NCBI GenBank assembly: GCA_026874595.1 | Contig: CM049310.1 | Location: forward strand, 46,475,058 to 46,539,057 | Reading direction: 5' to 3' | Length of the DNA: 64,000 nucleotides | Source of the DNA: Sipunculus nudus | Lineage: Eukaryota; Annelida; Sipuncula; Golfingiida; Sipunculidae | In this document: one piece after another, positions 1-64,000 of the stretch | Layout: the number at the start of each line of letters is the position of its first letter | Position numbering within the stretch: the first letter of the stretch is position 1 | Notes under the pieces: model-generated | The model's database searches: none | Told to the model about the DNA's origin: nothing | Seen by the model: the letters and a program-made list of their open reading frames with translations, nothing else | Made by a program: the position numbers and the translations under genes

Positions 1-398
1 AGAAGATATAAATATTTTGTAGCATTTCATTAATTCATATCTCTTAAAGTTGGCGGGGCCTAGGTGTGAATAACACTTTTAACTTAGTATTTAAATTAGG
101 AATATTGGTCAAACTTTGTGGGATTAATTTTTAACTCATATGGTCATATATTTAACTTTTGAAAACTTAATTACCTTCACACATTATTTGTTTATGAAAT
201 GTTACTTTTATATAACACTTACTGTAGGCCTATTTGTTCCCTTGGTGCATCACTAAATGGTTTAGCTCATGTCCATTATTCTATAATTTACAGAGTTTCA
301 TTTTAGCTGGGCCATTTTCTCATAGCTTTTCTAATGATAATATACATGAAAAACCAAAAGAAATAAAAATATTTTGCAGTTACTAATATTTTCCAAAA
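1..398. other. AT-rich intergenic or intronic DNA
   Basis: No coding signal, tandem repeat or recognisable element end is visible. The stretch is AT-rich and leads into the first dispersed-repeat terminus at 399. Confidence 0.6.
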
Positions 399-764
399 TT
401 CAGCTGAGCGATGTGACCCATGGGTCCCTTGTTCTAATTTTTTTCCAAATTTTACAAAAGCTCAAGTATCTGAATAACTACTGTATTGATCACCATGATT
501 CTTTAAATATATATTGGTCATGGAGTGTTTCATTAGTTCCTACAGACTGGTGGCACTATACTACCGGTACTTTTTCAAATTTTTATGCATTTTTCTTCTA
601 TTTATGAGACCTTCAAATGAAGTGGTCATCTGTCAAAGCCCACTGAAACCCATTTCTTAGGACTCCCAAATACATGATTTTTTGGCACTCTGGCAGTCAC
701 ATTGCTCATTGTTCATCATTACATGAATTCAGCTGAGTGTCATGGCCCATGGGCCACTAGTTGT
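399..764 (+). repeat. Two 3' termini of a mollusc dispersed element
   Basis: Two copies of the same terminal sequence lie here: 399-434 (TTCAGCTGAGC...GACCCATGGGTCCCTTGT) and 728-764 (TTCAGCTGAGT...GGCCCATGGGCCACTAGT). Between them is body sequence (from about 450, reading CTCAAGTATCTGAATAACTA) that recurs at about 2,960, 5,160, 5,600 and 5,950. The ORF at 374-607 lies in this repeat and is not a gene. Confidence 0.7.
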
Positions 765-905
765 ATCCGCCAAAACAAAGTTTTGCAGATAGTATGTTTT
801 TGACCGGGTTCCGCCGCCGCGTTCGTTTCCGGAGAACTCCTCTGAGACCACTGGACAGATTTTTCTGAAACTTGCAAAAATACCTTGACCTCCGACCTTT
901 CGTCT
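763..905 (+). repeat. GC-rich repeat head shared with 2,779-2,895
   Basis: The block CCAAAACAAAGTTTTGC, then a GCCGCCGCG patch, then TCCGGAGAACTCCTC is repeated at 2,779-2,895 with moderate divergence. It precedes the 280-bp satellite here and a poly-C tract at the second site. The overlapping - strand ORFs at 729-1,073 are shadows of this repeat and the satellite. Confidence 0.65.
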
Positions 906-2340
906 CTGCCCAGCGTCCATTTGTGAGTCTGTTCCCACACATAAACCCATATATCTCGGGAACCGTTTGACCAATCCGAAAATTTTTTTTACACAAATGT
1001 AGCCCTGGGATAGCTTTATAACATACACAACAAAAGGTGGCGCCACCTGCAACCATGTTTGCACAGTGTCCATCTGTTCATCTGCCTGGGGTTAAAATCA
1101 CTCATATCTCTGCAGTGGTTTGACTGATTCACCTAAAATTTGGCATGCGTATACATCCTAGATAGCTTTCTCTATTTTATGACAGGTGGCGCCACCTACA
1201 TTCACGTTAACTCTCCACACATAAACCAATATATCTCGGGAACCGTTTGACCGATCCGGTAAAAATTTTACACAAATGTAGCCCTTGGATAGCTTTATTA
1301 AATACACAACAAAATGTGGCGCCACCTGCAACCCTGTTTGCACAGTGTTCATCTGTTCATCTGCCTGGGGTTAAAATCACTCATCTCTGCAATGGTATGA
1401 CTAATTCACCTAAAATTCGGCATGCGTATACATCTTAGATAGCTTTCTCGATTTTATGACAGGTGGCGCCACCTACATTCACGTTAACGCTCCACACATA
1501 AACCCATATATCTCGGGAACCGTTTGACTGATCCGGAAAAAAATTTTACACAAATGTAGCCCTGGGATAGCTTTATAACATACATAACACAAGGTGGCGC
1601 CACCTGCAACCATGTTTGCACAGTGTCCATTTGTTCATCTGCCTGGGGTTAAAATCACTCATATCTCTGCAGTGGTTTGACTAATTCACCTTAAAAATCG
1701 GCATGCATATACATCCTAGATTGCTTTCTTGATTTTATGACAGGTGGCGCCACCTACATACACGTTAACGCTGCAGACATCCAAGCTCATATCTCGGGAA
1801 CCGTTTGACCAATCAGAAAAATAATTTACACAAATGTAGCCCTGGGGTAGCTTTATAACATACACAACAAAAGGTGGCGCCTCCTGCAACCATGTTTGCA
1901 CAGTGTCAATCTGTTTGTCTGCCTTTGGTTAAAATCACTCATATCTCTGCAGTGGTTTGACCAAATTACCTGAATTCAGCATGCTTATACATCCCGCATA
2001 GCTTTCTTGATTTTATGACAGGTGGCGCCATCTACATTCACGTTCATTCTCTAGACATCCATGCTTATATCTCCAGACTTATTCAACCAATCGGGAAATT
2101 TTTTTTACACAAATGTAGCCCTTGGATAGCTTTATAACATACACAAAAAGGGTGGCGCCACCTGCGGCCATTTTTGCACAGCTTCCATCTGTTTGTCTGC
2201 TATGGGATAAAATCACTCATATCTCTGCAGTGGTTTGACTTTTCCACATGAAATTTTGCTTGTGTATATATCTTGGATAGTTTCTCATTCAAATAACAGG
2301 TGGCGCCACCTACAATCATGTTTATGTGGCAGAGATCCAT
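905..2340. repeat. Tandem array, unit about 280 bp, five imperfect units
   Basis: The phrase TATCTCGGGAACCGTTTGA recurs near 951, 1,231, 1,508 and 1,789, with a degraded form near 2,068, giving a period of about 280 bp. Each unit holds two copies of the palindrome GGTGGCGCCACC, spaced alternately by about 130 and 147 bp (near 1,036, 1,184, 1,316, 1,463, 1,594, 1,742, then variants to about 2,300). ORFs in the array run on either strand and are not conserved between units, so it is treated as non-coding. Confidence 0.9.
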
Positions 2341-2772
2341 TCTAATATTTAACACATGTAACTCTATATCCCTATATGTTACTCTATATGAAATTTTACA
2401 AAAATCAACAGAGTGCTGTGACCCATGTGTCCTATGTAATAAGGGACAGTGATTTAGGTTTGCCTGTCAGTGTTTCTGTCTAACTCACCATCAGGTATTG
2501 GATTCTGTGTGATAACTTTCCTAAATATTATCTGATTTCATTAAAGTTTGGTCACTTAATTGCTCTCATGCCCAGACAGGGCACAATGGGATGGGTTTAG
2601 GAGTCTGAAAATTAATTCTCCCTAGTTCCAAAAACAAAAAATTTAAATTTTTTTCCTTTTTCACAACCAAAATTAAAACATGTGGAGACATCTTCAGCCA
2701 AAAAGAAAAAACATTGATAAGGCAAGCATTAATGACAATGAGAGGCAGAAGCAGAGGACATAAATTCAATCA
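2341..2772. other. No gene seen; worn repeat end
   Basis: A worn dispersed-element terminus (GTGCTGTGACCCATGTGTCC, about 2,419-2,438) is followed by sequence with no coding signal. Confidence 0.5.
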
Positions 2773-3185
2773 TTGATCATTGTATTTGCCAAAACAGAGT
2801 TTTGCGGATACTGTGTTTTCAGCTGCACGCCGCCGCCGCGGCGTAGGTGTCCGGAGAATTCCTCCGTAACCGCTGGGCGGAATTTTACGAAACCCGGGAT
2901 AATGTACGGGTCACATGTGAACTGCCCTGAAGTACCCCCCCCCCCCCCCAGATTAATGCAAAATTTGATACAAAAGCTCAAGTATATGAATAACTAAGGC
3001 ATTGATCACCATGATTCTTTGCATGAATATTGATCTTGGGATGTTTCATAACTTCCAGAAGACCTGTGGCCCCACCTGTATTTTTTCCAATTTTCCCAAA
3101 TTTTTTTCTCTTTTTTTCAGACCTGCAATGAAAATGTCATCCGTTAACAGGGCACAAATCGTAACCACTAGACCTAGAATCTTCA
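2773..3185 (+). repeat. Dispersed repeat body with poly-C tract
   Basis: This holds the GC-rich head also found at 763-905, a poly-C run of about 15 bases near 2,935-2,949, and body sequence (GATACAAAAGCTCAAGTATATG and onward) shared with the 5.0-6.2 kb array. It runs directly into the element start at 3,186. Confidence 0.7.
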
Positions 3186-5034
3186 TTTTTAGCTCAGCTG
3201 ACTATAAGTCATCTGAGCTATAGTCGTGGTCCATTGTCCGTCGTCCGTCCGTCTGTCCGTCCGTCCGTAGATGTGGCACGTTTTGAAACTGTAAGACCTA
3301 GGAATCCAAAATTAAGCATAATGTTAGATGTCCCCAAGATCTCCTACCAAGCCGAAAACTGGGTCTTTGCGACTTCGTTCCTTTGAGAAATTAAGGAAAA
3401 ACCTCAATTTTTTTATTAAAATCCTATTTTCACACTTCAGGACTGCCTAATATCAAAACCACTCATCTGTTTTTCCTCATATTTACCATAAATATTCCTC
3501 TATATAGTTCCTATGTACATGCCAGAAATTAAGTCTGTAAAGTATAAATTCTTTAAGTTATGGGCCCAAACATAATGGACTTCGTAAAAAATCAGGAAAA
3601 ATAATAACTCACTTAACATGAAAAATTTTGAAACTAGAGTATTTTCTCAAGTTTATAACTATGTTTAATTAAGATTCAATTGTTTACCCAAAATTAGATC
3701 TGAATTTTGTAAATTTTTTAAGTTATTAGCATAAAAAAAAAATCAGTACCTTAAATTTTGCCCAACTTTGACCATGGCACGTTTTTTTCCTGAAAGCACC
3801 ATTGATTTAATTTTCACAGCATGTAAACATAAATATTTAGTTTGTCCAAATCTGTAGTCAAATTCTGTAGTCACTTGCTTTGATTACAGATGCAGGGTCC
3901 CACTTCAGGTCACTGGAAGTCAGCTATGCCAGGGTTTCTGATTTGTTACAGTCACTGGGGGAAATCCCCTGCTGTGACAGGTGTACAGTTATTCTCATAT
4001 CACCACCCCAATCACCCCCCCCCCCCCCCGCACAAACCCAACCCACCAAGTGTTATGCAGTAATTGTTATTGTTTTCACTGCATCTCCTTAATTGTAATG
4101 CTGTTTCCACTCCGATATGCAAAAACTTTCCTTGAAAAAATAATTCAAGGTGTAATCCAGAAGATGCAGTGTTGTGTAATGTAGCATTTTTAAAGAAATC
4201 AGTTTTCTTTTAAATGATTTTAACAAATATAAATGAACCCATCAGTATGCTTAAATTATTATAAAATATTAAGCACATTATGGATAAATAAAGACACAAT
4301 TAAAAATTGTGAAATCTAAATCAAGTATTATTTTTAGATATTTATTGTTTTGCAGATTTAAAATATATATTTTTGTGGTAAAAAATAAATAAACATTTGT
4401 ATGCATGATGTGGTGTTATCTGACAAGATTGAGATTTATGATGATGCAATTGAGAATTATGAATCAACTTTTATATTCAGATATATATGTTAAATTGGAA
4501 ATGTATAGAAATATAAACTTAAATTAGAAAATAATTGATGTGATAAAAAAATCAGGATTTAATACAAACATTCGTTCATTATTTCCCTGCCTCAGCAGAA
4601 TTTGAGATCAGGCTTTGTTTGCCCTGTTTTATGTTGTTAATTAGCTATATTTCAACTGTATACATTTCATAAAAAAAATACATATATATTTAATCATATA
4701 TATTATACAAAAAAATAGATGCAATTGAACAAATGTGTAAACTACTGAAATGTCAACAGTTAATCGAAAAACCAACTAATGATCATGGTAATAGTACAGA
4801 TCATTTGTTCACAAACTGCTCACATGCTTTAGTTTCATCATTAGGAAACACATGGTCAGGTCATAAAATATTTTTTACAACAATTTCTTGCTCATCAATA
4901 CAAACCAATCATATAAACCAACCATGGCCATTATTACCTCTTCCTCTTACACTTTATCTCCATTAGATATTATTTTAGATTTTTACCTTCAAGGTTAACG
5001 TCAGCTGAGCACAGTGACCCATAGGTCCCTTGTT
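3186..5034 (+). mobile_element. Mollusc dispersed element with inverted TCAGCTGA ends
   Basis: It opens TTTTTAGCTCAGCTGA at 3,186 and closes TCAGCTGAGCACAGTGACCC...TCCCTTGT near 5,001-5,034, so the two ends are inverted relative to each other (AGCTCAGCTGA against TCAGCTGAGC). A GTCC-rich simple repeat lies at about 3,237-3,268 and a poly-C run at about 4,014-4,030. The inside is AT-rich with no transposase-like ORF, so it is non-autonomous if mobile. Later insertions inside it cannot be excluded. Confidence 0.55.
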
Positions 5035-6240
5035 TGACACAGTGAGAGACCTATGAAAAGTCTCTTTGAAAACCTGAAATTAGGTTGCTGTTACCCATAT
5101 CCTTCAAGCTATGGGGCTCTGAAGGAAACCCCCCCCCCCCCCCCCGAAATAATGCAAAATTTGATACAAAAGCTCAAGTATATGAATAACTACAGCATTG
5201 ATCACCATGATTTTTGGGATATATATTGATCATGGAGTGTTTCATCAGTTCCTGCAGATTGGTGGCACTACCTGTATTTTTTCAGATTTTTACGCATTTT
5301 ACATTTTTCATCTGTCCAAAAGCCCGCTGAAACCCATTTCTAAGGATTCTTCACAAAATTCATGATTTGTTTGCACTCTGGCAGTCATTTTGCACATTGT
5401 TCAATATTTCTTGAATTCAGCCGAGAATCATGGCCCATGGGCCCAACAGGGTACAAATCGTAACGACTGGACCTAGAATCTTCATTCTTGACACACAGGG
5501 AGACCCATGAAAAGTCTCCATGGAAAGCTGACATAAGGTCTCTGTTACCCATATCCTATAAGCTGTATGGCTTCAAAATACCCCCAAGAATAATAAAAAG
5601 TTTGATACAAAAACTGCAGTATCTCAATAACTACAACACTGATGGTCATGATTTTTGGCATGCATATTGATCATGAGGTATTACATCAGTTTCTACAGAC
5701 TGGGTGTGCCACCTCTTAATTTTTTTTTCAAATTTTACGAATTTTTATCTCTATTTTTGAGACTTTTAAGGATGTGGTTATCTGTCAGGATACAAATCTT
5801 AACAACTGGACCTAGAATATTAATTCTTGTCTTGCAAGGAGGCCCATGAAAAGTGTGTGGAAACCTGAAATTAGGTCTCTGTTACCCATATCCTTCAAGC
5901 TATAGGACTCTGAAGTATCCCTCAGGATAATGGAAAATTTGATACAAAAGCTGAAGTATCTGAACAACTAATGCAGAGATCACCATGATGCTTCGCATGG
6001 ATATTGACCATTAAGTGTTTTTATTAGTTTCTGCAGACTGGTGGAGCCACCTGTATTTTTTTCAAGTTTAGACATTTTTTCTCTATTTTTGAGATATATA
6101 AATACAGACAGTCTTGGCCTGTTGGTTAATCTGTTTGATGCTTCAGTTGAATGGGTATATACTACCATTCAAATGATAAAATTTCCTACTGCAAATCTCT
6201 TCCCAGTCAGCTGAGCTTCATGACCCATGGGTCACTTGTT
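5035..6240 (+). repeat. Three tandem copies of a 340-440 bp dispersed-repeat body
   Basis: The phrases AAAGTCTC, TTACCCATATCCT and TTTGATACAAAAGCT recur in order at about 5,055/5,090/5,158, 5,510/5,546/5,597 and 5,850/5,883/5,937. A poly-C run lies at about 5,130-5,146. The final terminus (TCAGCTGAGCTTCATGACCC) ends near 6,240, about 80 bp before exon E1. Confidence 0.75.
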
Positions 6241-6320
6241 AATTGAAAGTTTTGTGTACGCTTATTGTCTGCTGTGTTTAATTACTTTTTTTTTAATATA
6301 TAACATTATTTTTTTTGCAG

Positions 6321-6452
6321 GCGTAAGTGTTGAGGATATGCGACGGTACCTGGTATCCGCGTTCAATCCCCACCGGTCCAGGACGGTGTACAGTGGGGAT
6401 AAACCGAGAGGATGGCCTGATGAAGTGAACTGGAGGGCTATTAGTTACTTAA
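6321..6452 (+). CDS. Internal exon E1 of an unrecognised gene
   Basis: The exon is bounded by a polypyrimidine tract ending TTTTTTTTGCAG at 6,320 and a strong donor GTAAGTAA at 6,453. It is 132 bp and phase 1 at both ends. It encodes about 44 residues, including DMRRYLVSAFNPHRSRTVYS, then GWPDEVNW and ending AISYL. The start shown is the acceptor, not a start codon; the first coding exon must lie upstream. Its last base plus the first two of E2 make a Ser codon, so the two exons join in frame. Two - strand relatives (46.6 and 63.5 kb) keep RYLVSAFNP and a WP patch, which supports real coding sequence. I do not recognise the family. The WP-x-V-x-W patch is only loosely reminiscent of part of the NRF1/erect-wing DNA-binding region, and no claim is made. 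Confidence 0.72.
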
Positions 6453-9420
6453 GTAAGTAAAAATTCACACTCTGTATCAAATTAGGTCACAGTGACCTAT
6501 ATTCCATGAGCTACAGGCTGAACAATTATTTATAGCACCCTGAAAACCTATTCTTTGGATTGTGTGTCCAAGAGTGCCAAACAAATTAAATTAAGGTAGT
6601 TTAAGTTGAAAAAATGTCACATTAATCTTGGAACCGAGACTACCATATTGCACCTGTATGCTTGAGCACCTAAGAAAATGTAGATACCTCAAAATTAGCA
6701 GTAATCACAAAATTTTGATGATGTTTATCATAAGACCATCAAAATATGCAAAAATCTGATTAGGTGCTGCCACCTAAGTTGATCTTCTTCACGCGATCCA
6801 AAATTATTCCTTTTCTCACAGAATTCAGAAGATACGAAACCTTCCACTTTAACTTCATTGTTAATTAAGGCCATCCCTGGGGGGGGGGGGGGGGTCACAT
6901 TGGTTGCCCATTGGTAGTTATGTTAGTGGACTATCTGTTAGATTCTCCGTCCATCTGTCACTGTCTTAAGTGCCCATTATCTCAAGAATTTTTTGCTGTG
7001 AATTTTATCTTAAGATCAGTCCCTGTAGGAGCCCCATGTTAGGATTTTCCCCACAGATAAAATACAGAATCACACCGATTTTAAGTTTAAAATCACAAAA
7101 TGGCTGAAATTTTGTCTGCATTTTGTGTGATGGTTATTACTAAGCCAAAACAAATACTGCCAGTCTGTTAGTTACAGATAGTGGTCAGGGAGCGATAACA
7201 GTCTGGCGGCTACTGTAATTTTGCATTATATCAAATAATGTTCATCCCCTCAGCACATCAAAAAGACTTATAAACCCTAGTGCTACAGTAGACCTGGGCT
7301 GCTGGGGCTGTGTCTGGATCATTCAGGCACCAGGAAATGTGGTTGTTCCACCTTGCCCAAGAACAGCCTACTTTATCAAAGAGGTAACTCATTAATGGGT
7401 CATTCTGATTGTAGTTTGAGGGTTGATGTAGGTAGCTTTGATATCTTACACCATAAAAAATCCAATATGTCCATGCATTCTTATGTTCCTTCTGTTTGCA
7501 TTATCTTAAGAATTATTTGATCAATATGCTCAAAAGTATTATCATTATGATTGGATCAGACCCATCAGAACTCCTATATAACTGCCCACCGGTGATCTTA
7601 AAATTTATTTTATATACATTTCCCCCAAAAATTGTCCAGTAATTGCATTAAAATATACAAATCATGATTTGTACCAAAAGTAAAATATGAATGATCCAAA
7701 TCGAGCATGTATATGACTTTTTGGCTGTGATCATTAGGGTCATGCTTGAAAAATGTTGCCCTATAATGATTGGGTGTCCTTCAAACTCCTGTGTGGGGAT
7801 GTTTGCTTTCAAATTTCAGACTCTTGTTAAATCCTATATGTATGACAGACAAATACATGAAGGCCTTTCCTAATAACTTTATAGATAGTGTCATTATCTT
7901 GGTCCCTTTTAGATTATTTGTGGTGATATGTTTTAGACCATTTCCACATCAAATATGGCCATATTGTTGTAACTCGCTAATCTCTATAGCGTAACCTTCA
8001 TGTTCCCAAACCTCTAGTTACTTCTTTGGTCATTATCTTAAGAACTATTCAACACAGTGCTGTCAAATTTTAATTGAAGACAGGCTGCTATGGATATGTA
8101 AAATTAATTTACAAACCCAAATAAGTCGATTAATTTGCCTGAAATTTTATATAGTGATTGGCAGTATGGAGAAAATGTCAAAAGAAACCCAGGCCAGTGA
8201 GAAATCTAAGATGTGCTGTTTCATGAGCCTTGGCATAATTGGCCCTGAATGAGGATCTTTACATTTCCATTCATATATCATGCATAATTAAATATACCAG
8301 GAATAGCTGCAGCTGTCTGCAACAGATATGACAGTAATATAATTATCATGCTGCTTAATCGTATGTGCATGTAAGCTACAAGTTAGGCTTCCAGTACATA
8401 TATGGTAACCTATTGTCTGTTAAACAAAAATGGTGTATATTCACCTTTTCCCTGGATTATAGGCAGAAAATATAACACTTGACTTTCATATCATGTTTAA
8501 AGTTGCCTTAAACAATGAAAAATTAATGAGGTTGATTCTTTCTAATAAGCACCAACTGACTGTATGACTTTGTGAACCAAATGGTCTTTGCCTAAAGTAT
8601 TAATAATTTAGCAGTTGGATTAAAATTAGGCCACTCTGGTCCCATAAATATCTATGCAGTGGTTTTAGTCATGTCAGTTTACGCTGAGCATCATGGAATA
8701 TGGACCATGATTTGTTGACTACTCTGAATTCCCTAAGAGTACCATCGAAATGCATTATAATGAGGGCTCTAACAATTCACTTGTTAACCAATATGTAGAG
8801 ATATTGGCGAGGTATTCATATTCATGATATTTGTGAAAGGCGAATTATCACAAAAATAAAACCATGCGTTGAGGCCCTTTGTGGAAGGCAAGTTGAAAGA
8901 AGATTGACATTTATTTTAAATTATAATATAACTTGTATGTTCAGAGATTTCCAGTTGAATGAAATGCGATTATATGAACAGTATGGTTCAATGTTACCTA
9001 GAGTTTGCTCCATATATTAAGAATTTGCGCATATATTATTAACTATAATTAATTAATATGATAATTGATATCTTTGTGTAGGACTTTAATATGATGAGAT
9101 GGCAAAAATGGAACTTTCACAAAACACTGAAAGGTGGAAATTTGTGAAATTTTTACCCAGTGAATATGAAGCTAACCACAGTATACTATCAGGAGAAAGA
9201 GCATTATTACAGGCCTCCCAACATCTATATTGAGTTCCCAATCAGAAAAAAGCTTGGTAATTTTGTGGTGTAAGAGCAGTTCAAATAAAAATCATTAAGG
9301 CAGAGAAAAAATTCTGTTCATCATTCACTGTAAGATTTTAGACATTTAATCTGTTTATATCTGAAATAATTATTTGAAGGGCTTTAATAAACACAAATTT
9401 CCCTTTTCTGTATTCCACAG
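6453..9420 (+). other. Intron between E1 and E2 (about 2.97 kb)
   Basis: It starts GTAAGTAA and ends TTTTCTGTATTCCACAG. A run of 16 G lies at 6,879-6,894. Otherwise it is AT-rich and largely unique, with no tandem array or convincing internal exon. A worn mollusc-element terminus lies near 8,675-8,715. The small ORFs at 7,691-7,994 show no sign of coding. Confidence 0.65.
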
Positions 9421-10133
9421 GTGAGCACGATGTGATGTTAGTCTTTCATCACTATCGTGCATATTTGACAGACCCAGATGAATGGTTAGGAGACTTGTTG
9501 ACAGAGGCAGAGAACCGAGGTTACAGGCAGGGTAGACTTTATCAAAAGAGGCGGATGCAGGCGCGGCTTGATGCACGGGATCGCGAGCTGCGCCGAACCA
9601 GAGAGCAGCAGAGGGATCACGAATTTGATCATGCTGCCTCTCTGGTTGGTCGGAGACACAGGGAAACCCAAACTGATGAAGTAAGGGCTCCACGTCAAAC
9701 ACATGCTTCTCATCATTCATGTAGGCGGGGGAGGAAGAGGGCCCGGGATGACCCCGGTCCTGGGCCTGATGACAACCCCCCTCCCAAGCGCCCTCGAATC
9801 TCATTTCAGGATGAAGGTAGAGCACAGAACAGACCTGTAGCACATGTAAAAGGAATCAGAAGACAGGCTTCTGCTATTGTCCAGCCACCAACAGCAACCA
9901 TAACGGCCCCTTCACCCCAGCTGCAGCTGCCAGCCCAGCCAGCAGTGCAGCTGCCACTGCCACATCGGCGCCACCGCCAACCCACCCAGCGTGACGCAGT
10001 TCATGCCGCCGCCACCCTACCCAGGGTGGTACAGCTGCCACCACCACCCCAACCAGCAGTGCAGCTGCCACCAACGCCCCAGCCAGTTGTGCAGCTGCGT
10101 CAACCCCAGCCACCTGGGCAACTGCCCAGGTAG
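9421..10133 (+). CDS. Exon E2: basic coiled, NLS-bearing, Q/L/P-rich protein part
   Basis: The acceptor TATTCCACAG ends at 9,420, and phase 1 matches E1. The open frame encodes about 236 residues and ends at TAG (10,131-10,133). In order: an acidic helix-like start (EHDVMLVFHHYRAYL, DEWLGDLL); a highly charged R/E/Q segment, about residues 30-75, that looks helical or coiled (YQKRRMQARLDARDRELRR); two basic clusters resembling nuclear-localisation signals (RRGRKRAR, PKRPR); then a tail of repeated QLP/PQPAVQLPP motifs. A nuclear role is inferred from composition only. An upstream ATG start within the exon is unlikely because the frame continues into E1. Alternatively the exon ends at 10,129, where CAG|GTAG forms a candidate donor overlapping the stop. 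Three degraded or partial - strand copies lie at 27.0-30.8 kb. Confidence 0.75.
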
Positions 10134-10135
10134 CC
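10127..10135 (+). other. Candidate splice donor overlapping the E2 stop codon
   Basis: The sequence CAG|GTAGCC contains both a plausible donor (GT at 10,130-10,131) and the in-frame stop TAG (10,131-10,133). If spliced here, E2 ends in phase 2. The - strand E3-like exon has an acceptor (TTTCCAG) that opens in phase 2. The - strand E2 copy C keeps the same CAG|GTAG. Confidence 0.35.
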
Positions 10136-10262
10136 CCCTTCCCAGCCACTCAACCGTCTTCTTGCCACCATTATGAGAGCCACTCACCAGTAAAAAAAGG
10201 ATGGGGGTTTGAAAGGGGGGAAAATTGAAATCTTTAGGGTTTCGCTTCCAAAAAAAACTATC
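10134..10262 (+). other. Conserved 3' flank of E2
   Basis: The 130 bp after the stop match the sequence downstream of - strand E2 copy C (30,275-30,395 in + coordinates): CCACTCAACCGTC, GAGAGCCACTCA, GGGTTTGAAAGGGGG and a TTCCAAAAAAAA run occur in the same order. It could be 3' untranslated sequence or the start of the next intron. No AATAAA follows closely. Confidence 0.6.
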
Positions 10263-11728
10263 AAGGCCGTTTTAGCAGACAGACTGGTTTGTTTAAATAC
10301 CATGCATTTCCAGTATAACCCTCTCACCATAACAACCTGTCTTCAGACATTCTTGTTAAGGAAGAACAGTATTATAAATTGTGTTCATAAAGTGGACACA
10401 ATCCTGTTCATAATGTAAATTTCCGTAAGCCTTCAGTTGTGATTTTGGAACATCTCCTTTGTCACAGTTGCTTAAAGGGACCTATTCACAGATACATTGT
10501 GCTATACATGTACATGAAGTACGGTGATTTCCCCTAAAAAAAATTGTACAGTATTCGCAGCATTTTGTCTTAAAACCATTTGCGTACTCCTATACACCAG
10601 TTGAAAAAAACTAGACCAACAAGACCAATGCTGCTGAACAAACCTGGCATGCATGCCACATATTAAAAAAAAAACTGAACAGTGGAGCTTACTTAATCAA
10701 GATTTTTCAAGCTTCAAACTGGTGTTCTCTTCATGTCTCTTTTACTTGTTTTGGGGTTGTCAAGATTGCGCAAGATCAGACCCCTATCAGGTCATGCTGT
10801 CTTGTTACGGTAAACATGCAGACACATGGACTGTGTTTACCCAAACATAAACCATAAGGTACAAAACGGATAAAATCTGTACCAGGATTGTTTTGCTGGA
10901 AAACCTTTAATTGGGCAAAATGAACTATTGGTGAAACGATACACCTAGGTATTATATAGCAAATGTGTGTATCTTAATGAAAAGTACCATATACAGTGAT
11001 TAAATATATTGTATTAATTTGTCACATTGATCACTGAATCTTGTATTTTATTTTGTAATGTAAAATGTTAAAACACACAGGAAATGTCCTTGAAAATTGT
11101 AAGCCTGTTATCATTAAGTGTATGAACTTTCTGATCCCTTTTGCTGCCCCTTTAAATCTCCTGTTTGTTAAGGCTAGTGATTTATGCTGCACTTGTCCTT
11201 AACTGCTGTTGGTGACTGGACTATAGAAGATGTTTTTAAATGAAAAATATAACATGACTATGTTATCTTTATGCCAAATGTACCAAAGTCATTCATATAT
11301 GGCACTCTTGGTCCCACTCACTGCACCATACAAACTGACTTGCATGCATTGAAAAGCAGGCAAAATTGAACAGAAACTAAAACATCCTGTTTTGCTTTCC
11401 TTTAGTGTCCCATGTTAACTCAGTTTGTCAGTATTTAGTATTTGTGTTGATCTTTGTCACATGATTTAGGCGCAATGCGAGTGAGTTGATTTCTTCAGGT
11501 CTGTTTAAAGTTCCAAAGTAGTTGATTATGCAAAGATTAAGGAAGTTATCGTCTTAGATTTAATATAAATTTTGTCATAATTAGTATAAAGTTAAATTTT
11601 TCATTTTCTATTGCAAATAAATAAACGGTTAATTTAATACTGTACAGACATATCATATATACAAATATATATTATATAAATCCATTTATATATAAATCAT
11701 GGTTTTATATGAAAGTGACTATTTAGCT
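10263..11728. other. No gene seen; downstream of E2
   Basis: Unique AT-rich DNA. The longest ORFs (10,209-10,418 and 10,653-10,850) lack paralogues elsewhere in the window or convincing splice sites. A TATA-rich stretch lies near 11,650-11,705. It is the E2-E3 intron if the third block belongs to the gene. Confidence 0.5.
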
Positions 11729-12060
11729 ATTAGTGCAGTACCAGTATAGACAACGGGTGTTCTGGTGCACCTTCTTTTCAGGACATTTTAACCCACCTCA
11801 GGCACCTGATGGTCAATCTGTCTTCTTAGAAAAGTGAAGGGTCTGGAATGGTATGACCCCCTCAATACTTCAGAACACTTCTCACCCTCCCCTCAGCCCC
11901 CAACCAGGGCTCGGGCATCTCTTGGGTGGGTCACTGGGGCTGTGGATAACACCAGGATCGCGCTCCCAGCAGATTTCCCAGCCCATCCTGAACATCTTCC
12001 GTGCATTATCTGCACCAGATGCAGTTCAGCTTCTGTTGATGCATGATGATGAAGGAAAAC
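11729..12060 (+). pseudogene. Third homologous block E3 (+ copy), degraded
   Basis: This block aligns almost without gaps, and inverted, with 18,305 down to about 17,950. Shared phrases are ATTAGTG, GTATAGA, TTTCAGGAC or TTTCCAGGAC, CCTCCCCTCAG and CAGATTTC. A good acceptor, CTTCTTTTCAG, precedes 11,782. In the frame that is open in the - copy, this copy meets stops soon after the acceptor. It is then open from about 11,810 to 12,046, encoding EHFSPSPQPPTRARA and LPADFPAHPEHL, which align with SECFPTSPQTPTSDS and LPPDFNHPNPEQL on the other strand. So it reads as a paralogous exon that has lost its upstream frame, unless splicing differs from what is assumed. Confidence 0.5.
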
Positions 12061-12144
12061 CCATGGAAAAGTCTGGGTTTTGTTGACAAGCATGAAGTTG
12101 GGAGTACCAGCATCCTGTCAAGTTGTTAGGTGGTACTAGGACAG

Positions 12145-13327
12145 GGCTCGCACATCACGAGTGTTAACTCTGATGTGTTCAGATGGCGCATGGGACCGAC
12201 GATTAACATTGATTGGCATCAGGACACTTTGGGATGACATTGGCAAGTGGAAATAAGGTGAAGTGGGAATATATCATTTAGGGACCGGGACATTTTTGAA
12301 CATGTTTTTTCATTTTTAGTATCAGGTTGACGCCAATACACATCAGGATGACATCTTGATGGCTTCGGTCTGACACTTGGGGTAACACCAGGACACAATT
12401 GATAATCTACAGGGCAACAGATGTTTGGGGAGACATTGGGACAGTATGCATGAACATGTTAAAAAAGAATTAGGGTGACACATCAGAGGACACCATGGGA
12501 CATCATGCTAAATCACAACATCAGAGGGATGTCAGATTGACATTTTGATGACTCGGATACAGGGTGACATCCAGGGAAGCACATTGGGACACATCAGGAT
12601 GACATTTAGATGAAATCAGGATGACATTGTTGAAGCACATATTAGGACACAAATAGGGGTGACATTTAGATGAAAACAGGATGACATTTTGAAGCTCATT
12701 GGGACACATGGGATGATATTAGGATGACAATAGTGACATCAAGATGACATTTTGAAGCACATTGGGACACATGGGATGATATTAGGATGACATTAGGGAA
12801 GCACATTGGGACACATCAGGGTGACATTTTGATGACATCAGGGTGATATCAGGAGGACATTAGGAAGTTGGAAGCACATTTGGACACATGGGGTGACATT
12901 TTAAACAACAATGGGATGACACCAGGAAGACTTTAAGGGAAGCACATCGGGACACATTGGGTGACATTTTGATGATATTGGGGTGACATCAGGACGACAT
13001 TGGGGAAGCAAATTTGGAAACATCGGGTGACATTTGGTTGACATCTTAAAGACATCAGGATGACATTGGGGAGGCACATTTGGATACATCAGTGTGACAT
13101 TGTTGACATTTTAAATGACAATGGGATGACATCAGGATGACTTTAGTGAGGCACATTTGGACACATCGGGTTACATATAAAGATGACATTGGGGTGATGT
13201 CGGGATGACATTGGGAAAGCACATTGAGACACATCAGGTGATATTTGGAAATCATGGGGATGACATCAGGATGACGTTGGGGAAGCACATTTGGATACAT
13301 CAGGGTGATATCCGTGATGTGTGAGCC
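12145..13327. repeat. Minisatellite bounded by 15-bp inverted repeats
   Basis: The inside is an irregular array built on GATGACATCAGGATGACATT, GGGGAAGCACATT and GGACACATCAGG, with a higher period of about 55-65 bp. The left end GGCTCGCACATCACG (12,145-12,159) is the reverse complement of the right end CGTGATGTGTGAGCC (13,313-13,327) at 14 of 15 positions. The - strand ORFs at 12,521-13,300 are Cys/His/Pro-rich translations of the repeat and are not called as genes. Confidence 0.8.
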
Positions 13328-14627
13328 AGCCTCTAGGGAAAGTCAATATTAATACTGTTCACACAGTCTGTGTTGGGACAGTTGGTGTCGAGGTGCAGTG
13401 ACCCATGTAATTATATAAAATTTGTGGCCTATATGAGTTAAACATGAGCTTTCAGCTAGAGTCCCCTTGACAGGTGTTCAATGATTAATTCAGCAGCAGA
13501 TTAGAATGCTCTTTAGAAAGTCGAATTGTTTCTACTTTCTGTGCAGAAATTTGTAAAAATGATCAAAGCATATGGCAGAATGGTTCTGTGACTATTTTTA
13601 TGGTAAAATTTGGAGTAGGTCAAGGTTGGAGTAAGTGGAACGTTGTACACAATGTTTTTGTGTAAATTAAGAAAATCTAAGATACAGGTCTTAGTTTTTT
13701 TTTATTTTTTACCAAATTTTTAAGAATGGCTGTGAATAATATGGAATACCTTGACTATGCTGCGCATGTAAATTTTAGGGCAACAAAATGGGAAATAATG
13801 AAAATTTTTTGATGTTATAACTTTGACCTGGAATACAGTGGTATAATTATTATGCAGTGGCAATGAGGAGTCTGTCCATCTAATCAGTCTTTCCACTATT
13901 CATAAAAAAGTTTGTCTCAACTAATTTAATTGCTTGTTTTATCTGGTAGGGCTTGGTCTGGGGTTGTAAATAACTACAAAGAATTTTTAAATTCTTTTAA
14001 TTAAGCAAATTTATGCTAACTTTCAAAATCACAAAGAAATTGTCCTGCTTTATCTGTTTGAGCTGCGTGCCGTTATCTACCTCAGCAAAAAACAATTGAT
14101 CCTACAGGTTGGGCCTTTCATTGATGAAAAGTTCATTCCATACAAATTGCATTATTTTATGATGCGACTGTGACATGTGTGGAATAAGTCATGTCATATA
14201 GATGTTCTGGTTAGTTCATCCAGGCATAAGCCTGTTGGGCTTATGACAAGATGAGGTGATTGTCGTTCATCATTTCGGTGCATGTGTCAGAAATTTTCAA
14301 AATATTCTCTTTTAATGATTATTTCCCTGACAAATATTTGAAAATATTTATTCAGATAGGGCTGGACGTGGGCTCCTACTCAGAATTATGAAATTCATCA
14401 ATTATACTTATACATGTTTTTTTCAAAATCACAGCAGCATTGCTGCTTCTCTATTCCTCTATTTACTTTGGTTCTGTATGTTTTTATATGAAAGGGCTAG
14501 TACAATTTAACAATTCAATACAATTTTTAAATTCATTGATTATTTATATTTTTACACTTTTTCAAAATTGCAAAAGCATTGCTTTTTCTTTTTTATTTCA
14601 TTACTGACCTTGAATGTTTTATCTGAC
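13328..14627. other. No gene seen
   Basis: AT-rich unique sequence up to the transposon end at 14,628. There is no tandem array, conserved exon or long ORF apart from a chance frame that runs into the transposon. Confidence 0.5.
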
Positions 14628-16009
14628 TACCGTAAAATCTCCACTTCAAACCGCGGTTTAATCAAGAAATTAAAAATCTTTAAATCAGGTTTTTTCCTAA
14701 AAGCACTGCGGTTTTTACTAGAAGGGTTTCCTAAATATCTTCCAGGCAGACATCGTTTATGGGCCGGTGAGGTGGCGATAATATGGTGATTTTTAAGGCT
14801 GCCCATAGCAGCAGTCTTGCATGCATGGGAGCCATGTGTAAATTTATTATTTATGATTATTTGTTATTTTTAAATTAAATGTTGCTGATTATCTATCATG
14901 CGATATATAAATTGTTATAAAAATCTTAGTAATTGTCACCAAATCATACGTTTATAACACCCCTACTGTAACACAGCGGCCCACTTTGTCGGGCATTGTC
15001 AAGCAAAATTGAAATAAATGCCTACTTTTAAACCCATTTGCAGCATTATATAGCAACGTTTATTTGTTTGAAATGTAAAATGAATAAAAAACTTTTTGTA
15101 AAGGGTCTCACAATGGTGGACGTTCGTTTTAAAATTAAGATTGAGTGCCGCCATGTGCTGAAACGCTTCTGCTAAGAATATTTTGAACGGCTGTTGGTGG
15201 TAAACACAACAGCCAACTATCCCGTCCTCGCTTGCCCTGCGCAATGCTGCCTTGACAAAATGGCTCCCCACATGGGAAACTTTCTTCAAGAAAAAAACTT
15301 GCTTACCCCGACTGGCCACTTTAATTTTACTATAAAATCACTCGATTTCACGTGTCATGTTTCCTATACATGCGTATCTCGACAAGGTAACATCAGTTAC
15401 TTTTATACTTAGTTAAGTTGACCAGCGATGTTTTCAAATGCACCAGCAAATTGTGACATGGAGCGAAGTCAACGTACTATGTGACGATGATAATACCGAA
15501 GGAACTGGTATGAAAATGATTTGAATCTTCCGAGTAATTCAAGAAAATGGAATTTTCATCATAAATTAAGATTTCAAAATATTACTTTTAGACTTAAAAT
15601 ATACAGTGACTTGAAATGGATCAGCAGAATATTTTCTAAAATATAATAGAAAATCAGTAGTAAACAAGAATACAGCACGGCATATTAAATCTGTATAAAC
15701 ACGCAGAGATTAACAGGCCCTTACGACTTCCAAAACTTCATGCTTGAGTGAACCTGCAAAATGTGTTTTGATGTGTTTATATAAAATGACCAAGAAATTT
15801 TATAGTTTACAGGAATGTCAGAGTCGCATGTTGATTTCTAGATGATAGCTTGATTGTCTTGTGTCAAATCATTCCCTAGGGAAAGTTGGTGCAGTTTTAA
15901 AGGGGGGTTCTTAGTATTTGAGCCCCTGGCGGTGTCTCACCTGGGGTTTCGGCAAAGTCTGGGTGCGGTTTTGATCGGAAGTGCAGTTTTAACTGGAGAT
16001 TTTAGGGTA
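14628..16009. mobile_element. Non-autonomous DNA transposon, copy 1 (TA target)
   Basis: Left end TA|CCGTAAAATCTCCACTT; right end the inverse, AACTGGAGATTTTAGGG|TA. The ends are terminal inverted repeats of at least 20 bp followed by AACCGCGG / GCGGTT motifs. The body is about 1.38 kb and carries no transposase-like frame. It is directly repeated at 24,253-26,153. The + orientation is arbitrary. A - strand frame opening MASRGKQVFFLKKVS (15,319 downward) is shared with copy 2 but diverges after about 15 residues, so it is probably not a protein. Confidence 0.85.
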
Positions 16010-17940
16010 TACCAGGTTCCGTCTTTATTTCATACACTGTGAAAATAGCATAATTTTGTTGTCTGTGACACCAGATGAGCATTATACTAACTGTTTTGGT
16101 TCTAAGCTTTGCAAGGTTTTCCATATTACTTATGCCATTCAGTCATTAATTTGTTTTGCATCTATTAAATTTTGTGTGTACTCAATTTGATGTTTACATT
16201 TTTTGTGAGGAAATTACCCTGTGCAGTAGCTGATTGTTAGATACCTTGCAGCTTACACAGCAGTACGCTGTAGCATGTAATAGTATCTCCGCATTCTTGC
16301 AAAAGGTAGATTATGGTTAGATTACCAGCCACTTTTTGGGTCTTTAACAACACAAGTGCAATTAGTCTTAGACATAAAATAATACTTGTTTTGAACTTCA
16401 AAATGAATTTGTAGTTATTTGGTTAAGTGGAAAAAAATACGTGTCAGCATTTTGGCATGTCATAATTGGCTTTCCTGACCTGTACCTTGATTTTGATTAG
16501 GAGTTAATTCTGAATATCTGACAATGGACGCAATTTATGCTGACTGCTTAAAAAAAAAAGAAATTGGCTACCTTCCTGCGTGTGCTTAGAAAAAATCAAT
16601 ATTACTGTACTAAAATTCAGTAAACATTGTTACTCTCTTATTTATTTTAATTCATTTGAACTTGCAAATAAAAATAGTTTATTTTGATTAATTAAAACTT
16701 TTGTAATGGATTTGTTGGTGATTAGATGGGCCTCTGTAGCCAGAGCACCTTGTCTCCATGTGTGTGTACAGTATTCCTGCCTTTTAAGTAGCTGAAATGT
16801 TTATAAAATATGATAGAATAAATATAAAAAATGATAATGTATCATAGTACCATTAGTTTATATTTTCTGAAACTAATAATGTTCATGGAATCCTATTTTA
16901 TGCCATCCCTTATTCTGTTGTCTTGTTTAAAAAAAGTTCTAAACCTAATTAACGAAATATTGAATTTTTTCCAAATCTGATATTACTCAAGAAGTATGCA
17001 AAAGGTTAATTTAACTTAAGAATTGTTCAAATATTAAGAAAAAATCTCAAATTTTAAGATAAAACATATCTTTAAACTGCATTGGTAACATGATTAAAAA
17101 TTAAATTATTAAAAGAAAAGTAATTCTTCCATTAAAAACTATAATCAAAATTTAAATATCCTGTGGATAACTTGTTTAATGTTAATAAATGGTTTGAAAT
17201 ATTCTAAATTACCTTGGTTCCATTTTTAAAACTTTTTTTTTTTTCATTTATTTATTTTTTATAAATGTTAGATGGTAGAACAATTAGTGCTGATATTGTA
17301 ATGTGCATATGATAAACCTTGAATCATAACCATTATCTGCTATAAAATTTGAATATTTAAAAGTTAAATATATTAAATAAGTATTAAAACTTCGTAAATA
17401 CACCTAAGTGATGACATTGGTAATTTATTCTATATGATATATTAGAAACTTATTTTGATAATTGTTTCAAAAGAATAACATGTTGATTTGTTCTATAGTA
17501 TATAATATAACATCTTAAAAATATGTGAAAGGGGTTTTCTCATATTTCAGTTATATCATGCAAAAACAAAATCCTTTAAAACCAAACTTTAAGTCATGTT
17601 TTAAAGAATATTTCATAGTAAAAAAAATACTTCTAATAATCTTAAAAATCTTTATAATGATTTTAAAATAATCTTAGTGTATCTCATGAAGACTTTTAAA
17701 TTGTTGGAAAAAGGTTAAAAATTGAACTGTTAATAATATCATGTTAAAGATATCAAGATAATTGTTTTAATACTATTTAGATGATATTTGAATATTATTA
17801 TCAAGATAATTGTTTAAATATATTATTTCAATATTGACTTGTTTATAAAAGAAGGAAATTTAAGCATCAACCATTATTAATTTCTTATCACCTTTCAGCC
17901 TGACTGTTGTTGGCATTTGCTTCGTTTATGTTTGTCAGAA
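16010..17940. other. AT-rich gene-free stretch
   Basis: Very AT-rich, especially 16,800-17,880, with short direct similarities such as ATCAAGATAATTGTTT twice near 17,750-17,815. No exon, array or element terminus was recognised. Confidence 0.55.
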
Positions 17941-18250
17941 TTACTTAGTCAGATTCATGCAGTTTTCTTGCATTATCATCTGTTGACTGAACCTGGGCTG
18001 TCCACTGGTGTTGATTTTGTACTGAAGTTGTTCAGGATTGGGGTGGTTGAAATCTGGTGGGAGTGTGAGACCCGATGCCATCCATTGTCTCGGTAATCCA
18101 CACAAGAGATGGCTCGAGTCACTGGTTGGGGTCTGAGGGGAGGTTGGGAAGCATTCTGAGGCATTGTGGGATGTCCCATATTGATACACGGACAGATCCT
18201 CCACTCTTCTAGGAGGGGTCCCCTTGTAGCTTGGGGTGGGATGTTGGGTC
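17941..18250 (-). CDS. Exon E3-like of the inverted paralogue, unrecognised
   Basis: On the - strand an acceptor, CTGCTTTCCAG, precedes 18,250. The frame then runs 102 codons to TAA at 17,943-17,941; it is also open upstream to an ATG near 18,279. The protein is Ser/Thr/Pro/Gln-rich with no transmembrane segment: it includes TQHPTPSYKGTPPRR, YQYGTSHNASECFP, TSPQTPTSDSSHLL, LPPDFNHPNPEQLQYK and QPRFSQQMIMQE. The acceptor phase (2) equals the phase left by the candidate donor at the end of E2-type exons. Its + strand homologue (11,729-12,060) has a broken frame, while this one is intact. The end may instead be a splice donor (CTAA|GTAATT) rather than the stop. It could also be the only exon of a small gene or a decayed copy that has stayed open by chance. 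Confidence 0.5.
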
Positions 18251-18769
18251 CTGGAAAGCAGCTGCAACTTAACTCCCATTATCTATACAAGTGCAACACT
18301 AATGGTTAAATAGTATGTTTTATGTAAACAGAATTTATATTTAATGATATAAAAAAATTTAAATTCACAATTAGCAATATAAATTTGATTAATTAAAGGA
18401 ATTTTTTGCAGATATGAATTTTAAGTATAAAGAAAGATTTTTTTTTGAATTAGTCAAATTATAAATTTGAAACCAAAAACAATATTTGCATCACTCCAGT
18501 TGTTGCCTAAACATTGGATGTATCAAAAGTAATCAGTTGTGGCCACGGTCTTGATTTATTTCATTTTTGGAAGTTCATGAATATTACAATTAGTTCTCTA
18601 TTATTCTCATGCATATTATTTATTATAACTAGTTGTGCAATCCATGTAAAATATTAAATAGTTTATAATATAACTATTATTATTAGGGAAATGTTGATAT
18701 AGGTCATCACCCTTGTTTGACAATTAATAATTCATAAACTAGAACTCTGCAAGCCTCCACTATATTTGG
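18251..18769. other. Flank of E3-like exon, no further gene
   Basis: Homology with the + copy continues to about 18,305 (GTATAGATAATGGG against GTATAGACAACGGG). The rest is AT-rich and featureless. Confidence 0.5.
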
Positions 18770-19110
18770 GGATTGGGGGGGGGGGGTCCGTTATATGGTT
18801 GGGATGCTCCTGAAACTGTTTGCATTCATTTATTAGGCATTTATTGCATTTATTTATTCTTTGATGTACCAGAATTGGGATCATGAGCCAGATCCACACC
18901 AAATCTAAAACTTCTTCAATGACCCAATCCTGAAAAGGTGTGACAAATTTCATGAGGTACCATTCATGATTGAGGGAAAATGTTATGAACAAACACACAA
19001 CAGAAGCACAAACACACATGAACGGGGATAATCGAATGCTCCCTCCTGGCTTCAAAATATCCCAGAAGACCAGGCCCCTCCACTCTCCACAGACAATATT
19101 TATTTCAAAG
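18770..19110. repeat. Probable dispersed repeat with poly-G start
   Basis: A G-run near 18,773-18,787 is followed by text of the kind common in mollusc repeats (ACTTCTTCAATGACCCA, ATGAACGGGGATAAT). The 147-codon - strand frame at 18,732-19,175 runs through it; it has a Pro run made by the G-tract and no recognisable domain, so it is not called. Confidence 0.45.
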
Positions 19111-19264
19111 AAAAATGTAAAATTGTGTTGTACCAATTTAGGGCATATATTTCTAATATTTCTTGTCAGAGCCATTGATAAACTTGTCTATTTCTTCCAT
19201 AATTTCTTGTCCGAAGGGATGGAGAATTGTCTTGGTGGTAGAACTAGTCTCTTTTAACTGAGAA

Positions 19265-20234
19265 AAGGTTTGGTCAATCACTGTTATTTTCTAGTGATGA
19301 TACCAGTTAATAAATGTCCATCTGTTTTCTTCCATACAGTAAGTTTTGTTGGTGATAGACATCCTCTTTCCCCACTGAGAACAGGTTTGATCTATAATCA
19401 TTATTTTCTAGTGATGATAGCAATGGATGGCTCACAGAATTAGGTCAATATGATCCTATTTCTGGTTTTCAAGATTTCTCAAGGACTTTCCTGGATTTAA
19501 AGTCATACAGTGATAGACACCTTTCCCATGAGAACAAAGTTAGGAAATCAGCATGTACCGATGGCCCTGGGTGTCCAAATTTTCTTCTCCTTGCAGAAAG
19601 CTTTGTGACAGAAAACACTTTTTCTACTGAGAACAAGAGGTCTATCATTATCTTTGATGATGATGCCACTGGATGTCCATATTTCTCATAGCAGATTGAG
19701 TTTTCTTGATGATGGACATGATCTTTACAATGAAAACAAGTTCTGTCCATCATTATATTTGGTGATGATGCCACTGGATGTCCATATTTACTTCTCAATA
19801 CAGATGGAGTTTTCTTGGTGATGGACATGATCTTTCCAATGAGAACAAGTAAGGTCCATTATCTTTGGTGATGATGCCACTCAATGTCTATATTTACTTC
19901 TCAATACAGATGAAGTTTTCTTGGTGGTAGAAACCATTTTTTCTATGAGAACAAGTTTGGTCCATCGAGTGATAATGTCACTGGTGTCCATTTTTTTTTC
20001 TCCTGCATACAGATGGACAGTTATCTGATGATGTCACTGGGTGTACATATTGTCTACTCTATGTATAGAGAGAGCTGTAACTGACAGAAACCCCTCTTTA
20101 AATAAAGGATTTTTGGTGGAGGCCAGGACAAGTTTTTTTTTAAACTTAACAATATTCGCAGACAAGGTTTGTCCTTGATCTTGCTGAATTACTGCATTGT
20201 TAGCCCAAGGCATCTTTCGTGACACCATTGTCAA
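19265..20234. repeat. Tandem array, unit about 105 bp, left part
   Basis: The phrase GATGATGCCACTGGATGTCC recurs near 19,659, 19,764 and 19,868, with looser copies on both sides. Each unit also has TTACTTCTCAATACAGATG, TTTTCTTGGTGATGGACATG and GAGAACAAGT. Units degrade towards 19,265 and after 20,050. The array resumes at 20,606 beyond a SINE. Confidence 0.85.
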
Positions 20235-20605
20235 TTTTTTTGGTGTTTTGTTTTAAATGCTTGCTTAACTAGGCACCATGTGTGTACATCTGCAGAATTC
20301 CATTCCGGTATCAGAATATGTGACAGGGGCTTACATACAATAATCCTGGTGTCAACCAGGCTTGGTGTACCACTCCCACAGGTCCTGGGTGTGTGTCACC
20401 CTCATTGCTGTGTGATTACAACAAGGAACCCCTGAAAGGTGAATTTTTTTGTGAATGCATGAACAAATGTTGGGCACAGTCTCCTCATTAAGCCTGCAGA
20501 GGGCTCACCCTGGATTGTGGCCAGTTGAAAAATCTCACTGCCTTGGCTGAAGTTCAAACTCCTCTAGCTTTGAGTCCTGTGTTCTACCGCTAGATGATGG
20601 AAGCC
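20235..20605 (-). mobile_element. tRNA-derived SINE (- strand)
   Basis: Reading the - strand from about 20,605, the sequence has an A-box-like CTAGCGGTAGAACACAGG and a B-box-like GAGTTTGAACTTC about 45 bp later, the spacing of a tRNA-type internal promoter. About 270 bp of unrelated tail follow. It splits the 105-bp array, so it is younger than the array. The exact tail end is uncertain. The cloverleaf is not intact, so it is not a tRNA gene. Confidence 0.55.
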
Positions 20606-20930
20606 GGTTACTGAGAGCAAGTTTTGTCCATCTTTTTGTCTATCTTTATTATCTTTTGGCGATGATGCCACTGGATATCCATATTTACTTCTCAAATGGG
20701 TTTTTTTTTTTTTTTTGGTCAGAGACCCCAACTGTCCCATTAGGACAAGTTTGGTCCAAAAAATTATTAATCTTGTGAAAATGTGACTGATATTTTGTTC
20801 TCCATATATATGGACAGTTGGTGATAGAACTGATCTTTCCCTGGAGAACACATTGGTCCATTAATATTATCTTAAGCCAATGGATGTCCATACTTTCTTT
20901 TTCAAAGAGGTAGAGAGTTGTCAGTTGAAA
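20606..20930. repeat. Tandem array, unit about 105 bp, right part
   Basis: It resumes with GTTTTGTCCATC...GGCGATGATGCCACTGGAT and continues through about three worn units. An 18-base T-run lies near 20,701-20,718. Confidence 0.75.
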
Positions 20931-22449
20931 GATGCTACTTTGTCCATACTTTGTTTTATATACAAATGAAGGAGAGTACTATACACATTGCCCACCCCCC
21001 CTAGAAACAAGGCCCATGCAATACATTTATTGTTAACTCTTGTATTTATGCTATAAATATACCATCCTGAGATTAATTATACGTTTTGGTATAAGTGTCA
21101 GTATAATCACCCCCTTTAAATGACCTAGAGCTTTGTCTTCTGTATGTCTTTACATTACTACATGTCTGTCTGTACTCTATCTCCTGAGGGGGATGAGATG
21201 TTATATTTCGCATCATTTCATCCATATTTCATTTTCATTATCATCACATTCATTGATTGCCCTTGCTTACAACAGTGTGTATTGCAGCTGGAATTTGCAT
21301 GTACTCCATAACAATATTATACATGTTGAATGTCATTTACTGTTGTGCAATTTATGTATTCATAGCTCACTTTGACATAATATTTAACTGTCCACTTATC
21401 TTCAAATTCTTCCATTTTCCACTACAGAAATAATATTATTTCAATGGTCCCTCTGTCAGTAATTTAATTCCAGTGCCTATCATGGTACTTTCTAGGTAAA
21501 CTACCATTTTTCACCATTTAATGTAAAGCATATCAGCATTGTCACGGGTGGACTCAAGGAATAGTTAGCAGGGCTTCCAATGACTCTATATATTTTCATC
21601 CAATGACTCATATTTTCGAATGAAAAAATTTTCTCCTATATCTTCCAGCATTAAGATGATCCATATATTCCAATATTTTCACTGATGTCCAAATATGTTT
21701 CCAATGTAATGGTTATTACAGGATTATTCGTTCTACAGACCTTTTATTATTGAAAATATGCACAGCTCTTTTGTAGAACTATATGCAGTTGTTGCAGTCA
21801 TACTTGTAAGTAAAGTAATCTTAATCAATTTAAACAGACCTTATTTAGATGCTGTTTGGAGGATTGACGGTCATGTTAATTTACTGTGTAAAAATGATTG
21901 TCAAGATTGGTATAGTGGAAAACTCCCTAGACATTTCCCATATTTTTTTGTTTGGTCCAATGAAATTCCTATATTTTATGGTTGGGAGACCTGAGTTAGG
22001 TTTATTTACATTTTTGCCAAAATTTGGCTAACCCTCCACTTACAATGGCCACAGTTCATGTAAAACCCATATTTTGATGTATTATGGTGTGACATTCTCC
22101 AGGGGAGAGAAGGTAAATACATATCAGTGATACTTGCATGATACTCTCTATATAGATATAACCTTTTCTTATCATCATGTGCCTTTAAATTCCAGCTGTA
22201 ATGCACGGGTTTTCAGATGTATCTGACATTTTAAAGGTGCAACATAATTTTGTTTATATCTATATTAATTTATATATCAACATGATAAAAACTAATATGT
22301 ATGTCAATACATGAATATTCATGATCTGTACACATTATTAAATGCAAATAATTCATGTGCACTCTGCCACAAAACAGAGCAGTCCGGTATCAAGTGGGAC
22401 ATGATATAATACTAATATGGTCTGTGGACCCTGAAAGATAATTATTGTA
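20931..22449. other. No gene seen
   Basis: AT-rich unique DNA. Short C/T-rich patches occur near 21,000 and 21,640. The ORFs at 21,133-21,375 and 21,758-21,994 have no paralogue, splice context or domain I recognise. Confidence 0.5.
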
Positions 22450-22640
22450 TGAACATTTTGGAAAACACCATTTGCTTAACATGCATAACCAAAAATTCTT
22501 TGTTTTGTGTTTGGGACATTTTTGAACATATTTGAAACCACCATTTGCTAAACTTAATTCTTTGTCTTTTATTTGGGACATTTTGGAACATATTTGAAAC
22601 CACCATCTGCTGAACTTGCATAACTAAAGTTTCTTTTTCT
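22450..22640. repeat. Three tandem units of about 65-75 bp
   Basis: The phrases TTTGGGACATTTT, GAACATATTTGAAACCACCA and TGCTAAACTT repeat three times. A CA/TA-rich microsatellite follows at about 22,702-22,745. Confidence 0.75.
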
Positions 22641-22864
22641 TGTTTTTTTAGTAGTCATTGGAGTTCTCGCAACTCAACCTTTGTATAAATGTAAAATATT
22701 CACACACACACATATATCTATATTACATTATATATATATATGTATTATGTTGCACCTTTAAGCATCTACTTTTCTTGATCTTGTGTACCATTTTGTAACT
22801 ATTACATAAATTATTATTAATTATATATTATATATAATTCATACTTAGTTACTGTAGATCCACA

Positions 22865-23655
22865 TTTTTAGCTCTGCTGACTGTAAGTCATTTGAGCTAT
22901 ATATTAAAGATGGCCCTTCGTCCATCATCTGTTGGCCATTTTGCCTTGTGTCTTTAAACATGACACGCATAATCATCAGACCTAGAAACTTCCGACTTTA
23001 AATTCAAGATGCTTCAAGATGAGAAATCTTTGAAACCCTAAAGTTCTAGGCTCATATTGACCCAATTCTGTGAGCTATTTGGCAAAACATTTGCATCTTT
23101 AAAGTCGCACCTCTTATTATTCAAGGATGCTGAGCAAATATTATTTTTTCTCCTAATGTATAGATGATATGCCTCCTCTACACCAGTCTATCTCAGGAAC
23201 CACTGGTGTCGAGAACATGAAATTTAAGGGCAAATTTGGCTGGTGTCATTGTAAGCTGCACATGTCACTTGTAGATGCATTGGCTTGGTTTCTGTGAGTC
23301 AAATCATCTTTAACATCTGACTAATTGTCAGAAATAAACACTTCACCTTTTATGTAAAGGTAAAACCCTTTGGAGAGCACATGGAACTAATTGAGTTTGA
23401 ATTTAAATTAATTATATTGAAAACGGCAGCTAAATGATTGTAAAAATTTTGGGTGCAGTAATATTTGATGCCAAATATCAGTTTGATGCTCAGCAATGCC
23501 TAAATATAAGCATTAGACCTGGAATGTTCAAACTTAATATACATGCAGACATGGCCACTCTTCATAAAGCCAAAATTAGGTCACTGTAACCTATTTGTTC
23601 TATGACCTCAACAGTGTCTGAATCAGCTGAATGTTATGGCCCATTGGCCACTCTG
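22865..23655 (+). mobile_element. Mollusc dispersed element, compact copy
   Basis: It opens TTTTTAGCTCTGCTGACTGT at 22,865, with CTTCGTCCATCATC where other copies are GTCC-rich. It closes TCAGCTGAATGTTATGGCCC...GGCCACTCTGT at about 23,655. At about 790 bp it is the clearest end-to-end copy in the window. It has no coding frame. Confidence 0.6.
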
Positions 23656-23879
23656 TACAAATATGATCATCTTTGCAAATATTGTAAACTATTATTTATA
23701 GGTTGTTCACTGCCTCTGAACATTTCTCCCTACTTGACTCGCTTGTGGTTTAAAATTGCTGAAGCAAATTACTTCAAATTACTTTTTTTATCTTTTGTGT
23801 TAGCTATCATCAGCATAAGCCAGAGCAATTAATTTATTACATCTTTATATTACAGGTTTCATCTTCAATATATTACAAC

Positions 23880-24254
23880 TATCCTGTAGTATTACTCATT
23901 TATTAATCAGAAAAGACTTAAACAATATTTTCAAAGCTGATACCAAGATGATTAACTTCTTGGTGTTAAAAACTCCTTAAAGCAGTAATCTACTTTAAAA
24001 AAATGTTAACATAATTTTCATTCCTGCTTATTGCATATTTTAATTTCTTTGTGTTAAATATACTTTCTCTACAGCAGTACTCTATATCAGAAAACTTTTT
24101 CAAAAAATTTTCAGTGCCGCTTCTTGAATAAAAACTTCTTGGTGTAAAAAGAGACTAGAGCAGTAGTCTTTATATATAGTCTAAAAAATTATTTTCAGTG
24201 CTGCTTATCGAATGTTTAAATTCTTGTTGTTGAAAGCCTTTCTCTTAAGCAGTA
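23880..24254. repeat. Tandem array, unit about 85-90 bp, split by a transposon
   Basis: The phrases AGCAGTA(A/C/G)TCT, TTTTCAGTGC(C/T)GCTT and TTCTTG(G/T)TGTTAAA repeat four times. The array is interrupted at 24,253 by the TA transposon and resumes at 26,152 (GTCTCTATCAAAAACACTTA...ATCAGTGCTG). Confidence 0.75.
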
Positions 24255-26153
24255 CCGTAAAATCTCCACTTAAAACCGCGGTTTAATCAAGAAATTCAAA
24301 ATCCTGAAAGCACTGTGCGGTTTATACTAGAAGGGTTTCCTGAATATCTTCCTGACAGTCATCGTTTTTGGGCCGGCGAGTGGGCGATAATATTGCAACT
24401 TTCGAAGGCCGTTCTTAGCAGCAGTCTCACATGCATGGGAGCCATGTGTAAATGATTATTTACGCTTATTTGTTATTTATAAATTAAAATATTGCTGATT
24501 AGTTTTCGTGTGATATATAACTTGTTATAAAATCTTGGTAATTGTTACCAAATAATACGTTTACAACAACCCTGCTGTAACACACAGCGGCCTAACTGCT
24601 TTAAATGCCAGTACTCTGGATACCGCCGCATAAAAAGCTTCAGAGTAAACTGGAGAACTTCAAACCCTTGTCAGAAAAAAATCGTGTAAATTCAAAAAAA
24701 GTTTATGACAAGGAAACTTTAAGTAATCTAAGGGAGATACAGTGCTTTATTTGAATGACCACGAAGTTCAGCTAAATATTATGTTTTAGTATGTAAACAA
24801 GACTCACTTTAAAACTTTGCAATCCTTGCGCTTGAAACTGTCTCAGAATCTGAAACAATGAACTGCGTGACCTTTGCTCGCTGAGCCAACAAGGCCCGTT
24901 ACCACTGGTTACACAGGCGGCTGCCGGCCAGCCGTTGCTGGAGGGAAAACCCAGAGCAGACATCGTTCCCCGTGTATCACGATTTATTAGGATAATACAT
25001 ATTCTTCTAATCAACATTTAAAGTGGACAAACACTGTCTAAGTGGAATGTTATATGAGTATTTGATAATAATATCTTTATTTCTTAACGAATACAACATT
25101 TTCAGACGAAATATAAGAATTTAATTGTCATGTGGAATGTCTCCAGTTTCCTCGAATCATCTTCTAGGGCTCTCGCACAGCGTAGCGTGGTAAGAGAGGA
25201 CGGGTGCTAGGGCTAACAGCGGCCCAAATCATTGGGCATGGTCAAGCAAAATTGAAATAAAAGCCTACTATGAACCCATTTGCGGCATTATTTAGGAACG
25301 ATTATTTGTTTAAAACGTAAAATAAATAAAAAGCTGACATCGTAAAGAGTCACACAATGGCAGACGATCGTTTTAAAAATCAAGTTTGAGTACCGCCATG
25401 TGCTGAAACGCCCCGGTATTCTGCTAAGAATATTTTGAACGGCTGTACGCGGTGGGTGGTAAACAGAACAGCCACCTATTTCATCCCAGCGTGCCTTGCG
25501 CGAACGCTGCCTTGACAAAATGGCTCCGCGCACGGAAACTTTCTTCAGGAAAAAAACTTGCTTACCCCGACTGGCCACTTTAATTTTACCTTAAAATCAC
25601 TATTTGATATTTAGTTAAGGTGACCAGCGATGTTTTCAAACGAACCAGCAAATTGTAACATGGAGCGATGTCAACGTACGATGTGACGATGATAATACCG
25701 AAGTAACCGGTATGAAAATGATTTGAATCTTCCGGATGGATTCTGATGGATCAGCAGAATATTTTTTCCAAAATATAATGACAAATCAGTAGCAAACAAG
25801 AATAAGGCACGGAATATAAAATCTGTATAAACAGGCAGAGGTTCACCGGCCCTTGCGTCTTCCCAAACTTCATGCTTGAGTGACCCTGCAAAAAAGCCTT
25901 ATGATGTGTTTAAATAAAATGCCCAAGGAATTTTAAAGTGGACAGGAATGGCCGAGCCACAACCTTCGTTTGTTCATTTCTAGATGATAGCTTGATTGTG
26001 TCTTTTGTCAAATCATTCCGTAGCGAAAGTTGGTGCGGTTTTAAAGGGGGGTTTTTAGTATTTGAGCCCCTCGCGGGGTCTCACCTGGAATTTCGGCGAA
26101 GTCTGGGTGCGGTTTTAATCGGAAGTGCGGTTTTAAGTGGAGATTTTACGGTA
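24253..26153. mobile_element. Non-autonomous DNA transposon, copy 2 (TA target)
   Basis: Ends TA|CCGTAAAATCTCCACTT and AAGTGGAGATTTTACGG|TA are perfect inverted repeats over this length. The right subterminal region repeats GTGCGGTTTTAA several times, and the left has AAAACCGCGGTTT. It is inserted in a tandem array whose intact units read AGCAGTAGTCT; here the same site reads AGCAG-TA-element-TA-GTCT, which shows a TA target duplication. That fits Tc1/mariner-like or another TA-targeting superfamily, and the ends alone do not settle which. No transposase is present. It is about 1.9 kb because it carries the 623-bp insertion listed separately. Confidence 0.9.
24593..25215. mobile_element. 623-bp insertion in transposon copy 2, 9-bp duplication
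   Basis: Copy 1 reads AACACAGCGGCCCAC without a break. Copy 2 has ACAGCGGCC at 24,584-24,592, then 623 bp absent from copy 1, then ACAGCGGCC again at 25,216-25,224. A 9-bp target duplication is typical of Mutator-like elements; if the true duplication is 8 bp (CAGCGGCC), hAT would fit. The ends (TAACTGC... and ...AGGGCTA) show no long inverted repeat. The inner - strand frame (24,772-25,017) has no domain I recognise. Confidence 0.5.
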
Positions 26154-26569
26154 GTCTCTATCAAAAACACTTAATATTATAATCAGTGCTGTTAACAACT
26201 TGAATATTCAGTCTTAGTTTTATATAAGCATGAAACATGGTCCATTTCTCTGCGAACCAAATATTGCAGTAGAAACCTGGATTACGTTCCCCACACTGGA
26301 CCCTCGATCCATCAAACAAAAATGATAATGTGGATGTGACTCCCAGGTAGGTTAGGATTCAATACCCACAGGGAACAAAAGTCTCCCAAATCCATAGGGT
26401 GGAGGCAGAAAGTAGAATAGATTAAATAACTCAATACATTGTCCCAATCTGGCAAAAAAAAACTGATGGTAAAAACTACCAACAGACAACCAATCCAGTA
26501 TGGTGCCAGATGGAAATATGATAACAAGACCAGAAAGTCGGGCAAAGATGGCGCAGCTTCTACTCATTT
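26154..26569. other. Short gene-free join between arrays
   Basis: It holds the remainder of the 85-bp array up to about 26,210 and then unique sequence. ORFs on both strands at 26,312-26,699 are chance frames overlapping the start of the next array. Confidence 0.5.
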
Positions 26570-27015
26570 TCAATCATTTTCAGCTTTTCCTTTTGAACTC
26601 TTCCCCTTACAGATTAGTGGCTCTCTAAAAGGCTGTTTGTGGGCTGTTGAAAACAGTTGGATAGGCCAGAAAGCAGTAATTTTCAGCTTCTCTTTTTAAA
26701 TTTCCTTCTTCATCTTACAGTTTAATGCCTCTCTGAAAGGCTGCTATAAATGCTGCTGAAGACAGTAGGATAGGCCCAGAAGCAATCATTTTAAGCCTCT
26801 CCTTTTGAACTACCTCTTCTTCTTACAGTTCAGTGGCTCTCTGAAAGGCTGCTATTAGTGCTGCTGAAGACAGTAAGATAGGCAAAGGAGCTATCATTTT
26901 AAGCTTCTCCTTTAAAACTCCTTTCTCTTACAGTTCAGTGGCAAGAGGCTATTATTAGTGCTGTTGAAGACGGTAGGAAAGGCCCAGAAGCAATATTTTT
27001 CAGCTTCTCTGTCTA

Positions 27016-27690
27016 AACAAGGTAGATGGGGTGGCAGCAGCAGCTGTACTGCCCTAGGCAAGGGTGGCAGCAGCGTGAGCTGTGTGATGCTAGGTTTGTT
27101 GGCGCCAATGTGATGGTGGCAGCTGCGCTGCTGGCTGGGGTGGTAGCTGCATGGGTGGTTGGGGTGGCAGCTGCACCGATGGAGGAAGCTTGCGATAGCA
27201 GAAGCCCATCTTCTGATTCCTTTTACACTTGCTACCTGTCTGTTCTGTGCTCTACCCTATCCTGAAATGAGATTTGAAAGTGCTTGGGAGGGGGTTGTCA
27301 TCAGGGCCAAGACTGGGGTCATCCCTGGCCCTTTGACTCCCCCCTCTTTCATGATTGATGTGAAGCACATGTTTGACATGGAGCCCTTACTTTGTCAGTT
27401 TAGGTGTCCCTGTGTCTCCAACCAACCAGAGAGGCAGCATGATAAAATTTGTGTTCCCCTTGCTGCTCTCTGGTTCGGCACAGCTCCCGGTCATGGGCAT
27501 CAAGCTGCACCTGCATCCACCTCTTTTGATCAAGTCTACTCAGCCTGTTACTTCTGTTCATTGCATCTCTTAACAAGTCTCCTAACCATTCATCTAGGAC
27601 AGTCAAATATGCACAATGGTGATGAAAGACTCTTCACACTGTGTTCACCTGTGGAATACAAAAAAGGGAAAATTGTGTTTTCGTGCCCCT
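27016..27690 (-). pseudogene. E2-like copy A of the inverted paralogue, broken
   Basis: On the - strand the intron end TTTTGTATTCCACAG is kept up to 27,649, and the exon follows with GTGAACAC...CTTTCATCACCATTGTGCAT. A frame aligned with E2 is open only in part (27,606-27,400: DEWLGDLL, DQKRWMQ, DAHDRELCRTREQQG, AASLVGWRHR). Stops and shifts elsewhere break it, including just after the acceptor. The Gln/Leu/Pro tail is present but scrambled (27,020-27,180). Flanking minisatellite units abut on both sides. It is a decayed copy. Confidence 0.75.
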
Positions 27691-28004
27691 TTGATAGGCT
27701 ACTATAAATGTTGTTGAAGACATAAGATAGGCCCAGAGGCAATCATTTTCAGCTGCTTCCTTTAAAATACCTCTTCCCCTTAGTTTTGTGGCTCTCTGAA
27801 AGGTGATATTAAGTGCTGTTGAAGACAGTAGGAGATACACTGGAGCAATCATTTTTCAGCTTCTCCTTTTAAAGAAGCAATCATTTTCACCTTCTCCTTT
27901 TAAACTCCCTCTTAGTTTAGTGGCTCTCTTAATGGCTATTATTTGTTCTGTTGAAGACAGTAGGAAAGCTCAGAAGCAATCATTTTTCAGCTTCACCTTT
28001 TAAA

Positions 28005-28460
28005 ACAGGGTGGTTGGGGTGGCAGCTGCAGCTGGGGTGGAGAGGCAGTTATAGTTGCTGTTGGTGGTTGGACAATAGCAGAAGCCTGTCTTCTGATTCC
28101 TTTTACATGTGCTACATGTCTGTTCTGTGCTCTACCTTCATCCAGAAAATGAGATTCGAGGGCACTTGGGAGGGGGCTTGTCATCAGGCTCAGGACCAGG
28201 GTCATCCTAGGCCCTCTTCTTCCCCCACCTGTTGGGTGTATCTCAGTGTGATATAAGTATTTGACATGGACCCCTTTGGGTTTCCTGGTGTCTCCCATCA
28301 AATTCAGTATCCCACTGCTGCTCCCTGGTACTGGGCTTCAAGCTGCGCCTGCATTAGCCTCTTTTGATAAAGTCTACCAGGCCTTAAGTGATGAAAGACT
28401 AACATCACATTGTGCTCACCTGTGGAATATAGAAAAGAGAAATGTGTGTTAATTAAAACA
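28005..28460 (-). pseudogene. E2-like copy B of the inverted paralogue, internally deleted
   Basis: The acceptor TATTCCACAG is kept (ends 28,420). The exon matches E2 closely at both ends: CACAATGTGATGTTAGTCTT at the start and the stretch encoding GRAQNRHVAHVKGIRRQASA near the end. It has lost the piece encoding the DEWLGDLL region and part of the basic segment. It stops abruptly at CCACCCCAACCACCCTG (28,010), where minisatellite sequence begins. Nucleotide identity to E2 is visibly higher than for copy A. Confidence 0.75.
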
Positions 28461-29199
28461 CTTCATATGACATCTTACAGTAAGTGCCTCTTGGAAAGGC
28501 TACTATTTGTGTTGTTGAAAACCATACGATAAGACCAGAAGCAATCACTTTCAGGTTCTCCTTTTTAACTCCCCTCTTTCCCTTACAGTTTTGTTGCTCT
28601 CTGAAAGATCATTATTAGTGCTGTTGTAAAAAGTAGGCCCATGAGAATTCACTATCAGGGGTTTATACGCCAGAACATAGTGTAGGCCAGAATCTTACAT
28701 CTTACAGAATCTTACAGGTGGACATCACAGAAGTGATGAGTTGTTAAGATTGAAAGATTTTTCCAGAAACCTTTCTTGACAAGTTGGGACGAAGGAATTC
28801 CAGACATATGGGCAAGGGAAGTGGGGATTGCCAGGACTTCATGTGTGCTGTTACATTTTCAGCTTCTCCTTTTAACCTCCCCCTCCCCCCTTAGTTTAGT
28901 GGCTTTCTGAAAGGCTCCTATTAGTGCTGCTGAAAGCAATAAGATAGGCACAGAAGCAATCATTTCAAGCTTCTCCTTTTTAACTCCCCTCTTCCTCGTA
29001 CAGTTTTGTGGCATTGGGATGGGCTGTTTTAAGTGCTTTTGAAGACAGTAGAATAGGTGCAGAAGCAATTAATCGTTTTCATCTTCTCCTTTTAAAATCC
29101 TCCCCCTTACAGTGGCTCTCTGAAAGGCTGTTATTAGTGCTGTTGAAGACAGTAGAATAGGCCCAGATGCAATCATGTTCATCTCATCCTTAGGACACA

Positions 29200-29500
29200 T
29201 GCTCCAAAATCATATTTTTTCCTTTCATGAATATGCATGATTGACAATTTGGAAAAATCCTCCTTGTGGTAGATCCTACTGCAACATATATTTCCAAATT
29301 TTGGGAGCCGCAGAATTGGACCTGAATTGGAACCGAGGGCTCCCATTCTTTTAGAAACAGTGTGAGCAGTTTCCTTAATAGGGAATAAGATAATTACATA
29401 ATTTCTTGAAGCAACGCTAAAGATTTCAAATTTTTTCCTTTCAAATCCCTCACCCCTTTTTAAACTGCTAAGTGGCTTACCTAAAGGCTACAACAAAGGC
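29200..29500. repeat. Block repeated at 30,085-30,375
   Basis: Both blocks read GGACACATGCTC or GGGCACATGCTC, AATATGCATGATTGACAATTT, AAGCAAC(G/A)CTAA and CCCCTTTTTA(A/T)ACTGCT in order. The second is contiguous with the 3' flank of E2 copy C, so the first looks like a detached copy of that flank. Confidence 0.7.
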
Positions 29501-30274
29501 TGACAAAAATGATGAAAGCCTCCTGGTGGTGTGGCACATAGTATTTTTGGGTTTATTCAGGGGTGACACATGGTGATGGAACACACAGTATTGGATTTAT
29601 ATGACAACAAATGGGTGGCTCCCCTTACCTTTTAAAACTCCCTCTTCCCCAACAGTTAAGGATCTCTCTGAAAGGCTATTATTAGTGCCGCTGAAGACAG
29701 AGGATATACACAGGAGCAATCATTTTCAGCTTCTCTTTTTTTAACTCCCTCTTTCCCTACAGTTTAGTGGCTTATTCTATTATGAGTGCTGCTGAATACA
29801 GTAGGATAGACACGGAAGCGGTCATTTTCAACTTCTATTTTTTAACACTCTTCCCCTTAGTTTAATGGCTCTCTGAAGTTTTAAGGCCATTATTAGTTCT
29901 GTGGGAGATAGGAGTTTTAGGGCCATTATTACTTCTGTGGAAGATAGGATTAGCCCAGAAGCAATCATATTCAGCCTCTCACTCTTGCCCTCCTGATAGT
30001 TGCATATCTCTGTAAGGCTATTATTAGTGCTGGCAGAAGGCAGTAGGATAGGCCCAGAAGCAATCTCTTTCAGCTTCTACTTTTAAACAGGGCACATGCT
30101 CAAAAATCTTGTTTTTCCAGTTCATTATCCAATATGCATGATTGACAATTTGGGTTAGAAGAATCCACCAGGTGATAGATCCCTACAACAACAAACACTT
30201 ATACTTTTTCTGCTCAAATAGTATCCAAGGCCTCCATAGATTTTATGCGAGATTTCAACATTTTTTGTCAAGAG

Positions 30275-30770
30275 GGAATAACTTTTTTTTTGGAAGCAAC
30301 ACTAATGATTTTAATTTACCCCCTTTCAAACTCCCACCCCTTTTTATACTGCTGAGTGGCTCTCTTAAGGTGGCAAGACGACGGTTGAGTGGCTGGGAAA
30401 AGGCTACCTGGGCAGTTGCCCAGGTGGCTGGGGTTGTGGCAGCTGCAAAACTTGCTGGGGCGTTGGTGGCAGCTGCACTGCCGGTTGGGTTGGTGGTGGC
30501 AGCTGTGCCACCCTGGGTACGGTGGCGGCGGCATGAGCTGCGTCACGCTGGGAGGGTTGGTGGTGGCGCCGATGTGGCCATGGCAGCTGCACTGCTGGCT
30601 GGGTTTGCAGCAGCAGCTGTTCCTGTGGTTAAAGTGCAGCTGCATGGGTGGAGGGGCAGAAACAGTGGCTGGTGGTGGCCACAGTTTTTAGATGATGGTT
30701 GGGTGGCTGCCCAGATGGCTGGCTGGGCAGTTGCCATAGTCATTGTCTTGCAGATGGCATTGAGCCACTG
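30275..30770 (-). pseudogene. E2-like copy C: 3' part with open frame and flank
   Basis: Only the tail of the exon is present. From 30,592 to 30,404 the - strand frame matches E2 residue for residue over most positions (PHRRHHQPSQRDAAHAAAT, RVAQLPPPTQPAVQLPP, QPQPPGQLPR) and stops at the same TAG. Upstream (30,593-30,770) is more Gln/Pro-coding repeat not found in E2. Downstream, the E2 3' flank is kept for over 100 bp. The coiled and basic parts are missing from this piece. It may be the real last exon of the inverted paralogue or a relic. Confidence 0.65.
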
Positions 30771-32032
30771 AATCTTAAACCTCTCTCTCCTGGAGATACA
30801 AATTTGACCAAATATCTGATAGACTATATAATAATATGCTGTCCCCCATTAATGTTCTTATATAAATATGAAAATTCTCAGGTGCTTGGGCATGAGACAG
30901 TTTCCGTCCCAGGAGCGGGGTCATCCTGGGTCTGATTCTGAACCCTGTCCTGATGGGTTAAAAATGTTTTAATTAAAAGATTAAATGTTTTTAATGCTCT
31001 GGTCTTTTGTTGATGCAGCAGGTTTTTCTTCAGTTTAATCTAGCTCAAATTTCCTTACATTTAGCCCTTTCCCGACCTGTTTTCTCTTTACACATTTTAT
31101 TACCACTTGCGGGTCTGTCAAATATTTTTAGGTAAGTTGCACTTAAAAATTAAAAAATAACCAAAAAAAATTAAAAAAAGAAATAACCAAAAAAATAAAA
31201 AAACAAACTAAAAAAAAATAAAAAAACAGAAAATGCAAAAAAAAAATGTTTGTTTTATTCAAAATTGATAAACTTTATAAAATATTGATTAGTGCACGAG
31301 AAAAGCCCTACAGTTCAATTCTCGGTCCTTTCCTTTCGGGAATGCGGGCACCAGATATCTGAGCTATCATCAACATTTAAAAGGTAAGAACTAGATAAGA
31401 TTTAATAGATAAGTTTTTGTTTCATTTATCAGTATCCTATATATATATATATATATATATGTATATTATAAATGGTATATATATAACTTATATATACTCA
31501 CATAGAGAACATAAACCTGTATACTCGCACATAGAACATGAACCTGTATATCTAAATGTATATTGGCCAAAAATTTTAAAAGGTTGGATTCTCAGACACT
31601 TTTTCATATATCAGTGCAGAAAGATAAATTTCATTACCTTGTTATTATAATTCTTAAAAAGTGTCATATAATTGCCCTACCCCTGTGCTTGTGGTTGTTC
31701 CTAACATCTAAGGACAACAGCTAAACAGGTAAAATGTACATCATACCCAGATGACTAAATTTGACAAAATTTGTATTTATATTTTGGAAAGAAATGTCAG
31801 ACTAGCAAAGTTTAAAATTGGTAAATTTTATTGAAAATGAAAATAAATTTGCTGCAAGGGTCAAAATTGACACATGTAGTGCCTGAGAAACCAACCTTGT
31901 TTTGGGGGCTTGCTCCCCTGCCATATTGTTAGGACAAAATACTATTAAGATGCTGTACATCAGATCATTCAGTCCTGACCCTTGTATTTCAAAATATCTG
32001 AAAGAAAGCGCTGCAAGTATCACTTCCCTTTT
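30771..32032. other. No gene seen; A-rich and TA-rich stretch
   Basis: It holds an A-rich low-complexity run (31,140-31,250), a TA microsatellite (about 31,438-31,470), and otherwise unique sequence. No exon was recognised. Confidence 0.55.
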
Positions 32033-32600
32033 CTTAGCTCAGCTGACTCTTGTCATCTGGGCTATTAGGATGACTCTTCATCAGGCTTTCTGTCCATTCA
32101 TATTTTAAGTGACAGCTGAAACTTTTTTTCATTGTTAATGTTTTGCTTGATTTTTACCCCATATCTTGCAGTTTGCCATTATTGTTATACCCATAGAACC
32201 TTTTTTCCCATTTGTGTGTTGTTTAAATCCCCTAGCACCAACAGGTAAAAATGCCACCCCTATTTTAACAGGTACCTTGCATATACAAGGCCTTAATTTG
32301 TGCAGAGGCCATGCATTTAAAGTCATGTTTGTTAGGGGACAACAAGAGCCTTAGGACCTTTTGCATATTAATAAAGCTTATATACTGTTATCCAACATGG
32401 CCTTGCTACAGTATTGCTTTTTCATAGTGAAGATCTATCAGTTAAGTTTGCAAAAACTTCTTTCCCCTTTTGATTGGTCTCTTTCTCACTCAAACAAGTG
32501 TAATATGTTATTAGCTCAGCTGACTGCAAGTCATCTTGAGTTATAGTGATCACCCTTTGTCCATTGTCAGTCCATCTTTTTTGTTAAGATGTTTGCCTGC
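32033..32600 (+). repeat. Two 5' heads of the mollusc dispersed element
   Basis: TCTTAGCTCAGCTGACTCTT (about 32,033) and ATTAGCTCAGCTGACTGCAA (about 32,510) both continue into TCATC...GAGTTAT or GGGCTAT and a weak GTCC region. No matching 3' terminus was found nearby, so both look truncated. Confidence 0.55.
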
Positions 32601-35089
32601 TGGGTTTTGTGAATGTTATAAACCACAAGATGTGTGCATATTATACTTTAGCTACATTCATGAGACAAATCATTCATCAAACAGTTCAGTTCACTAAACT
32701 TCACTTATTGGTAGTCTTGGCAAAATAAGTAGTCTTGGCAAGGATCTTAAAAGTTCAAATAAGCTGAATTAATTTCTTTGTCTCTAGGATTTTTGTGCAA
32801 ATTTGAAACCAGTCTTCCTTTGATTGTTGTATGAAGAGTTTCAAAACTGGTGACCTTTATCTCTAAGGTCAAAGCTGTGGATTTGTTTTCTGAAACACAA
32901 TTTTTAAAAATAATAATTGAGTTTGTCATATTCCCCCTCCCCCACAAATTTGATGATGAGCCAAGGAGGGGGTTGGGAAGACATGTTAATGAACCTGCTA
33001 GAACAAAGCCATACTAGTTGAGTCAGTTAACTATCTTTGAAAGAAACTTTGTAAAAAAGTTTGCTGCTGGTTATTAGGCATCCTGCAATATGATCACTCA
33101 GTACTGAAAGTTAGCTTAATCCATTACAGACATCTGTAATTTATATTTTTTAGAAATATTACAGGAATGGCAGTTTGTTTCTGTAGTGTCAGTGAAAAAG
33201 AACTTCTGCAGGGAAATCCAGTTAAGATGGCCTGTTGGATGGCATGTTATTATAGTGGACAAAGTCTTTTATAATAATATGTAAAAACATGCAGATTGAA
33301 AGGTCCAGCAAAGCCAACAGTTGTTAAATATTAACATTTCAGCAGGTCTAAATTTAAACTCTGTCAGTGTACTAGTTCAGTAGATGGAAATAAATACACT
33401 TGTGAAACATAAAATGTCACTGTAAATGAAACCTCATTAATGAGTCATTTTCATTCTCACACCTACATATTTAGCATAAAGGATAGCTCAAAGTCTGCAG
33501 GTGTTAACTTATTTTTTTGTACTCAAAATTCTTAGTGCGCACGTAATTTGGCTAAATATAATGGTAAATAACACCTGCAGATAAAAGCTACCCTGTCATT
33601 CACCCCATTACCATTAATCATGAATCTTTATACTCAATTATAAAATTGCAGTGACAAGGGGGATCCTGCAGTTCAAAACTTGCTGTTGTTTAAGCCTCAA
33701 AGGCAACTTGTTGAAATCACAAAACTTGGATATTTGTTCAGTCATAAATGAGCCTATAATCACCTATCTGACCTTTATAAACAAAGGGTAATTTCTAGGA
33801 GCTTTTTAAATATAGGCCAGAAAACTTGGATATCACTGCATTCAGGCTGCTTGTTTTATTTACCAGTATATCAACGTGTTTATAATACTTGGGAGCCCGC
33901 CAAAGTAATCTCATCTGGCAGCAAATCAGATAAGCCAGAGCTTTGCAAATGGTGTTTTGCAACAAGTGACCTTTCTACCTCTGCATACATGCAACCTACA
34001 ACCTTAGGTTATGTTTTTCACATCCTTCACAGAGGAATTATAAAAAATTTCCATAACCAGCATTACCCTTAGATCATTAATATATACACAGAGGAAGCCA
34101 GAAATCAGTCTTTTTTGAAAAGGTAGGTAGGGGCAGCTTTAAGCCTCAAAAGGCAAATTGGTGATATCACAAAGAACTTAGATAAATGTTCTGTCTTAAG
34201 GACAGTTTATGAAAAAATGCAAGTTCTCAAGGCTTTTAGTAATATCTTTCTTAATATGTTATAATCCTTATTCAATAGACTTACCAGTGCCACCAACAGA
34301 CCATGGACATATACTGGGTGAAAAGACTAAACAATTGCTTGATGTCATAAATTATTCAGAAGTACACTATGTCAGGATCACACAGGATCTGTGCTATGCT
34401 TCTGTTGTTAAAAACTGGCAAAGGTCAGACCTTTGGCAGAATGACTGGAAAAAGTGCTGAAGGATCACACTAGCAAGTCATTTTACTCAGTTTACTGGAC
34501 CAAAAATACCTCATATTCATTGGAGAATGAAACATTACATGTGTTTAGTATGCTTAAAGGGACCTATTCCAATGTCTGACATGTATTAAGTTTTATTTAA
34601 AAAAAGGCAAGAAATGGAGATTGAACCACATACAGGTGGTTTCATCTGCCGGGGGGGACCATGTTTGGTCTGTCAGTATGTCAGTTCTTGTGATTGCATT
34701 AACTTTTGAATCGTCCAATATTTTTCCATGAAATTTGATATTTCATTTGTTTCTTCCAATATCTTGGAAAATGTCATTTCAAAACCAGTGGCTTTGACAT
34801 TCATCATCAAGGTAAATTATGCTGAAATACAAAATATTAGTGTATTGAGATTTTTTTACCTCAAAATTTTTTCAACCAAATTCTTGGAACGGTCAATCTC
34901 ATCTTGATTGTTTCCCTTTTTTCTTAGATCATTCTTTTGATAAATGTCATAAGATGAAAAATAGAGGGGCAAGCCATTAAAATTTTTAAAACCTATATTG
35001 ATGATCATAAAATCATCTTTTACATGATTATCCACCATGAACACGTACATTCTACATTACCATTTAAACTGACGGACTGAACTACATGC
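32601..35089. other. No gene seen; one short direct repeat
   Basis: Mostly unique AT-rich sequence. AAGCCTCAAAGGCAACTTGT...ATCACAAA...TTAGATA or TTGGATA with TGTTC occurs near 33,690-33,755 and again near 34,139-34,205. The ORFs at 33,851-34,460 show no domain or splice context. Confidence 0.45.
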
Positions 35090-38000
35090 TTTTATTGCCT
35101 GGTCAGTCTTTAACATATTTTTGTGTGCCTTTTCCTGTGGACTTTTTGGATAGCTAAGTCAATTGAGCACATCATTTTAATTATTGTCACATCATTTTCA
35201 TTATTGTTTCTTTCCTTATTCAGTTACAATCATTCTGTTCATTCTGTGCATAATATAAGTGATTTTTTTCTTTTTCTCATACATTTTTAACTCTATTCAC
35301 ATTTTTACATGGTTTTTCTCAATGAATATTTAACATCCATGTGCCATATCACTTTATCAACATAACCACAAAATAGTGTTGCCTGGTCAGTCTTGTATCA
35401 TATTCCTTTGGCCCTGTGGCACAAGTTATTCATTGTTGTTTATGTTGTTCATCTGCTTCTCGCATCTTTATCATCATTTGTAAGGCATATTGTCATATGG
35501 GGAAAATTTACAGATGGGCTTAGGGTCTGTGGACCTTGTTATGATTGTCATTTATTATATCATTCATACATTGTCATATTGTTCTAGTGATGGAGTCAAA
35601 TAAAATATTCTGAAAAATCATGAAAATAAAGAAAATTAAATCTTGCCATCAAGTGACATCAACTTGATAAAGATTTAAAATATGCTAACTTCCATGCACC
35701 ATTTTCCAATATTGAAAAAGGATTGTTTAAAATGTTTGAAAAATGTTAGATTTCTAAACTTCATGCAGTCATGTTAAGGCAAGATCTATTTCAAATGTAA
35801 AAGTAGGTCAGTGTGGCCTGTTTTGTTGTGAAAAGAGACAAAAAATACAAGCCAGTGGCATAAATGGTGCATGAAAGGAAACCAGAATGACTCAAAAGCA
35901 GCATTAAAAAGGCAGGACCTCAACAGCAAAATGCTGTTTTGCAGAAAAAGGTGGTTTTTTCTAACTAAAAATCACTATTGGTGATAAACATGGTGATACT
36001 GGTACATAATGCACAAAGCTGCTGAGAAGGAACAAATAGGACCTTATCCTTGCCTGTACATGATCATGAGAGAACAAATATAATCAGATGGCTCTTTGAG
36101 TTTCCATGTCAATGTCATATATGAATATAGATATGTTGGTAGATATGTTGGCTGGAGGAAGAAACATTTTTACTTCTGAGTCGGAGCAGCAATTAATACC
36201 AACTTCCAAAAAACACCTGGTGCATGAACCATTTTGCAATGTTTCTCAATTTGTTCTGAGATCATATTTTATATTGCTGATGTTGGTAATGAATACAGTG
36301 GCCATGGCAAGCCAAAATAGAAAATCAGAGACATCAGTAAGAGATGGATTCAATGATAATCAACTAATAAAATATTTGACATTATTTTAGACTGTTAGTA
36401 TCCAACCTGTATTACCATTTTCATTTCACCAAAAATACCACAATATTATTGCCTGGTCTTTTCTTGTTGCACAGTTTCATTTGCCTGTTGATTTGGTTCT
36501 GTGCAGAAGCATATCATCATTACTGTTATTGTTGTCATCATAATTGTTATTCTCTTTTCTCCTATCATTTCTTTCAAAATTTCATTGTCAGATAAACAAT
36601 CATCATGAATTTATAGGTAAATTTAATCTCATGTTCAACTATTAACAACTAATCATAGTTTAAAATTTACTTGTTTCTTGGTTTCATTATTCCTTTGTTT
36701 GCCTGTTCTTTTTGCCCTGTTAGCATAAGTATGGTATATCATTATTATTGCTCTATTTTCTCATTTTTTCCCGTGGTTCACCATATAGCATCAGTGATAA
36801 TGTCAATTAAGTGTCAACTTGGAGTGACAACTTGAGACAAAATGGAAATATTTCAAATTTCATCAGTTCCTTGCATCATTTCACAAAATTTGGTGAATAT
36901 CAACTATTTAAAATGTTTGAAAAATATTTGATCTTTTAGAATATTTGATGCACATTTGATGAAGTCATGTTATGGCAAGATAACTTTGAAATGTTTGAAA
37001 TGTAAAAGTAGGTCATTGTGACCTCATTTGTGTTGAAAGAGGTTTGCTAGGAAAAGAAGAATCTGAGGCAAAAATAAAAGCCACTGGCAGTAACCAATGT
37101 GCATGAAAAAAAAAACCCCACAAAACATCACCAGAACAGCCTTGTAAAGGCATAACCGAAACATCAAAAAGCTGTTTGCAGAAACAGTTCTAAATCCAAA
37201 TTACTATTGATGAAAAACCTGCAATGCCAAAATAAAGTGCACAAAATTGCCGCTAAGAACAATGCAGACCTGACCTTTGCCTGTCGATGATATGATTCTA
37301 CAAATTTATTCAGATTGCAAGTTGATGTCACAAATGATGCCTGGATGGATAAATAATTTTATCTAGCAGTATTAACAAACTTTCAGGTATAAATGGTGCA
37401 TGAGCTGGGCTAAACTTTGTTCCAGTTTGTTTGTCATTTGTGTATGTCATTTTATTCTTCTTACATATGTTGTCAATGATGTGGCAGTCAAGCCAGTAAA
37501 AAAAGGAGTCTGAGACATTATTGATAAATTAAATTTTTGTAAATGATAGATATTTACATAATCTTCACCATTCATATATTCAACCTTGATTTACAATTTT
37601 AGTGCACAATTTTAACCCAAAACTAGTATTGCCTGGTCAGTTGATTATCCATTGTTTCATTTGCCTCTTCCTTTCTTTTTTGTTTTCAGAAGTAGATTAA
37701 GCATATCGTGATCACTGTTACTGTTGTCATTATTTTTGTCATTCTTCTTCATCTCTATCATCATTACTTTTGTGATGTGAATAATGACGTCAGATAAAAC
37801 AGACATATTCTGAGGAGGCATGAATGGATAGGCAAAAAGATAATCTCATTTTCCTCTTTTTCAACTTAAAATAAATGGATCGATTTACAATTTGGCTTGA
37901 TTCTTGACATCATTATTCCATTGTTTCATTTTGCCCTGTTAGTATAAGAATGGCATATCATTGTGATATTATCTTTTCCTCATTTTTTGGTCATGTTTCA

Positions 38001-38840
38001 CACTTCATTAGTGTCAGTGATCATGTCAAGCAAGTAAGTCTGAAATATCAGTGATAATTTGAGACAATATAGAATTATTTCAAATTTTCTCAGTTCTAGC
38101 TTGCACTTTTTTTCAGAAATTGCACGACTATCAATTTAACTGATTTAAAAATCTGAAAAATATGAGATCTGTACAATTTTCCATGCAGTCATGTTAGGGC
38201 AAGATCTCTTTGAAATGTAAAAGCAGGTCATTGTGACCTCATTTGTGTTAAAAAGGGTTGCTAGAAAGAGAAGATTCTGAGGCAAAATAAAAGCCAATGG
38301 CATTGACTATGGCGCACAAAAAAATCACCAGAACAGCCTTAAAGGGCATGATCTAAACACCAGAAGCTGGTTTTGCAGAAACAGGTGGTGTTCTCTAACT
38401 AGAAAATCACTTTGTGGAAAAACTGTTGATGCTGAAAAATATAAAATGCACAAAATTGCTTCAAAGAACAATGCAAACCTGATCATTGCCTACACATGAT
38501 TCCTGATTCTACAAAATTATTCAGTTGACTCTTTGTTGCCATGTGTACTTCAATGTTTCTATTCATTATTCTCATGTCTTTATTTTTACAATGATGATGT
38601 CAATGATGAATACTGGCTGTGGCAGTCCAATAAAATGGGACAGTCTGAGACATCAGCAATAAATAATGGATAATAATAATTGATAATGATGAACTAACAT
38701 CCTTTCCATAATCTTCCACCATTCATACATTCAGCTATGAATTTACAATTTGATTTCTTCATATTAACCACAAAATAGCATTGCTTGGTCAGTTGTCTGT
38801 ACATTGTTTCATTTCTTGTGAACTCTCATAACTTTGAACC
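35090..38840. repeat. Long-period tandem repeat, unit about 1.2 kb, three worn copies
   Basis: Phrases recur in the same order: ATTGCCTGGTCAGT near 35,095/36,450/37,628/38,780; TTGCAGAAA(A/C)AG with ATCACTATTG near 35,940/37,170/38,370; AATGCACAAA(A/G)(C/T)TGC near 36,010/37,220/38,450; and TCATTTTGCCCTGTTAG-like text near 36,710/37,925. The 94-codon frame at 36,106-36,390 is not open in the other copies, so it is not called. Confidence 0.7.
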
Positions 38841-38989
38841 ACTCAGTATATTTTTATGAAATTTAATATGTGAAAAGTTTCTGGAAAAATCTTGGAAGTG
38901 TTCTGAACTGTTCACTTTGAGCTTCACTTCAAGGTCAAGTTAGCCAGAAAAGAAATTATTTGTGAATGCTGGTCTGGACGGTCTTCCAT

Positions 38990-39445
38990 GGCTTGACTAA
39001 GATGGTCAGTGTAAACCAGTGGTCACCAGTTGTAATGCCCGGTTAGCCAGTGGTCATTAGTTGTAATGCCTGGTTAGCCTGTGGTCACCAGTTAATATGC
39101 TCAGCCTTTGGTCACCAGTTGTAATACCTGGTTAGCGAGTGATCTCAAATTGTGATGCCTGGTTAGCTTGTGTTCATCAGTTGTAATGCTTGCTTAGCTA
39201 GTGGTCACTAATTGTAATGCCAGGTTAGCCAGTGGTCACCAGTTGTAATGCCAGGTTAGCCAGTGGTCACCAGTTGTAATGCCCGGTTAGCAAATGGTCA
39301 CCAGTTGTAATGCCCGGTTAGTGAGTGGTCACCAGTTGTAATGCCCGGTTAGTGAGTGGTCACCAGTTGTAATGCCCAGTTAACAAGTGCTCACTAGTTG
39401 TAATGCCAGTTGGCGAGTTGGTCACCAGTTGTAATGCCCGATAAG
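38990..39445. repeat. 31-bp tandem array, about 14 units
   Basis: Unit: GTAATGCCCGGTTAG, then (C/T)GAGTGGTCACCAGTT. Right-hand units are the most uniform. It abuts the next array with almost no spacer. Confidence 0.85.
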
Positions 39446-42400
39446 CCTTCATTCCAACACTTCTGACTGAGTGGCATTTGTGGTTCAAAGGTTATCCCAT
39501 AATTTTGTGACCATGCATCCCCAAACCCTATATATCTAAACCTGCAGTGTATATTCACTTTTGGAATAAAGAAAAGAACCATAAGAAGGTAGATGCTCCC
39601 AGCACAAAGCATGAGTTATGTATACAAAGTGTTATGTATACAAAGGGTTGTGTTCTTGTTGCAAGATCTATAAGTTGTAGCTTTTCCTGAATGTTTGTAG
39701 CTTCTCCTTGACATCTCTGATGGGCCAGAACCATAGGAAGGTAGATGCTCTAAACACAAAGAATGTGTTATGTATACAAAGTGTTGTTGTTGTTGCTAGA
39801 TCTAGAAGTTGTAGCCTTTTCTGAAGGATTTTAGCTTTTACTGGACATCTCTGATGTGCTGGAACCATAAGGAGGTAGATGCTCCCAACACAAAGCATGA
39901 GTTACGTACACAGTATTATGATCTAGCTGGAACCATAGGAAGGTAGATGCTCCAAACACAAAGCATGAGTTATGTACACAGTATTATGATCTAGCTGGAA
40001 CCATAGGAAGGTAGATGCTCCAAACAAAATGCAGGAATTATGTGTACAAAGTGTTATGTATACAAAGTTTTGTGTTATTGTTGCTAGATCTAGAAAGTGT
40101 AGCTTTTCCTGAAGGATTGAAGCTTTTCCTGAACATCTCTGATTGGCTGGAATCATAGGAAGGTAGATGCTCCCAACACAAAGCATAAGATGTGTATACA
40201 AAGTGCTGTGTTGTTGTAACTAGATCTTGAAGGTGTAGCTTTTCCTGGAGGTTTGTAGCTTCTCCTGGAAATCTCTGATGAGAATGAGTAATGTATACAA
40301 AGTGTTGTGTTGTTGTATACAAAGTGTTGTGTTGTTGTATACAAAGTGTTGTGTTGTTGTTGCTAGATCTAGAAAGTGTAGCTATTTCTGAAGAATTGAA
40401 GCTTTTCCTGAAGGATTGTAGCATCTCCTGGACATCTCTGATTGGCTGGAACCATAAGAAGTTAGATGAGCCCAACACAAAGCATGAGTAATGTATATAA
40501 AGTGTTGTGTTGTTGTTGCTAGATCTAGAAAGTGTAGCTTTTCCTGAAGGATTGAAGCTTTTCCTGAAGGATTGTAGCTTCTCCTGTACATCTCTGATGG
40601 GCTGGAACCATGAGAATTTAGATGTTCCCAACACATTGCATGAGTTATGTATACAAAGTGTTATGTATACAAAGTGTTGTGTTCTTGTTGCAAGATCTAT
40701 AAGTTGTAGCTTTTCCTGAATGTTTGTAGCTTCTCCTTGACATCTCTGATGGGCTGGAACCATAGGAAGGTAGATGCTCTAAACACAAAGCATGTGTTAT
40801 GTATAGAAAGTGTTTATGTTGTTGCTAGATCTAGAAAGTGTAGCTTTACCTGAACATATCTGATGGGCTGGAACCATAAGAAGTTAGATGTTCCCAACAC
40901 AAAGCATGAGTTATGTATACAAAATGTTGTGTTGTTGTTGCTAGATCTAGAAAGTGTAGCTTTTCCTAAAGGATTGTAGCTTTTCCTGGACATCTCTGAT
41001 GGGCTGGAACCATAAAAAGGTAGATGTCCAATACACAAAGCATGAGTTATGTATACAAAGTGCAGTGTTGTTGTTGCTAGATCTAGAAAGTGTAGCTTTT
41101 CCTGAAGGATTGTAGCTCTTTACTAGACCTCCCTGATGGGCTGGAACCATGGGAAGGTAGATGCTCCCAAAACAAAGCAGGAATTATGTGTACCAAGTGT
41201 TATGTATACATATTGTTGTGGTGTTGTTGCTAGATCTAGAAGGTGTAGCTTTTCCATAAGGATTGTAGCTTTTCCTGGACATCTCAGATGGACTGGAACC
41301 ATTAGAAGTTAAGATGTTCCCAACACAAAGCATGAGTTATTTATACAAAGTGTTGTGTTGTTGTTGCTAGATCTAGAAAGTGTTACTTTCGCTGAAGGAT
41401 TGTAGCTTTTCCTGGACATCTGATGGGCTGAAACCATAAGAAGTTGGATGCTCCTTACACGAAGCATAAGTTATGTATACAAAGTGTTATGTATACAAAG
41501 TGTTCTGTTGTTGTTGCTAGATCTAGAAGGTGTAACTTTTCCTGAATGTTTGTAGCTTCTCCTTGACATCTCTGATGGGCTGGAACCATAGGAAGGTAAT
41601 GCCCAAAACACAAAGCATGAGTTAAGTATACAAAGTGTTGTTGTTTTGTTGCTATATACAAAGTGTTGTTATTGATGCTAGATCTAGAAAGTGTAGATTT
41701 TCCTGAAGGATTGAAGCTTTTCCTGGACATCTCTGATGGGCTGGAACCATAGGAAAGTAGATGCTCCCAACACAAAGCATGAGTTGTGTATACAAAGTGC
41801 TGTGTTGTTGTTGTTGCTAGATCTAGAAACTGTAGCTTTTCCGGACAGAATATAGCCTTACCTGGACATCTCTGATGGGCTGGAACCATAAGAAGGTTGG
41901 TGCTCCCAACACAAAGCAGGAATTGTGTACAAAGTGTTATGTATACAAAGTTTTGTGGTGTTGTTGCTAGATCTAGAAAGTGTAGCTTTTCCATAAGAAT
42001 TGTAGCTTTTCCTGAACATCTCTGATGGGCCAGAACCATTAGAAGTTAAGATGTTCCCAACACAAAGCAATGAGTTATGTATACAAAGTGTTGTTGTTGT
42101 TGTTGCTAGATCTAGAAAGTGTAGCTTTTGCTGAAGGATTGAAGATTTTCCTGAATGTTTATAGCTTCTCCTGTATATCTCTGATGGGCTGGAATTATAA
42201 GAATTTAGATGTTCCCAACACAAAGCATGAGTTATGTATACAAAGTGTTATGTATACAAAGTGTTGTGTTGTTGTTGCTAGATCTAGAAAGTGTAGCTTT
42301 TCTGGACAGATTGTAGCTTCTTCTGAACAGCTCTGATGGCCTGGAACCATAAGAAGTTGGAGGCTCCTTACACAAAGCATAAGTTATGTATACAAAGTGT

Positions 42401-43515
42401 TATGTATACAAAGTGTTGTGTTCATGTTGCTAGATCTAGAAAGTGTAGCTTTTCCTGAAGGATTGTAGCTCTTTACTAGACCTGTCTGATGGGCTGGAAC
42501 CATAGGAAGGTAGATGCTCCAAACACAGAGCAGGAATTATGTGTACAAAGTGTTATGTATACAAAGATTTGTGGTGTTGTTGCTAGATCTAGAAAGTGTA
42601 GCTTTTCCATAAGGATTGTAGCTTTCCTTGAACATCTCTGATGGACTGGAACCATAGGAAAGTAGATGCTCCCAACACAAAGCATGAGTTATGTATACAA
42701 AGTCCTGTGTTGTTGTTGTTGCTAGATCTAGAAACTGTAGCTTTTCCGGACAGATTATAGCTTTTCCTGGACATCTCTGATGGGCTGGAACCATAGGAAA
42801 GTAGATGCTCCGAACCTAAAGCATGAGTTATGTATACAAAGTGTTGTTGTTTTGTTACTAGATCAAGAAAGTGTAGCTTTTCTGAACGGATTGTAGCTTC
42901 TCCTGAACATCTCTGATGACCTGGAACCATAAGAAGTTGGAGGCTCCTTACACGAAGCATAAGTTATGTATACAAAGTGTTATGTATACAAAGTGTAGTG
43001 TTCATGTTGCTAGATCTAGAAAGTGTAGCTTTTCCTGAAGTATTGTAGCTCTTTACTAGACTTCTCTGATGGGCCAGAACCATTAGAAGTTAAGATGTTC
43101 CTAACACAAAGCATGAGTAATGTATACAAAGTGTTATGTATACAAAGTGCTGTATTGTTGTTGCTAGATCTAGAAGGTGTAGCTTTTGCTGAAGGATTGA
43201 AGCTTTTCCTGAAGGATTGTAGCTTTTCCTGGACATCTCTGATGGGCTGGAACCATAAAAAGTTAATGTTCCTAACACAAAGCATGAGTAATGTATACAA
43301 AGTATTGTTTTGTTGTATACAAAGTGCTGTGTTGTTGTTGCTAGATCTAGAAGGTGTAGCTTTCCCTTAAGGAGTATAGCTTTTCCTGGACATCTCTAAT
43401 GAGCTGGAACCATAAGAAGGTAGATGCTCCAGAAACAAAGCATGGCTTGTATATACAAAGTTTTGTTGTTTTTGTTTGATCGAGAAAGTGTTGCTTTTCC
43501 TGGACATCAATGATG
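39445..43515. repeat. Tandem array of about 25 units, usual spacing 135-170 bp
   Basis: Units contain TTATGTATACAAAGTGTT, TTGTTGTTGCTAGATCTAGA, AGTGTAGCTTTTCCTGAAGG, GACATCTCTGATGGGCTGG, AACCATA(A/G)GAAGGTAGATG and CTCCCAACACAAAGCATGAG. Parts are duplicated within units, so lengths vary from about 115 to 300 bp. Nearly every unit has the 10-bp palindrome CTAGATCTAG. Several long - strand frames (up to 241 codons at 40,038-40,763) are repeat translations. Confidence 0.9.
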
Positions 43516-43929
43516 TGCTAAATAGGCCTGATCAGATTTTTATTTCTGTTAACAGGCCATATCTGTTTTGAGGGACAACATCAAAGTATGACACTAATAT
43601 TCTAGTGAATAATTACAAAATTTCCTTTAGAATTACTATATTTTTTTTAATAATGATGTTGATGTGAATTTTCCTATATGACTTGTAAAGACTCGCAACA
43701 CCAGATAAAAATGTCTATATAGTCATGTATTCATGGCTCATAGAAGGGAGGTGTGCAGAATTGAATTGTCTTTTAAAACCAATAAATTATAGTTCCTGGT
43801 CTAGATAAGGTCTGACATTATCTTATCTTGCTATACTGGAGAAAGATTAGACATGATCCAAATTAAGACATCCCAAAAATACTCATTCCTTATGATGGTT
43901 CTACACAGAATTCAGAGTGAATCAAGATT
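43516..43929. other. No gene seen
   Basis: Unique AT-rich DNA between the array and the next dispersed element. Confidence 0.5.
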
Positions 43930-46018
43930 TTTAGCTCAGCTGCTGAAATTGATCATGACTAGTTTCATCATTTCCTAAAGACTGGTGGTGGCTTCTGCCA
44001 CAAAGTGGCCAGGGCATATAGTTTTTCCCATGTCCGTCCTTCGTCATTCTGAAATCAAACAACTTGATTTTATTTTTTTTTTTGTTTAATGCCTGCAGAT
44101 ATTGGCCTAAAAAAATGCCTGCAGATATTGGCCTAATTTTTTGTGTGTGGGCAGATAATAACCAGTTACAGATCGAGTTCGCGTTTCGTCTGGGTTGACC
44201 TACTTTTGGTTGTTTTACGGCTCCTAAACATAGAAAATTTCATTAAAAAATAGAAATTTTCATGACAGTTACACATGTACAGACTTTTTTACAATGCCTG
44301 CAGATATTGGACAGTTTTTTTGGTGTGTGGGCAGATAATGACCAGTAACAGAACAAGTTCGTGTTTCGTCCCGGTTGACCTACTTTTGAGTGTTTGACAG
44401 CACCCTAACATAGAAAATTTCATGAAAAATATAAACTTTCATGACAAATGTACATGTGCAGCCTTTTTTCACCCTCAGCCCATAGACTGACAGCTTGGGT
44501 GTCGTCACCCAAGCTGTCAATCTGGCATCGCTCAGTCCAGCATCCATTAACTTTTTCCTTGTGAGCAGGATATCTTTTTATCTCTCTATTCTCTTAGAAG
44601 CTGATTTCTCAGGAACCATTGTGTGGATTTTCACAAAACTTACTATGGTCATTGGGACGGATGGTCTGTACGTGCTGCACAATTTTAGTGGCGCCACATA
44701 CAATTTCTGATTTTTTAATGAATTTTTATCTGATTTTTCAATTTTGGCCTTTTGTGCAGGATATCTCTAAAGGTATTCAACACAGGAACTTCATTTCTTC
44801 GATGCTATTGCATATTTACAAAATCTTTGTCAAGTTCAAAGATGGGTGATCTTGACCTACTTTTCAAGGTCATAGCTTAGAATAGAAAAAACTTGGCTTA
44901 TTTTTTCAGGAAGCATTTGGTGGATTGTTATGAAAGATGGTACATACTTCTCCAATTTAAATTTATAACATATTATCAGCTTTTGCTAATATTTTAGTTT
45001 CGCAGTGCAGTGCTTACAGATTCTGGCCTATTTTTAGTCTGTTGGCGCATAATGACCACTTACAAAACAAGTTCACCTTTTGTCCCAGTTGACCTATTTT
45101 TGACCATATGACAGATCCTGAACATAGAAAATTTCATGAAAAATAGAAATTTTTATGATAAATGCACATGCATGGACTTTTTTTTTCACAATGCCTGCAG
45201 ATACTGGCCTGATTTTTTATGTGTTACAGATCGAGTTTGCATTTTGTCCTGGTTGATCTACTTTTGACCATATGACAACTCCTAAACTTGAAAAATTTAA
45301 CCAAATTTAACAAATATTTCTAATTTGCTCCAGGCGGGGGCATTCATGTCTTTCCAACACATCTAGTTTGTGCATTTTTTCCCCTTTATTTTGAGACTGC
45401 CAAATACCGTTATAATATCAATCCTCAATTTCGGTTTCATTCATTGTTCGGAACCTTGTTTGTCTGCAACCACCCCCCCCCCCCCCCACACCTTTCCACC
45501 CTAAACCAGGTTAGACATTGAAGTTGTCCACATATCTCAAGTAAGGCTATATCAATTGTTTTTTTAAATAATTTTTTTGAAAGCTGTTTCTCTTGAGGAA
45601 GAATAGTGGGGAAAACTAAGATCATCTTAGGGGTATTGTGCCATAAATACCCACATCACTGATAAATGAGAATAGTTAAACTAAAAAAATAATTAGAAAA
45701 TTTGTTTTATTTTGTGCACATGCATTGTAGTATAAAGCCCATGGCATTCATATTGGGGTCATGACCTTCAATATTATTGGCGTTAATCTTGAATAATTCC
45801 ATATTTGTTGAAAGACTGATGAAACATTACATTTCTCAAAAAGGGTGGATTGATTTTTATGAAAATCAGAATGGTTTAAGTTCAAGGATCACAAGTTTTC
45901 AGATACTTATGTCACAGGTGCAAGGGTCAAGGTCACTGGATCCACATTTTAAAAAAGCTCATAAGAATATCTTTATAGATCAATACAGCTGAGTGTCAAG
46001 ACCCAAGGGTCCCTAGTT
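43930..46018 (+). mobile_element. Mollusc dispersed element with a 190-bp tandem core
   Basis: It opens TTTTTAGCTCAGCTG at 43,928-43,942 and closes CAGCTGAGTGTCAAGACCCA...TCCCTAGTT near 46,018. Inside, a unit of about 190 bp (ATGCCTGCAGATATTGGCCT, GGGCAGATAAT, CAAGTTCG, GGTTGACCTACTTTTG, CATAGAAAATTTCAT) occurs near 44,090, 44,295, 45,005 and 45,190. A poly-C run lies at about 45,473-45,487. A central tandem core between such ends recalls mollusc pearl/Helentron-type elements, but no such ends were proved. Confidence 0.5.
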
Positions 46019-46395
46019 TTCTTGAACGAGTAATTATTTTTTCATTCAAGATTCCTCCAGGCTTTGACCCATATGTGCTGGAGTACAAATCATGACCTTA
46101 AATTTATTTGCTTTGGCTTTAAGTAGTTGGTGTGGCAGATTCCAGACATGGTCCAAATAAAGACATCCCAAATAAGTATTTCTTATAATACATCATAAAT
46201 GTAGAAACTGTTCTACAGAATAGTTATCAAGAGTATTTTCTTGAATTAGTAATAATTCTCATTCAAATAAATTCCACCAGACTTTGGACTAATTTGCTTG
46301 AGTACACTCAAATTGACCTACATTTATTTACTATATGGCCTTAAGTAGTTGGTCAGATTCAGCTGAGTTTCATGGCCAGTGGGCCACTTGTAACT
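46019..46395 (+). repeat. Dispersed-element fragment with 3' terminus
   Basis: Sequence similar to 45,720-46,018 ends in TTCAGCTGAGTTTCATGGCC...GGGCCACTTGT near 46,390. ATTC(A/C)(A/T)...CCACCAGACTTTG echoes the preceding ATTCCTCCAGGCTTTGACC, so it looks like a second tail. Confidence 0.5.
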
Positions 46396-47140
46396 ATAAA
46401 CAAGAGTGTGTAGAGATAAAGAAATCTTGGAAAATTAAACACCATATATTATGTTTGCAGGATTGTGCTTTCATAATCATTTTATAGTAGTAGGAAAATT
46501 GTTTACTGGAAACCACATGGATGACTTTAAATTTTTTTCCCAGTCAGCTGAGCTTGTGATGTGAAGTATTTACTTAATAAAACTCCAGTTAACATTATCA
46601 GGCCATCCTCTAGGTTTCTCCCCACTGTACAGAGTCCTGGAGTGGTGGGGATTGAACGCGGATACCAGGTACCATCGCATAGCAACATTTACCCCTGCAA
46701 AAAAGTGTTATATAAGAAAATGTTGAAGAGCGCAGACAATCAGCTAAAACATAAAAACTTTCCATTTGAAAATATATGGTTTAAATATTCATGGAAAAAT
46801 GACCTCATTGTAAAGTGGTAAGAATGTCTACAAAGAAAAAAGTCCAAAGATGGTAAAATGTAGAAAGTGTTTATCAGAAAAAATAATGTACATGAAACAA
46901 AATGTCTTCTTTGTGCAAGATCAGAAAAAAATTATCCATTTTGTATTCTTTTTCTGTTTACTTTAATCAAAATTTGCATTTTCTTCTGTCATTTTATCAT
47001 TTAAACTTTATATCCTGTATCATTGTGTAAAATGTTGCCTTATTTTGTAACTTAATGGTATAGGCCTAGTGGCAGTTCTGTTCGGTCACATGGGCCTGAA
47101 GCATTTTATCCATAAATATGGTTATAATGGTATTTTCTTC
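46373..47140. repeat. Segment duplicated at 62,866-64,000 (direct)
   Basis: The two segments share, in order: CATGGCC(A)...GGGCCACTTG, GAAATCTTGGAAAATTAAA, TTTGCAGGATT(G/C)TGCTTTCA, GGAAAATTGTT, TCCCAGTCAGCTGAGCTTGT, the E1-like exon, GTTTAAATATTCATGGAAAA, AAAATGTCTTCTTTGTGCAA and GAAGCA(T/G)TTTATCCAT. The right-hand copy also carries an insertion of roughly 370 bp. Confidence 0.85.
46574..46694 (-). pseudogene. E1-like exon of the inverted paralogue, copy 1
   Basis: On the - strand TTTTTTGCAG precedes 46,694, and the exon reads MRWYLVSAFNPHHSRTLYSG, then KPRGWPDNVNWS, before a donor-like TTAA|GTAAAT at 46,573. Against E1 it lacks about nine bases near its end, and the last codon phase no longer matches (phase 2 instead of 1). 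It may therefore be dead, or use a slightly different junction. Identity to E1 is high in the RYLVSAFNP and RGWPD patches. Confidence 0.6.
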
Positions 47141-47219
47141 TATGAACAGTCTTGGTTTCTGTCCTGTATCTTTTTTTTATTTAAAATAATTATTACTGGT
47201 GGCTTACTTATGATGAATA

Positions 47220-48060
47220 ACTAGATTGTCAATCCCTCTTGCTCTATGGTTTTCTGAGAGGTCTGAAAATACACATGAAAAAAAACTAAGTGAAGCAAAT
47301 ATGAAGGAAAGTCCAAGGTTATGCCTGTAGTTAATATTAATCTAAACATCAGTGAACTATTTCTCCCTGCGGTAAACTGTCCTGGAATAACAATGATTGC
47401 ACATGGAAACCAGACGCCTTCACACATCGTCAATATTTACACCATGAATGGCCACATTATCTACCCCCCTTGCCTTGTGGTGGTTGCTGATGTCTGAAAA
47501 TACACATGACAAAAAATTAGTGAAGCAAATATGAAGGATAGTCCAAGATTATGCCTGTAGTTAATATTAATATGAACATCAAAGTTAACTTTTTCTCCCC
47601 GCAGTAAACCAACCGTGAATAACAATAATTCACATGGAAAGCAGACACCCTCACATGTCATCAACATTAAAATCATGAATGGCCATGCATATTCTCCACC
47701 CCCCTTTCCTTGCGGTTGTCCTTGATGTCTGAAAAAACACATGACAGAATATTAAGTGAAACAAATATGAAGGAAAGTCCAAGATTATGCCTGTAGTTAA
47801 TATTTATGTAAACATCCAAGTTAACTATTTCTGCCTGCAGTAAACTGTCCTGGAATAAAAATGATTGCACATGGAAATCAGACACCTTCACACATCGTCA
47901 ATATTTACTTACCATGAATGGCCACATTCTCCCACCTGTGCTTGTGGTTATCCTTAATGTCTGAAAATAGTCGTCACAAAAAATTAAGTGAAGCAAATAT
48001 GAAGGAAAGTCCTAGATTATGCCTGTAGCTATAATATTGATACATCATCAAAGTCACCCA
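47220..48060. repeat. Tandem array, unit about 233 bp, 3.6 units
   Basis: GAAGCAAATATGAAGGA(A/T)AG recurs near 47,292, 47,521, 47,759 and 47,994, each followed by ATTATGCCTGTAGTTAATAT and, later in the unit, GTAAAC...GAATAA, CACATGGAAA(C/T)CAGAC and ATGAATGGCCA. The - strand frames in it are repeat translations. Confidence 0.85.
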
Positions 48061-48600
48061 ATTAAGGCATCGTCAGGCCATGTTTGATTTTTTGCCAAGT
48101 CCCTTCTATAGTATTGGGATGGCAGCCCTCGTCTGGGTTTTTAAAGGTTTCACTGTGGTTTACAGTGAGATGACTGTACCCTAATTCTTTAAGTTTGACG
48201 TAGGCTTGCCAACAATTTGAATGGATGGCTGACATTGTGGCAATGTGCTTAAGGATTATTAGTATTAAAGTTTCAGCTAAGTGGTCCAGTACTGTGCATG
48301 TTAATCTTTTTTTTTTTCACACTTACAACCGCTGAATACCCAAACCCCTTCACATTGTGACCACAGTGATCCTTTGGTTTAGCAAATTTGCTCTCATAGA
48401 TTTCCAAATTTGCTCTCATAAGTTTTCAGCTATCACTGCTGCACCTCACTATTTGTTTGCCTCACAGACTTCCGCTCAAGAGCACACTACAGCCTGTTTC
48501 ATATATTATCTGATTATGGGTTATACACACACTCCATAAATGACCTTCCAATATTTCCTCAATAGTTAATTTAGACATGGGGGGGAAACCCAAGTGCTAT
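48061..48600. other. No gene seen
   Basis: Unique sequence with no recognised exon or repeat; a T-run lies near 48,308. Confidence 0.45.
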
Positions 48601-49200
48601 GTTTTACTGATAACTTCATATTGTGGCCATGAAGTTAACTTCATATTGTGGCTACAGGGCTTTCTTTTTTGGCAACGCCATTGATTCCATCAATACAATC
48701 TTTGGCAATCTCATAGCACTTTTGCAAATGGGGCATACCCTTTTCTCAGGAATAACCATCAGCCAATTAACAGTGGCTTCCTTTGAAACTGTTACGTTCT
48801 TCACCAAGTATGTATGACTAATATGAAATGACAAACTATGTGTGGCTCACCTTTACCATAACTGCGTGAACTGTAAGAGCATGGCAGCTACCGTCCTTTT
48901 CAATACTTACTTGTACGGTATTAATTCCTACGGATGTCATCGAGGAGGGAACAGGCATTTGCAATGGCAGCATGCACAGCCCTTGCATCTCTCTTCTCTT
49001 TCCTTCTTTTTTAAACATAAATTTAATTGCATGTGCTCCTTTGAATTTCTTAGCCCTTTCAGCTGCTATTTCTTCAGCTTTACGTTTTCAAGGTTCAGAC
49101 TCCACTTTTTCACTGACAACAGCTTGTATATTTTCACAGAGAGACTTAAAACTACTCGGTAACTCCATGGTGGATGTATTGCTCATTAGTAGCAACAGTT
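48600..49200 (-). other. Coding-like - strand segment, unrecognised
   Basis: Parts of the - strand read like protein: a Lys/Glu-rich helix-like piece (AEEIAAERAKKFKGAHAI, about 49,065-49,010) continues into the frame at 49,018-48,836, and another frame at 48,834-48,652 has VCPICKSAMRL. No domain was identified. Several frames are interrupted by stops, and no clear splice sites link them. It lies about 500 bp from the similar segment at 49,690-50,250 and may belong with it. Confidence 0.3.
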
Positions 49201-49604
49201 AAACCCTTCATTGACCACAGAACAATTACTAAAGGTCACATCATTTTTTAATTACCCCCTCAATACATTCCACACCCTGATTCAGTGTACAGTTAAATTA
49301 TATTATCATGTCTAATCATCAATATATGTATGATTTATAAATTTTTGCCCCTATTTATTACATTTGTCATGACATATTTCATTCTATGTTACGTACACAA
49401 AAAAATTATTTGCATCATCACTTATTTTGCTTGCAATGTAAAACTGCCCTATGGAAGATTTATGCATATCCATGCCCACAAACTCAATAAGGGTCCCTTA
49501 ATGTTATCCTTTCATACTATAGATGGCCACATCTTGTGGAATAAGGTGTTATCTACAACAGTAGACATAAATACTACCAGCTTTCAGTATTCCCCAAACT
49601 CTCT

Positions 49605-49700
49605 TTCATGAGGTGGTTTGTTACACATTGGACTCCAGAGTGAGCGGTCACTGGTTCGAGATTTGTTCTATGATCATGTCACAAGGTTACTATGTATATA
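49605..49700 (+). mobile_element. tRNA-like SINE head, short
   Basis: GAGGTGGTTTGTTACACATTG followed 30 bp later by CACTGGTTCGAGAT resembles A and B boxes of a tRNA-type promoter (B-box core GGTTCGA). The following AT-rich tail runs to about 49,790. There is no intact cloverleaf. Confidence 0.4.
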
Positions 49701-50250
49701 CTAATAATTCATACAATTCTCTCTCCCTTTCCACATACCACTGACCCACAGAGACAAGAGAACACAACAAAATCAGTGTTAAACATTCTTTTATCATTCT
49801 TTGTATGACCTCCCCCCCCCCCCCCCCCCCCCCCCCCCCCACCAATAAAAAACTACCCCAGTTTTTCACTGTTCCCATCAAATTTATCACCCTCTTTACC
49901 TTGTTCCTCGAACAACACTGCAGCCTGTCTTCTATACTGCCTTGGAAAAAGCCTTCTATTTGTATTGGCACCCTTACATGGAGCCCATTGCTTGGCAAAA
50001 AAGGTGTTCTACAACATAACTTGATTCCAACAGTTATAATGGAGGCATTGATAATGTCAGCCTGTACTCCACAAATTCCCTGAAGTGTACCAACAGCCAT
50101 ACCAGATGTTTCCTGTGACATGAGCTTCTTATTTTTATGTCCAGCTCTGCTATCTGATGACTGGACTTTTTCCTCCCACTTGATAAACCAGTGCAAGCCT
50201 CCTCCAGCACGGCAAGCCTTGTGTCATCCCCATCAGTATTGGGCATTTGG
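49690..50250 (-). other. Coding-like - strand segment beside the 67-bp array
   Basis: The - strand is open from 50,196 to 49,690 (168 codons) in one frame, with KWEEKVQSSDSRAGHKNKK, SGMAVGTLQGICGVQADIIN and IQIEGFFQGSIEDRLQC; its last part is a Gly run made by the C-tract at 49,812-49,840. A second frame (50,246-50,034) starts NTDGDDTRLAVLEEACTGL. The composition looks more protein-like than neighbouring chance frames. I do not recognise it. It begins within 30 bp of the array edge, so its upstream part may have been displaced or replaced by the array. Confidence 0.35.
49812..49840 (+). repeat. Poly-C tract, 29 bases
   Basis: An uninterrupted run of 29 C, the longest pure homopolymer in the window. 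Assembly length may be unreliable. Confidence 0.95.
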
Positions 50251-50271
50251 GTTTCGGAAGAAGAGGATCAG

Positions 50272-53200
50272 GTGGCTCTTCACCTTGAACAGTCCTACAC
50301 TTGATTCCAGGTTGCGTTAACACCATCCTTTACTAAGAAATGGCTTTTACCTTGAACAGTCCTACACTTGATTCCAGGGTGAGTTAACACCATCCTTTCC
50401 TAAGGAATGGTTTGTACCTTGAACAGTCCTACACTTGATTCCAGGTTGCGTTAACACCATCCTTTCCTAAGGAATGGCTTAACCTTGAACAGTCCTACAC
50501 TTGATTCCAGGTTGCGTTAACACCATCCTTTCCTAAGAAATGGCTTTTACCTTGAACAGTCCTACACTTGATTCCAGGTTGCGTTAACACCATCCTTTCC
50601 TAAGAAATGGCTTTTACCTTGAACAGTCCTACACCTGATTCCAGGTTGCGTTAACACCATCCTTTCCAAAGGAATGGCTTTTACCTTGAACAGTCCTACA
50701 CTTGATTCCAGGTTGAGTTAACACCATCCTTTCCTAAGAAATGGCTTTTACCTTGAACAGTCCTACACCTGATTCCAGGTTGAGTTAACACCATCCTTTC
50801 CTAAGGAATGGCTTTTACCTTGAACAGTCCTACACTTGATTCCAGGTTGAGTTAACACCATCCTTTCCTAAGGAATGGCTTTTACCTTGAACAGTCCTAC
50901 ACTTGATTCCAGGTTGCGTTAACACCATCCTTTCCTAAGAAATGGCTTTCACCTTGAACAGTCCTACACTTGATTCCAGGTTGAGTTAACACCATCCTTT
51001 CCTAAGAAATGGCTTTTACCTTGAACAGTCCTATACTTGATTCCAGGTTAAGTTAACACCATCCATTACTAAGAAATGGCTTTTACCTTGAACAGTCCTA
51101 CACTTGATTCCAGGTTGAGTTAACACCATCCTTTACTAAGAAATGGCTTTTACCTTGAACAGTCCTACACTTGATTCCAGGTTGAGTTAACACAATCCTT
51201 TACTAAGGAATAGCTTTTACCTTGAACAGTCATACACTTGATTCCAGGTTGAGTTAACACCATCCTTTACTAAGGAATAGCTTTTACCTTGAACAGTCAT
51301 ACACTTGATTCCAGTTTGAATTAACACCATCCTTTACTAAGGAATAGCTTTTACCTTGAACAGTCCTACACCTGATTCCAGGTTGAGTTAACACCATCCT
51401 TTCCTAAGAAATGGCTTTTACCTTGAACAGTCCTACACCTGATTCCAGGTTGAGTTAACACCATCCTTTCCTAAGGAATGGCTTTTACCTTGAACAGTCC
51501 TACACTTGATTCCAGGTTGCGTTAACACCATCCTTTCCTAAGGAATGGCTTTTACCTTGAACAGTCCTACACTTGATTCCAGGTTGAGTTAACACCATCC
51601 TTTCCTAAGGAATGGCTTTTACCTTGAACAGTCCTACACCTGATTCCAGGTTGAGTTAACACCATCCTTTCCTAAGAAATGGCTTTCACCTTGAACAGTC
51701 CTACACTTGATTCCAGGTTGCGTTAACACCATCCTTTCCTAAGAAATGGCTTTTACCTTGAACAGTCCTACACTTGATTCCAGGTTGAGTTAACACCATC
51801 CTTTACTAAGGAATAGCTTTTACCTTGAACAGTCCTACACTTGATTCCAGATTGAGTTAACACCATCCTTTACTAAGGAATAGCTTTTACCTTGAACAGT
51901 CCTACACTTGATTCCAGGTTGAGTTAACACCATCCTTTACTAAGGAATAGCTTTTACCTTGAACAGTCCTACACCTGATTCCAGGTTGAGTTAACACCAT
52001 CCTTTCCTAAGAAATGGCTTTTACCTTGAACAGTCCTACACCTGATTCCAGGTTGAGTTAACACCATCCTTTCCTAAGGAATGGCTTTTACCTTGAACAG
52101 TCCTACACTTGATTCCAGGTTGAGTTAACACCATCCTTTCCTAAGAAATGGCTTTTACCTTGAACAGTCCTACACTTGATTCCAGGTTGCGTTAACACCA
52201 TCCTTTCCTAAGGAATGGCTTTTACCTTGAACAGTCTTACACCTGATTCCAGGTTGCGTTAACACCATCCTTTCCTAAGGAATGGCTTTTACCTTGAACA
52301 GTCCTACACTTGATTCCAGGTTGAGTTAACACCATCCTTTCCTAAGAAATGGCTTTTACCTTGGACAGTCCTACACTTGATTCCAGGTTGAGTTAACACC
52401 ATCCTTTCCTAAGAAATGGCTTTTACCTTGGACAGTCCTACACCTGATTCCAGGTTGAGTTAACACCATCCTTTCCTAAGAATGGCTTTCACCTTGAACA
52501 GTCCTACACTTGATTCCAGGTTGCGTTTACACCATCCTTTCCTAAGAAATGGCTTTTACCTTGAACAGTCCTACACTTGATTCCAGGTTGAGTTAACACC
52601 ATCCTTTCCTAAGAAATGGCTTTTACCTTGAACAGTCCTACACCTGATTCCAGGTTGAGTTAACACCATCCTTTCCTAAGAAATGGCTTTCACCTTGAAC
52701 AGTCCTACACTTGATTCCAGGTTGCGTTAACACCATCCTTTCCTAAGAAATGGCTTTTACCTTGAACAGTCCTACACTTCATTCCAGGTTGCGTTAACAC
52801 CATCCTTTCCTAAGGAATGGCTTTTACCTTGAACAGTCCTACACTTGATTCCAGGTTGAGTTAACACCATCCTTTCCTAAGGAATGGCTTTTACCTTGAA
52901 CAGTCCTACACCTGATTCCAGGTTGAGTTAACACCATCCTTTCCTAAGAAATGGCTTTTACCTTGAACAGTCCTACACTTGATCCCAGGTTGCGTTAACA
53001 CCATCCTTTCCTAAGAAATGGCTTTTACCTTGAACAGTCCTACACTTGATTCCAGGTTGAGTTAACACCATCCTTTCCTAAGGAATGGCTTTTACCTTGA
53101 ACAGTCCTACACTTGATTCCAGGTTGAGTTAACACCATCCTTTCCTAAGGAATGGCTTTTACCTTGAACAGTCCTACACTTGATTCCAGGTTGAGTTAAC

Positions 53201-53932
53201 ACCATCCTTTCCTAAGGAATGGCTTTTACCTTGAACAGTCCTACACTTGATTCCAGGTTGCGTTAACACCATCCTTTCCTAAGAAATGGCTTTCACCTTG
53301 AACAGTCCTACACTTGATTCCAGGTTGAGTTAACACCATCCTTTCCTAAGAAATGGCTTTTACCTTGAACAGTCCTACACCTGATTCCAGGTTGAGTTAA
53401 CACCATCCTTTCCTAAGAAATGGCTTTTACCTTGAACAGTCCTACACCTGATTCCAGGTTGAGTTAACACCATCCTTTCCTAAGCGATGGCTTTCACCTT
53501 GAACAGTCCTACACTTGATTCCAGGTTGTGTTAACACCATCCTTTCCTAAGGAATGGCTTTTACCTTGAACAGTCCTACACTTGATTCCAGGTTGTGTTA
53601 ACACCATCCTTTCCTAAGGAATGGCTTTTACCTTGACCAGTCCTACACTTGATTCCAGGTTGCGTTAACACCATCCTTTACTAAGGAATGGCTTTTACCT
53701 TGAACAGTCCTACACTTGATTCCAGGTTGAGTTAACACCATCCTTTCCTAAGGAATGGCTTTTACCTTGAACAGTCCTACACTTGATTCCAGGTTGCGTT
53801 AACACCATTCTCTCCTAAGGAATGGCTTTACCTTGAACAGTCCTACACTTGATTCCAGGTTGCGTTAACACAATCCTTTCCTAAGGAATGGCTTTACCTT
53901 GAACAGTCCTACACTTGATTCGAGGTTAGCAC
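50272..53932. repeat. 67-bp satellite array, about 54 units
   Basis: Unit: CTTTTACCTTGAACAGTCCT, ACACTTGATTCCAGGTTGAG, TTAACACCATCCTTTCCTAA, GGAATGG. Variants segregate at a few sites: GAG/GCG, CACTTG/CACCTG, AAGG/AAGA, TTTCC/TTTAC, TTTTACC/TTTCACC. Three successive units with ACTAAGGAATAG occur at 51,199-51,333 and again from 51,802, exactly 603 bp (nine units) later. Since 67 is not a multiple of three, it cannot code a simple peptide repeat. Confidence 0.95.
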
Positions 53933-54895
53933 AATCCTACTGGTAGGTTTCCAGTATTTTAATCCAAGTTTCTGATTGGTATGGATTTAATATTATTAAG
54001 GGGACATTTAATCTCACTCAAGATATAAAGAGGAGAGAGAGGGAGGAATAGGCTGGCAGACTTACCAATGCACTCACCAGCTCACTGGCTCACTTTCACT
54101 CTCACTTTCACCCTGGTGGTGTCTCACCATTAGTCTCACTTTCTTTTAATCTCTTACACCAAATTCCCCCCACACGCACACATACACACTTTTTTTCCCT
54201 GCATGTGTCTTGCATTTCTCTCTCTCAAAAATAAAATTTTATTGGGGTCTCACTTTTTCATCGCACTTTTGGTCTACTTTTTCAAGCTCACTTTTTTCCC
54301 CACTTTTTCATCTCTTTTTTTCTCTCAAATTTTTAATCTTAAATGCACACAAATTTTCCTCAAACCACATCTCCCCCCCCCCCCCTCCCGCCACCATCAC
54401 TTTCTCTCAATATGACAATCTCAGTAATAAGAAATACATTTTAATGTATTTGTTCTTTATTATACTTGCTTTGTCCTATTATCTACTAAACTTTATTTAT
54501 TATAGTTTATTATATTTTATTATATTATAGTTTGTCCATAGGCCTATACCACCACCGGGATAGCTGTGATCAGCTAATGCAGTTGTCTTTGTTCTCATAT
54601 ACCATGCTGGATCTGTATGTTTCTGTTGGTTTCCGTTCCTTGGCTAGCTGAAATAAATAGTCTTTTTCTGCAGCAACAAACCTTATGCACTATACAGTGG
54701 GCATTATCTCTATTCCTGTCATACTGATGGTTTATTTTCAGCATACCCCAAGCAACACGTGTGCCTGATGGAACATGGCAGCCAAACAGCTCTTAGTTGG
54801 TGGAAGATGGCCTCTCAAGACCCATGGTTGATGTGTACTGCTGTGCTGTGCATTCAACCAGCATAGTTTCTACTGTCACACTTTTTGAATTTGAT
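53933..54895. other. CT-rich low-complexity DNA, then unique sequence
   Basis: CTCACTTTCACTCTC-type low complexity occupies 54,060-54,400, with a C-run near 54,370. After 54,540 the sequence is unique. The - strand near 54,690-54,780 may be the far end of the transposase remnant that follows. Confidence 0.5.
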
Positions 54896-56010
54896 GCACT
54901 GAGTCCCTGTTTCACTGCTTCATACTTTTGTGTTGACTGCGGAGTACTAAGTAGTGCGGAGTGTTTTCTCTCCCCAGCCTGAAGTTAGTTTCTTGAATGT
55001 GTCCTCATCAGCATTACTAAGTTTCATGACAAAGTGTTCCTTTATACAGGGCGAGTCCTGTACCAGGGATGACTGGGATAACACACAAATGATGTTCTTT
55101 GGCACAATGAGTGATCACCCTGGTAACAGGGCACCAAACAACCATACAAGTCATCCGTTGGTTTATCCGCAGCACGTCACCGCTGAAGTGGGCAAGGGCA
55201 GCCTTGTGTTGCACTGTGATAGGGCAAGTCCTTGGCTAACTCATTTTTGCAAAATCTGTTTCTCTGATCTCAGGCTGTATGTTGGGAATGCTGCTGCTGA
55301 GAACTCTGCGACCTTCAAGAGCTTTCCCATGCAGCAGGTATTATGGATGGGGTCATGTATTTGTACCGGTCTTGTTGTCAGCAGTCTCTCATTGTACAGT
55401 GCGTCTGCAGCTCGGTGACCACTGCTGATGCCATCTGTCACCAAAGCCGTGGCTGTATGTGGTTCTTGGCCAAGCTCCTCAGTGACTCCACAGTAAGCTG
55501 TTCCTTGTTCCCTGGATAGATCTTAAAATGTAGGGACAAATTCATTATTTTCCAATTTTGTGCATAGGTGTTACTGTTTCACAAAATACTGAAAATCCCC
55601 CCCCCCCCACGCACAAAGGTTTTGACATATTCCCTCCATGTGTGTTGTGTTCTCCCTGACCAATGCATCTGCCACTTTGTGGCTGTTTCCTTGCAGTTGA
55701 CTTTCACTGGCGGCTGGGATGTTCACTGATGCCAGTATTTTGTTTAGGCCATATGAAGATATTGGTGTTTGTGAAGTACCTCCATGTACTGACAGATTCA
55801 TATCAATTGCCTTTCATCCCCTTTTCTCAGTGTCAAATTCTCTGTAAAGATGACATTATTCACCCCAAAAGTTACTCTTTCACAGTACACCTGAGGACCT
55901 CTCTCCATTCCAGGCCGTGCTGCTCCTCGCTGTCCTGGTCAAACTGCAACATGCCATCACAGGATGATTTATGCTGGCTGGTTGCACTGTTAATCATTTC
56001 TAGCAACTTT
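54896..56010 (-). pseudogene. Broken Mutator-like transposase (MULE)
   Basis: Read on the - strand, pieces in the expected order resemble the Mutator-like transposase family common in molluscs. An N-terminal piece has SCDGMLQF...GLEWREVLRC (about 56,000-55,880). Next comes ISSYGLNKILASVNIPA (55,780-55,690). A DDE-type piece has VTDGISSGHRAADALYNE and IHDPIHNTCCMGKLLKVAEFS (55,444-55,260). Then comes ELAKDLPYHSATQG, and a Cys/His piece has CYQGDHSLCQRTSFVC (about 55,125-55,080). The frame changes several times and stops intervene, so it is a relic. Family assignment rests on remembered motif patterns (TDG...GH, EFS...FP, GDHS-C...SFVC). No terminal inverted repeats were identified. Confidence 0.55.
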
Positions 56011-57930
56011 CCGAGGTTCACAGTTCTGTTTTTGTCAGTTCTTTCCCACCTTTAGCTGTTGCAACTTGTTGCAGAGCTGATCCAGTAGATGCCTGTGATT
56101 GCAACAGTTTCACAGTGTGCTTGGGTAATTTGGATAAATGTGGGAGAATTTTATTATTTTTTTAACACCTGTCCAATATTTTAAAATTTTACATCACTTT
56201 AGTTTCCTCCCTTTATATTAAAATAATAATGTCACAAGTGTGTGTGTGTGTGTGTGTACATACATAGTCTTATGTGCCAAATAGAAACTGTGATGGATGT
56301 GATTTTTTTATTACAGAAAGTGTGATCAGGTTTAATAGACTTTTACCTATTGCAGCAATCATAGGCAGATTCATGGAACAGTCATTTAGGGTGTCAGGAC
56401 ACTTGATTTCCCCCCCCCCCCCTTGTTTTCCCAGAAGCAAGCTGTAAGGCACAACTTGTTCTGTTCATGAGACATATGATCTGTTTTTTTGCTTGTGGTC
56501 TGTTCATATACCACCTGAGTCACTTCGGTGCCAGCCTGGAATGGGGACTGTCCAACAGTAGTTCAAATGGGTTGTTATACTGACAGTCAACCTCCATGTC
56601 ATGAGGGGTATTCACTCAGTCCCTTCATGGTGCAGTTTTTGACATATCCCCCCCATGTGTGTTGTTCTCCACTAGGTTGTTGAGGAAAAAAATGTTCAGT
56701 CAGGTGCTGATGAATGTGAATCACTGGGTTAAAAGTTCATGTCCCACAGATAAGCATCTTTCCATTGCTTCTGTGTCATTTTTTTTTTTTTGGTGGAACA
56801 CAAGCCTTGTGCAATAACTGCTGACCCACTGGACGCAATATTATTCCTGACCCCTTTTAATCACATGAGAATAATCCATCATGAGCACTTTATTCTGTTG
56901 GCTTGAACATGTGTGTATACCTGATATGATCAAGGAACTCTGTTGTATCAGCAATTTGCTCATAAATGAATGATTACAACTGGCCCCATCCATGCAAGTG
57001 TAGTTTATAGTAAAATTCCATTAGTTAAATGTGCACTGCTTTTCAAAATATTTATAATTCTGCAGCATTTATACCATTGGTTGTGTAAAACCTGAAGCCA
57101 TCATAACCGAGATATGTGCCATATGCACATCATTGCTGTGGATTTTCAGCTTAGTCATCACTTCACATTCCAGTCCAGTTTCTACTAATCCTCTATACCA
57201 AGATTACTGTCCATATCTTGGTCCTGCTGATTGGACATTACATAAAAAAATGAGCCCTCCAGGCCTTGATGCCTGCTGTCTTTTAGCTTCTGCATCCATC
57301 CAATCAAACATTTGATTTTTTAAGCTTGAATACGAAGAAACTGTGATAAAAAGATATACACAATTTCAGGCTGATATATCAAATCCCTCCTGAGAATAAG
57401 CAGGGACTTGCACTGCATAAATCACTTCATGAAGGTGGCAACACCAGTCTTGTGTTCAAAAAGGCAATCAAAAATGTCGGACAGGCCAAAATTTTAGGCA
57501 GATACATCAAACTTCTCTTTAGTCAGGTGCACTGGGCTGACCAAGCTCAGCTGAGGAAAAAGAGGAATGCTGTAGCCATAGTCTCAAGCAAAACTAATTG
57601 CCAGTAGAAGTTAATGTACTGAGTGAACTTTTGACCTGCTGCCAAATTTGATACAGTTTGTAGTTTTTCAAAGATATTAATAGATATAGACTGAAACTTG
57701 ATCTGTTGCCAAATCTGAAATATAGTTGCCAGTGTTCCTGGCTATTTATAGATACAATCCAAATCTTGGCATGTTGCCAAATCTGTGTATACATACTGAA
57801 AGACTTTGGCTATAATGCTTTTCAAGCATATTTTCATATTTAAGTTTTTTTTTATCAAAATGTTAAGAATAATAACAGGTGATTATTGAAGACAAAATCA
57901 GAATACAGATACATTTTATTCATGGATTTA
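56011..57930. other. No gene seen; GT microsatellite and C-tracts
   Basis: It contains a (GT)n run near 56,237-56,258, a C-run near 56,410-56,422, and otherwise sequence without recognised exons. A motif TTTGACATAT(T/C)CCC...CATGTGTGTTG(T)...TTCTCC occurs both near 55,620 and 56,640, so part of the transposase remnant may be duplicated here. Confidence 0.4.
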
Positions 57931-57934
57931 TTTT

Positions 57935-58265
57935 ACACACAGGGTTGGCACAATCCTCGCGTGCATCGGAGGAGAATAGTCCTCGACCAACCACCACACC
58001 AAGTGCTGGACCTCAGCACAGGCGTGAGCAGAAACCTAACCATATATTGTTCAATATTTCAGGATCTGGAGAGATCGACTGACAAAAGGCTGGTCACGGC
58101 CTGCAAGTTTTTAACAATGCTGGCTGCCAGGCGGGCAAGAACCTCAAGATCTGTCAGTTGTGAATCTGAGATGTGCTCCGCAGGTGAATAGAGCAACCAA
58201 TCGTCCGTAAAGGTTGCTCCAGGCCTGACTCCACCTGCATCAGCTTGGAAGGGACAGGAGGGAAG
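57935..58265 (-). mobile_element. Possible fossil retroelement fragment
   Basis: The - strand has a protein-like piece near 58,255-58,060 with GATFTDDWLLYSPAEHIS and LTDLEVLARLAASIVKNL, and a Trp-rich piece near 58,010-57,950. Both resemble parts of tyrosine-recombinase (DIRS-like) retroelement proteins that I remember from molluscs. It is broken and old. Assignment is weak. It could be another decayed element or a host exon. Confidence 0.25.
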
Positions 58266-58373
58266 GCCTGAGCCGGGATAAGCCGGTCAAGGTAGGATGC
58301 ATGTACACTCTAGGCAACAAGATGGTACCTACCTGCCACGGGCGCTGATTATGAGGGTCCCGTTTAACAAGTG

Positions 58374-58640
58374 TGATAACTCAACAACAACATACTGCAG
58401 CTTTCCAAGATTCACAGGGATGATTGGTACCTGTGACGGCTCCAGACCTATTGAATATCAGACCTGTTGAAATTCCAATATGGCCGCCACAGCATAATAG
58501 CTGATTTTATTTTGCGCTTGATAACTCAACAACAATCTACTGCAGCTTTCCCAATTTCACAGGGATCATTGGTGCCTATGATGGCTCCAGACCTATTAAA
58601 TTACAGACTTGCTAAAAATCAAATATGGCTAACAGATTAC
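58374..58640. repeat. Two tandem copies of a 146-bp unit
   Basis: GATAACTCAACAACAA(C/T)(A/C)TACTGCAGC starts near 58,374 and 58,520, each followed by TTTC...CACAGGGAT(G/C)ATTGGT, GATGGCTCCAGACCTATT or a close variant, and AATATGGC. Confidence 0.85.
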
Positions 58641-58689
58641 ATTCCCAGGCATCCATAGGCTGTATCTCCGAAGTTGTGTTTGGTGGCCC

Positions 58690-59362
58690 GCGTAGCGTAA
58701 ATCTAAATTAGCCACACTGTGACTAGGGACATTACCCATAAGTAGAATTATCTTTCCTTTCGTAAGCCGCATTTTCCTCTCAAGTTTCTCCACAATTTCT
58801 TGAAATCACAATTGATTTCATCCACGCCTTCTTGTTTGAATAATAATCCACAAAAGTGTAAGGGTTGAAGCCGCTGAAACATCTCAGATTTTTCAACTTG
58901 TGTATAACCACAGGCATGCACTTCTCACTGCTGTCAGTGTATGGACATAACCCAACTGAGATTCTGTCCTTGCACAGTTTAGTTCCTTTTACTGGCCCAC
59001 TTGCTAGCTTCTTGTTTGGCTCCAGACAATAAAACAGACAATAAAACAATCTAGTTACAATCAAAGTTGAAAATGTCCTTTATATCAGACATCTCCAACT
59101 CATAATCCTTCAGTATGGCTTACATCTTTCTTCGGCCATGGGCTACAGCTGTCATGTCTGCACTGGCTGACTCTTCCTGTTTCTTGCACAGTGAAATCCC
59201 TTGCCTTTCTGGAAGTTGCACAGCAATCCCCGCGAGTACGCTAGATCTATAATATCAAAAGAGTTGCAAATTTCTTTTGCTTTTAAAGCCAGGATATTGT
59301 AACTTACAGCAATGTTATGTGCAGTAGCATTGGTAAACCACAGGAATTATGCATCTTCTAGC
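58690..59362 (-). pseudogene. Broken pogo/Tigger-type transposase
   Basis: On the - strand, parts follow in family order. A CENP-B-like DNA-binding piece comes first (59,362-59,235: FLWFTNATAHNIAVSYNILA, LKAKEICNSFDIID), where the family has LEEALFxWF...G..I...A. A linker follows (GISLCKKQEESASADMTAV, about 59,200). The DDE part has DIKDIFNFD, EPNKKLASGPVKGTK, DRISVGLCPYTDSSEK and NKKAWM (59,095-58,800), then EIVEKLERKMRL and KIILLMGNVPSHS (about 58,795-58,720). The last is the family's LLLDNAPSH motif with the catalytic Asp replaced by Gly. There are also an in-frame stop in the DNA-binding piece, a repeated FYCL and frame changes near 59,215, 59,055 and 58,800, so it is dead. No ends or TA duplication were found. 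Confidence 0.75.
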
Positions 59363-59534
59363 TTGGCGTGTGTTGGTTACGTGATCTGTGTTGATTTCTG
59401 CTCGGTGCTGGAAACTTGTTTCATAGGATAACCACTTTTCTTTGACAGGCTTGGCGTGTGTTGGTTACGTGATCTGTGTTGATTTCTGCTCGGTGCTGGA
59501 AACTGTTTCATAGGATAACCACTTTTCATTGACA
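59359..59534. repeat. 88-bp tandem duplication
   Basis: GCTTGGCGTGTGTTGGTTACG through CATAGGATAACCACTTTTC is repeated once with almost no change (one T gained in the first copy). It lies at the start of the pogo-type relic, so it is a late event. Confidence 0.9.
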
Positions 59535-60046
59535 GCAAAAACTGCGGTAGCCAAAACTGCTTCAAATTTAGGTTCCCATGGCCAGGGTAACCATCACATA
59601 TTTTGTGAAACAACATTTTTCTTCATTATTTGGAAAATTAAACATGATCATACAAGCCTCTGATGTCAAATACTACCACACAGCAAATATTTTGATCCAG
59701 CCCTTGGGATGGACATTCTGGTAGGACTTGTTTCCTGAATTGATGGCTGGCTGCTATCAGTTTATTAGATAAAGGTCTGAATGTCATGTTGTCATGGCTA
59801 AAGTAGATGGCTGTTCATCCTGGCTTTGAGTCTGAGACAAGGTTTCCATCTGACAAGGAGTCCCCAAGTTGCCACCTGACTCTGGCGGCCTTTTGTCTTA
59901 CACTGGGTACAGATTCATCATGGCTCTTTGCAGCAACTAAATCTTTCTTATGTCTCCTCAAGCTGTCAGAAGCTGTAAGGAAATAGGACCGGTGGTAACT
60001 GATTGGGAACGCAACACGGCCGCGTTGCGGTCACCCAGATTAGGCT
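59535..60046. other. No gene seen
   Basis: Unique sequence between the transposase relic and the C-tract. Confidence 0.45.
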
Positions 60047-60097
60047 CCCCCCCCTCCCCCCCCCCACCCCTTCCCCCCCCCCCCCCCCCCCCCCCCG
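60047..60097 (+). repeat. Poly-C-rich tract, about 50 bases
   Basis: Long C-runs broken by single T, A or TT. They create false Pro- or Gly-rich frames on both strands. Confidence 0.95.
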
Positions 60098-60111
60098 GAG
60101 ACAACCACGGG

Positions 60112-60411
60112 ACCAGACAAAGGAATCGTGAAGGGGGGACCCCCAACTACTGGGGAATGAGACCAATCTTGGAACAAAGCCCACTTGTCTGAAGTCCAGG
60201 TTTGGCAATAAAAACAGGGAACTGCCGGACCCCGGCAGGAGTCATGGTTTGAGCAATGGAAACAAGTGGGGTGGGAATCCCAAACCGGGATTACAGAACC
60301 ACAAGACACACAGTAAGTGGGGTTCTTCAAGGCGGGAAGGGAAAAGAAACACAACTTACAGTCAGTTGGCAAACTCCACCGTACAAACCAAAATGTGGAC
60401 GAATCGCGCAA
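60112..60411 (-). mobile_element. Possible fossil: Cys/His-rich gag-like piece
   Basis: The - strand is open here and encodes a compact Cys/His pattern: CVSCGSVIPVWDSH, CFHCSNHDSC, CFYCQTW. This C-x2-C...H-x2-C-x2-C...C-x2-C layout, followed by a Trp-rich stretch, resembles the zinc-binding start of gag-like proteins of tyrosine-recombinase retroelements in invertebrates. It lies upstream, in - strand sense, of the fragment at 57,935-58,265, with the pogo-type relic between. It is broken. It could instead be a small host zinc-binding exon. Confidence 0.3.
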
Positions 60412-61539
60412 TCTTTTGTCAAACAGTGGTTGTCGCTAAACAGGCATCTGTTTATCTGGTGTTGCTTTGTCAGCTTGGAAGTCTGTGCTAGGCTCTTTTT
60501 CTTCAGCTGCTTTTCCCCTTGATTCTTTAGGGGGCACTTGAATGATATGCCCTCCTTTCTTCCTCAGTCTAGAATACTGACCAGGCAGGAGGTTTCTGCT
60601 TAATAACTGTTTTTATATTTTTTGAGAAGTTTCACTGGGCTTTTCAGCAGGCCACTGTGTCACAGGTCAGGAAATGCTTGATTCCATACTTTTAAACAAG
60701 GCTATATAGTGTTAGTTTCACCCACATCCCTTTGGGTTTTATAATAAGGGCTGAAAATAAGGGCCCTGTAACACTTGGAAGTAACACTGATGTTTTCATC
60801 TTTTTTTAGGACAATGGGTCTATGGTACAGAATGTCCTTGCACTTCTTGCAAACATTCTGGTTGTTGAGAAGCCCCCATGCCTTCACAAGTCCTGGAACG
60901 GACACATTATTACAGAAACACATTTTAAATGTGTGGATTCATGATTTCAGTACACTAGATGAAACCACAGCTTGGCATGTATGAGAGCTTATGTTTGCTG
61001 TCATTCGGAAGTATCAAACATAGGGGAAAAAATACAGATTCAGAGTAATGTAATTTTAAGTTTTTAAGGAGATATGTCAAGGATCTCCCTAGACAATAAG
61101 TTAGGAGTTCATACATCCAAAAGTTACGTTTTTGCCATTTTGAGGGCAGAATGGCAAGATGGACAGCAGGGCAGGGTGAAGTCTGGTGGACAAATGACCA
61201 ATCACTACAGCTAAGCCTGACTGAAATCAGCCTATCTAAAACACTTAAAAAACTATATAAGCACAGCTTGGAGAGAAATAGACGCACACTCCATGGCACT
61301 GGAGAGACGTTGCCTGGACTCTGGTGGGGTCTTTATCCTTGGAATGTCAAAATCAATAAGCCAAAAATTGTAGCAGTCACGGGAATGTTAACCAGAACAC
61401 ATTCTAGTTCAAAATATATGTGGGTTCCTACTGGTATATGTGTCCATGTTTCAGATAGATTTCCTGTTTTGTTACTGTTGATTTGTATTTGTAATATATT
61501 CACTTACCCGAGATGGCATTGTGACTTTTTTCTTTCTTG
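60412..61539. other. No gene called; one Cys-bearing - strand frame
   Basis: The - strand frame 60,923-60,702 follows an acceptor-like CCGTTCCAG and has LLNNQNVCKKCKDIL and SVTSKCYRAL. The C-x2-C pair recalls zinc-binding transposase starts, but nothing else supports that. Frames on both strands at 60,955-61,549 are unrecognised. Confidence 0.35.
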
Positions 61540-61990
61540 GTTTCTCTGAAAGCAAAAATGTCACTAAATGAAACTAGGCATTCATTGAAGCTTGACAAAT
61601 GCATAAAACAACTGGCCCATGGCCTTGATGCTATGCAAAATTTGACATATATTATATTCATTGATAATGTTAAGATGTGGTGAAAAATATTTGTTAAAGA
61701 ACCTTGAACAATGAGTAGAATACGTTCCTGAGGCAGCGGAAATCTTACACTTCTAAAGAAGCTACTGATTTTCCCGCCTTCCTATTCTTGTAATCTCTGG
61801 AAGCAAAAGTGAAAACTAAATGAAACTAGGCATGCATTCAACATAGCTGGACTAAATGCATAAAAAAACTGGCCCATGACTATGATGCTATGCTGAATTT
61901 GACATACAGGTGATGCATATATTTATTATCAAATTTAAGATGTGGTGAAATATATTTGTTAAAGAACCTTGAACAATGAGTAGAATGATT
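61540..61990. repeat. Direct duplication, about 245-bp spacing
   Basis: AATGAAACTAGGCAT(T/G)CATT, AAATGCATAAAA...ACTGGCCCATG, AAGATGTGGTGAAA and AAGAACCTTGAACAATGAGT occur in order near 61,565-61,720 and 61,818-61,985. Confidence 0.85.
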
Positions 61991-62494
61991 TTCTACCTCA
62001 AAATCATGCTTTTAGCCCATAATCCTTAAAAGGTAATAGTGACCTATAAAAGATTTCCAAGAAAATTTTTCCAGAAACTGCCAAGATTCTGTGTTAGATG
62101 TAACAGTTTCTACATCCAAAGCATGTTCTTTCACATAGCTCAGACCCTATTTACGGTTTCCAAGATTTTACAGGGCCTCCCTGGATCTAAAATAAATTAG
62201 CAGTTACAGGGACCTCCCTGGATCTGAAATAAATTAGCAGTTACCAGGTCTAATTAAAATTAAGTGTAAAATCTGACTTATGTGGTGCTCAACATGTTCC
62301 TTCAAATATCTTGAAGAATATTGGTCAGTTTCCTTATTTTGGATGTCAAAGGAGATATTACAAATGGCCTGAACAAATTTAATATTTGCATAATCAATTT
62401 GTGGGTTACATAAATTCCAGTTTGCATAACCCATTCAATTTAGTGTAACCCATCTAATTTTTCCGTCTAAGAAATATGAAATATATACATTATG
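61991..62494. other. No gene seen; one short tandem duplication
   Basis: GACCTCCCTGGATCTGAAAT or a one-base variant with AAATTAGCAGTTAC occurs twice in tandem near 62,174-62,243. The rest is unique. Confidence 0.5.
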
Positions 62495-62506
62495 TATATA
62501 TATATG

Positions 62507-62573
<67 letters not shown>

Positions 62574-62582
62574 AGAGAGAGG
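62495..62582. repeat. TA microsatellite with GA tail
   Basis: (TA)n with occasional TG/GA substitutions to about 62,571, then AAGAGAGAGAGG. Confidence 0.95.
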
Positions 62583-62865
62583 GGGTGGGAATGAATTAAG
62601 AATGATGGGATTTATATTTGATGCCAAATATTATTTGATGCCAAATATATTTGTATACTGTTTCTGTATTAACCTTTGAATAAATTCACTATTAAAAACC
62701 TTACGGTTGTTCATTCTTGGATTGTTTTTATATTTAAGAAAAGTGCAGCAGTCATATGCCAAAGAAAAGAATAAAGCACAATAAATAAATACTTTTAATT
62801 TACATAAAGTACCACTCGGAATCCATTTTAGCCATGAAAGAAAAAAAATTAGTTTACAGGAGTTT
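62583..62865. other. No gene seen
   Basis: AT-rich flank; GATGCCAAATAT is repeated near 62,620 and 62,638. Confidence 0.5.
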
Positions 62866-64000
62866 CATGGCCAAGGGCCACTTGGTGTAACTAAAAACAA
62901 TTGTGGAGGTGACGAAATCTTGGAAAATTAAATTCACCACAAAGTTCATATGTACATAGATTAGGACACTGCAACACAACAGACATAGACACAATCTTCT
63001 GATTGGGGGGCAAACTGGCCCACCCAGAGTATGAACTAGACAGGAATTATGTACATAGTAAATATAATAAAATCCAAATTGTAGATGGAAATTACAACAG
63101 ATGTTGATAGTTGAGTGGTCAGCTGTAGAATGACTGTTTGGTATCCCACTGGTGGATAGGGATCTTTAATGCACTGATTGCTGATTGGATAATCACAGCC
63201 AATTAGCAGGTTCATAAAAAGCTGACCACTAGCATCATTAACGACCTGTATACATGTATGATAAATGTAACATTAAGCAAAGAGTGAAGGTGGACTCTGG
63301 ATAAACAATCCCATGAATTGAAGCCATATATTGTTTGCAGGATTCTGCTTTCATAATCCTTTTAGAGTAACAGGAAAATTGTTAACTGGAAACCACCTGG
63401 ATATCTTAATTTTTTCCCAGTCAGCTGAGCTTGTGACGTTCATACTTGTATTTACTTAAGCTTATAATAGAACTCCAGTAAACACCAGGCCAATCTTTCG
63501 GTTCACCGTACATCCTGGAGCTGAGGGGATTGAACGCAGAGACCAGGTACCGTAGAATATCATCATTATTTACCTTACCCCTGCAAAAAAAGTGTTATGT
63601 GTCAGAAAAAGTTGAAAAGAGCAGACAATGAGCTAAAACATATAAAACTTTACATTAAAAAGTCACATGGTTTAAATATTCATGGAAAAATTTCCTCAAT
63701 GTAAAGTGGTCAGAATGTCTACAGAGAAAAGTCACAAGATGGTAAAATGTAGAAAGTGTCAACAGAGAAAGAAAAGACAGCTAACAAAATGTCTTCTTTG
63801 TGCAAGCACAGAATATTATCCATTTTGTATTCTTTTTATTTTATTCATGCATATGTGGCAATTTCTTGCCATTTTATCATTTCAGCTATATATCCTGCAT
63901 GTATCATTGTGTAAAATGCAGGCTTATTTTGTAACTTGCGGGTAAAGGTCCAGTGGCACTTCTGTTCAGTGATATGGGCCCGAAGCAGTTTATCCATGAA
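62866..64000. repeat. Second copy of the 46,373-47,140 segment (direct)
   Basis: Homology runs from CATGGCCAAGGGCCACTTGG to the window end, where TTTATCCATGAA still matches, so the duplication continues past 64,000. About 62,940-63,315 is absent from the first copy. The frame at 63,682-63,945 is also broken in the first copy and is not called. Confidence 0.85.
63456..63580 (-). CDS. E1-like exon of the inverted paralogue, copy 2
   Basis: On the - strand TTTTTTGCAG ends at 63,581, and a donor TTAA|GTAAATAC follows 63,456. The frame is open across the exon: DDILRYLVSAFNPLSSRM, then EPKDWPGVYWSS and ISL. The last base leaves the same phase as E1. Compared with E1 from the RYLVSAFNP patch onward, the length changes are whole codons (near TVYSGDK and near DEVN), as expected under coding selection. 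The first about 20 bp align poorly, and the acceptor phase would differ from E1, so the 5' junction may be wrong or damaged. It is the best candidate for a working first-known exon of the inverted gene. Confidence 0.45.

What the first reader, a model, noticed from the sequence alone, without database searches (positions are those of the whole stretch)
6321..63580. One unrecognised gene present as two inverted, convergent relatives
Exons E1, E2 and the E3 block lie in order on the + strand (6.3, 9.4 and 11.8 kb). Homologues lie on the - strand in the matching order (63.5/46.6, 30.7-27.0 and 18.2 kb). All exon pairs face each other about a centre near 15 kb. The seen part is the exon similarity and order; that they form one duplicated gene is inference. 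The family (RYLVSAFNP...WP exon followed by a basic coiled, Q/L/P-rich exon) is not one I know.
Basis: partly seen in the sequence, partly recalled or inferred. Interest (0 to 1): 0.75.

Follow-up and report, generated by a model that had tools for sequence, protein, structure and literature searches.

The report
Probable gene facing decayed copies
An animal-type stretch of DNA holds the tail end of one probably working gene of unknown family and, facing it, several mostly broken copies of the same exons; it looks like ordinary gene duplication and decay, although the protein matched nothing in the curated libraries searched.

Summary
E1 (6321-6452 +) and E2 (9421-10133 +) have relatives on the - strand far above chance, in the order reported. 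The + strand pair looks like the 3' end of a real gene: good splice sites, matching phases (1-1, then 1), a 251-codon stop-free run.

The - strand is not one partner gene. It holds at least three decayed or decaying units: E1 at 63.5 kb; an E0 array plus E1 at 46.6-48.0 kb; an E0-E1-E2 relic at 30.3-31.7 kb. Two truncated E2 copies lie at 27.0-28.5 kb. E2 copies A and B carry stops and frameshifts; the two E1 copies differ from each other as much in exon as in intron. E3 is a diverged block with only a hint of former coding.

New here: a short upstream exon, E0, and a 232-bp tandem repeat in which E0 joins E1 exactly at the exon boundary, the best evidence that they are neighbouring exons of one message.

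Nothing matched in Pfam, NCBIfam, PDB or the contig collections searched beyond chance level. Function is inferred: a nuclear protein with a basic helix and P/Q-rich tail. No genome was held, so dispersal elsewhere cannot be excluded.

The parts
6321..6452 (+). E1, internal coding exon, phase 1-1, 43 full codons (VSVEDMRRYLVSAFNP...WRAISYL)
   Evidence: acceptor TTTTTTTTGCAG|GC and donor CTTAA|GTAAGT (GT at 6453) read; homologues
9421..10133 (+). E2, last coding exon, phase 1 acceptor, 236 full codons then stop: long basic helix, KR-rich NLS-like stretches, P/Q-rich tail
   Evidence: acceptor TATTCCACAG|GT; stop-free run of 251 codons, reached by 2 of 1000 shuffles; helix 18-87 in the model, pLDDT block means above 90 for residues 41-70
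10134..10257 (+). start of the presumed 3' UTR, conserved with the relic at 30.3 kb
   Evidence: 96 of 122 identical, falling to 77 of 162 beyond 10257
11535..12135 (+). E3 block; acceptor-like CAG before 11782, then in-frame TGA after 17 codons
17886..18496 (-). E3' block; open for 90 codons from the acceptor-like site (exon start 18250); a second frame is open for 113 codons
27021..27687 (-). E2 copy B, stops and frameshifts, 3' end truncated into the 108-bp satellite
28010..28468 (-). E2 copy A, large deletions and frameshifts, truncated in the same satellite context as B
30284..30970 (-). E2 relic of the compact unit: 3' coding part and UTR well kept (copy C), middle part poorly
   Evidence: nhmmer E 6.6e-39 (30642-30481) and 9.5e-5 (30968-30872); 0 of 200 shuffles for the middle part
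31304..31379 (-). E1 relic of the compact unit
   Evidence: score 113 against a shuffle maximum of 99 over 700 bp, 0 of 200; not among the nhmmer hits at E 5
31659..31712 (-). E0 relic of the compact unit
   Evidence: nhmmer E 0.003; score 88 against a shuffle maximum of 75, 0 of 200
46573..46694 (-). E1 copy c46, with an 8-bp deletion at its 3' end
47202..48054 (-). 232-bp tandem array: four E0 copies, three of them followed without intron by a truncated E1-like stretch, the fourth not
63454..63580 (-). E1 copy c63, internal indels -3, -6, -3, with an insertion at its 5' end

Best explanation
The + strand carries the 3' end of a probably working multi-exon gene; its earlier exons, E0 among them, lie upstream of the window or are too diverged to see. 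E0 (about 16 codons), E1 and E2 are joined in phase 1. The encoded C-terminus is a short E0-E1 segment, a long basic helix, NLS-like KR clusters and a disordered P/Q-rich tail; I infer a nuclear, nucleic-acid- or chromatin-associated protein. The - strand is an old inverted paralogous lineage that stayed under constraint long enough for exons to outlast introns, then was duplicated locally (46 and 63 kb units, the 232-bp E0-E1 array, E2 copies inside a 108-bp satellite) and decayed. Shown: homology, orientation, splice phases, lesions, exon-against-intron contrast. Inferred: transcription, nuclear function, order of events.
For: Exon identity of the + copy to the - copies is 75-93%; introns measured are at 48-55%, except the 80 bases before E1 at 71-73%. 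E1 copies c46 and c63 differ equally in exon (83.6%) and introns (83.1 and 86.7%), as expected for copies no longer constrained. In E2 the + lineage has 12 changes at 530 comparable sites against 42 for A and C together (two-sided binomial 5e-5); without CpG sites 8 against 34 (7e-5). The + copy keeps CpGs (o/e E1 0.94, E2 0.49) in a window at 0.28; E2 copies A and B have 0.08 and 0.17. Unit 3 of the array runs from E0 into E1 at the exact exon boundary: 55 of 83 bases identical without gaps, next best register within 10 bases 28.
Against: No transcript data. The 12 E2 changes on the + lineage are 10 nonsynonymous and 2 synonymous, 17% synonymous where 25-29% is expected without selection, so the slow + lineage does not show protein-level selection; in E1 the + lineage has 5 changes (3 nonsynonymous) against 9 and 14. 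CpG loss is not uniform: copy C has o/e 0.40, c46 0.48, c63 0.66. The introns are not wholly unlike: a permissive blastn carries the E1 match to c46 on to 6717, at 64.8% over exon and flanks. No + strand E0 was found in 1-6320: best score 19 against a mean of 19.9 in 30 shuffles. No relatives were found in the collections searched. Copy C has no lesion in 71 aligned codons, and c46 and c63 none inside the tested part, so parts of the - strand may have died recently or not at all.
Confidence: 0.6

Rival explanations
1. E0-E1-E2 is part of a transposable element or other dispersed repeat that landed several times here; the ordered, oriented pattern is partly luck.
For: Outside the + copy, E1 occurs at c46, c63, in the array and as a relic at 31.3 kb, and E2 at three places, in a window crowded with satellites and two copies of a TIR element. 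No match to a known host gene.
Against: Homology of + to - copies follows exon borders. None of 10 other open frames scanned, out of those listed, resembles a polymerase, integrase or transposase. Exons are in phase and in order on each strand. No search was aimed at element ends around the units; the whole-window repeat list shows as inverted pairs only the + against - exon matches, and its direct list was filled by one satellite.
Confidence: 0.2
2. The - strand is also a working gene, with tandem alternative E1 and E2 exons.
For: Internal indels of c46 and c63 are multiples of three (4 of 4), without stops in 40 and 38 aligned codons. Copy C keeps frame and stop codon. E3' is open for 90 codons.
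Against: c63 has a 5-base insertion at its 5' end, c46 an 8-base deletion at its 3' end (alignment). E2 copies A and B have 4 and 8 frame-breaking indels. c46 and c63 show no exon-intron contrast.
Confidence: 0.12
3. The duplication is an assembly artefact (uncollapsed haplotype or misjoin).
For: Inverted repeats and satellites are error-prone in assembly (general knowledge).
Against: Copies differ by 7-25% in exons and by about half in most introns measured, far beyond allelic difference.
Confidence: 0.03

Closest known systems
Birth-and-death gene family with a pseudogene cluster beside a surviving copy (general kind, recalled)
   Same: one intact-looking copy, several decayed neighbours, a segmental duplicate evolving without exon-intron contrast
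   Different: the protein matched no Pfam, NCBIfam or PDB entry above chance in the searches made
OTULIN (PDB 6i9c and relatives), weak sequence hit
   Same: 27 residues with a Y...N...TVY...P..WP pattern align to the E1 profile, E 0.96
   Different: E-value is at chance level; absent with the longer query; no Pfam hit
Exon-bearing tandem repeats (a satellite that took up gene sequence; recalled)
   Same: the 232-bp unit contains E0, its upstream intron end and 83 bases of E1
   Different: the E0-E1 joint inside the unit lacks the intron

Membership tests
Pseudogene (non-processed) of the + strand gene | disabling lesions in the parent's reading frame | tested here: inconclusive
   met for E2 copies A and B; not met for copy C (71 codons) nor inside c46 (40) and c63 (38); edge indels of c46 and c63
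Pseudogene (non-processed) of the + strand gene | exons evolve like introns | tested here: met
   c46 against c63: exon 92 of 110, introns 340 of 409 and 104 of 120; tested for this pair only
Processed (retro)pseudogene | intron absent at the junction | tested here: inconclusive
   seen for E0|E1 in the 232-bp units; other units keep separated exons; intron deletion through similar sequence at the E0 donor and the E1 start is also possible
Transposable element | common ends and many dispersed copies | not testable with these tools
   no whole genome held
OTULIN / OTU-type peptidase | significant sequence or profile match | tested here: not met
   Pfam scan of the three E1 copies gave 0 families; PDB E 0.96, absent
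OTULIN / OTU-type peptidase | catalytic cysteine region | not testable with these tools
   it would lie in exons upstream of those seen
BEN-like DNA-binding domain (resemblance recalled only) | Pfam match | tested here: not met
   0 families for E1 and for E0-E1-E2 joined; HMMER's filters drop most matches above about 0.1

The most novel reading that the evidence does not exclude
A lineage-restricted animal nuclear protein family, without relatives in curated libraries, whose exon joint E0|E1 was written back into DNA from a spliced message and then amplified as a 232-bp satellite inside a decaying copy of its own gene.
Probability: 0.2. Interest if true: 0.5.

Novelty: new member of a known kind. 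Interest (0 to 1): 0.3.

Why it matters
It points to an undescribed, fast-changing protein family and shows how a gene's exons can outlive their introns and then turn into satellite repeats. If the family proves to be expressed, the precise E0|E1 joint in a tandem repeat would be a small, testable case of message-templated repair or of clean intron loss.

Tried and rejected
OTULIN lead: one PDB hit at E 0.96, not seen with a longer query nor in Pfam; rejected as chance. Taq polymerase at E 0.095 and butyrophilin at 0.77 likewise. DUF6586 at E 0.028, 15.2 bits against a cut-off of 27, not seen; rejected.

IMG/VR hit L001: 18 residues matched, and the 8-residue search pattern had selected for them; 701 bases around it were looked at, no further likeness was tested. 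Taken as chance (inference).

X (14.63-16.01 kb) and X' (24.25-26.15 kb): direct repeats that do not fit the inverted order. X' has 27-bp terminal inverted repeats at 100%, X poorer ones; read as DNA transposons, not as gene parts.

A and C as two halves of one E2 copy: I joined them in the alignment. One search shows that A and B share their 3' joint with the satellite, and C lies behind E0 and E1 relics, so A and C are now treated as separate copies.

E2 remnant after c46 (44.0-46.15 kb): 8 of 50 shuffles reach the score; rejected. A weak match of the E2-side intron end to 46281-46156 (E 8e-4; 0 of 200 shuffles) is left open.

E3 as exon: no codon periodicity over the long alignment (mismatches 106 of 320, 101 of 327, 83 of 324). 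In the phase-1 frame of the core the third position is more changed (32 of 83 against 38 of 168; Fisher 0.011; one frame of three tested). Inconclusive.

No tRNA gene and no Rfam match at the gathering score in the window.

Literature: 'RYLVSAFNP', 'KPRGWP' and six repeat strings gave 0 papers; one search was a general search of which I saw the listing and abstract starts of 8 of 36 papers; no paper was opened and none is used.

Full report
What was checked. A self-comparison of the window finds the exon pairs of the finding on opposite strands, at E-values from 5e-23 to 1e-171, and translated searches agree for E1 and E2. So the similarity, strand and order are real. The 'centre near 15 kb' holds for E3 only: pair midpoints are 15.0, 18.6 to 20.2, 26.5 and 35.0 kb; the - strand side is stretched several fold.

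The + strand gene. E1 runs 6321-6452, with a T-rich tract and GCAG before it and GTAAGT after it; E2 starts at 9421 behind TATTCCACAG. E1 ends with one base of a codon and E2 supplies two, so the joint reads ...AISYL-S-EHDVML.... E1 itself begins with two bases, so an exon ending in phase 1 must precede it. The frame of E2 is open for 251 codons including intron-side bases; 2 of 1000 dinucleotide shuffles reach that on either strand. AlphaFold on E2 alone gives a helix over residues 18-87 (block means 82-97 for residues 31-80) and then disorder; overall pLDDT is 64.6. The E1 alignment gives two short helices at low confidence, pLDDT 65.3. The KR-rich stretches (RRGRKRARDD, KRPR) look like nuclear localisation signals; that label is recalled.

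A further exon, E0. The array 47261-48054 holds, on the - strand, a small exon-like stretch with TTTTCAG before it, in four copies (DIKDNHKHRWENVAIHG, DISNHHKARGVDNVAIHG, DLSENHRARGIDNLVIH and one with an insertion). Three are followed directly by an E1-like sequence; nhmmer finds it at 3e-8 and 2e-6 in two, and at E 1.9, not significant, in the third. In unit 3 the E1 part starts at E1's first base, in register without gaps: 55 of 83 bases identical, next best register within 10 bases 28. The reading frame crosses the joint as in a spliced message, but a TGA follows as the seventh codon. The E1-like part is truncated. The fourth E0 is not followed by E1-like sequence until c46, about 0.5 kb on. 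This is the nearest thing to transcript evidence in the window. Whether the joint came from RNA, from intron deletion between the similar donor and exon-start sequences, or is older than the intron, cannot be told.

More units on the - strand. A compact relic lies at 31.71-30.28 kb: E0 (nhmmer 0.003), E1 (0 of 200 shuffles; not among nhmmer hits at E 5), E2 middle (9.5e-5) and E2 3' part (6.6e-39), in order. E2 copies A and B lie at 28.47-28.01 and 27.68-27.03 kb and run into the same 108-bp satellite at a matching point. E1 c46 and c63 sit in a direct duplication of about 0.7 kb at 79%, which reaches the window end.

Dead or alive. Copy A has 1 stop in 128 aligned codons and 4 frame-breaking of 8 indels; B has 2 in 198 and 8 of 11. 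Copy C has no lesion in 71 codons; inside E1, c46 (40 codons) and c63 (38 codons) have only in-frame indels (1 and 3) and no stop, but c63 has a 5-base insertion at its 5' edge and c46 an 8-base deletion at its 3' edge. c46 and c63 are as different in exon (92 of 110 identical) as in introns (340 of 409; 104 of 120). By contrast, + against - copies: exon 109 of 131 (c46), 91 of 122 (c63), 507 of 626 (B), 348 of 402 (A), 200 of 216 (C); introns 116 of 239 (c46), 46 of 88 (B), 67 of 122 (A) (the E1 range used, 6321-6454, takes in two intron bases). I did not calibrate what unrelated sequence scores in such forced alignments, and a permissive blastn carries the c46 match into the intron, to 6717, at 64.8% over exon and flanks. 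The 80 bases before E1 are intermediate (49 of 67, 52 of 73). My reading: exons stayed alike while introns largely lost their likeness, and later duplication on the - strand was without constraint.

Rates. With three E2 copies aligned, the + lineage has changes at 11 of 395 and 1 of 135 comparable sites; A has 34 of 395, C 8 of 135, B 56 and 29; sites at which all three differ are left out of these counts. 12 against 42 gives 5e-5; without CpG sites 8 against 34 gives 7e-5. Against a simple reading: the 12 changes are 10 nonsynonymous and 2 synonymous, not fewer nonsynonymous than expected without selection. In E1, over 114 sites, the + lineage has 5 changes, c46 9 and c63 14. CpG o/e is 0.28 for the window, 0.94 in + E1, 0.49 in + E2 (0.68 in its first half), 0.08 in A, 0.17 in B, but 0.40 in C, 0.48 in c46 and 0.66 in c63. 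So the + copy has kept CpGs that A and B lost, while C, c46 and c63 are in between.

E3. The blocks 11535-12135 and 18496-17886 are 60, 69 and 59% alike in three parts. The + block has an in-frame TGA where the - block has TGG, in the frame that would follow phase 1; the - block is open there for 90 codons, but also for 113 codons in another frame. There is a third-position excess in the core, yet frame pairs 0-0 and 2-2 of the translated comparison score the same (74 and 73). E3 could be a lost coding exon, reached from the GAAG|GTAGAG site at 9817 or from E1; this is a suggestion only.

What it is like. Pfam gave nothing for E1, E2 or the joined forms apart from DUF6586 at 0.028 in one of them; NCBIfam nothing; PDB hits at E 0.095 or worse. 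Of 5 candidate stretches in the first IMG/VR scan none, of 4 in the second one, encodes a relative by tblastn; that one is taken as chance. Of 63 candidate stretches in GTDB genomes none does. No eukaryote genomes or proteomes could be searched, so absence of relatives is not shown.

Verdict. A probably live gene end facing an old, mostly decayed, locally multiplied paralogue. Ordinary in kind; the unmatched protein and the exon-joint satellite are the points of interest.

Noticed in passing
window 14628-16009 and 24253-26153: Two copies, in direct orientation, of an element with terminal inverted repeats beginning TACCGTAAAATCTCCACTT and CpG o/e near 1 in a CpG-poor window; probably a non-autonomous DNA transposon.
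   Followed up: partly
window 50273-53927: 54.6 copies of a 67-bp satellite, 96% matches.
   Followed up: no
window 26571-30100: Repeats related to a 108-bp satellite that surround and separate the truncated E2 copies.
   Followed up: partly
window 39575-43510: Complex array, units of about 136-156 bp, about 4 kb long.
   Followed up: no
   Followed up: no
window 60043-60435 -: 131-aa open frame with CxxC motifs (CVSC, CFHC, CFYC); only weak Pfam hits, FAM76 at E 0.55 and a zinc ribbon at 0.74.
   Followed up: partly
window 122-6240 +: Several diverged direct repeats, about 120-740 bp long, in front of E1; nature unknown.
   Followed up: no
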